This document shows, in pieces, positions 1 through 39,348 of a DNA stretch of 39,348 nt (positions are counted from its first letter, which is position 1; each line of letters opens with the position of its first letter). The translations under genes were made by a program, and so were the position numbers. The DNA lies in NCBI GenBank assembly GCA_022750415.1, contig JAKIVT010000007.1:1-39348 (forward strand), written 5' to 3'. Source of the stretch: Thermoplasmata archaeon (GTDB lineage: Archaea; Thermoplasmatota; Thermoplasmata; Lutacidiplasmatales; UBA184). Under the pieces are notes generated by a model. The model was not told the origin of the DNA and ran no database searches. It saw only the letters and a program-made list of their open reading frames with translations.

Positions 1-1301
1 CCGGCGGAGAGGGGCGGCGGGTTGCCGGTCCACGCGTACGAGTACGGCGGGGTCCCTCCGACGGGGACCGCCGAGAAGGTCACGTTCTGGAGGAGGTCCA
101 CTCCCTCCCGACTCGGCGCGACGAAGACCCCCACGATCGACTCGCTCCCGAAGATCCAGGTGTCGTTGGAGAGGCTCGCGTTCGTGGGGGACCCGCCGAA
201 CAGCAGGACGAACGACGTCGCCGGCGTGGGTCCCGCGTAGGCAACGAGCGCAGCACCCGTCCGGGGATTCGGCGCTGGTCCCGAGGTGGCAATGGGCCCG
301 CTCCAATTCCCATTCGCGTACGTCCACGCATCGTTCAGGGGGGCCGCACCCGAGGGCTGGCCGCCGAACAGCACGAGGGAAGCTTCGGACGCATCGAACG
401 CGATGGCGGATCCGGTTCGGGCCGCCGGAGCGCTCGCGGTGGTCGGGAGTACCCAGTGACCGCTGCGGAACCACCACGTGTCCCCCAGGAGTCCCCCCGT
501 CGCAGCGATGGTCCCGTCCCCCCCGAAGAGCACGACGGCGTCGTCCGAGTAGTCGAACCCGAACGACGCCGAGTATCGCTGACTCGGCGTCCCATTCGCC
601 CCCGCCGCCGAGGCGGTGCGGTTGACCCACGTTCCGTTGGCGTAGGCCCAGGTGTCGTTCAGAACCCCCAGGTAGTTCCGGCCGCCGAAGAGCACGGCCA
701 TTTGGTCCGCCACATCCCACGCGAACGACGCGTCGTACCGCTTGGGGGGCGACGCCGCTGTCGTGGGTGTGATGTTGGTCCAGTTCCCGTTGGAGAACGT
801 CCACGTGTCCGCGAGAGGGCCGGAAGCGCCGTGACCGCCGAAGAGAACGACCTGGTTGCTCACGGCGTCGTACGCCATCGCCGCTGCCGCTCGCGCGGGG
901 GGACTTGCGTTCGTCCGGGTATGGGTCCAACTCCCGTTGGCGTAGGTCCACGTTCCGGAGAGCGGCTGCGAGCCCGCCCCGAATCCTCCGAACAACACGA
1001 CCTCTTCGTCCCGGACGTCGAACGCCATGGCCGCCCCGGACCGGGCTGGGGGAGCGTTGGCCACGTCGGCCGTGAGATTCTGCCAGGTCGGAGCTCGAAG
1101 GGCCGCGGGGGAAACGGCGGAATGCGGGTCCGCGCGACTCGAGCTCGTGGACGAACTGTGGATCCGAGGGGTCCCCACCGAAGTCGCCGGCGGGAGGGCC
1201 GGGATGGCCAGGAGGGCCACCGTCACGACGACCAGAAATCGACCCCAAGGGAGCGAAGCGAGGCGCGGAGCTCCCTCGCCCCAACGGCGTCTCGGAACCA
1301 T
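1..1301 (-). CDS. Secreted Kelch-repeat surface protein with PKD/Ig-like region at the window edge (partial; 3' end off left edge)
   Basis: Not in the ORF track because no stop lies in the window. Minus-strand ATG at 1301 reads MVPRRRWGEGAPRLASLPWGRFLVVVTVALLAIPALPPATS (signal peptide), then ARSGAAMAFDVRDEEVVLFGGFGAGSQPLSGTWTYANGSWT and LNDTWAYANGT Kelch blades; the left edge reads GGTPPYSYAWTGNPPPLSA (PKD-like). Confidence 0.88.
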   Translation of the reverse strand, partial: MVPRRRWGEGAPRLASLPWGRFLVVVTVALLAIPALPPATSVGTPRIHSSSTSSSRADPHSAVSPAALRAPTWQNLTADVANAPPARSGAAMAFDVRDEEVVLFGGFGAGSQPLSGTWTYANGSWTHTRTNASPPARAAAAMAYDAVSNQVVLFGGHGASGPLADTWTFSNGNWTNITPTTAASPPKRYDASFAWDVADQMAVLFGGRNYLGVLNDTWAYANGTWVNRTASAAGANGTPSQRYSASFGFDYSDDAVVLFGGDGTIAATGGLLGDTWWFRSGHWVLPTTASAPAARTGSAIAFDASEASLVLFGGQPSGAAPLNDAWTYANGNWSGPIATSGPAPNPRTGAALVAYAGPTPATSFVLLFGGSPTNASLSNDTWIFGSESIVGVFVAPSREGVDLLQNVTFSAVPVGGTPPYSYAWTGNPPPLSA

Positions 1302-1602
1302 GGCTCCGCCGTTCCCAGAGCGAAGGGCAGGTAAGCCTGTCCATCGTCCCGACGTGACGGGGGAATTCGGACCCGGGGCCGTGGAATGGCGCAGCCGCCC
1401 AGTCGGTCCCCGCCGTGGGACCCCGCTCTCCTCGAGCCCCACCTCAAGCCCCCGTCCCAGGTTTCCCGCGGATTCTGGGCATCGGAGAAGTGCCCACCGG
1501 GCGACTGCTGCGCCCGAGTTCACACCGGGTCGCCGGGGGTGAGACACCGCCCGATTTCGACCGCCTTCTGAAGTACCGGGACCCGGTCGGCGCCGTGCAG
1601 GG

Positions 1603-2811
1603 GTGGCATCGTCGACCGACCGTACTCTCCTCCAGAACCGAACCCCGCGGGGAGCACCCCCGACGGGCAGCCGACACCGGGCCCAACGGGCGGCCCTTGC
1701 GGTCGCCCTCGGCTTCGTCGCGATTCTGCTGGCGAGTTCGTTCGGGGAAGCGAGCATCGCGGCGCGACCCCCACCCTGGCCCCACGCGAGCCCCATCGCG
1801 AACTCGCCGAGCGCCGCCTGGGTCGACCTCAATCTGAGCGGGCCGACCAACCGGAGCGAGTTCGGCTTCGTTTGGGCGAACCCCTCGACCGGAACCCCGT
1901 TCGGCGTTCTGTTCGGGGGACGGCGAGGCCATTCGTCGCTCAACGACACTTGGTTGTTCACCAACTCCAGCTGGACGCAGATCTTTCCGTCGGCCCATCC
2001 CGGACCAACCCGCAATGGAATGATGGCATGGGACCCCGTCGACCAAGAGGTGGTTCTCTTTGGCGGGTCGAACGCCACCGCCTACCTCAACGCCACGTGG
2101 GTGTTCCATATGGGGCACGGCTGGCGACAACTCACCCCAACGGTCTCCCCACCGGCGCGTCGCTCCGGAGGGATGGCGTATGACGGAGCCGACCACTACG
2201 TCGTGATGTGGGGCGGGCACAATGGCACGGCGCCCAACGGCTCGATCAACTACCAGCCGGATTACACGATGTTGAACGACACGTGGTCGTTCTCGGGCGG
2301 GGCCTGGACCCAGGTGGTGACGGCGAACGCGCCGCCCCCCTCCTCCGAACCCAGCCTCCAGTACGATCCGACGACCGGGGTCGTGATCGAATTCGGCGGG
2401 TACGACCAGCACGGCGTGGGAGGGTACCTCGCCTTCAACCAAACGTGGGCGTACTCCGCGGGTCTCTGGACCAACCTCGGACTCGTCCACTCCCCGTACG
2501 CCCGTGACGGCGCCGCTTCGACGTTCGACGCGAGCCGGGGCGTGGTCCTCACCGCCGGCCAGGACGAGGGGGTCCACGGACGGTGCCTGATGAACGACAC
2601 CTGGGTGTTGAGTGGACCGTCGGCCTCGGCGCTCCACTGGCACAAGGTGTTCACGACCGCCCAGTTCCCGCCGATGGATTCGGCGTCGGCGGTCTACGAT
2701 TCCGCGCTCCACGCCAACCTCCTGTTCGGGGGCACGGGGACCAACGCCCGCCTCTGCGGTTCCGTCAAGACGCAGACGTGGCTCGGCGCGACCTGGGAGC
2801 TCGCCCCGTAA
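1603..2811 (+). CDS. Secreted Kelch-repeat protein
   Basis: 402-aa ORF (GTG start), signal-like hydrophobic N-terminus, repeated VLFGG ... LNDTW(L/S)F...W blades. Confidence 0.88.
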   Translation: MASSTDRTLLQNRTPRGAPPTGSRHRAQRAALAVALGFVAILLASSFGEASIAARPPPWPHASPIANSPSAAWVDLNLSGPTNRSEFGFVWANPSTGTPFGVLFGGRRGHSSLNDTWLFTNSSWTQIFPSAHPGPTRNGMMAWDPVDQEVVLFGGSNATAYLNATWVFHMGHGWRQLTPTVSPPARRSGGMAYDGADHYVVMWGGHNGTAPNGSINYQPDYTMLNDTWSFSGGAWTQVVTANAPPPSSEPSLQYDPTTGVVIEFGGYDQHGVGGYLAFNQTWAYSAGLWTNLGLVHSPYARDGAASTFDASRGVVLTAGQDEGVHGRCLMNDTWVLSGPSASALHWHKVFTTAQFPPMDSASAVYDSALHANLLFGGTGTNARLCGSVKTQTWLGATWELAP

Positions 2812-2925
2812 GGCCGGCCTCGCTCGGACGCACGAACTCCCCGGCTTCGAGACTTGGGTCCCGCTCCCACGCATTCCGGGCGAGAGATTGGGCCGGCCCG
2901 GCGATCCGGGCCTCCGAATTGGAAT

Positions 2926-2951
2926 GGGTATTAATACCCCCTTATACGTAT
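2926..2951. promoter_or_regulatory. AT-rich promoter island with palindromes GGGTATTAATACCC and ATACGTAT
   Basis: Perfect 14-bp palindrome 2926-2939 and 8-bp palindrome 2944-2951, 40-65 bp upstream of ATG 2991. Confidence 0.5.
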
Positions 2952-2990
2952 TCAATTTAGTTCCCTCGCCGCTGGGAACGGCTTCCCTCC

Positions 2991-5378
2991 ATGATGCTCT
3001 TCCGTCGGCACGCTCCGCTCACCGTTGGAGTCCTCGCGGTCCTCGGTGTGCTGCTGCTGACCGGGTTGGTCTCCGCCGCGGCCCCTGGGTCGCAGGCGAC
3101 GGGCCGGACGGCGTTTCCGGTCTCTTCTGGGTCCGCCGGGTCGTCGCACTCGGCCCCCACCACCGTCCTCGCCGATGACACCACCGTCCTCGGGGGAGCC
3201 TCCGGCGTCGACCCGATCGGCGACCTCGTCCAACCGGGGATCGTCGGCCCGACGTTCCGGTCGTACACCATCGAGGTCCGGGTGAGCGCTCCGCAATCCG
3301 GCCAATCCGTGTTGCTGGAGACCAGTCCCATCGTCGACTGGTCGTCGCCTTCGCAGCTTCCCGGGGGGCCCGACGCCCTCCCCCCGCTCGCCGAGTGGTC
3401 CTGGTCGGTGAGTTCCTCCGGCAGGTCCGACTCGGCGAACTGGACGGTGAACCCCGCCACCCAGGCACTCGAGAGCACGGTGGCGTGGCAGAACGCCACG
3501 TACATGGTGAACGGCACCTTCGTCGGTACGGAAACCGTCACCGTGTCCCCCGGCACCCGCGACGGGACGACGCCCACCTCCCTCTCGGTCTCCCTCAATG
3601 GGTGGTCGCCGGGGGCGGGCAAGTCCTCGAGCACCACCAACCTCACGGCCGCGGCGGCCGCGCTCCACCCGACGATCGTCCGGTTCGGAATGACGTCGAG
3701 CGGGATCGCGGCGAGCTGGAACACGACCAGCGGAACTCCGACGTTCGACTTCGCCCACTTCGATTCGGTCGTCCGCTTCATCTCCTCCCTCGGCGCCGTC
3801 CCGCTCCTCAGCCTACCGGCCGGCACCTGGGGGGACGGCAACGTCCTGCCGTCGGGGATGCCCCTCAACCCCGGCACCCCGATTCCCTTCAACGGGACCA
3901 ACGGCTACTTCGCCGACCCGACGGCCTTCTCCGCGTACGTCGAGGCATTGGCCGTCCACATCGCGGCGACCGGCGAGTCGGTGCCCTATTGGGAGGTCGG
4001 GAACGAGGTCCCCCTGCTCAACGCGTCGGAGGTGGCCACGTTCGCCGACCTGATCACGGTGGCCGCGACGACGATCCACGCCTTGCTTCCGAACGCCCGG
4101 GTCAGCGCGGACACCATCACGAGCAAGCCGTACCTTGGGGAATTCGCGAATACCACGTCGGGAGTGGGGTTCCTGTCGTTCCACTACTACGCCTCGAACT
4201 CCTTGTGCAGCTCGAACGGGTCGTACTGCGCGCCGGGAACGTTCGGGCTCGGAGACACCGACGCCGACCTGTTGGCCCCGTCGTCCAACATTTCCCACGC
4301 TCCCTTCCTTGCCCCGCCCGCGGCCCAGGCGGAATGGTTTGCGTTGACGGGTACGCACCTTCCGATCCTCGACACCGAGTCGAACTTGAATGCGGCCGGC
4401 GGGAACGGTGGATCCGGCGGCACCGGCAGCGACCCGCGCATCCAGACCCTGTTCGGCGCGGCGTGGCTCGGGTCGACGTTGATCGACGCGTCGCGGGCGA
4501 ACGTGTCGAGCCTCACGTACTTCCGGCTGACCAATCCGAACACCCCGAACAGCACGCAGACCGCGCCTTACGGGGGATTCGGATTCGGACTGACCACGCT
4601 GAACCTGAGCGGGCAGTTCGTGGAGTTCGCCCCGTACTGGGCGTCCTACCTGTGGGCGACGGAGGTCCAATCCGCCGGTTCCGGAGTGGCCGTCAACGTC
4701 ACGGGTGCCACCGACGTCGTCCCCTACGCGGTCCGCGACGGGACGCACGTCGCCGTGGTCCTCGTCAACCGGATGGCGACGGCGATCAATACGACCGTCG
4801 AGTTCCCCAACGCGAGCGAGTGGACCCCGACCGCGCTCACGGTCCTCGATTCCCGCGGCTACACGGAGACGTACAACGCGGCCACGAACTCGGCGAGCGT
4901 CGAGCGCTCGGGCGTCGTTTCGCTCGCCCCCCCGATGGCCGGCGGCACGGTGGCGATCGACGGGTACGGGATGGCGCTCGTGACCGGTCGGTACGCCCCG
5001 GCGAACGATTCCGACGGGTCGGGAAACTCCACGAACAGCACCAACTCGACCAACTCGACGTCCCCCGGAAACCAGACCGGGCCGAACTCGACCGAACCGA
5101 ACACGACGGGGGGACCCAACGCGCCGCTTCGCCCCCCGGCGACCGGGAACCACGGCCGCTCTCCGGCCGGTTCCGCGCCCACCGATTCCGCCCTCTCCGG
5201 CGCGGCCGTGGCGGTCCCGAAAGCCGTGCTCGGTCTGACTGGAAACCGGTGGGCCGCCCTCGGCATCTTGGGCGTGACCGTCGGCATCGCCCTCGCTGCG
5301 TGGGGGTCGTCCGCGCCCCTCCCGCCGGTCCAGCACGCGCGGGCCGTCCCGCGTCGGCGCGGGCCCTCCCGTCACTAG
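2991..5378 (+). CDS. Membrane-anchored extracellular glycoside hydrolase-like protein (GH-A clan/TIM-barrel-like)
   Basis: Signal peptide; YWEVGNEVP (acid/base Glu motif) and LPILDTESNLN (candidate nucleophile); NST-rich stalk and C-terminal TM helix with basic tail. Paralog of 6252..8474. Confidence 0.8.
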   Translation: MMLFRRHAPLTVGVLAVLGVLLLTGLVSAAAPGSQATGRTAFPVSSGSAGSSHSAPTTVLADDTTVLGGASGVDPIGDLVQPGIVGPTFRSYTIEVRVSAPQSGQSVLLETSPIVDWSSPSQLPGGPDALPPLAEWSWSVSSSGRSDSANWTVNPATQALESTVAWQNATYMVNGTFVGTETVTVSPGTRDGTTPTSLSVSLNGWSPGAGKSSSTTNLTAAAAALHPTIVRFGMTSSGIAASWNTTSGTPTFDFAHFDSVVRFISSLGAVPLLSLPAGTWGDGNVLPSGMPLNPGTPIPFNGTNGYFADPTAFSAYVEALAVHIAATGESVPYWEVGNEVPLLNASEVATFADLITVAATTIHALLPNARVSADTITSKPYLGEFANTTSGVGFLSFHYYASNSLCSSNGSYCAPGTFGLGDTDADLLAPSSNISHAPFLAPPAAQAEWFALTGTHLPILDTESNLNAAGGNGGSGGTGSDPRIQTLFGAAWLGSTLIDASRANVSSLTYFRLTNPNTPNSTQTAPYGGFGFGLTTLNLSGQFVEFAPYWASYLWATEVQSAGSGVAVNVTGATDVVPYAVRDGTHVAVVLVNRMATAINTTVEFPNASEWTPTALTVLDSRGYTETYNAATNSASVERSGVVSLAPPMAGGTVAIDGYGMALVTGRYAPANDSDGSGNSTNSTNSTNSTSPGNQTGPNSTEPNTTGGPNAPLRPPATGNHGRSPAGSAPTDSALSGAAVAVPKAVLGLTGNRWAALGILGVTVGIALAAWGSSAPLPPVQHARAVPRRRGPSRH

Positions 5379-5395
5379 CCTCGTTCGGCGGCGGA

Positions 5396-5414
5396 TTCCG
5401 CTTCCGAAGCGGAA
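5396..5414. terminator. Dyad TTCCGCTTC-C-GAAGCGGAA downstream of the GH-like gene
   Basis: 9-bp perfect arms around one base, 18 bp after stop at 5378. Confidence 0.45.
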
Positions 5415-5577
5415 ATCCATTGGACAAGGTTCGCCGTGAACTCCCTCGAATTCGACGGCGGTCGCCGTTGGCGGACTTTTATGCCCCCGAGGACGTCCGT
5501 CGTTCCGGCGACGTCGTGACGGAACTCGAGCGCTTCGGGGCAGCCGGACCGGGGGCTCGCCCCAAGCGGAGCGGCCC

Positions 5578-6111
5578 GTGAAACTCGTCCGGCGCCAGAA
5601 GATCGGCGTGTTCTTCGCCGTCGCGATCGCGGCCCTCGTGGGCCTCGGGTGGCTGGCGTCGCTCTCGACCTCCACGACCCCGCCCCCTTCGATCGAGATC
5701 GTGTCGACCACGAATCTCGAGGTGAGCAGCGGACTGTCCAATGCCGTCGTCTTTCCGTTCCAGCTGGCCCCGGACCAGCAGCCCGGGGAGGAAGGGACTC
5801 CGACGATCGGCTCCGCGTCCGCCTCGATCAACCTCACCGTGTCCGGATGTGCCAGCGTGGACGCCGGCGGCTGCCCGGGCGTTTCGGTGGCGATCTACAC
5901 CGGCGACGCGGTCGGCGGTGCCGGCTCCGGTGGGAACGTCTCGCCGGTCTGGTGCGCGGGGATGACCGGGGCCTCGTGCGGGACCGTCATGCAAGGAAAC
6001 TATCAGGTCGACCTGACCGCGTTCGCCGGGCAGGCGCTCGACCTCGTACTGTGGACGCCCTCCGGAACGGAGTGGGTCGACATCTCCTCCTCCGGGTCCT
6101 GGGGCGGATAG
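5578..6111 (+). CDS. Small membrane-anchored/secreted protein of unknown function
   Basis: 177-aa ORF, GTG start, MKLVRRQKIGVFFAVAIAALVGLGWLASL N-terminal TM/signal, four Cys in a Gly-rich ectodomain. Confidence 0.7.
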   Translation: MKLVRRQKIGVFFAVAIAALVGLGWLASLSTSTTPPPSIEIVSTTNLEVSSGLSNAVVFPFQLAPDQQPGEEGTPTIGSASASINLTVSGCASVDAGGCPGVSVAIYTGDAVGGAGSGGNVSPVWCAGMTGASCGTVMQGNYQVDLTAFAGQALDLVLWTPSGTEWVDISSSGSWGG

Positions 6112-6230
6112 TCGGCTCGCGTTCGACGCTCTCCGTCCCTCCGGGCACCCGAGCAACGGTCCCGCGCTTCGGGGCTTGGGCCCAATCGAGTCCGTTCGCT
6201 ACACGCTCCCGTCGACCGGGCCGGTCCCAG

Positions 6231-6247
6231 AGTGCTCGTCGAGCACT
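6231..6247. terminator. Dyad AGTGCTCG-T-CGAGCACT between convergent genes
   Basis: 8-bp perfect arms around one base, 4 nt past the minus gene's stop at 6252. Confidence 0.45.
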
Positions 6248-6251
6248 GGCT

Positions 6252-8474
6252 CTACGAAGCGAGACTCGGTCGGCTGGCGGCCACCACGCGCCCCTCGGTC
6301 CACGGGGTTCGGGCGGCCTCGAGGAACGCCGGGGCCGCGACACCGGCGGGGGCCGTCGCGTCCGAACCGTGGGTGGTGTTGGCCGCGGAGCAGAGGGCGG
6401 AGGGGTCGAACAGCGCCCCAAGCGCCGGGACGCTTCGGGCGGGCGCGTGGGTCCCGCTCGGCACCTCCGTGAGGACGGCGACGCCGTACCCCTGGAGGAT
6501 GAAGGTCACGGGGTTGCTGGTCCGGACCCGCGAGAGGACACCGGATTTGCCCAGGACTTCCTGGTGCGTCGCGACGTTCCAGGTCTCCGAATAGGAGCGG
6601 TGGTCGAGCAGCGTGAGGTTGCTCGGGGAGAGCGAAGCTCCGGGGAAGGAGACCGTGAACTTGACGGTCGCGTTGACGTGGTTCACGGCGACGACCGACA
6701 CCCCCGCATGGGTCCGGTACGCCTGCGCCTCCGCGAGAGCGGCGACGGAGCCGGTGGTGATCAACGCGGGGCTTTGCGAGGGAACCGCCTTCCCCCACAT
6801 CGTGGCGGCCCAGTACGGGGCATACAAGATCGCCGGGCCGCTCGCGTTCTCCCGGATCATCTCGAATCCCCATCCCCCGGCCGCCGAGGTCGGCGTGACG
6901 TTGAGCGTCTCCGGGCCCGCGAGCGTGTAGTACACAATCCCCTTCACACCCTCTTGGGTCCCGTCGATGTACAGGCCCGCGAGCCACTGGGCTCCGAACA
7001 GAGTTTCGATCCGGGGGTCGGTCCCCGAGGCGGTGGCGAGCGTCCCGCCCTCGTGATTGAGGCCGGATTCCGAGTCGATCACCGGGAGCCAGTGGCCCGT
7101 GGCATTGTACCAGTCCGACCGTGCGGAGAGAGGAGGCTCCCACGCCAGCATCGTGCCGAACTCGGTGGAACGGTCGACGAGGTTCGGGTCCGGGACCCCG
7201 TTGTTGCCGCCGGTCGGGGGACAGTAGACCCCGTTGTTGATGCACATCCCGGCGACGGCGTACATGTGGAAGGAGAGGAACCCGGTCGTGGGCGCGCCCT
7301 TGGCGAATTGGGGGAGGTACTTCGGGTCCATCATCACGTCGGTCCCGACCAGCGCACCCGGGAGGTACCGGTGGATCGCCGTGAGCGCGGTGTTGAACAC
7401 CTTGATGAACGACGCGACCTCGGAAACGTTGACGCGGGGGACTTCGTTCCCTATGTTCCAGTAGACCACGCGGGCCTTCGTGCTCTGGACGTGCTGGGCG
7501 AGGGCGCCGACGTACTTCGCGTAGGCGACGGTCGTCGGGAAGTAGCCGGTCGTCCCGTAGAACGTGACCGGCATGGTCGGGTCGAGCGGCATGCCGACCG
7601 GGAGCGTGTTGCCGTCCCCCCAACTTCCGGCGGGAAGGCTCAGCATGATGTTGGCCCCCATCGACTCCGAAAAGTTCACCATGCGGTCGAAACCGACCCA
7701 CTTGTAGCTCACCGAATGGTTCGTCACGTTCCACGTGATCGAGACGCCGATGCTCGTGATCCCGATCCGGACGATCCCCGGGTGGGTGGCGGCCGCGAGG
7801 CCGGGAAACGCCGGGTCGTTCGCGGTGCCGGACGAGGGGGAGAAGATCGAGTTGGCGACGAAGCCGCTGGCCGGGGCCGATTGTCCGCCCACCAACGTCG
7901 GCAGGACCGAGATCGAAAGGACCGGGGTGGTCCGGCCGGTGATGACGAACTGGCCGGACTGCCAAGGGACCGACCGGTAGAGCTGCCCGGTCCCGGCGTT
8001 GGCCGTCCAGTTGGCCGTGTCGTTTTGGCCCTGCGCCAGGATCGTAAACGACCACGAGGCAAACGGCGGCAGCGCGTCTTGCCCGCCGGGGAGTTGACCG
8101 GGCTGGCCCAGGACCGTCAAGGGCGACGTCACGAGCGTCACGGACACCAGGGGGACCACGAGGGCCGTGGTCACGCTCAGTTGGTACGTTCGTTGGTAGC
8201 CGGTGCTGCGCCCGGCCAGGGCCGCGTCGGTGAGCGTGCTCAGCACGTGACCGAGCTTCAGGTATTGGAGGGTCGAGTCGTCCGTCAGTTTCAGGACCCC
8301 GACCTGGAAGGACTGGGCGCTGGGAGCCGACAAACTTCCGCGGGGCGAGACCGTCCCGGAAGCGGTGACCGAAGGGACCAGGAGTACAACAAGCACCAGA
8401 GCCAGGAGGATGCCTGCCCCGAGCGGCATTTGGAGCCGGCGGGAGCGCGGGAGCGTACCCATCCAGCTCGTCAC
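6252..8474 (-). CDS. Secreted glycoside hydrolase-like protein (GH-A clan-like), paralog of 2991..5378
   Basis: 740-aa ORF (GTG 8474; alternative ATG 8462); signal peptide; YWNIGNEVPRVNVSEV and LPVIDSESGLN motifs shared with the upstream paralog; no C-terminal TM. Confidence 0.8.
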   Translation of the reverse strand: MTSWMGTLPRSRRLQMPLGAGILLALVLVVLLVPSVTASGTVSPRGSLSAPSAQSFQVGVLKLTDDSTLQYLKLGHVLSTLTDAALAGRSTGYQRTYQLSVTTALVVPLVSVTLVTSPLTVLGQPGQLPGGQDALPPFASWSFTILAQGQNDTANWTANAGTGQLYRSVPWQSGQFVITGRTTPVLSISVLPTLVGGQSAPASGFVANSIFSPSSGTANDPAFPGLAAATHPGIVRIGITSIGVSITWNVTNHSVSYKWVGFDRMVNFSESMGANIMLSLPAGSWGDGNTLPVGMPLDPTMPVTFYGTTGYFPTTVAYAKYVGALAQHVQSTKARVVYWNIGNEVPRVNVSEVASFIKVFNTALTAIHRYLPGALVGTDVMMDPKYLPQFAKGAPTTGFLSFHMYAVAGMCINNGVYCPPTGGNNGVPDPNLVDRSTEFGTMLAWEPPLSARSDWYNATGHWLPVIDSESGLNHEGGTLATASGTDPRIETLFGAQWLAGLYIDGTQEGVKGIVYYTLAGPETLNVTPTSAAGGWGFEMIRENASGPAILYAPYWAATMWGKAVPSQSPALITTGSVAALAEAQAYRTHAGVSVVAVNHVNATVKFTVSFPGASLSPSNLTLLDHRSYSETWNVATHQEVLGKSGVLSRVRTSNPVTFILQGYGVAVLTEVPSGTHAPARSVPALGALFDPSALCSAANTTHGSDATAPAGVAAPAFLEAARTPWTEGRVVAASRPSLAS

Positions 8475-8756
8475 CGGCGGCTCCGTTTAGGGTGCAACTC
8501 GAAGGGAGGGAGGCAATGCAGAGGAGCGGGGGGACCAAATTCGAGCGACGGTGCTAGTGACCGTGCCCTCCATCCCGTTCCTCAACCCGGTTTCACCACT
8601 GTCGTATATCCCTCTTGAAGCTTTGGCCCCGAAACCGCCGGAAACTTGGAAACGAGACGGCCGGGCGACACTCCGCCCGTTCGGACCCGCCCGAGCTCGG
8701 CGTTCGGGTGTCCATCGACCATGGGGACTCCCGGAACGATTCCCGGACCGCCGTGT

Positions 8757-8785
8757 TCCGGTTCCTCGGCATCCGGGGGACCGGA
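8757..8785 (-). terminator. Hairpin directly after the stop of the GT-C-like gene
   Basis: TCCGGTTCC ... GGGACCGGA, 9-bp stem with one wobble, abutting stop codon 8786-8788. Confidence 0.4.
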
Positions 8786-11356
8786 TCAGCCGCTCGGAGC
8801 GGGCAAGAGCAGGACCGTCCACGTTCCTTCGACTCCGAGGACCCGGGCTCCGTACTCCCCCTGGAGATAGGTGGCCACCCAGAGGATCGCGCTGGGGTGG
8901 CTGAAGATGAGTTGGGACTCGTTGGTCGCGAGGACGAACCGGACCCCCCACTGCGCCCAGATCGTGGGGGCGTCCAGCGCATTCGGGAGACCGCTGACGA
9001 GGTTCTGGGCCCTCGGGGTGGAAAAGGCGAGGGTAAAATTCACCTCGGGGACGCCGCCCGGTCCGGCGGTGACGTTCAGCGGGACGCGGGCCACCGTTCG
9101 GATCGCCGGGCGGTTGAGCGACTGGGGTCGGCCGACGGAGCTCGTGGGAGTCACGTTCACAAACGTTCGGAGGTTGGCCGAGGTCGAGGCGGGGGTGAGC
9201 ACCACCTCCCCGAGCGTCGTTCCGGTTTGGAAGTTCGTGGCCCCGACCCCGAACGCCGGCCCGGTCATGTTGCCCCGCACCGCGAGGATCGCCCACCCAG
9301 GGTCCGCCGCGAAGACGAGGGAGAACCGGGCTTGGGGGGACACGGAAGGGATCGTGACCGTTACGTTGAGGTCGAACCCGGTCTCGACGTAGAGCATCGA
9401 CATCGTCGTGACGGCCGGGCTCGTCGCCCCGGCCACCGTGGAGGAGGGCGCGAAGATCGTGGGGGAGGCCCGCACGGATTCCGTCTGGTTGGCGCTCCCA
9501 TTGGAGACCGTGACGTTGAAGTTGTCCGCGGCGAGGGAGGCCACCGACAGGAAGACCCCGTTCGCCGACGCCTCGTAGTCCGGCGTCTCGTTGTCGAGGG
9601 TGCCGTTCGTTCCCGCGATCGTGGCGGCCACAAGGCTGTTGGTGACCGCATCGCGCGCCACCATCGCGAAGTAGGTGACCTCCTCGTCGGTCAGGTGACC
9701 CGGGTCGAAGGTGAATCGGGGGGCGACGAACGGCGTGTAGGCCTCGCGGTCGAGAAGGGCCCGGGTCCACTTGGCGGCCCCTCCCGGCGCGAAGACGTTC
9801 CCCGAAACCCCGGAGTGCTGAATGTCGCCGAGGGCGGCCAAGAACGTCGAGTCGTGGAACAGCGAGGAGTTCTGTTGTTCATCCGCGGCGAGGCTCGGTT
9901 CGGTCACGGCCCCGGCGCCGATGATCAAGAGGACAACCGCGAGGGCGAAGGCCGCGGTGCCGAGCGCGGTCCACCCGGGGGGTACTCCGACCCAAGTCGG
10001 GGCGGCCGGGCGCGGCGGAGTGCGAGCCGCTCCCCCGCTCCTTCGCCGGCCGGCCGCCGACGGCGGGCCGACCGGACGCGTGGGGAGGACACGCGTCAGG
10101 AAGGCCGGCGTCCAGTGCAGGAAGGCGTCGAAGACCAGGCCGAGACCGAGACCGAGCGGGACGACGAGGTAGAGCGGAAACCGGACGTAGTCGGTGACGA
10201 TCGAGAGTTTCCAGCCGACGATCGCGCCGCCGATCACCGCGAGCAACATGGTGAGGACCGTCACCATCCCCAACGTGAGCCGCTCGGGGGCGAGGAGTCG
10301 AACTCCCACGAGAACCAGGGCGAGGAAGAGGGCGGAGACCAGGGAGATGAGCTCGGCGTTGGGCAACGACGGCTTCGTCGACGCGAAGTACGGGTTGAGG
10401 AGAACGTAGTACAGACTGCCGAGCCCATTCCGGACGTACGAGAAGGCGTTCGCCGCGATGAAGTGCGGCTGCGGGACCTTCACGAGGTACGCCAGTCCGT
10501 AGAACCCACCGACGGAGAGGAGGAACACTGCAAAACCGGCAAGCGCCACCGGTCCCCGGTAGAAGCTCCGCGGGATCCGCCGCTGCGAGACCAGGAATCC
10601 GCCGAGAAGGACGAGGGTCACCGTCAGGAGGGTGGCGCTCAGCGGATGGCTGAGGACCGTCGCGGCCGTGGCGACCCAGAACAAGAAGGCGTGGGTCTCG
10701 GACCCGGAGCGGGCGAATCGGACCAAGAACGCGACCGCGAGCCCGAGGAACATCAGGCCCAGCAGGTTCGGGTAGATCCCGGAGAAGTACGCCTGAACGA
10801 GCGTGGGGCTGAATACCACGAACGTTTCGACGGCCAGGGCGACCGACCGGGAGCGCAAGACCGACCGGGCGAGGTAGTACGTGCCGAGCCCGATGCCGAT
10901 CCCGCAAAATGCCACGAACAATCGACCGGCCTGCAGCGGCCCGACCAACCGGAGGAACCCCCCGAGGATCGGGAATACCAACGGCGGGTACTGGCCCGGG
11001 AGCAGCCACGTGGGATACGGAAGGCCCACAAACGCGTACGACCCCGCGATCCATTGCCCCGGGTCCCCCCCCGAAGGGATGGGGTAGACCGCCATCGCGC
11101 GCTCCACGAGATACACCGCGAACAGGGCGATGGCGAGCGCGAGCAGGTACCCGTACACCTCGGTCTTGCCCGGCTCGCGAACGCCGCTCCGATTTGCCGG
11201 GTCCACGTCCCGCGCCGGAAAGTACTCGGCCTCCGTGTGGGCGAAGGCGGCGCGAGCTCGGGCCATCGCCCCCGGCTTGGGTCCCTCCACCGCGTGGTCC
11301 GCTGGGGGGGGCGGCGACGCGACCGGGACCGGGGCGCCGGCGTCGGTCGCCGTCAC
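8786..11356 (-). CDS. Polytopic GT-C-like membrane protein with large C-terminal extracytoplasmic domain
   Basis: Track ORF 8786..11659 is over-extended; N-terminal portion is Arg/Gly/Pro-rich. Start GTG 11356 or ATG 11266. Many TM segments, PIPSGGDPGQW...GLPYPTWLLPGQYPPLVFP loop motif; paralog at 13255..15735. Confidence 0.75.
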   Translation of the reverse strand: MTATDAGAPVPVASPPPPADHAVEGPKPGAMARARAAFAHTEAEYFPARDVDPANRSGVREPGKTEVYGYLLALAIALFAVYLVERAMAVYPIPSGGDPGQWIAGSYAFVGLPYPTWLLPGQYPPLVFPILGGFLRLVGPLQAGRLFVAFCGIGIGLGTYYLARSVLRSRSVALAVETFVVFSPTLVQAYFSGIYPNLLGLMFLGLAVAFLVRFARSGSETHAFLFWVATAATVLSHPLSATLLTVTLVLLGGFLVSQRRIPRSFYRGPVALAGFAVFLLSVGGFYGLAYLVKVPQPHFIAANAFSYVRNGLGSLYYVLLNPYFASTKPSLPNAELISLVSALFLALVLVGVRLLAPERLTLGMVTVLTMLLAVIGGAIVGWKLSIVTDYVRFPLYLVVPLGLGLGLVFDAFLHWTPAFLTRVLPTRPVGPPSAAGRRRSGGAARTPPRPAAPTWVGVPPGWTALGTAAFALAVVLLIIGAGAVTEPSLAADEQQNSSLFHDSTFLAALGDIQHSGVSGNVFAPGGAAKWTRALLDREAYTPFVAPRFTFDPGHLTDEEVTYFAMVARDAVTNSLVAATIAGTNGTLDNETPDYEASANGVFLSVASLAADNFNVTVSNGSANQTESVRASPTIFAPSSTVAGATSPAVTTMSMLYVETGFDLNVTVTIPSVSPQARFSLVFAADPGWAILAVRGNMTGPAFGVGATNFQTGTTLGEVVLTPASTSANLRTFVNVTPTSSVGRPQSLNRPAIRTVARVPLNVTAGPGGVPEVNFTLAFSTPRAQNLVSGLPNALDAPTIWAQWGVRFVLATNESQLIFSHPSAILWVATYLQGEYGARVLGVEGTWTVLLLPAPSG

Positions 11357-11500
11357 CGTCCACCGCGGACGGCCCAACTCGCGATTTCCGGGCGACCGGG
11401 CGTAGGCGGACCTCGCCCCTCGAGGGCGTCGGAGACCCGCGGACCGGACCCTGGCCGTGCCGGGCGCCCCTCGAGCATGGCGAGGTCGCGGACTCTGGGG

Positions 11501-11518
11501 CGGGATAAAGCCATCCCG
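11501..11518 (-). promoter_or_regulatory. TATA-like promoter element enclosed by a perfect inverted repeat (CGGGAT-AAAGCC-ATCCCG)
   Basis: Minus-strand GGCTTTATCCC upstream of the GT-C-like gene; 6-bp arms CGGGAT/ATCCCG flank the TATA core. Confidence 0.45.
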
Positions 11519-11708
11519 GTCTCGCCGGTCGCGGGGTGGTGCGTCGCTCCCCGAGTCCTCTCCGAACGCCCGGGTCGGGCCGGGGCCATCGTCCCCCTTC
11601 GCACCCTCCTCCCCCGCGGCCGAGGATTTCTCGCGGCGGTTCGGTCGGCCATGTCGCACCGCCCCGACGCTGCGCCGGCGGTTGGACGGTTTGATTTCGT
11701 TCGTGAGG

Positions 11709-11716
11709 CTTTAAGA
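11709..11716 (+). promoter_or_regulatory. TATA-like box (CTTTAAGA), probable leaderless promoter
   Basis: Centre about 27 bp upstream of ATG 11739. Confidence 0.5.
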
Positions 11717-11738
11717 AGAGGAGTGGGTCGGGCGGTGG

Positions 11739-13244
11739 ATGCCATCGTCGACCGGTCGGGACCGACCGAACCTCCTGCTGGTCGTCCTCGATTGCGTCCG
11801 GGCCTCGGACTTTCCGGGGGGCGCTCAGGCGGTCGGACCGACCCCGTTCCTCGACCGGCTCCGGGCGGAGTCGGTCGATTATCCGAAGGCCGCCAGCGTG
11901 GCCCATTGGACCGTGCCCGCCCACGCCAGCATGTTCACCGGGCTCTATCCTTGGGAGCACGGAGTCCACGCGAAGGGTCTCCTCAAGCTCGACGCGCGAG
12001 GCGAGTCCGTCGGCGCGCTCCTGAGGTCCTCGGGGTACCATACACTGTCGATCTCGGCGAACGGTCTGATCAGCCCCGCCCTCGGCCTCGTCGACGGCAT
12101 CGACCGGAGCGCCTGGGGCGTTTCGCTTTTCAACCGATTCGGCACCGGCGCGCTTCCCCCGAAGCGGTCGGACAACGGCCACGGACCGCCCCCGCAGCCC
12201 GTGGGCCGGGGCCCGCTCTCGAATCTCTCCTACTGGGCCGCCGTCATGCTCGCTCGCTACCCCGGCACGTGGGACTTTCCGACTCGACTCGCGATGCGCT
12301 TGCGGCACCGGTCCGACGGGGCCCGGGCCCGATTGGCGAACTGGCTCGAGCCGACCGCCGGGCGGTGGCTCAAGGAGGCTCCGGCCGACCGCCCCGTGTA
12401 CTGCTTCGTGAACCTGCTCGATGCCCACGAGCCGTACCTCGCCGAACCGGAGGTGGTCCATTCCCTCCGAAGCTGGTGGGAGTACGCGCGGACCCGGCAA
12501 GACCGGCTGGGATGGGTGACCGGAAAATGGAAGCCGACGGCGCGGGAGTATGAGCTCCTCCACGAACTCTACCGGACGATGGTCCAATCGCTCGACCGGC
12601 GGGTCGAGGGTGTGGTGAACGCGTTCCGGGATTCCGGCCGGTGGGAAAACACGACCATGATCCTGACGAGCGACCACGGCCAGGCGTTCGGCGAGCACTC
12701 GGCGCTGTTCCACATCGTCGGGGTCGACGAGCCGGAGCTCCGGGTCCCCTTGAGCGTGCGATTCGCGGGCCGACGCCACGCCGGGACGACCGCGCAGGGC
12801 TGGGCCAGCTTGATCGATGTGTACGCGACCCTCCTCGGCGAGGCGGGCGTACCGCTCCCCGACCGACCGTCCCGACCCGTTTCCCTCGAGCAGCTTCTCG
12901 ACCGGCCCCGGTCCGACCCCGTGTACGCGATGTCGGATGGACTGGTCCACGCGGCCGACCGCAACCAGGTTCCCGGGCCGCGCCGGGAGATGATCGACCG
13001 TCTCTTGGTGGCGGGGTACGAGGGGGAGTACAAGATCGTCCACGACCCGGTGACCGACGGGATCCGGGCCTTCCGACCGGACGGAGACCCCGCCGAGGCT
13101 CTCGACGTCTCGACCACGCACGGACCGGAACTCGCGGCCCTCGCCGAGGGGGTTCGGGAGATCGGCCGACGGATCCTCACCGGCCCGGAGTCCCAACTTC
13201 CGTCCGATGTGGAGGAACGGCTCCGGTCGTGGGGCTACATCTAG
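11739..13244 (+). CDS. Sulfatase-like alkaline-phosphatase-superfamily protein
   Basis: RPNLLLVVLDCVRASD metal-binding start, AHWTVPAHASMFTGLYPWEHGVH catalytic block, MILTSDHGQAFGEH block. Confidence 0.85.
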   Translation: MPSSTGRDRPNLLLVVLDCVRASDFPGGAQAVGPTPFLDRLRAESVDYPKAASVAHWTVPAHASMFTGLYPWEHGVHAKGLLKLDARGESVGALLRSSGYHTLSISANGLISPALGLVDGIDRSAWGVSLFNRFGTGALPPKRSDNGHGPPPQPVGRGPLSNLSYWAAVMLARYPGTWDFPTRLAMRLRHRSDGARARLANWLEPTAGRWLKEAPADRPVYCFVNLLDAHEPYLAEPEVVHSLRSWWEYARTRQDRLGWVTGKWKPTAREYELLHELYRTMVQSLDRRVEGVVNAFRDSGRWENTTMILTSDHGQAFGEHSALFHIVGVDEPELRVPLSVRFAGRRHAGTTAQGWASLIDVYATLLGEAGVPLPDRPSRPVSLEQLLDRPRSDPVYAMSDGLVHAADRNQVPGPRREMIDRLLVAGYEGEYKIVHDPVTDGIRAFRPDGDPAEALDVSTTHGPELAALAEGVREIGRRILTGPESQLPSDVEERLRSWGYI

Positions 13245-13254
13245 GCTCGGCGAC

Positions 13255-15735
13255 ATGGTTGGGTCCGTGACCGCGGCGACGCCGGCCCCCCCGGGTGCGC
13301 TCGCGGAACTCCGAGCGCTCGTCCGACGGGCGGAGAACCTCCTGTTCCCGCCGGCCGCGGGGCCATCGCAGAACCCGCGTGGCGTCCTCGCGGCGGCGCT
13401 CCCCGAATGGCCGGGTCTCCTGCTGGCGTTCCTCGTCGCCATCTCCGTCGCGGTCCTGCTGGAGCAGATCATCTCCGTCCAGCCGATCCCCCCGGGCGGG
13501 GATCCGGGCGAGTGGACCTCGACCTCGTTCGCCTACGCGGGGCTGCCGTATCCTTCCTGGATCATCCCCGGCCAGTACCCGCCCCTCCTGTTCCCGCTCC
13601 TCGGACTGTTGGTCCGGCTCGCCGGGGGGGCGGCCGGCGGCGCGAAGGCGTATGTCGGCGTCGTCGCCGTGCTGATCGGACTCTCGACCTACTTCCTCGC
13701 GCGGGGGCTGACCCGTCGGCGATCGACCGCGCTGGTCGCCGAGGCGCTCGTGCTGCTGAACCCCTCGTTCCTCCAGATGTTCTTCTGGGGCGCGTATCCG
13801 AATCTACTGGGGTTCGTCTTCCTGAACCTCTCGCTCGCGTTCCACGTCCGGTACATCCGGTCCCGTCGGCCGCTCCATCTCCTGCTGTTCTGGGCCGCCG
13901 CGGCCGCCGGGGTCCTGACCCACAGCCTGGTCGGTGCCATCGAACTCGGCACGATCGGACTCGTGCTGCTCATGGCGCTCTCCATCCGAGTCCTTCCCCG
14001 GGCGATCGTACGGAGCCGGGCCGGACTGGCCGGCATCGGGCTGTTCGTCGGGTCGATCGGGACGTACTACGGCCTCACGTACCTCCTCAAGATCCACCAC
14101 CCGAACTACTTCCAGAGCGGAGCGTTCGCCTACGTGAAGAACGGGCTCGGGGCGATCTTCTACCTGCTCGCCCGACCGTTCGTGCCGGCGTTCCGGGTCC
14201 CGATCACCACCGCCCTGCCCCTGATCCTGATCATCGTCGGGGTCCTGACGTTGTACATTCTCGGCATGCGAATGTTCTGGAAGAATCGGATGACCCTGGG
14301 GACGATGGTCACCGTCTCGCTCGCGCTCGCCCCGACCGGTCTCGCGGCCGTCGGGTGGGAACTCTCCGTGGTCACCGACTACGTCCGGTTCGGCTACTTC
14401 CTCGTCACACCGGTGGCCATCGGTCTTGCCCTGTTCCTGGACTGGTTCATGTCCGGTCTCGCCCGGCGCGCCGCCCGGGCGGTGGCGGCCCCGGGAGCTC
14501 CCTCCCATCCACCGAGGACGAGTTGGCACGCTCCCGGGATCGTGGCGGACCCTCCGGCCGCCAACGCGCTGTTCGCCTTCGCGGTGGTCATCGTGTTCGG
14601 CGTCTCGGCGCTGGTGACGGTACCGGCGCTGCCGATGTACGAGGCGAACAACACGAAGGAAGCTCACGATTCCACGTTCATCCACGCCCTCGACCTCATC
14701 CGAGGCACGGGGGTCCACGGAAGCCTGCTCACGGTGCCGGGGGCCGCCAAATGGTCGCGCTCGCTGTTGGTCCGGAACGCGTACTCGCCAAATTTACCGG
14801 CCCGCTACACCTTCGACGCGAGCCACTTGGTGGACGAGGAGAGCGCCTACTTCGCGCTGACGAGCCGGTTCGCCGTGACGAACGGTGTGGTCGCCGTCTC
14901 CGGCCTCGGCACCAACCTCTCGGCAGGGAATGCGACGTTCGAGTTCCAGGCCGCGTACTTCGGCGTCTTCACGCCCGTGGCGGCCTTGCCGATCGGCAAC
15001 CTCAGCGTCGTCGTGGATACGGGCGGCGTGACGCGCGCCGAACCCGTGACGGAGGTCACGAACGTTCTGCTCGGACCGCCCGGCAAGGCGTGGTTCGAGG
15101 TCGAGTACGCCGGCGCCGGCTTCACGCTCGCCGTTCGGGCGAGCGTCGCTCCGGGCACGACCTCGGCCACGATCGCCGTCCGCGCCAATGCCACTGCCGG
15201 ATCGACCCTACTCGCTCTGAACGGGAACGTGACGGGCCCCTCGGTCGGATTCACCCACTTTTCCCGGGGACCCACCCCCGGATCGCTCAATCTGACCCCG
15301 GGGACCTTCGCCGGCCGGCTGGCGACCCTGACGCAGCTGGTCCCATCGAGCGCGCTCCTCGGGCTGTTCCAGTACAACCACTTGGGTGCTCCGGCCCACG
15401 GGAGCTTCGTCCTCAACTCCACCACGGGGTCTCCGGAACTGAATCTCTCGATCCTGCTCTCGACCCCGGGCGCCTCCAATCTGATCCGCGGCTTGCCGCC
15501 CCTCCTGTCGACGTCGGCGACCTGGGAGAACTGGTCGATCCGGTTCGTGCTCTACACGAGTTCGACGCAACCGGGGAGCGCCCAGGGAAATCTGCTGCCG
15601 AACGAGGTCGCCTACCTGGAGGCCGAGTATGGGGCGACGGTGATCGGCGTGTCCGGTCGGTGGACGGTTCTCCTGCTCCCCTCTCCGGACCAGCTGCCCG
15701 GGTCTCCGGTCTCGCTCGTCGGAGCCGGCCGATGA
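13255..15735 (+). CDS. Polytopic GT-C-like membrane protein, paralog of 8786..11356
   Basis: Track ORF begins 13207, overlapping the upstream gene; ATG 13255 (MVGSVTAATPAPPG) is more plausible. PIPPGGDPGEW...GLPYPSWIIPGQYPPLLFP, TDYVRF, AAKWSRSLL shared with the paralog. Confidence 0.78.
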   Translation: MVGSVTAATPAPPGALAELRALVRRAENLLFPPAAGPSQNPRGVLAAALPEWPGLLLAFLVAISVAVLLEQIISVQPIPPGGDPGEWTSTSFAYAGLPYPSWIIPGQYPPLLFPLLGLLVRLAGGAAGGAKAYVGVVAVLIGLSTYFLARGLTRRRSTALVAEALVLLNPSFLQMFFWGAYPNLLGFVFLNLSLAFHVRYIRSRRPLHLLLFWAAAAAGVLTHSLVGAIELGTIGLVLLMALSIRVLPRAIVRSRAGLAGIGLFVGSIGTYYGLTYLLKIHHPNYFQSGAFAYVKNGLGAIFYLLARPFVPAFRVPITTALPLILIIVGVLTLYILGMRMFWKNRMTLGTMVTVSLALAPTGLAAVGWELSVVTDYVRFGYFLVTPVAIGLALFLDWFMSGLARRAARAVAAPGAPSHPPRTSWHAPGIVADPPAANALFAFAVVIVFGVSALVTVPALPMYEANNTKEAHDSTFIHALDLIRGTGVHGSLLTVPGAAKWSRSLLVRNAYSPNLPARYTFDASHLVDEESAYFALTSRFAVTNGVVAVSGLGTNLSAGNATFEFQAAYFGVFTPVAALPIGNLSVVVDTGGVTRAEPVTEVTNVLLGPPGKAWFEVEYAGAGFTLAVRASVAPGTTSATIAVRANATAGSTLLALNGNVTGPSVGFTHFSRGPTPGSLNLTPGTFAGRLATLTQLVPSSALLGLFQYNHLGAPAHGSFVLNSTTGSPELNLSILLSTPGASNLIRGLPPLLSTSATWENWSIRFVLYTSSTQPGSAQGNLLPNEVAYLEAEYGATVIGVSGRWTVLLLPSPDQLPGSPVSLVGAGR

Positions 15736-15856
15736 GCGTGGGCGTCCTTCTCGGAGTCCCACCCGTGTGCGCCGATAGCGCCGCGATAGCCTTATGAAAC
15801 GTCGCTCTGCCTTTCTCGACCACGCCGGGCCTGCTCACGCGGGGTTCGGCCGCACG

Positions 15857-18800
15857 ATGCAGAAGGGAACTTCCCGCCCCGAAACTGGACGCCTCGACCG
15901 TTCCACGGCGATCGGAATCGCGCTGGTCCTCGGGGTTCTCCTCGGACCCGGGGCCCTGCTCCCTCTCGGGATCGGCGCCGCCGGCCCGTCCGCCGACACG
16001 TCGAAAACCGGGCCGAGCGCGCCGACCGTTGCTCCGCCCGCTCCTCCGTCCCAGCTTGCGGGGCCGTCGGTGCTGCCGGCCCCCTGCGACGGCCCTTGGC
16101 CCGCCTTCGCCGGGCCGCTCCCGAACTCGTCCGGATGCGACGGTCGGGACCAGGCGGTCGCCGGCTTCTACTCCAGCGTCGCCGGAGGGGCCGGAAACGT
16201 TTCGATGCAACTTACGCTCCCCGTCGACCGGACCCCAACGGCGAACCAATCCGACCTGTACCGCGCGATCTGGGTCGGTCTCGTCCTGTCCGAACCGGCC
16301 GCCTGGATGGGGGAGTGTTTCGTCCAAATCCGCTTCCAACCCGACGCCAACTGGACGCCGACCCTCGGGGGGCCAGCGACCTCGACGAACAACTGGACCG
16401 GAGCCGTCGTGGGCTGGGAATTCGACCGGGCGACCGGGTCCGTGGACGATTGCGTCGACCAACCGCTCTACTCCTCCGTGGCCTCCAACTCGACGTACTT
16501 GGCGCTCGCCGGTGGCGACGTGCTCAACCTCACGACGAACGGCTGGGCCGGCGGAGCGTCCGGGGAGTCCATCTCGGTGGCCGACACGACCAGCGGGGCG
16601 GTCGCCACGATCAACGGGCTGAACGACCACGGCGCGCCCCTCGAGCCTGCCTACGCTACGGCGAACGTCCTCAACGGCCTCTCCGGCTCGGCGGCCGAGA
16701 TTCCCTCGGTCTCGGTCGGGGTCGAACTCGCGGGTGGCGCCAATCCCTCCATCCCATCGAACTCGAGCTTCGGCGGATGTACGCCCGGGGTGTCCCCCGC
16801 CACCCCCGCCAACCCTTCGATCCCGTGCCCGAGCTACGACCCGACGTCGTGGATCAACGACACGGCGTCTCCCCTCCGGTTCACGCCACCGGTCTTCACC
16901 GCGACGACGACGGCTCGGAGCAGCGAGGTGTTGTTCTCCAGCAGCGTCGGCGGGACGGCGGGGGTGACCTCGCTCAGCAACAAGACGTGCACGGGACGGA
17001 TCGGTTCCGCCTACTGCACCTATCCTTGGTACAGCTACTCCTGCGGCGCCGGGTCGTTCGAGTTCGGCGCCACCGATTACTCCGGCGTCACCTCGGATTT
17101 CGGGGAGCAAAACCAGTTCGGCTCGACCGCCACCCCGAATCTTCTCGGGTATTCGCAGTTCGCCGCGAACCCCTTCGCGGTGCCGGGCTGCGGGGCCGGC
17201 AGCCAGAACGTCTCCGTCGGCGTTCGGGCCGGTTCCGGACTCGTCCAACTCCTCGGCAGCAACTACACCATTCCTACGGCCGTTTCCCTGACCTCGGGTG
17301 CGTTCGAGCTGACCGGGCTCCCGACGGGGGGCCAGTCGTTCGGGGGTTGGACCGTCACGGGCGGGTGCGCGGTCGGGAACGCGGCGAGCGCCTCCACGAC
17401 GTTGGTCGTGACCGGCGCCGGGACGGTCGTGGCCCAGTTCACCGCGACCCCGACGCTCACCAACGTCACGTTCGATTCCACGGGGGCGTCCGGGTCGATC
17501 GTGCTCGGGTCGGTGGCGACCCTCGGGCCTTCCGGCCCGCTCGCCACGGAAGGGAACCTCACCTCGGTCCTCCTCGCCTCCGGCTCCTATCCCATCCAGT
17601 CCGCGCCACCCCCCGGTTGGGCATTTGCCTCCTGGTCGGCCACGGGCCCGGCCTACGTGGTGGAATCCGCCGCCGCCGCGAGTTGGCTCGTCGTCTCGAG
17701 CGCGGGCGGGGTGGCCACCGTGACGGCCGAGCTCACCCCCGACGGGACGAACGTCACCGTCGTGGCCCAGGTGGTGGGCGCGGGGACCGTGAGTATCGGC
17801 GGCACCGCCATTCCCTACAATGCCACGAGCCGAACGTCGATCGGTGCCGTGAACCTGAGCGCGGGGACCATCTCTCTCGTCGCCAACGCTTCTCCGGGCT
17901 GGCGATTCCTCAGCTGGTCGGTCCTTCCGGGCGGGGTGTCCCTCCCCGGCAATTCGACGGAAGCGAACGTAACCCTCGCGAACGGGACCGCCTACGTGTT
18001 CGGAGAGTTCGCCGCTCTGGTGACCGTCCTCTCCCAGCCCTCCGCGGGAGGGCAGGTGGTGTTCGACGGAGGCCCACCGCAATCGAACGGGAGTTCCGTC
18101 CCCCTGACGCCCGGGCTCCACGCCCTGGGAGCTGCCCCCTTCGGGGGATACGCGTTCCAGCGCTGGACCGTCTCGAACTCCTCGGCGCTCTGGGTCTCGA
18201 AGCCGTTGCAAGCCCTGACCCACGTCACGGTCAACACGACGGGAACCTTGACCGCGGTGTTCGCGAGCACCACGAACGAGACCCTGACCCTGCAAGCCGC
18301 GCCGGCGGCCGGCGGGTTCATCCAGTTCAACTTCGACAATTTGTCCGCCAACCCGACGATCAACACCTCCGTCGCCGCCAGCACCTTCCAACTGCACGCC
18401 GTCGCAAATTACGGGTACCGATTCCTTGGCTGGAACGTCACGGGCCCGGCGAGCGTCCTCCCTGGCGAACTCACCGTCACGGGAACGGGGGCCGTGGTCA
18501 CGGCGCGCTTCGGCGCCCGATTCTTCCCGGTGACGTTCGTCGTCACCCGGCCAGGGACGGTCGCGCTCACGGTGAACGGCGTGGCCGAGCCGAGCGGCGT
18601 GACGCTCGGCCTCGCGCGCGGCGTCTACCCGCTGTCCGCGACCGTCACGGCCCCCAACACCACGTTCCTCGGTTGGTCGACGTCCCTCGTGATCGGGAAC
18701 GTCTCGCCGAGCCACACGAGCGCGACCGTCACCGTCGACGGCTCGGGGACCGTGTTCGGGATCGTCGCCGGGTTCGTCCTCTCCGGATTCGTGGTGAGTC

Positions 18801-19996
18801 CCTTGACCACCGACGTGGGCGCGCTCGTCCACATCAACGTCACCGCGAACGGCACCGGTCCGCTGAGCTACAAGTACCTCGGACTCCCGGTGAACTGCAA
18901 CTCGGTCAACCGGGCGAACGCCTCCTGCCGACCGGGGGCGTCGGGAACGTACCCGATCCACGCCGCCGTCACGGACTCGGGCGGCGCCGTCGAGATGACC
19001 CCCACCCTCCTCCTCAACGTCGTCGGGGACCCCCTCGTCGCCGCGTTCAGTGCGACCCCCGCCGTCGTGGATCTTGGGATCCACGTCGCGTTCTCGGTCA
19101 CCGTCCAACAGGGACTCGGGCCGTACACGTTCCTCTACACGAGCCTCCCACCCGGTTGCGCGACCACCAACGGCCCGACGCTTTCGTGCTCGCCCGGCAT
19201 GGTCGGCCCGTTCCTCGTCAAGGTGACCGTGACCGACTCCGTCGGGCTGGTCACCTCGTCCACGACGTCCCTTACCGTTGAGGCGAACCCGAAGGTGACC
19301 GGAGTCTCCGTCAGCCGCTCGACCCTCGATGTCGGCGCGACCACCTACCTCAACGTCAGCTCGACGGGCGGAACCGGACCCTTCTCGTTCACCTACGCGG
19401 GCCTCCCGGCCGGATGCGCGGCGACGACCGGTCCGAACCTGACGTGCAATCCGACGGTCGCCGGGACGGCGAACGTGACGGCGACGGTCCACGACACCTT
19501 CGGCAGGATCTCGACGAGCTCCGTCGTGACGCTCACGGTACATCCCCGCCCGTCCGTTGCCGCGTTCACCGCCTCCCCGTCCACGATCCACCTGGGGCAA
19601 ATCACCGTGTTTCTCGTGACCACGGCGGGGGGGACCGGCGCCCCGGACTTCGCCTACGCGAGCCTGCCGCCGGGCTGCCCGCCGGGGATCGGACTCCAGA
19701 CGTTCAGTTGCACGCCGAGCGCGACGGGGACGTACTCGGTCACGGTGACGATCGTCGATGCGGACTCGGAGAAGGCGAACGGGACGACCACGCTCACGGT
19801 GGTCCCCGTGGCGGCCGGGAACCCGTCGCCGAACGGCCCGTCCCCGGGTTCCGACATCCAGTGGAAGTACGTCGCGCTCATCGGCGCCATCGCGCTCGTC
19901 ATCGCCGTCGTCCTCGTTTGGCGCTTCGGCCGACCCCCCGAGCCCGTGGTTCCCCCCGCGGAACCCGAGACGGCCCCTCCGGGCGCTCCCCCTTGA
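15857..19996 (+). CDS. Giant surface protein: unknown N-terminal domain, InlB B-like repeats, four Ig-like repeats, C-terminal TM
   Basis: Track ORF starts 15794, but a TATA-like CCTTATGAAA overlaps that ATG, so ATG 15857 (MQKGTSRPETG...) is favoured. Signal peptide; repeats of the GYRFLGWNVTGP type; C-terminal WKYVALIGAIALVIAVVLVWRFGRPP. Confidence 0.8.
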   Translation: MQKGTSRPETGRLDRSTAIGIALVLGVLLGPGALLPLGIGAAGPSADTSKTGPSAPTVAPPAPPSQLAGPSVLPAPCDGPWPAFAGPLPNSSGCDGRDQAVAGFYSSVAGGAGNVSMQLTLPVDRTPTANQSDLYRAIWVGLVLSEPAAWMGECFVQIRFQPDANWTPTLGGPATSTNNWTGAVVGWEFDRATGSVDDCVDQPLYSSVASNSTYLALAGGDVLNLTTNGWAGGASGESISVADTTSGAVATINGLNDHGAPLEPAYATANVLNGLSGSAAEIPSVSVGVELAGGANPSIPSNSSFGGCTPGVSPATPANPSIPCPSYDPTSWINDTASPLRFTPPVFTATTTARSSEVLFSSSVGGTAGVTSLSNKTCTGRIGSAYCTYPWYSYSCGAGSFEFGATDYSGVTSDFGEQNQFGSTATPNLLGYSQFAANPFAVPGCGAGSQNVSVGVRAGSGLVQLLGSNYTIPTAVSLTSGAFELTGLPTGGQSFGGWTVTGGCAVGNAASASTTLVVTGAGTVVAQFTATPTLTNVTFDSTGASGSIVLGSVATLGPSGPLATEGNLTSVLLASGSYPIQSAPPPGWAFASWSATGPAYVVESAAAASWLVVSSAGGVATVTAELTPDGTNVTVVAQVVGAGTVSIGGTAIPYNATSRTSIGAVNLSAGTISLVANASPGWRFLSWSVLPGGVSLPGNSTEANVTLANGTAYVFGEFAALVTVLSQPSAGGQVVFDGGPPQSNGSSVPLTPGLHALGAAPFGGYAFQRWTVSNSSALWVSKPLQALTHVTVNTTGTLTAVFASTTNETLTLQAAPAAGGFIQFNFDNLSANPTINTSVAASTFQLHAVANYGYRFLGWNVTGPASVLPGELTVTGTGAVVTARFGARFFPVTFVVTRPGTVALTVNGVAEPSGVTLGLARGVYPLSATVTAPNTTFLGWSTSLVIGNVSPSHTSATVTVDGSGTVFGIVAGFVLSGFVVSPLTTDVGALVHINVTANGTGPLSYKYLGLPVNCNSVNRANASCRPGASGTYPIHAAVTDSGGAVEMTPTLLLNVVGDPLVAAFSATPAVVDLGIHVAFSVTVQQGLGPYTFLYTSLPPGCATTNGPTLSCSPGMVGPFLVKVTVTDSVGLVTSSTTSLTVEANPKVTGVSVSRSTLDVGATTYLNVSSTGGTGPFSFTYAGLPAGCAATTGPNLTCNPTVAGTANVTATVHDTFGRISTSSVVTLTVHPRPSVAAFTASPSTIHLGQITVFLVTTAGGTGAPDFAYASLPPGCPPGIGLQTFSCTPSATGTYSVTVTIVDADSEKANGTTTLTVVPVAAGNPSPNGPSPGSDIQWKYVALIGAIALVIAVVLVWRFGRPPEPVVPPAEPETAPPGAPP
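18791..19807 (+). repeat. Four tandem ~80-87-aa Ig/PKD-like repeats with a conserved Cys pair
   Basis: Repeat units about 18791-19030, 19031-19288, 19289-19549, 19550-19807; consensus (Y/F)xx(Y/A)xxLPxxC...C.P...GxxxVxxxVxDxxG. Confidence 0.75.
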
Positions 19997-20054
19997 ACCC
20001 CGCCGGCGAATCGCTTATCGTCGTCCCCGGCTGGGTCCGCGCTCGGGGGGTTCC

Positions 20055-21536
20055 GTAGCGACGGTCGCGGCGGAATCCGCCGGTCGGGGGCCGCCCCCGA
20101 ACCTGGTCACGATCGTCCTCGACTGTGTTCGTGCGGAGAGCGTGGCCGCTTTCTCCGGCGGGGCCGGGGCGCCGACCCCCGAGCTCGACCGGCTGGTCTC
20201 GCGCGGGGCGACCCTCTTCTCCCATGCGATTGCGCCGGGGAACTGGACCGTCCCCTCCCACATGTCGATCATGACGGGGACGTACCCGTGGGTCCATCGG
20301 CGACGGACCTTCGAGCGGGGCGACCCGCCGATGGAGACGATCGCCATGTGGCTGCGCCGGCGCGGTTACGCGACCGCGTTGCTGAGCGAGGAAGCTCACC
20401 TCACCGGAGGGTACGGCCTCGAGGCGGGGTACGACGAGAAGTTCAGCCGGCGGATCGGCACCTCCGACGAGAACCGGACGACGGTGAACCGAACCCTCGG
20501 CCACGCGAAGTTCCTCTACTCCGACCCGTTCCGCAACCTCCTCGCGGGGGTCCCGCCGCTCGCCGTGCCGCTGACGACCCTCAACTTCGCGCAGGAGACC
20601 GCCTACAAACGCGACGTCTGCGGCGACTACCTGCTCGGCGATTGGGGTCGGTGGCTCGCCCGCCGACCGAAGGACCAGCCGTTCCACGCCTTCTTCAACT
20701 TCGTCGACGGACACGAGCCGTACCCCGAGCTCGCGGAAGGGCTCATGGACCGATTCTCTCGCCGCGGGTATGCCCAGATCCCGCGGTTCTACCTCCTCTC
20801 CGTACCCGGCTTGAAGGACCGGGTTCCTTGGGACCGGGTCCGTGCCGCCTATCAGAGGGCGATCACCGAAGCCGACCGGAAGGTCGGCCAGGTGATGGCG
20901 CTCCTCGAGAGCGCCGGGGAGCGCGACCGGACCTGGGTCATGGTCACGAGCGACCACGGCCAGTCCTTCGGGGAGGGCGGCAACATTTACCACGGGTGCG
21001 GCGCGAGTGACTCCGTCCTTCGAGTCCCGCTCTGGGTCGTCCCCCCCGGCAGCGTCGATGTTCCGAAGCGGGTCGACCGTTGGGTGACGCTGTGCGACGT
21101 TTCCTCCTGGATGAAATCCGCGGCACTCGGCCGCGTCCCCTACGACGCCGAGGGCCGGCCGGCCCTCCCTTTCCCGGTCTCGCCCCCCGACCGGACCACG
21201 ATCCTCGCGGAGGGCGGGCCGGCTTCCGACCCCAATCGCTCCCTCCTCGGGATCCGGGGGGAGGAAGCGTGGAACCGCCGCCAGATCGCGGCGTACCGGG
21301 GCCGGGAGAAATGGACGGTCGACCTCGTCAACGGGGACGTCCGGCATTGGCCGAACGGGGATGCCGGGGCGGCGGCGCTTCCTCCGCCGCTCGAGGGACA
21401 CGAGGCCACCGAGGCCAAGCACGCGGTGTTCGGAATCTTCAGCGCCGCCGACGTCGTTCGGTACGCCGGGGACGGACGGGAGCTCGTGCGCGACAGTCTC
21501 GACGACGTCCGGATGAAATCGTGGGGGTACGACTAG
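20055..21536 (+). CDS. Sulfatase-like alkaline-phosphatase-superfamily protein (start uncertain)
   Basis: PPPNLVTIVLDCVRAES, GNWTVPSHMSIMTGTYPWVHRRR, VMVTSDHGQSFGEGGNIYHG. Track ATG 19758 lies inside the upstream gene; no ATG/GTG/TTG is in frame near the predicted N-terminus. Confidence 0.8.
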   Translation, partial: VATVAAESAGRGPPPNLVTIVLDCVRAESVAAFSGGAGAPTPELDRLVSRGATLFSHAIAPGNWTVPSHMSIMTGTYPWVHRRRTFERGDPPMETIAMWLRRRGYATALLSEEAHLTGGYGLEAGYDEKFSRRIGTSDENRTTVNRTLGHAKFLYSDPFRNLLAGVPPLAVPLTTLNFAQETAYKRDVCGDYLLGDWGRWLARRPKDQPFHAFFNFVDGHEPYPELAEGLMDRFSRRGYAQIPRFYLLSVPGLKDRVPWDRVRAAYQRAITEADRKVGQVMALLESAGERDRTWVMVTSDHGQSFGEGGNIYHGCGASDSVLRVPLWVVPPGSVDVPKRVDRWVTLCDVSSWMKSAALGRVPYDAEGRPALPFPVSPPDRTTILAEGGPASDPNRSLLGIRGEEAWNRRQIAAYRGREKWTVDLVNGDVRHWPNGDAGAAALPPPLEGHEATEAKHAVFGIFSAADVVRYAGDGRELVRDSLDDVRMKSWGYD

Positions 21537-21542
21537 GCCCTT

Positions 21543-21578
21543 CCGCTCCGGGGATTGGAGCGGCCCTCCCTTCGGGCC
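21543..21578. terminator. Two adjacent GC-rich hairpins between convergent genes
   Basis: CCGCTCC-7nt-GGAGCGG (21543-21563) then GGCCC-7nt-GGGCC (21562-21578). Confidence 0.45.
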
Positions 21579-21620
21579 AACGAGAGCTCCTCGGGATCCG
21601 AGTTCCCGGGAGGGACCGAA

Positions 21621-23051
21621 TCAGGACGGTCCAGCCGCCGGCGGCACGCCGGCACCGATGGTCCGCCCTTGGACATGGGCGGGGATCGCGAGACCCCCGA
21701 GGGCGAGCAGGGTCGGGGCCACATCCCGGATCGCCTGCGGGGGAAGTTCCGTCCCCGTGGCCGCCCGGGGGTCCGAGATGAGGAGGACACCGTCGTACGA
21801 ATGGACGGCGTCGTCCGGGCCAGTGTCGTTTTCCTTGAGGTACAGACCCGGGTGTCCGACCGAGCCGGCCGACCGCCACTTCAGGTTCCCAAAGTAGGCC
21901 ATCAGGTCCGGAGGGTCGCCGGTAACGGATTCGTACATCGTCGCCGGATCGAGGAATCGCACGGGCATCGGGGACCCGTCCGGTCCGGACAATCCGGCCA
22001 GCTCCTCGACCAATCGGTCCCGAAGCGCGGCGACGTCCTGGGGCGCCACCACTCCCTGCGCTTCCCGCCCTCGGACGTTGAAGAACAACCGGGCGTAGTA
22101 TCCGCCGGCGCCCCAGACGGTCGTGTGGGCCCAGTCGACGTCGGTCTTCTCGAACGGAGTGGGGGCGGTGGGGGCCGTGCGAAACTTCAGGTAACCGTGT
22201 TCGGCCAACCAGCCGTTGATGCAGAAGCATCCGGCCATCGGCATGCTGCCGTGGTCGGAGGCGACCACGACGATCGCGTCCGCGGGGACATGGGCGAGAA
22301 GTCGCCCCATGCACTCGTCGACGATGGCGTAGTACTCCTCCACGACGTGCTCGAAGGGGTTTCCGGGCACGAAGCCGGGATGGGCCGGGTCAAAGTACTT
22401 CGTGTAGGCGTGGTGGAGCCGGTCGACCCCGATCTCGTGGATGGCGAAGACGTCCCACGGTTCGCGTTGGTACAGCTCCTCCGCGATCGCCCAGCGCTGT
22501 TGGGTCATCTGGACGATGTCCCGGTAGAGCTGCCGTCGCTCGGTGGCGCGGAAGGTGACGTCAAACCGGTAGTGGCCGAACCGAGCGTCGAGCTCGGCGG
22601 CGAGGGCCGCGGGGTAGGTCCAGTCGGTCGCGCCGGACGGGGTCAGGAAGTCCGAAATCGCGATCCCGTTCAGGTGGAGGGGCGGGTACCCCGGCGGCAT
22701 CCCGATCGCGCAGACCCGCCGTCCGGCATCGGAGAACAGCTCCCAGACCGAGGGGACGGGGAGCTTCGAGGTCGGCCCGTAGGTTTCCGTGTAGGAGAAA
22801 TTCTTCCGGTGGCGGAATCCGTAGAGCCCGAGGGTACCGGGGTCGACCCCGGTGAGCATGACCGGCCAGGAGGGGATCGAAATCGGTGGGTCGGTACTGC
22901 GAAGGACCGAATGGACGCCGCGCTGGAGCAGCTTCTGGACGTTGGGCATCCTCGGGAGGCATTGACCGAAGAGGTGTTCCGGGGTGGCCGAGTCGAGACC
23001 GATGACCACGAGGGGTCGCCGACCGCCCACCACCCGCCCGGCTCCCTTCAT
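21621..23051 (-). CDS. Alkaline-phosphatase-superfamily phosphodiesterase-like protein (Ser at predicted nucleophile)
   Basis: LVVIGLDSATPEHLF, DPPISIPSWPVMLTGVDPGTLGLYGFRHR, IVVVASDHGSMPM. Start ATG 23051 (MKGAGRVVGG) preferred over track start 23246. Confidence 0.85.
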   Translation of the reverse strand: MKGAGRVVGGRRPLVVIGLDSATPEHLFGQCLPRMPNVQKLLQRGVHSVLRSTDPPISIPSWPVMLTGVDPGTLGLYGFRHRKNFSYTETYGPTSKLPVPSVWELFSDAGRRVCAIGMPPGYPPLHLNGIAISDFLTPSGATDWTYPAALAAELDARFGHYRFDVTFRATERRQLYRDIVQMTQQRWAIAEELYQREPWDVFAIHEIGVDRLHHAYTKYFDPAHPGFVPGNPFEHVVEEYYAIVDECMGRLLAHVPADAIVVVASDHGSMPMAGCFCINGWLAEHGYLKFRTAPTAPTPFEKTDVDWAHTTVWGAGGYYARLFFNVRGREAQGVVAPQDVAALRDRLVEELAGLSGPDGSPMPVRFLDPATMYESVTGDPPDLMAYFGNLKWRSAGSVGHPGLYLKENDTGPDDAVHSYDGVLLISDPRAATGTELPPQAIRDVAPTLLALGGLAIPAHVQGRTIGAGVPPAAGPS

Positions 23052-23094
23052 TCGGGGACGTTCGCTCCCGACCCAGCTGGTCCGGGCCGCCGGA

Positions 23095-24492
23095 CTACAG
23101 GAGCTCCGGGATGGGTTTCCCCTGGACGTTGGCCGCCGGCTCGATGCCCATGCGCTTGAGGATCGTCGGCCCGATGTCGATGCCGACCTTCGGTTCGAGG
23201 TGGACCGAACCGGTCGTGCCGGGCGTTCGCACCGCGAAGATGCCATCGAACGAGTGGACCGAGTCGTCCGGACCGGTGTCGTTCTCCTCGAGGAAGAGAC
23301 CGCCGTATCCGATCGTCCCGGCCGATCGCCAGCGAAGGTCGCCGAAGTAGATCATCAGGTCGGGCGCGTCGCCCCGCACCTGTCGGTAGATCTTCGCCGG
23401 GATCTTGACATCCGGCTGGAGCGGTTGACCGTCCGGCCGACGGACCTCCGCGAGTTCGCGGGACATCCGTTCGATGGTCGCGGGCACGTCGGCGGGAGCG
23501 AGAATTCCCTCGGGTTCCCGGCCTTTGACGTTGAAGAAGATCCGGGCGTAGTAGCCGCCCGCCCCCCACGCCGTGGTCTTCGACCAGTCGATGGGGTACT
23601 TCTCGATCGCCGTGCCGCGCTTTTCCGGAGGACTCTTCAGGGTGAGGTACCCTTTCTGGATGAGCCACTCGTTGATGCAGAAGCAACCGTCCATCCCCTG
23701 GCTTCCATGGTCGGAGAGGACCATGACGGTGACGTCGTCCGGCACGAGCGCCATGAATTGCCCGATCTCTTCGTCCATCAACCGGTAGTAGTCGTCCACC
23801 AGCTTCGCGAACGCGGGATGCTTCTCGAACCTCGGATGCTTCTCGTCGAAGAATTTCCAGAACGTGTGATGGAGCCGGTCCGGGCCGATCTCGTGGAGCG
23901 CGAAGAAGTCCCACTTCTCTTTCTTCCAGAAGTGGCGCGCGACGGCCCAGCGCTTCCTCGTCATCTCGAACAACTCGACCCCGATCCGCTCCCGGTCCTC
24001 GGCCCGGAACGTGACGTCGAACTCGTAGCCGCCGGCGACCGCGAGGACCTCCGGGGCGAGGGACGCGGGGTGGACGAAGTCCTTCGCTTTCTGGGGGGTG
24101 AGGAAGTCGGAGATGTAGATCCCGTTGATCTTCGGCGGGGGGTACCCCGGCGGCATCCCGATCACGGCGCACCGCTTGCCGAGGCGCGTGAGCACCTCCC
24201 AAACCGGAGGGTGCGGGAGCATCTGGGGGCTGGGGGAGTACGTGTCCCAGTAGGTTCGGGGGCGCCGGTGCCGGAACCCGTAGATCCCGAGGGACCCCGG
24301 ATCCATGCCGGTGAACATCACGGCCCACGACGGGACGGTGATCGGTGGGTCGCACGCTTTGAGCGTCCCCCACTGGCACCGGGCGAGCAACTTTTGTAGG
24401 TTCGGCATTAGGCTTCGGAACCGGTCGAACAGAAGTTCGGGCGGAACCGAATCGAGGCCAAGAACGAGGACGCGTTCCGACGGAGGACCCAT
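23095..24492 (-). CDS. Alkaline-phosphatase-superfamily phosphodiesterase-like protein (Thr at predicted nucleophile)
   Basis: VLVLGLDSVPPELLF, DPPITVPSWAVMFTGMDPGSLGIYGFRHR, VMVLSDHGSQGMDG; tandem paralog of the next gene. Confidence 0.88.
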   Translation of the reverse strand: MGPPSERVLVLGLDSVPPELLFDRFRSLMPNLQKLLARCQWGTLKACDPPITVPSWAVMFTGMDPGSLGIYGFRHRRPRTYWDTYSPSPQMLPHPPVWEVLTRLGKRCAVIGMPPGYPPPKINGIYISDFLTPQKAKDFVHPASLAPEVLAVAGGYEFDVTFRAEDRERIGVELFEMTRKRWAVARHFWKKEKWDFFALHEIGPDRLHHTFWKFFDEKHPRFEKHPAFAKLVDDYYRLMDEEIGQFMALVPDDVTVMVLSDHGSQGMDGCFCINEWLIQKGYLTLKSPPEKRGTAIEKYPIDWSKTTAWGAGGYYARIFFNVKGREPEGILAPADVPATIERMSRELAEVRRPDGQPLQPDVKIPAKIYRQVRGDAPDLMIYFGDLRWRSAGTIGYGGLFLEENDTGPDDSVHSFDGIFAVRTPGTTGSVHLEPKVGIDIGPTILKRMGIEPAANVQGKPIPELL

Positions 24493-24514
24493 AGGAGCGG
24501 CGCGGAGGACCGGT

Positions 24515-24524
24515 GAATAAAAGG
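24515..24524 (-). promoter_or_regulatory. TATA-like box (CCTTTTATTC)
   Basis: About 27 bp upstream of minus-strand ATG 24492. Confidence 0.5.
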
Positions 24525-24626
24525 TTGACCGCCGACCGTCGATGGAACTCGGGGGACGAGACCCGGTCGGGAGCCCCGTTCTTCGGGGATTCCGGCCACC
24601 GCCGACCGAAACGGTGAGTACGTATG

Positions 24627-24649
24627 CGTGTGTCTCACATAGACACGCG
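24627..24649. promoter_or_regulatory. Imperfect inverted repeat CGTGTGTCT-CACAT-AGACACGCG
   Basis: 9-position arms with one T/G mismatch, 5-nt spacer, in the divergent intergenic region. Confidence 0.4.
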
Positions 24650-24700
24650 ATTTCGGAACCGGGGATAAGGCATTAAGAAGGGGACTTCCGTCGAGAAGAT

Positions 24701-24718
24701 GCTCAATACGTATTGAGC
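24701..24718. promoter_or_regulatory. 18-bp perfect palindrome GCTCAATACGTATTGAGC (operator-like)
   Basis: Fully self-complementary; about 27 bp downstream of a TATA-like GCATTAAGAAG (24670-24680), so at the predicted TSS. Confidence 0.6.
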
Positions 24719-24751
24719 GAAACCGGGAACGAGGAGAACGCGACGACCACC

Positions 24752-26119
24752 ATGAACGAGCCCAGCGACCTGCACTCCCCGACCCCGGGGTCCGTACCGG
24801 TCGCCATTCTCCTTCCGACGCTCAACGAAGAGGAGGGGCTCGCCCGGACCCTCGACGACATTCCGGTCGACCACCTTCGGTCCGCCGGGTTCGACCCGAC
24901 GTTCGTGGTGGTCGACGGCCACTCCACCGACCGCACGCTCGAGGTCGCCCGCAAATACGGCGCGACGATCCTTGTTCAGACCTCGAAGGGCAAGGGCGGG
25001 GCGACGCGGGAGGGGCTCGCGTGGGCCCAGGCGCACGGGATGCGGTACGCCGTCCTCATCGACGCCGACTTCACCTATCCCGGAACCGGGATCGCCTCGC
25101 TGCTCTCGCTGCTCGAGGCCGGCTCGGACTTGGTCATCGGCGTCCGCCGCCCGGAGTTCAACCCGCTCGGGGTCGTCCGCGCCGCGATCCACCGACTCGG
25201 GGATGGCCTCCTCAACTACATCGCCGCTCAGCTGAGCCACTCCCCCATCCTCGACATCTGCAGCGGCCTCTGGGGAATCCGTACCTCGGTCGTGGAGGGG
25301 CTCGAGCTCGAGTCGACCGGATTCGAGATCGAGGCCGAGGTGTTCCTCAAGTCGTTCCGCTCCGGTCTCCGCGTCTCCCAGATCCCGATCTCCTACCGCA
25401 ACCGAGTCGGCGTGGCGAAGCTCCACGCGGTGCAGGACGGGGCCAAGATCCTTCTCGGCATCGTCCGCCACTCCGGTGCCGCCCAGATTCGCGCCGACCC
25501 GCTCCGGTCCCACCGGCAGGCCCCCCGCCAGCCGTTGCGGGACCTCCAGGCGATCTGCCTGGCCACCGACTCCCATGACCTCGTCATTTTCAGCCCTCTC
25601 GCGCGCGTCGCCGAGGCGAACGACCTCTCCCGGCGGCTCAGCGCGGGCAAGATCGGCGTCAAGATCACGATCATCCCGTACGACCCGCTGAAGCAGTCGG
25701 TGGTCGGCCCGCCGTCGCCGCTCCCCCTCGCCGCCGCCGTGTCAATCGACGGGCGTGTCCCCATCGTCGTGTCGCTGCCGGGCGAGTCGTCCGATTCGGA
25801 CCCGATGTCGGTCGCGGTCGTCGGTCTTCCCAACAGCCGGCGGCTGGTGTGCGTGCCGATCGGGGCCGACCAGTTCGGCGACGACCCATTCGCCCTCCCG
25901 GAGCACATGACCCGCTCGGGAGGCTACCAGCTCGAACCGGCCGCCCGCGCCCGGTTCCGCTCGCTTTCCATCCTGACCTCGTCGTTCAACGGCTCGGTCC
26001 AGCAGAAGGAGCTCGCCCTGCTCCGCGCGAACGCCGACTCGCTCCGGGTGTACCGCGAGACCGCGCGGGGCGAGACCTCCTCGAGCGTCGTCCCGACGGG
26101 CGTCGAATCCTCGGCGTAA
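24752..26119 (+). CDS. Family 2 glycosyltransferase (dolichol-P-sugar synthase-like) with C-terminal domain of unknown function
   Basis: VAILLPTLNEEEGLARTL, VVDGHSTDRTLEVA, VLIDADFTYPG (DxD). ATG 24752 preferred over TTG 24713, which lies in the palindrome. Confidence 0.85.
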   Translation: MNEPSDLHSPTPGSVPVAILLPTLNEEEGLARTLDDIPVDHLRSAGFDPTFVVVDGHSTDRTLEVARKYGATILVQTSKGKGGATREGLAWAQAHGMRYAVLIDADFTYPGTGIASLLSLLEAGSDLVIGVRRPEFNPLGVVRAAIHRLGDGLLNYIAAQLSHSPILDICSGLWGIRTSVVEGLELESTGFEIEAEVFLKSFRSGLRVSQIPISYRNRVGVAKLHAVQDGAKILLGIVRHSGAAQIRADPLRSHRQAPRQPLRDLQAICLATDSHDLVIFSPLARVAEANDLSRRLSAGKIGVKITIIPYDPLKQSVVGPPSPLPLAAAVSIDGRVPIVVSLPGESSDSDPMSVAVVGLPNSRRLVCVPIGADQFGDDPFALPEHMTRSGGYQLEPAARARFRSLSILTSSFNGSVQQKELALLRANADSLRVYRETARGETSSSVVPTGVESSA

Positions 26120-26174
26120 GGTCCGCTCCCGTCGGTCCGATTCGCGACTCCGACCCTCGGTGGTCCGCCGCAAC

Positions 26175-26184
26175 GGTTTTAGAC
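26175..26184 (+). promoter_or_regulatory. TATA-like box (GGTTTTAGAC)
   Basis: About 27 bp upstream of ATG 26207. Confidence 0.45.
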
Positions 26185-26206
26185 GGGGGGGGCCCCGCCG
26201 ACGCCA

Positions 26207-27598
26207 ATGGCGGACGAACCAATCCCCCGACTGTTCGGGACGGACGGGATCCGCCGGGTCGTCAACGCCGAGTTCTCCCCGGTGTTCATCGCGGAGGTCG
26301 CCGCCGCAACCGCCGAATTCCTGCAGGGGGAAAGCCCGGTGCTCATCGCCCAGGACTACCGGACGACGAGCCCGGGAATCGCCCGAATCCTCGCGGGGGT
26401 CCTCGCCATGGACGGGATCGACGTCGTGGAACTCGGGGCCATGCCGACGCCGTGCTTGCAGTACAACGTCCGCGCCCTCCACGCCCGACTGGGATTGATG
26501 GTCACGGCCTCCCACAATCCGACCGATTTCAACGGGATCAAGTTCTCCGGCCCGGAAGGGATGGAGATCACGCCGGAAGAGGAGCACACCATCGAGCGGA
26601 ACGTCCACCGCCGCCAATTCGCGGTGCCGAAGTGGGACCGGGCCCTTCCCGTCCGCCGCGACACGGACGGGGTCGCTCGGTACCTCCGTTCGATCGTTGG
26701 CCTCGTGGACCGCCCACGCATCGCTGCGCGCAAGTTCCGCGTCGTCCTGGACTGCGGGAACGGGACCAGCGCAGCCACCAGCCCCGAACTCCTCCGTTCC
26801 CTGGGGTGCCGGTTGACCACCCTCAACGCGAGCCCCGACGGCCACTTCCCCGGTCACCCCTCCGAACCGACGGAGGCGAACCTCTCGGACCTCCGCCAGG
26901 CCGTGGTCGCGTTCGGCGCCGACTTCGGCGTCGCGCACGACGGGGACTCCGACCGGGTCGCGTTCGTGGACGAGACGGGCCGCTACATTCCCGGTGAGGA
27001 AGCGCTCGGGCTGTTCGCGCGTGAAATGCTCCGGCGCAACGGGGGCGGAACGATCGTCACGAGCGTCACCTCGACGCGGTGCGTCGAGGAGGTCGTCCGG
27101 CAGGGCGGCGGCAAGCTCGTCATCACCCGCTCCGGGTCCTTGCCGGTCGCGCGGGGCATTTCGGACGAGCAGGCCGTCTTCGGGGGAGAAGAGAACGGCG
27201 GGTTCTACTGGCCGAAACACCAGGTCGCCCGGGATGGACCGGCGAGCTCCGCGATGCTGCTCGACCTCCTCGCCGAAACCGGGCGATCGCTCGGCCAGCT
27301 GCTCGCCGACCTCCCGAAGTACCACGTGGTCAAACGGAACGTTCCCCTCCCCGGCGTCGCCAAGGCGCGGGTCATGGAGCGGGTCCAGAAAACTCTCGGA
27401 GGTGACGCGGACCACCTCGTCACGCTCGACGGGGTGAAGGCGTTCTACAAGGACGGTTGGATCCTCGTTCGACCGTCCGGCACCGAGCCGGTTTGCCGCG
27501 TCTACGCCGAGAGCCAGGACGGCGCGAAGGCGAAGGCGATGTGCGAGCGGGCCGTCGACCTCGTCGCGTCGCTCGTCCAGGAAGCGACCGCCGCGTAG
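26207..27598 (+). CDS. Phosphohexomutase (phosphoglucosamine/phosphomannomutase family)
   Basis: LFGTDGIRR, VTASHNP active-site Ser loop, DGDSDR metal site, RPSGTEP phosphate site. Confidence 0.93.
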   Translation: MADEPIPRLFGTDGIRRVVNAEFSPVFIAEVAAATAEFLQGESPVLIAQDYRTTSPGIARILAGVLAMDGIDVVELGAMPTPCLQYNVRALHARLGLMVTASHNPTDFNGIKFSGPEGMEITPEEEHTIERNVHRRQFAVPKWDRALPVRRDTDGVARYLRSIVGLVDRPRIAARKFRVVLDCGNGTSAATSPELLRSLGCRLTTLNASPDGHFPGHPSEPTEANLSDLRQAVVAFGADFGVAHDGDSDRVAFVDETGRYIPGEEALGLFAREMLRRNGGGTIVTSVTSTRCVEEVVRQGGGKLVITRSGSLPVARGISDEQAVFGGEENGGFYWPKHQVARDGPASSAMLLDLLAETGRSLGQLLADLPKYHVVKRNVPLPGVAKARVMERVQKTLGGDADHLVTLDGVKAFYKDGWILVRPSGTEPVCRVYAESQDGAKAKAMCERAVDLVASLVQEATAA

Positions 27599-27626
27599 GC
27601 GGGCGCGGACCACCCGGAGAACAGCC

Positions 27627-29255
27627 ATGGAATTCGCCCCACCTCCCCCCCTGGGTCCAGCCCGGTCGGACGTCGCGAAGCGCGACGACGCCTACCACCA
27701 CTCGCTCCACATCGTCGGCAAGGGGACGGCCGTCATGGCCGCGAGCACCGTCCTCCTGCTGGTTTTCAGCTTCTTCGGGCGGGTCGGATTGGCCCGGGCC
27801 TTCGGCGTCGACGCGTGGGGGCAGTTCTCCATCGGCCTCGCGCTCACCGGCCTCCTCTCGCTGGTCGCCCTTCTCGGGCTGAATCAGGCGATTGCCCGCT
27901 CGATCTCGTACGAGCGGGACCCCGCCGAGCGCCGCGCTCTGATTCGCTGGGGGCTGCTGATCACCGGCATCGCCTCCATCGTGATCTCGACTCTGGTCTA
28001 CCTCGCCGCCCCCGACCTCGCCGCGCTCTTCCACAACTCGTCGCTGACGATCGTCTTCCAACTGTTCAGCATCACCATCGGATTCCAAATGATGGCCGCG
28101 ATGCTTGCGTCCATCTTCCAGGGATTCGAGGACAGCGCCCCGAACGCCTGGTTCAACGGGGTCGCGGCCCCCGCCTTGTTTGTCCTTTTCCTCGGCGCCG
28201 TGCTCCTCCTCCACCTCGGGTTCACGGCCGCCCTGCTCGGTTACACGGCGAGTCAGGCGGTGACCCTCGGTCTCCTGGTCGCCTACACGGTGCGGAAGCT
28301 CCCCAACCACCTCCCCCCGGTCGACCACGTCCCGTCTCGCCCCCGCTCCCAGCTTTGGACCCTCTCGGTCGCCCTCTGGGGGGTGGCCTCCCTTCAGTTC
28401 GTCACCGCGTACGTCGACACGCTCATCCTCGGCGTCTTCCGGGACACCGCCACGGTCGGGCTCTACTCGACCGCGATGATCCTCGGCCGCCTCTTGCTCG
28501 TCGGCAACGGCGCGCTGACGTACATCTACATGCCCACGGCGGCCCGGCTGACGGCCCAGAACGACCGCGAAACGATCCGGCGCACCTTCGTGACCTCGAC
28601 CCGCTGGACCCTCGCGATCACTGTGCCGATGTTCCTGCTCTTTGTCTGCCTCCCGTCCCAGTCGATCAACACCGTCTTCGGCCCGAAATTCCTCGGCGCG
28701 ACCGGCGCGCTCGAGATCCTCGTCCTCGGTTCGTTCTTCTCGGTCACCCTCGGACCCGTCAACGCGTGCATGGCCGGGATGGGGTACGCACGTCCGCTGC
28801 TCGTCACCACGGGGATCGCCGCCGCGTCGAACCTGATCCTCAGCTTCGGACTCATCCCCTTCTACGGGCTGATCGGGGCGGCCGTGGCCTGGACCGTCGC
28901 GCGGTGCCTCTACCCCGGCGTCGGGCTTCTGTACCTGTACCGGACCGACCGGATCACTCCGTACCGGCGCATCCTCGTCGTCCCGGTCCTCGTGACCCTC
29001 GCGGTCGGGCTTCCCCTGTTCCTCTTCGTCGGGACCCTGCCGGTCTCCAAGTTCGTGGTGTTCCCGCTGTACTTCGTCGGCGTCGGCCTGTTCCTCGCCG
29101 CGCTCGTCCTCACCCGGAGCCTCGACCCGGGCGACGCGGTCGCGGCCTCGGTCCTCGAGAAGCTGACCGGACGGCCGATGCCGGCGCTTCGCCGGCTCAT
29201 CCGCCGATACTCGCTGCGCCCAGCCGCTCCCCCGTTGCCGGAGACCTTCGCGTGA
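27627..29255 (+). CDS. Oligosaccharide/polysaccharide flippase (Wzx-like, MOP superfamily)
   Basis: 542-aa polytopic protein; KGTAVMAASTVLLLVFSFFGRVGLARAFGVDAWGQFSIGLALTGLLSL typical N-terminus; sits in a GT operon. Confidence 0.85.
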   Translation: MEFAPPPPLGPARSDVAKRDDAYHHSLHIVGKGTAVMAASTVLLLVFSFFGRVGLARAFGVDAWGQFSIGLALTGLLSLVALLGLNQAIARSISYERDPAERRALIRWGLLITGIASIVISTLVYLAAPDLAALFHNSSLTIVFQLFSITIGFQMMAAMLASIFQGFEDSAPNAWFNGVAAPALFVLFLGAVLLLHLGFTAALLGYTASQAVTLGLLVAYTVRKLPNHLPPVDHVPSRPRSQLWTLSVALWGVASLQFVTAYVDTLILGVFRDTATVGLYSTAMILGRLLLVGNGALTYIYMPTAARLTAQNDRETIRRTFVTSTRWTLAITVPMFLLFVCLPSQSINTVFGPKFLGATGALEILVLGSFFSVTLGPVNACMAGMGYARPLLVTTGIAAASNLILSFGLIPFYGLIGAAVAWTVARCLYPGVGLLYLYRTDRITPYRRILVVPVLVTLAVGLPLFLFVGTLPVSKFVVFPLYFVGVGLFLAALVLTRSLDPGDAVAASVLEKLTGRPMPALRRLIRRYSLRPAAPPLPETFA

Positions 29256-30415
29256 CGGCACGGACCGGACCGGTGACGGTGGTCGTCCCCCTTCCCCCGA
29301 CGTACCGGGGAGGGACGGAGGAGTACGCCTACCAGCTCGTGCGACGGTACGCCGAGCACCGCCCGGTCCTTGCGCTCGCGACGACCGCCCGCTACACCCC
29401 GGAGACCGGCTCGATCGATATCGGCAAGGCCCGGCTCGAACTCCTCGCGGCCCGGGAAACGATGGAGCGCCCGCTCCTCCTGGGACGCGCACCCCGGCGC
29501 CGTCTTCGGGACGCGGTGGGCGCCGCCTCCGTGGTCCAACTCCATATGCCGTTCCCGATGGTCGAGGGACCGGTCGTCAAATGGGCCCGTCGGGCCGGCG
29601 TCCCCACGGTCCTGACGTACCACATGGACGCCGACCTCGCCGGGGCGTCCAGCACGCCTGGCGCCGGGCTCGTGACCCCAGCCTACCGTCGGATCTCGGC
29701 GTTTCCCGCCCTGGCGGGGTGCGATATCGTGGTCTCGAACAGCCGCGGATATGCGGAGGCGTCGCCCGTACTTTCTCGCTACCTTCCGAAGGTGCGGGTC
29801 ATCCCCAAGGGAGCGGACCTCGACCGCCTCGGCGTCGGCCGAACGAACTCCCGCTCCCGCCCACCTTCGGTCCCTTCGGATGTCCAGGGTCCGACCGTGG
29901 CGTTCGTCGGTCGATTGGTCCCGTACAAGGGCATCTCCGTCCTCCTCGAGGCGACGGAACGTTTGCTTCGCGAGGGAGAGAAGCTCACGGTGATGATCGC
30001 GGGCCGGGGCCCGCTTCTGGAAGAATTGAAGAACGACGTCGGGCGGCGGAAGCTCGAGACAGCGGTCCGCTTCCTCGGGTTCGTCCCCGATGAGCAGATC
30101 GGTGACCTGTACCGGTTTGCCGACGTGGTCTGTTGTCCGTCGATCGGGACCTTGGAGTCGTCGGCCACGACCCTCGAGGAGGCGGCCATGTGCGGGACCC
30201 CCGTGGTGGGCTCCGACTTGCCGGGCGCCTCCGAGTCCATCCCCCACGACGGTACGCGGGGCTTGTTGGTGCCCGCGAACGACGCGGGAGCCTTGGGCCA
30301 CGCGCTCCGGAGGCTCCTCGGTCAGGAACGACCGAGCGGGTCGCCCCCGGTTCGGACCTGGGACGACGTAGCGCGAGACTACGAGCGTCTCTTCGACGAG
30401 CTCGGCGGGCGCTGA
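29252..30415 (+). CDS. Family 4 (GT-B) glycosyltransferase
   Basis: GTG start overlaps the flippase stop (GTGA). VVVPLPPTYRGGTEEYAYQLVRRYAEH, VAFVGRLVPYKGISVLLEA, PSIGTLESSATTLEEAAMCGTPVVGSDLPG. Confidence 0.9.
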   Translation: MTARTGPVTVVVPLPPTYRGGTEEYAYQLVRRYAEHRPVLALATTARYTPETGSIDIGKARLELLAARETMERPLLLGRAPRRRLRDAVGAASVVQLHMPFPMVEGPVVKWARRAGVPTVLTYHMDADLAGASSTPGAGLVTPAYRRISAFPALAGCDIVVSNSRGYAEASPVLSRYLPKVRVIPKGADLDRLGVGRTNSRSRPPSVPSDVQGPTVAFVGRLVPYKGISVLLEATERLLREGEKLTVMIAGRGPLLEELKNDVGRRKLETAVRFLGFVPDEQIGDLYRFADVVCCPSIGTLESSATTLEEAAMCGTPVVGSDLPGASESIPHDGTRGLLVPANDAGALGHALRRLLGQERPSGSPPVRTWDDVARDYERLFDELGGR

Positions 30416-30417
30416 TC

Positions 30418-30432
30418 CGACCCGCTGGGTCG
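30418..30432. terminator. Hairpin CGACCC-GCT-GGGTCG between convergent genes
   Basis: 6-bp perfect stem, 3-nt loop, just after the GT4 stop (30415) and before the minus gene's stop (30450). Confidence 0.4.
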
Positions 30433-30449
30433 TCGTTCCCGGGGGGAGT

Positions 30450-32099
30450 CTACGACTCGACCGTGGCGGCTGGCGGACGTCTCCGGCGCCACCACGCGAT
30501 AGCGAATACCAGGGCGATTGCAACGCCGAGACCGGCGAGGAGGTAGCCGTCCTCCGTCGCAAGCCCGGACCCGAGAACGCCATGGTTCGAGGAGGTTCCG
30601 CCGGTCGAGGAGGGGGTGACGGTGACGGTCACGTGGGCGCCCGAGGATTCTCCTTGAGCGTCGGTGACGGTCACCTCGATGTGGAACGCGCCGACTTGTT
30701 CGGGAACGCACGCCAACGCGGAGACATTCTGACTCGCGCAAGGGGGTGGAAGTCCCGAGTAGGAGAACTCCAGCGGGCCACCTCCTGCCCCCGAAACTTC
30801 GGTGGTGATCTCGAACGAGTTTCCGACCCGAACGGAGTCGGGGGTGGCGGTGAACGAGACAATCACCGGCGGGGGTGGTGGGAAAGGAACTGCGGAAAAC
30901 GCAATCCAAACCGTGGTCGGAGCGCCGGGCGTCGGCATGGCAAAGGAGCCCGACGTTCGGTCGGCGCGGTACCCCGACGGGACTTGCAGAGTGTAGTTTC
31001 CTCGAACCCCGGCGACGACGTCGTACTCCACCGACGTGTTCGCGACGTGGCTCGGTGTCAGGTTTTGGCCGTCGGATCCGTTCACGGCCGTGACGCCCCA
31101 GGGGACCGACCCCGGCAAGCCGGTTTCATTGAACCAAAGGGGAAAGACTGGAGGAGGCAAGTCGGATCGGAAGGAGACCGGTTGCGTGATCCCGGCACCG
31201 GAGATGCCCAGTTGGCCGCTCGACGGGCTCGCGACATACCCGATCGGCGAGGTCACTTCGAACGGGTACCCGGAGCCGTTGGGCAACGAGAAGCCGATCG
31301 AACGATTCTCGGACACATTCGTCCACGTCTCGATGGAGACGGACCACGACGTGTTGGGAGGAAGTCCGCTCTCGTTGAAATCGAGCAGGTAGCGCGGGTC
31401 CGTGGTATCGACCGAGAACTGGAGGTTGGAGGTGGAGCCCTTACCGGCGACCGAGACGTTGCCGCTCGGCGGACTCGAAACGTAGCCGGGGGGCGGCATG
31501 ACAACGTACGAGTAGGCGGTCCCGTTCGGCCGGAGGAACGACACGGTGGTGTTCTGGGACGAGTGCGTGAACCCATCGAGCGTCACCGACCACGCCCCAC
31601 CGGGTGGTCCCCCGGTCTCATTGAACACGAGGGGGAATGTCGGAACGAAGGACATCGGCACCGAGAAGTTCGCGCCTTGGATGGTTAGGGTTCCCTCGTT
31701 GTTGGTGCCCTGATACGTCTGGTTTCCGAACGTGAATCCGGAATAGTAGTCCGTCCCATTCGGTAGGCAGATCGTTCCATTGTCCGAGTACACATCGATT
31801 TGGAAATTCCAGCTACTGTTCAGAATCTGGAGCCCCCAAATCGTCCCGGTCGGCAGTCCGGTCTCGGTGAAATTGATCGCGTAGTAGACGCTCGTGTACG
31901 GCACCGGGTAGGGCGGTGGGCACCAATCCGTGGTGAGGGCCGGAGCGGTCGAGTCGATCCCGAGAGCGGGCTGGGCGGAATTCGCCGGGGCTCCGACCAC
32001 AACCCCGGACGCGACGAGCGTCAAAACGACGACCGCACACGCGACTCGGAGGGCGCCTCGTGGGACGTGCGAGGCGGGGTGGCCCGTGTGAAGGCTCAC
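30450..32099 (-). CDS. Membrane-anchored surface protein with FNE(T/S)GLP repeats and an Ig-like domain
   Basis: GTG start, signal peptide, four repeats (NFTETGLP, FNETGGPP, FNESGLPP, FNETGLPG), one Cys-pair Ig-like domain, C-terminal TM GYLLAGLGVAIALVFAIAWWRRRR. Confidence 0.85.
   Translation of the reverse strand: MSLHTGHPASHVPRGALRVACAVVVLTLVASGVVVGAPANSAQPALGIDSTAPALTTDWCPPPYPVPYTSVYYAINFTETGLPTGTIWGLQILNSSWNFQIDVYSDNGTICLPNGTDYYSGFTFGNQTYQGTNNEGTLTIQGANFSVPMSFVPTFPLVFNETGGPPGGAWSVTLDGFTHSSQNTTVSFLRPNGTAYSYVVMPPPGYVSSPPSGNVSVAGKGSTSNLQFSVDTTDPRYLLDFNESGLPPNTSWSVSIETWTNVSENRSIGFSLPNGSGYPFEVTSPIGYVASPSSGQLGISGAGITQPVSFRSDLPPPVFPLWFNETGLPGSVPWGVTAVNGSDGQNLTPSHVANTSVEYDVVAGVRGNYTLQVPSGYRADRTSGSFAMPTPGAPTTVWIAFSAVPFPPPPPVIVSFTATPDSVRVGNSFEITTEVSGAGGGPLEFSYSGLPPPCASQNVSALACVPEQVGAFHIEVTVTDAQGESSGAHVTVTVTPSSTGGTSSNHGVLGSGLATEDGYLLAGLGVAIALVFAIAWWRRRRPPAATVES
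30885..31886 (-). repeat. Tandem FNE(T/S)GLP-type protein repeats (four copies; boundaries approximate)
   Basis: F(N/T)E(T/S)GxPxxxxW recurrences separated by GY.(A/S)(S/D)..SG blocks. Confidence 0.7.
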
Positions 32100-32120
32100 G
32101 GCGGGGTGAGGACGCGAATG

Positions 32121-32132
32121 GGGGTAAAACGG
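32121..32132 (-). promoter_or_regulatory. TATA-like box (CCGTTTTACCCC)
   Basis: About 27 bp upstream of the start codon at 32099. Confidence 0.45.
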
Positions 32133-32301
32133 CTCCGGAAGCTACCCGGGCCCCTCACGCAAGCCGACCACCAATCGGTCCCGATTTCGGACCGACGTGC
32201 GCGGCCCCGACGTTCGTCTCACTCCTCGACGGGCGCCTCCGGGCGCGCAACGTTCTTAAGCCGAGGCGGGTCCGCCCGCCGTCGAACACGGTGGACCAAC
32301 G

Positions 32302-32838
32302 ATGAAAGAACGGGGATTCTGCATCTGGCTGACGGGACTGCCGAGCGCCGGAAAGACGACGATCGCAAAGGAGCTCACGCCGCGGCTCCAGGCGATGGGT
32401 CGGTACACCGAACTGCTGGACGGGGACGAGGTCCGCAAGGGGATCAGTTCCGACCTCGGATTCGACCGGAAGGCGCGCGAGATGCACGCCGGCCGGGTCA
32501 CGTACGTGGCCAAGGTCCTCGCCCGCAACGGGGTCATCCCCGTCGTCGCCCTGATCAGCCCCTACCGTTCCTCCCGCGCCAAGGCCCGCAGCGAGATCGG
32601 CAGCTTCGTCGAGGTGTACGTCGACACCCCGCTCGACCTCTGCGAACAGCGGGACGTCAAGGGACTCTACAAGAAGGCCCGTGCCGGCGAGATCAAGGAG
32701 ATGACCGGCGTGGACGACCCGTACGAACCGCCCGAGCACCCGGAGATCCTGGTGGACACCCGCTCTTCGACGCCGGCCCAATCGGCGGAGCGGATCATCG
32801 GGGAGCTCCGGCGGCTCGGTTGGCTCCCCGCCGCGTAG
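32302..32838 (+). CDS. cysC: Adenylylsulfate kinase
   Basis: IWLTGLPSAGKTTIAKEL P-loop, LDGDEVRKGISSDLGF, ALISPYRSSRAKAR, FVEVYVDTPLDLCEQRDVKGLYKKARAGEIKEMTGVDDPYE: classic CysC motifs. Confidence 0.95.
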   Translation: MKERGFCIWLTGLPSAGKTTIAKELTPRLQAMGRYTELLDGDEVRKGISSDLGFDRKAREMHAGRVTYVAKVLARNGVIPVVALISPYRSSRAKARSEIGSFVEVYVDTPLDLCEQRDVKGLYKKARAGEIKEMTGVDDPYEPPEHPEILVDTRSSTPAQSAERIIGELRRLGWLPAA

Positions 32839-32847
32839 CGGCCCAGG

Positions 32848-32866
32848 GGGCGGGCGGTGCCCGCTC
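32848..32866. terminator. GC-rich hairpin between convergent cysC and sat
   Basis: GGGCGGGC-GGT-GCCCGCTC: 8-bp stem with one G-T wobble, 3-nt loop. Confidence 0.45.
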
Positions 32867-32873
32867 GCCCCTC

Positions 32874-34037
32874 TCAGCCCTGTGTGACGTTGGGCTGACG
32901 GAGGATCTCGGCGACTTCCGGGCGGAGGATCTCGCCCGGGAGCGGCTGGCCCTCGGCGAGCGCCTTGCGGATTCTCGTCTGGCTCGTGTCCACGCGGTCG
33001 GACGCCGGATGGGGGCACGTCTTCATCGTCGCCATCCACCCGCACTTGCGGCACAGCCAGGCTTCGTCGTAGCAGAGCGCCTGGATGCCGATGTCGTACT
33101 CCTCGAAGATCCGTTGGCAGGCGTACGGGTCGTAGTACTTCCCGACCCCCGCCTGGTCGCGACCGACGATGTAGGACGAGCACCCGAAGTTCTTCCGAAC
33201 GATCGCGAGGAACAACGCCGCCTTGGGGCCGGCGTAGCGCATCGCGATCGAGAACGCCGCCAGATGGACCCGGTTGGCGGGAATGTAATTTTGAACCAGG
33301 GCCCGGTACGCTTGCAGGATGATGTCCGGTCGGTAGTCGCCCGCTTTCAGCCGGCCGACGACCGGGTGGATCAGCAGTGCATCGACGTCCTGGCGCTCGA
33401 GGGTGAGCCGCTGCAGGTACTCGTGGGCGGTGTGCGGCGGGTTACGGCATTGGTAGGCCGAGACGCGCTTCCACCCGTTCTTCTCGAAGAGGGCGCGGGT
33501 CTCCGTCGGGGTCATCTCGTCGGGGCCGGTCGGTAGGTCGAGCCGCCGGACCAGGTCGACCTTGCCCGCGAGCGCGACGTCGCCGGTCGCTTGAATGTCG
33601 GCGACGTTGGGATGTTGGACCTCCGTGGTGCCGTACGTCGACTGCGCCCAGACCTTCCGGTCGGGGGAGAACTTCTCTTCGAGATGCAGGAGGGCGAACA
33701 ACCGACCGGACCCGTCCAGGAGCCCGACCTCATCGCCCGGCGAGAGGGCTCGGATCGTCGCGGCGTTCTCCGGCCCGGGCGGCGTGAGGAGAATCGGCAT
33801 CGACCAGGGAAGGTCGTTCGGCAGGCGGTTCCCGGAGAGCACGCCCTCGAACGTGGCGCGGTTCATGAACCCCTCGAGGGGGCTGTACGCCCCGACCCCG
33901 ATCTTCTCGGCGTCGTAGACATCGTCGATGAACGGGCGGAGCTCCGGGAGGTCGTCGACCTCCGCTTCCCGCCGGGCCCGGTCGGAATCGGAGAGTTCTC
34001 GGCGGATGAGGCGGCCGCCGTGCGGCGGGATCGTCAC
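32874..34037 (-). CDS. sat: Sulfate adenylyltransferase (ATP sulfurylase)
   Basis: YQCRNPPHTAHEYLQR, HPVVGRLKAGDY, VGRDQAGVGKYYDPY, CRKCGWMATMKTCPH. GTG 34037 preferred over track start 34184. Confidence 0.95.
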   Translation of the reverse strand: MTIPPHGGRLIRRELSDSDRARREAEVDDLPELRPFIDDVYDAEKIGVGAYSPLEGFMNRATFEGVLSGNRLPNDLPWSMPILLTPPGPENAATIRALSPGDEVGLLDGSGRLFALLHLEEKFSPDRKVWAQSTYGTTEVQHPNVADIQATGDVALAGKVDLVRRLDLPTGPDEMTPTETRALFEKNGWKRVSAYQCRNPPHTAHEYLQRLTLERQDVDALLIHPVVGRLKAGDYRPDIILQAYRALVQNYIPANRVHLAAFSIAMRYAGPKAALFLAIVRKNFGCSSYIVGRDQAGVGKYYDPYACQRIFEEYDIGIQALCYDEAWLCRKCGWMATMKTCPHPASDRVDTSQTRIRKALAEGQPLPGEILRPEVAEILRQPNVTQG

Positions 34038-34236
34038 AGGACCTCCAGGGTGGGGGGGGGCACCGTTGGGACCGAGAGGAGGGCCGGCCGCCGAAGGATT
34101 CGAGGCATCGGCGTCGCGCTGGGTCGGGCGTTGATACCCTTTGCGGCGGTCCGACCTTTCGTCGCACCGGCCGGTTCTTCCCACCGTCTCCGGCCCAACC
34201 GGACAACCGCCGCCGTTTCTTCTGCCCGCTGGGAAA

Positions 34237-34248
34237 CGCCCCGGGGCG
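34237..34248. terminator. 12-bp perfect palindrome CGCCCCGGGGCG downstream of the Kelch protein stop
   Basis: Self-complementary; about 10 nt beyond the minus-strand stop at 34258. Confidence 0.35.
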
Positions 34249-34257
34249 GACGCCCGG

Positions 34258-36123
34258 CTACTTCGACGGGGGCGGGGGCCAGGCTTTCGGAGGGGGCCGC
34301 GGCGCGGTGACGGCTCGATTTCGGGACCACAGGGCGATGGCGAGCACCACCGCCAGAACCACGACGACCCCGGCCGCGAAGATCCACACCGGGAACTTCG
34401 ACCCCGACGTCGCGGTCGTTGGGCCCGGCGAGGAGCTCCCGCGGAGGACCGTCAGATTCTGGACGGCGCTCGAGGTCGCGTTCGACGCGTCGGTCACGAC
34501 GACCTGGATCGAATAGTTGCCGGGAGCAGTGGGCCAACATGTCATCTGGCTCACGTTCGCCGCCGGGCACCCCGGAGGGAGCTGCGGCCAGGCATACTCC
34601 AGGACCCCAATCCCACCTCGCGTCGAGACCGTAAGGTCCACCGACGAGCCGTTCTTGATGGTCGCCGCGCTTTCGTTCAGCGTCGCGACCAGCCGTCGGT
34701 ACGCGGTCAAGTTGAACTCGGCCATCGCCCGGCTTCCGAGCGAGTCGGTCGTGTTGAGCCAGACCGTGTAGTTCCCCCGCTTCGCGTACACGTGGAGCGG
34801 GTTGGCGCGCGTCGAGATCGCCGAGTCCCCAAAGTTCCAATGGTAGGAGAAGGGCCCGAGGCCGCCAAACGTCGAGGAAGTGAAGTTGAAGCTCAGCGGC
34901 GAGCCGCCCGGCGTCGGGTTCGCGGTGCCGTTCACCGAGTACGGGAACACGAAGGCCGCGGTCGAGTTGTACCACACGACCGCGTGGTCCCCGCTGTGTC
35001 CCCCAAAGACGACGACGGTGCCGAGGTCCGGGTCGAAGACCATGGCGCCCGAGTCGGCGGGCAACAACCTCGTAGCGACGGTCACGGGGTCCCACGATAG
35101 GTTCGCGACGCTGGTTCCTTCGAGAACCCACGTGTCGTTGAGCTCGAGCGTGCTCAGATTCCCGGATTCGTTCTGGCCGCCTTCCAGGACCGCCGCCCCC
35201 ACCGCCGGGTCGAACGCCATCGGCGCTCCGTCCCGGGGCGAGGGCGCCGTGGTCAGCGACACCGGCGTCCACTTCCCTGCCCGGAAGGTCCACGTGTCGT
35301 TGTAGGCGAGGTAGCTCGGCTGGGTCGTGTACCCTCCGAAGACGACGATGGCCCCTACGGCCGGGTCGTAGATCTCGGACGGCTCCGACCGCCCGAGGGG
35401 CTGCACGCTCGGGAACAGCTCGGTCCACCGTCCGTGGAGGAACTTCCACGTGTCGTCGATCGTGGTGAAGTTCGCATTCACGCCGAGGCTGGTGCCGTTG
35501 TGGCCGCTGAACAGGAGGAGGTACCCGTCGGCCGCATCGAAGGCGAACCCCCCGACCCTCCGGGCGGGCGGCGAGTGGGGTACGGTGAGCTGGGACCACG
35601 CGGTCCCGTTGAACACCCACGTGTCGTTCTCGTACGCATTCAGGCTCGAACCGCCGAACAGGACGACGTACCCGTCCACCGGGTCGAAGGCGGCCATCGC
35701 CCCGCGTCGCCCCGTCGGGTGGACCGCGAGGTTGAGTTGGTGCCACGTGCCGTTCTGAAACAACCACGTGTCATTGTCGAGCGCCGAAAAGTTCCCCCGA
35801 CCGCCGAACAAGACCCCGACCTGCTTCCCGCCGAACGTGGCCCAGGTGAACGTTCCCTCTCCGCGGGGCGGCGGGGCGACCGGTTCCGACAGGGTCGACC
35901 AGCTCCCGGTGGTCAGAGGGTCCGCAGCGGCGAGTCCGGCCTCCGGCAGGAGCAGCGGAGAGGCGACCGGGGCGGCGGCGGACCCGTCCATCGGTCCCGA
36001 CCCGGAGATCCCTACCAACGCAATGGCGATCCAGACCCCGAGGTGGACCACCATGGCAACGCGGTCGCGGGACTTCGGAGGAACCCGCCGCTCCGGAGCA
36101 TGCCCCGATAGGGCACCCCGCAT
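34258..36123 (-). CDS. Membrane-anchored Kelch-repeat protein with PKD and Ig-like domains
   Basis: ATG 36123 with a TATA-like CCATATCGAC (36143-36152) upstream; signal peptide; NDTWLFQNGTW-type blades; PKD motif FSYHWNFGDSAISTRANPLHVYAKRGNYTVWLNTTDS; C-terminal TM. Track start 36615 is over-extended. Confidence 0.85.
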   Translation of the reverse strand: MRGALSGHAPERRVPPKSRDRVAMVVHLGVWIAIALVGISGSGPMDGSAAAPVASPLLLPEAGLAAADPLTTGSWSTLSEPVAPPPRGEGTFTWATFGGKQVGVLFGGRGNFSALDNDTWLFQNGTWHQLNLAVHPTGRRGAMAAFDPVDGYVVLFGGSSLNAYENDTWVFNGTAWSQLTVPHSPPARRVGGFAFDAADGYLLLFSGHNGTSLGVNANFTTIDDTWKFLHGRWTELFPSVQPLGRSEPSEIYDPAVGAIVVFGGYTTQPSYLAYNDTWTFRAGKWTPVSLTTAPSPRDGAPMAFDPAVGAAVLEGGQNESGNLSTLELNDTWVLEGTSVANLSWDPVTVATRLLPADSGAMVFDPDLGTVVVFGGHSGDHAVVWYNSTAAFVFPYSVNGTANPTPGGSPLSFNFTSSTFGGLGPFSYHWNFGDSAISTRANPLHVYAKRGNYTVWLNTTDSLGSRAMAEFNLTAYRRLVATLNESAATIKNGSSVDLTVSTRGGIGVLEYAWPQLPPGCPAANVSQMTCWPTAPGNYSIQVVVTDASNATSSAVQNLTVLRGSSSPGPTTATSGSKFPVWIFAAGVVVVLAVVLAIALWSRNRAVTAPRPPPKAWPPPPSK

Positions 36124-36308
36124 GCCCAAAGAATCGGTCGGGTCGATATGGAGTACCGCGCGCTCCCCCGATCGCGGGAGTGCGGACCCCGAAGTCGCCA
36201 GGCCGTCGGACAGCGTGCCCGGTCCCGGTCGCGTGCACGGCATCGGCGGGCCCTGGACCCACAACCGGACCGGGACCAGATCGGTCGGGCGTGCGAGGGT
36301 CAAGGTTC

Positions 36309-37067
36309 CTACGCGGCCGCGTACCGTTCGCGGGAGATCGGGCACGGGGAGGCGGCGAGGCCGAGTCGCCGGGGCTTGGGAAGGGGCTCCCCATCCTCCA
36401 GCCATCGACGGACCTGCTCCGTGACCGGTCCGAAATCCTCGAACGGGTAGTGGGGGATCCCCGACTGTTCGCAGTAGTTCTTGAGCCGGCGGCGCGCGAA
36501 CACGATGTCGGCGACCTCGGCGGCGAACTTGTCGGTGCTCCCGTCGCCGGCGAAGACGGACCGACGTCCGTCGACCGCCTGTTCCCGGACGGTCTGTGCC
36601 TTGCAGATTCCGCACAGCCGGCAGGTGGCGTGGCCGTACGGATGGGAGAGGGCCAGTCCGTCGGGGGGGACCAGCGTGAGGACGTCGGAGTACACCGGGA
36701 GGTCGATGCCCGCGTGCTTCAGGATCGGTGTGATGTAGAAGTCGAGTCCGCCGGAGACGATCGCCGTCGGGACCTTGTGGCGGTGGAGCAGTCGGAGCAG
36801 GTCATCGGCACCGCTCCGGAAGGGGGTGTTCCGGACCGACCATTGGGCCATCTCTTCCATCCGGTCACCGGGGAGCAGGGCGACCTGACGTTCCCACGCT
36901 TCCCGAAGGGTGATCTTCCCCGAATGGAGCTCCTCGTCGATCTCGTGCGCGACCCGCTTCCCGTCCCGAGCGAATTCCTCGACCAGGATGATCGCCACGT
37001 TCGGCTCGACGAGCGTGCCGTCGAAGTCGATCCACATTCGGAGGGCGTTCGCCGCGTCGGTCGTCAT
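36309..37067 (-). CDS. HAD-superfamily phosphatase, MtnX-like
   Basis: MWIDFDGTLVEPN, AIVSGGLDFYITPIL, HATCRLCGICKAQ Cys motif, VFAGDGSTDKFAAEVADIVFARRRL. Confidence 0.82.
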   Translation of the reverse strand: MTTDAANALRMWIDFDGTLVEPNVAIILVEEFARDGKRVAHEIDEELHSGKITLREAWERQVALLPGDRMEEMAQWSVRNTPFRSGADDLLRLLHRHKVPTAIVSGGLDFYITPILKHAGIDLPVYSDVLTLVPPDGLALSHPYGHATCRLCGICKAQTVREQAVDGRRSVFAGDGSTDKFAAEVADIVFARRRLKNYCEQSGIPHYPFEDFGPVTEQVRRWLEDGEPLPKPRRLGLAASPCPISRERYAAA

Positions 37068-37131
37068 CGGGAGTTGTCATTGGCCCCGGCATCCCTCAAA
37101 ACACTAGCGGGCGGTCGCAACCCCCTCCGGA

Positions 37132-37147
37132 GTCGGGACATCCCGAC
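37132..37147. promoter_or_regulatory. Dyad GTCGGGA-CA-TCCCGAC between the GH15 and HAD genes
   Basis: 7-bp perfect arms around 2 nt; may act as terminator of GH15 or operator of HAD. Confidence 0.3.
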
Positions 37148-37201
37148 GGACGCGCCCGGTACCGGACGCCCCGAGAGGTCGGGCGGGACGGGGCGACCGG
37201 G

Positions 37202-39348
37202 TCAGAGAACACGGACCGAACGGTTGGATCCTTCCCAGGCGTCGCGACCGGTCCAGTAGAACGTGAACTCGAACACCGTATCGACGGGAACCGGGAACGG
37301 GAGGTCGACGAAGTCGATCCCCAGCCCCGTCCCCGAGGAGGTCGTCTCCTCGGTCTGGGTCCAGTCGTCCATCGTCCAGCGGAGCCGGAACGGTTCGGGG
37401 GCCATCACCCGGAGCCGCTCGCTGCGGTCGACGAAACCGGGTTGGCGGTTCGGCTTCCAGACCTCCCACGCGGTTCGCGTCGGGTCGCGATTTCGGTAGC
37501 GGGCCTCGACGGTCGGGATCCGGTCGAACACCTCTCCGTCTTCGGCGGACCGGAGCAACTTCAGGAACTCCGCGTGGGCCCAGGCGAGCGGCATCGCGGC
37601 CCCGGTCGGTTTCCCGGCCACGAGGTGTTGGCTGGCCAGCTCCGGGGCATCCCAAACCTGTTCGGAGAGGAGTCCGGTCGACGAGGCGAATCGGGCCATG
37701 GCGTCGAGGAAGGGCGCCACTGGACGGCCGGCGGCCAACTCGTAGTGGCCGCGTTCCCCCGTCAGAAGGGGCCAGGCCCGGCCGGTGCCCCACTCCTCGA
37801 ACGGCCCCCCGTCGTCCCGCTGCCCGTACCCGTCGTGGTTGTACCGGTGCCAGCAGGGACCCTCGGGGGTATCGACCCGGAGGACCCGGTCGACGAGCTT
37901 CACCGATTCAACGATGAGCGGGTCGTTGGCCCGGCGGACCCCGTGCCGGACGAGCTCGAGGAAACCGGCGTCCACCACCTCTTTGGCCGGAAACGTCTGC
38001 GGGGCTCCGGGCGGTTGGTTCGCGAGGGTGAGAACCCCGTTCTCGGGGTTCTCGTCCGGCATCGTCTCCCCGACGGGAACCGGATGGATTCGGATGTAAT
38101 GCTGGGGTATCGATGCGTCGAGGGTGCCGTGGCGCGTGACGGTCCAGCGCTCGAGGTGACCCTCGAGGAAATCGGCGTAGGCCAGGAGGAAGTCGGAGGT
38201 TCCGCGGTCCCCCCGTTCCGCCGCGAACTCGGCGGCGACGACGCACGCGGCGATCGTGACGGCGAGCGTCGAGGGGGAGTACCCCGATGCCTCCTCCCAC
38301 CGCTCCTGTTGGGTGGCCGGTCCGTTCTCCACGAGGTAGCGCGCGGCGGCGAGGACCATCGGGTAGGGGTCGAACGCGGCCAACGCATCCTCCCGTCGAA
38401 GCTTGTCCGCAAGGAGGATCGGGAAGGCGACCTCATCGAGCTGGAGGCCGCCCCAGTACGCCGTCCCGTCGACCCAGAAGTTCTGCGGAAATCCCCCGTC
38501 GGGCAGTTGGCTCGCGGCGAGGTAGATGAGGGTCCGAAGCGGGGTCCGGTGGTCCCCGGAAGCGAGGAGTCCGCCCGCGATCTGCACCAAGTCCCGGGTC
38601 CAGACGAGATGGTAGCCGCCGCGGTCCTGGTCCCCCTTCGCGTACCCCCACGGGATCGACAACGACGCGACGAAGGCGCCGGGGAACGTCTTGTCCTCGT
38701 GGGCGAGGAGCGTGCAATAGCTGGTCTGCTGGAGGTCGCGGAGCCTCGCCGACCGATGGGCGAAGGGCCGCAGGTGCGCCGCCGCCCGTCCCCACTGCTT
38801 CCCAAATCGCACCCGATGGAGCTCGTAGGGGGTGCTGAGGGACTGGAGGAGCGCCGCGAGCGCGTGCTGGCGTCCCCGGCCGAAGGCGAGCCCGAGCGTG
38901 AATTCCGAGCGTCCCGCCAGGTTGAGCGCCCCGGTGAGGGCCACGTTGCCGTTGGTCGCCCGGTCGAACTCCCACGTCATCCCGAGATGCTCGTGGACGT
39001 CGGTCCAGCCGTCGCTGGCGCCGACGAACCCGCAGGAGAGCTTGGAGAACGGCGCGGTGGCGCCGAGCGCGAGCCACGTGCCGTTCCGCTCTGCGAGCAA
39101 CACCTCCCGGCCCGCCATCCGGCCGACGTAGGCGTTGTTCCCCCAACCGCTCCCGTCCAGATGCGGGGCGCCCAGCACGTAGATCGAGAGGTCGCTCGCC
39201 GCCACCGATCTCGGCTCCACCCGAACGTGCTGCAGCAGGACCGGCAGATGGGGGTCGGCGATGACCTCCTTGTGGAGCGCGTACCGACCCTCGGGGTCGG
39301 TGTTGACGATCCGGTACCCGAGCGCCGGTCCCACCGTCCGCTCGGTGA
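37202..39348 (-). CDS. Glycoside hydrolase family 15 (glucoamylase-like), 5' end truncated by window edge
   Basis: Frame stays open to the right edge (TERTVGPALGYRIVNTDPEGRY). GGYHLVWTRDLVQIAGGLLASGD, QLPDGGFPQNFWVDGTAYW, QVWD, and LAWAHAEFLKLL motifs. Confidence 0.9.
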   Translation of the reverse strand, partial: TERTVGPALGYRIVNTDPEGRYALHKEVIADPHLPVLLQHVRVEPRSVAASDLSIYVLGAPHLDGSGWGNNAYVGRMAGREVLLAERNGTWLALGATAPFSKLSCGFVGASDGWTDVHEHLGMTWEFDRATNGNVALTGALNLAGRSEFTLGLAFGRGRQHALAALLQSLSTPYELHRVRFGKQWGRAAAHLRPFAHRSARLRDLQQTSYCTLLAHEDKTFPGAFVASLSIPWGYAKGDQDRGGYHLVWTRDLVQIAGGLLASGDHRTPLRTLIYLAASQLPDGGFPQNFWVDGTAYWGGLQLDEVAFPILLADKLRREDALAAFDPYPMVLAAARYLVENGPATQQERWEEASGYSPSTLAVTIAACVVAAEFAAERGDRGTSDFLLAYADFLEGHLERWTVTRHGTLDASIPQHYIRIHPVPVGETMPDENPENGVLTLANQPPGAPQTFPAKEVVDAGFLELVRHGVRRANDPLIVESVKLVDRVLRVDTPEGPCWHRYNHDGYGQRDDGGPFEEWGTGRAWPLLTGERGHYELAAGRPVAPFLDAMARFASSTGLLSEQVWDAPELASQHLVAGKPTGAAMPLAWAHAEFLKLLRSAEDGEVFDRIPTVEARYRNRDPTRTAWEVWKPNRQPGFVDRSERLRVMAPEPFRLRWTMDDWTQTEETTSSGTGLGIDFVDLPFPVPVDTVFEFTFYWTGRDAWEGSNRSVRVL

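Follow-up and report, generated by a model that had tools for sequence, protein, structure and literature searches.

Archaeal sulfate activation has been described in Pyrococcus yayanosii (PYCH_17530-17560) and Thermococcus onnurineus (TON_1704-1707) as a four-gene cluster of ATP sulfurylase (sat), a DHH-type pAp phosphatase (pApase), a type I phosphodiesterase and APS kinase (cysC), and the same gene order is also found in Asgard and Methanomethylicota loci. The alkaline phosphatase (AP) superfamily member of the Thermococcus cluster, which has the same composition, is listed as a pyrophosphatase (TON_1705; PMC4463584; PMC8268124). A variant in an Aciduliprofundum-like genome (G051) is ordered sat-DHH-sulfotransferase-cysC-transporter-AP and lies beside glycan genes. 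For surface-glycan assembly, the haloarchaeal Agl sets, with an AglJ-type GT2, a flippase, a GT-C enzyme and the oligosaccharyltransferase AglB, are the nearest comparison.

The window analysed here, 39,348 nucleotides in length, is the entire contig C187 of a metagenome-assembled genome (MAG; 2.0 Mb, 219 contigs, 90% complete) of the soil archaeal order Lutacidiplasmatales, so that the island it carries is cut at both ends; a piece 98% identical to the kelch gene at its left end lies on contig C149 of the same genome, where the island continues. A first-pass annotation had proposed that surface proteins, glycosyltransferases, AP-superfamily enzymes, sat, cysC and glycoside hydrolases formed one system of surface-glycan assembly, modification and decoration. 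Nearly every family that it named is present, as confirmed by Pfam and TIGR profile matches; the GT-C pair is supported by its predicted fold and the GH-like pair, more tentatively, by a low-confidence model. The best explanation, which we regard as somewhat probable, is a glycan-assembly island, here in a Lutacidiplasmatales genome, with an embedded sulfate-activation module. A tRNA-Gln call at 37703-37799 was taken as false, being located inside the GH15 gene and having no Rfam tRNA match.

Four glycan-assembly genes follow one another on the forward strand: a GT2 (24713..26119; PF00535) related to the dolichyl-phosphate hexose transferase AglJ, although below cut-off on both models (144 bits on the AglJ model TIGR04182, cut-off 325, and 87 bits on NF041391); a PMM/PGM phosphohexomutase (26207..27598; four PGM_PMM domains, all over cut-off); a MOP-family lipid-linked glycan flippase (27627..29255; PF01943, 84 bits; 11 TM); and a GT4 glycosyltransferase (29255..30415; PF00534, E 3e-32). 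Two GT-C membrane glycosyltransferases, GTCa (8786..11308, reverse strand), with an extracellular C-terminal beta domain, and GTCb (13255..15735, forward strand), assigned from its predicted fold and co-locating with the genes AP3 and AP4 described below, share 39-40% identity, a D-P-G/D-T-G motif invariant after TM1, and an invariant D83 in the acidic motif of the first outer loop. By sequence the pair falls under the Pfam cut-off (24.3 bits where 26.4 are needed, and 12.8 for the other member), yet the predicted multi-TM fold, of moderate confidence (pLDDT 67), has STT3/PglB, ArnT, Emb and DPY19 as top matches and, together with the acidic motif, favours the proposed GT-C assignment.

An AglJ-like GT2, lipid-linked assembly, a flippase and an STT3 in the genome are common features with the haloarchaeal Agl sets, whereas the cluster in the window has no AglB/STT3 oligosaccharyltransferase (an STT3-like gene is located on contig C219, outside the window), includes two GT-C enzymes of unassigned family, and is interleaved with AP-superfamily enzymes and sat/cysC. 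In the proposed sequence of steps, the phosphohexomutase would provide sugar precursors for the cytosolic GT2, of AglJ/dolichyl-phosphate-hexose type, and the GT4, which would build a lipid-linked glycan; the flippase would turn it outward, the GT-C pair would extend it, or transfer sugar, at the outer face, and the STT3-type enzyme encoded elsewhere would place it on those surface proteins, of kelch, PKD and GH-like type, that are rich in sequons.

The surface proteins of the window comprise three with kelch repeats, one with InlB-type and PKD repeats, and one with weak PKD similarity. The kelch group consists of a secreted protein cut by the contig end (1..1226, reverse; PF24681, E 9e-35), a second secreted protein (1603..2811, forward; PF24681, E 4e-20), with 12 N-x-S/T sequons against 3.3 in shuffled sequences, and a kelch and PKD protein (34258..36120, reverse; 24 sequons against 4.9). 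The large InlB/PKD protein (15794..19996, forward; PF18998, PF00801; C-terminal TM; 37 sequons against 12.7) holds the same position in the sister genome G010 (84% complete) and in Ca. Lutacidiplasma silvani, and the weak-PKD protein (30450..32099, reverse; C-terminal TM; 21 sequons against 5.3) is missing from the corresponding place in G010. A small secreted or membrane-anchored protein (5578..6111, forward; no Pfam match), absent from the first-pass annotation, keeps its position in G010. Altogether, 143 sequons were counted in the secreted proteins of the window against 44.1 ± 5.8 in shuffles, none of 1,000 shuffles reaching 143, and the homologues in G010 have 137 against 40.7. Because of this enrichment, N-glycosylation of the co-encoded secreted proteins is very likely, in keeping with their proposed role as glycan targets.

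The sulfate-activation module consists of cysC (32302..32838, forward; TIGR00455, 208 bits against a cut-off of 139), sat (32874..34046, reverse; PF01747, PF14306; NF003166, 408 against 387 bits) and AP4 (23095..24492, reverse; PF01663, over cut-off), an AP-superfamily enzyme with a Thr nucleophile located 8-10 kb from the other two. AP4 belongs to the operon family sat-(pApase)-AP-cysC: of 32 loci outside the order that carry its relatives, 28 have sat, cysC or both as same-strand neighbours, and AP4 and cysC adjoin each other in three other genomes. Its relation to TON_1705/PYCH_17550, judged from family and cluster composition, makes AP4 a probable pyrophosphatase. The window shares sat, cysC and a PF01663-type enzyme with the Pyrococcus/Thermococcus cluster, but here sat, AP4 and cysC are spread over 11 kb within the glycan island, AP4 has a Ser-nucleophile paralogue, AP3, and a HAD gene is found near sat, with no DHH pApase in the genus members tested. 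No DHH-type match was obtained in these 25 genomes of the genus, the window's included; the type is present in four other genomes, G051 among them. The HAD-IB phosphatase, a candidate pAp phosphatase (36309..37067, reverse; TIGR01488, 69 against 45 bits), is two genes from sat and adjoins it in five other loci; the first-pass annotation did not list it. G051 resembles the window in having sulfate activation and a PF01663 enzyme near a GT4 and a UDP-sugar dehydrogenase, but only G051 has a recognisable sulfotransferase and a DHH pApase, and its AP is ~27% identical to AP4. ATP sulfurylase and APS kinase would together generate PAPS; the pyrophosphate, which would otherwise restrain ATP sulfurylase, would be taken away by AP4, and removal of pAp may fall to the HAD enzyme.

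Most likely, PAPS would serve to sulfate the glycan before flipping, through an enzyme not yet recognised; since no PAPS-using enzyme has been recognised in the window's genome, sulfation is unproven. Sulfotransferases of the families PF00685 and PF13469 were found neither in this genome nor in G010, MAGs of only 90% and 84% completeness, and the window and its neighbouring contigs contain no sulfotransferase P-loop motif beyond the P-loop of cysC; some genus members have sulfotransferases near sat/cysC, and in G051 one adjoins cysC. The c9 proteins were rejected as candidates, as they look secreted and some are membrane-anchored. A possible, though unlikely, alternative is that sat, AP4 and cysC form a general sulfate-assimilation module that happens to stand beside glycan genes, its PAPS being directed to reduction with no surface sulfation. 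In three genus members cysH adjoins sat (and cysC), which indicates that sat/cysC serves assimilation there, and sat/cysC and AP4 are on separate contigs in several members of the genus. Against this, the only PAPS reductase (PF01507) match in the window's genome is a weak one of 29.5 bits in a 334-aa frame (cut-off 22.5; clear members score ~150), and in three genomes the module is enclosed by the glycan block, and in other phyla it has nucleotide-sugar and flippase genes close by. Frames of the type that gave the weak match occur in many genus members.

The neighbourhood itself is conserved across Lutacidiplasmatales for a core of GT2, phosphomutase, flippase, GT4, GT-C, AP1-AP3 and sat. About 35 kb of the window is collinear in G010 (65-93% identity), its right half is collinear with a contig of Ca. 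L. silvani, and 6 of 12 loci have a GT-C gene close to AP3/AP4, against an expectation of 0.24 (P 5e-8), so the co-localisation anticipated for related genomes is borne out for the core. Conservation in further genomes is partial, and the island is not universal, since at the threshold applied GT-C matches are missing from many members of the genus. The GH-like pair is present but only loosely tied to the island. GHa (2991..5378, forward; one C-terminal TM) and GHb (6252..8474, reverse; 68-70% identical in G010) are secreted paralogues (39% identity) with no Pfam match that both keep an N-E and a D-x-E-S motif (N-E and E-S being invariant in four sequences), and in Ca. L. silvani the pair is on another contig. 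The GHa model, of low confidence (pLDDT 42), matches clan GH-A folds (GH51/GH30/GH79/GH44), which suggests membership of that clan; it was too weak for naming a GH family. GH15 (37202..39346, reverse; PF00723 and PF09137), a cytosolic glucodextranase/glucoamylase-like protein, falls outside the island: it is the edge of a separate alpha-glucan block, which reads GH15-GH15-GH57-GT4 in relatives, and its complete homologues have no signal peptide.

These separable genes, the use of both strands (which also counts against our preferred explanation), the surface gene missing in G010 and the reshuffled order in three genomes would all suit a patchwork hotspot, in which unrelated glycan, sulfate-activation, alpha-glucan and surface-protein operons had piled up in a variable region and share no function. 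We consider this improbable, given that the same subset recurs in distinct lineages (five loci), that the GT-C-AP3/AP4 enrichment is far above chance, and that AP3 tracks AP2/GT-C, which are present in 11 of 12 loci with AP3 against 1 of 34 without it, a count for which, the loci being related, a P value is only indicative. The proposal of a single functional system is partly supported, for the core and the sequon-rich proteins, and unsupported for GH15, the GH pair and a direct action of AP enzymes on exported proteins.

The four AP-superfamily enzymes are AP4, AP1 (11739..13244, forward; PF00884; nucleophile in W-T-V-P-A-H), AP2 (20055..21536, forward; PF00884; W-T-V-P-S-H), which adjoins AP3 and GT-C in many relatives, and AP3 (21621..23078, reverse; PF01663), all over the Pfam cut-off and with the nucleophile and metal ligands of the superfamily. 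In the AP3/AP4 family the six metal ligands (D, D, H, D, H, H) are all kept in 96-97 of 97 sequences; AP1 and AP2, with Thr nucleophiles, keep the D-C, SDHG and D-x-H-E motifs. The best solved relatives of AP1 (PDB) belong to the PF00884 phosphonate monoester hydrolase/sulfatase family, but AP1 and AP2 differ from its sulfatases in having Thr for the formylglycine Cys/Ser, His for Arg and no signal peptide, and were rejected as formylglycine sulfatases; the C/S-x-P-S-R motif is absent from all four enzymes. From their sequences all four look cytosolic, and having no signal sequence and few sequons they are not expected to act directly on exported proteins, as had been supposed. AP3 is, to judge by its residues and neighbours, a Ser-nucleophile duplicate that travels with glycan genes, and AP1, AP2 and AP3 probably act on intermediates that are cytosolic or lipid-linked, hydrolysing or transferring their phosphoryl groups. 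AP4, for its part, goes with sat and cysC.

A bolder conjecture, in which we place very little confidence, is that Lutacidiplasmatales, like Pyrococcus, make PAPS without a canonical sulfotransferase, its consumer being an unrecognised island enzyme, possibly AP3 (as an AP4 duplicate moved to the GT-C/flippase block), of a new sulfuryl transferase class acting on lipid-linked glycans. That the missing sulfotransferase, the one using PAPS, is AP3, AP2 or AP1 is scarcely credible. In favour are that the window's genome has PAPS genes but no canonical sulfotransferase, that several distant loci carry a second AP gene close to the sat operon, and that AP3 retains all metal ligands with Thr swapped for Ser; but we know of no precedent for PAPS-dependent transfer by this superfamily, and relatives such as G051 have a normal sulfotransferase beside cysC. 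The Thermococcus relative, moreover, is listed as a pyrophosphatase (PMC4463584).

The tempting reading of such AP-superfamily genes as secreted sulfatases is corrected by these results. The proposed glycan-assembly island with its sulfate-activation module points to a specific gap, the consumer of PAPS, for which the paralogue pair AP4 (Thr) and AP3 (Ser) offers a test case, and it brings to notice a widespread, little-studied archaeal sulfate-activation operon and its link, in a soil lineage without cultured members, to the assembly of surface glycans.

The proposed island is real in its core and overdrawn at its edges, and its four AP-superfamily enzymes (AP1-AP4) were misassigned by the first-pass annotation, which had read the window as one system for surface-glycan assembly and decoration. 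The window is an entire contig (C187, 39,348 b) of a MAG of 2.0 Mb (219 contigs, 90% complete). Of its named relatives, Thermoplasmata MAG AcS1-3 and Candidatus Lutacidiplasma silvani are the nearest, on which basis it was assigned to the Lutacidiplasmatales, a soil order described in PMC9287336, the text of which is free of the terms glycan, S-layer and glycosyl. Profile searches or fold matches recovered all the annotated gene families, with a reservation in two cases. By sequence, the GT-C pair scored under the Pfam cut-off, its predicted folds matching STT3/PglB, ArnT and Emb (E 1e-7 to 1e-5) and DPY19 (E 7e-4), and an Asp following the first long helix is invariant in the GT-C proteins; the GH-like pair matched no Pfam family, its basis being a clan GH-A fold match from a low-confidence model.

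Neighbourhood conservation in relatives, the check set for the single-island reading, bore out the core. The sister genome G010 keeps the window's gene order throughout, minus one PKD gene, at 65-93% identity for most genes, and Ca. L. silvani shares the order GH15-HAD-sat-cysC-GT4-flippase-PMM-GT2-AP4-AP3-AP2-surface protein-GT-C-AP1. More distant members retain subsets: sat-HAD-AP4-GT-C-AP2-AP3 (L097, L098), sat-AP3-AP2-GT-C-GT2-PMM (L140), AP1-GT4-flippase-PMM-GT2-sat-AP3-AP2 (L139) and AP3-AP2-GT2-PMM-AP1-flippase (L130). Of 12 GT-C loci, 6 had AP3/AP4 genes within 15 kb, compared with an expectation of 0.24.

At the edges, the GH pair drops out of the core, being found on a separate contig far from it in Ca. 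L. silvani. GH15 is likewise no island member: in several relatives it is grouped with a second GH15, GH57 and GT4, its complete homologues have an N-terminus without signal peptide, and it forms part of an intracellular alpha-glucan block at the island edge. A tRNA-Gln called by ARAGORN inside the GH15 gene (window 37703-37799) is likely false and without Rfam support. Leftwards, the window appears to continue on contig C149, which holds two GT-C genes, an AP1-like gene, surface proteins and a secreted phosphoesterase (L067:9469-10497); the last, a homologue of a G010 PF04185 protein, lies beside the AP1-like gene and has a signal-like N-terminus, in contrast to AP1-AP4. A second related cluster of the same genome (C143:49299-56705, L065) comprises sat, an HxlR-type regulator, AP3-like and AP2-like genes and GT-C. 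There, a 1516-aa PAS-rich histidine kinase precedes sat, and the same kinase-sat-AP2-GT-C order, without the AP3-like gene, occurs in G025:C11 near 500 kb.

None of AP1, AP2, AP3 and AP4 has a signal sequence, and their 1944 residues together contain 9 sequons (0.46 per 100, versus 2.9 per 100 for the secreted proteins); on these grounds they were regarded as cytosolic. At the position of the sulfatase formylglycine Cys/Ser, AP1 and AP2 have Thr.

AP4 belongs to a widespread operon family, with relatives at more than 570 places in 84,980 scanned genomes. The 32 best loci from outside the order span Nitrososphaeria, Bathyarchaeota, Asgard archaea, Methanomethylicota, Aminicenantes, Acidobacteriota and others; in 28 of them sat, cysC or both (both in 23) lie within 3 kb on the same strand, and in four a DHH-type pAp phosphatase gene stands between sat and AP4. 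By gene set, this is the cluster of Pyrococcus yayanosii, where sat, AP and cysC are clustered and a role in removing PPi was speculatively given to the phosphodiesterase (PMC8268124), and of Thermococcus onnurineus, for which PMC4463584, citing Lee et al. 2009, lists APS kinase, pyrophosphatase, PAP phosphatase and ATP sulfurylase. From these annotations, AP4 would most likely pull ATP sulfurylase forward through PPi removal. Two AP enzymes per sulfate-activation cluster are common: in several loci of Asgard archaea and Nitrososphaeria (L138, L142, L143, L144, L146, L148, L150), the sat-AP-cysC operon has a divergent second PF01663-type enzyme a few kb away, upstream of sat in most. In many genus members, SDR and AP4 (and cysC) adjoin a ComA-like protein (phosphosulfolactate synthase, PF02679) fused to a MarR/TrmB-like winged helix (L078:1115-2026, L080:3845-4756 and similar loci), which suggests a sulfonate link or a regulatory role.

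AP3 looks like a duplication product that was co-opted into the glycan block, given its separate clade and its tracking of AP2 and GT-C. In a quick tree of the order's sequences, all 42 rows of the AP4 clade have Thr and 12 of 13 in the AP3 clade Ser, the metal ligands being kept in both. AP3 occurs in 12 of 46 order loci, with AP2 or GT-C nearby in 11 of the 12 versus 1 of the 34 without it; the P value of this association is indicative only, as loci are related and many contigs short.

Two uses of PAPS can be weighed. Reduction is represented in the window's genome by one weak PAPS-reductase-like match only; a clear cysH adjoins sat in G005, G008 and G019. Sulfation would be the more likely use here, as the sulfate-activation genes are embedded in a glycan island. 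Neither of the sulfotransferase families searched for, PF00685 and PF13469, has a match in the window's genome; a PF13469 sulfotransferase lies a few kb from sat/cysC in G018, G024 and G028, shares their contig in G022 and G033, and G051 has the order sat-DHH-sulfotransferase-cysC-transporter-AP. A DHH pApase was found in 0 of 25 genus members tested. The HAD-IB phosphatase gene, near sat in the window and G010 and directly adjoining it in G018, G025, L097, L098 and L128, is a candidate substitute.

Seven secreted window proteins hold 143 N-x-S/T sequons among 234 Asn, versus 44.1±5.8 after composition-preserving shuffling (0 of 1000 shuffles reached 143) and 60 for the reversed pattern; their G010 homologues hold 137 versus 40.7, the GT-C C-terminal domains 20 versus 6.8, and cytosolic window proteins 17 versus 9.6. 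This excess is direct evidence, at the sequence level, for N-glycosylation of the secreted proteins, which probably extends to secreted proteins generally, beyond the island. The sole STT3-like gene lies outside the window (C219:3465-4223), with homologues in G010, G018, G025 and G029; the open frame that holds it is very long, about 2,230-2,270 aa in four of the five other matching genomes, and far exceeds the usual AglB length. The island is a variant of archaeal glycan and sulfate-activation clusters already known.
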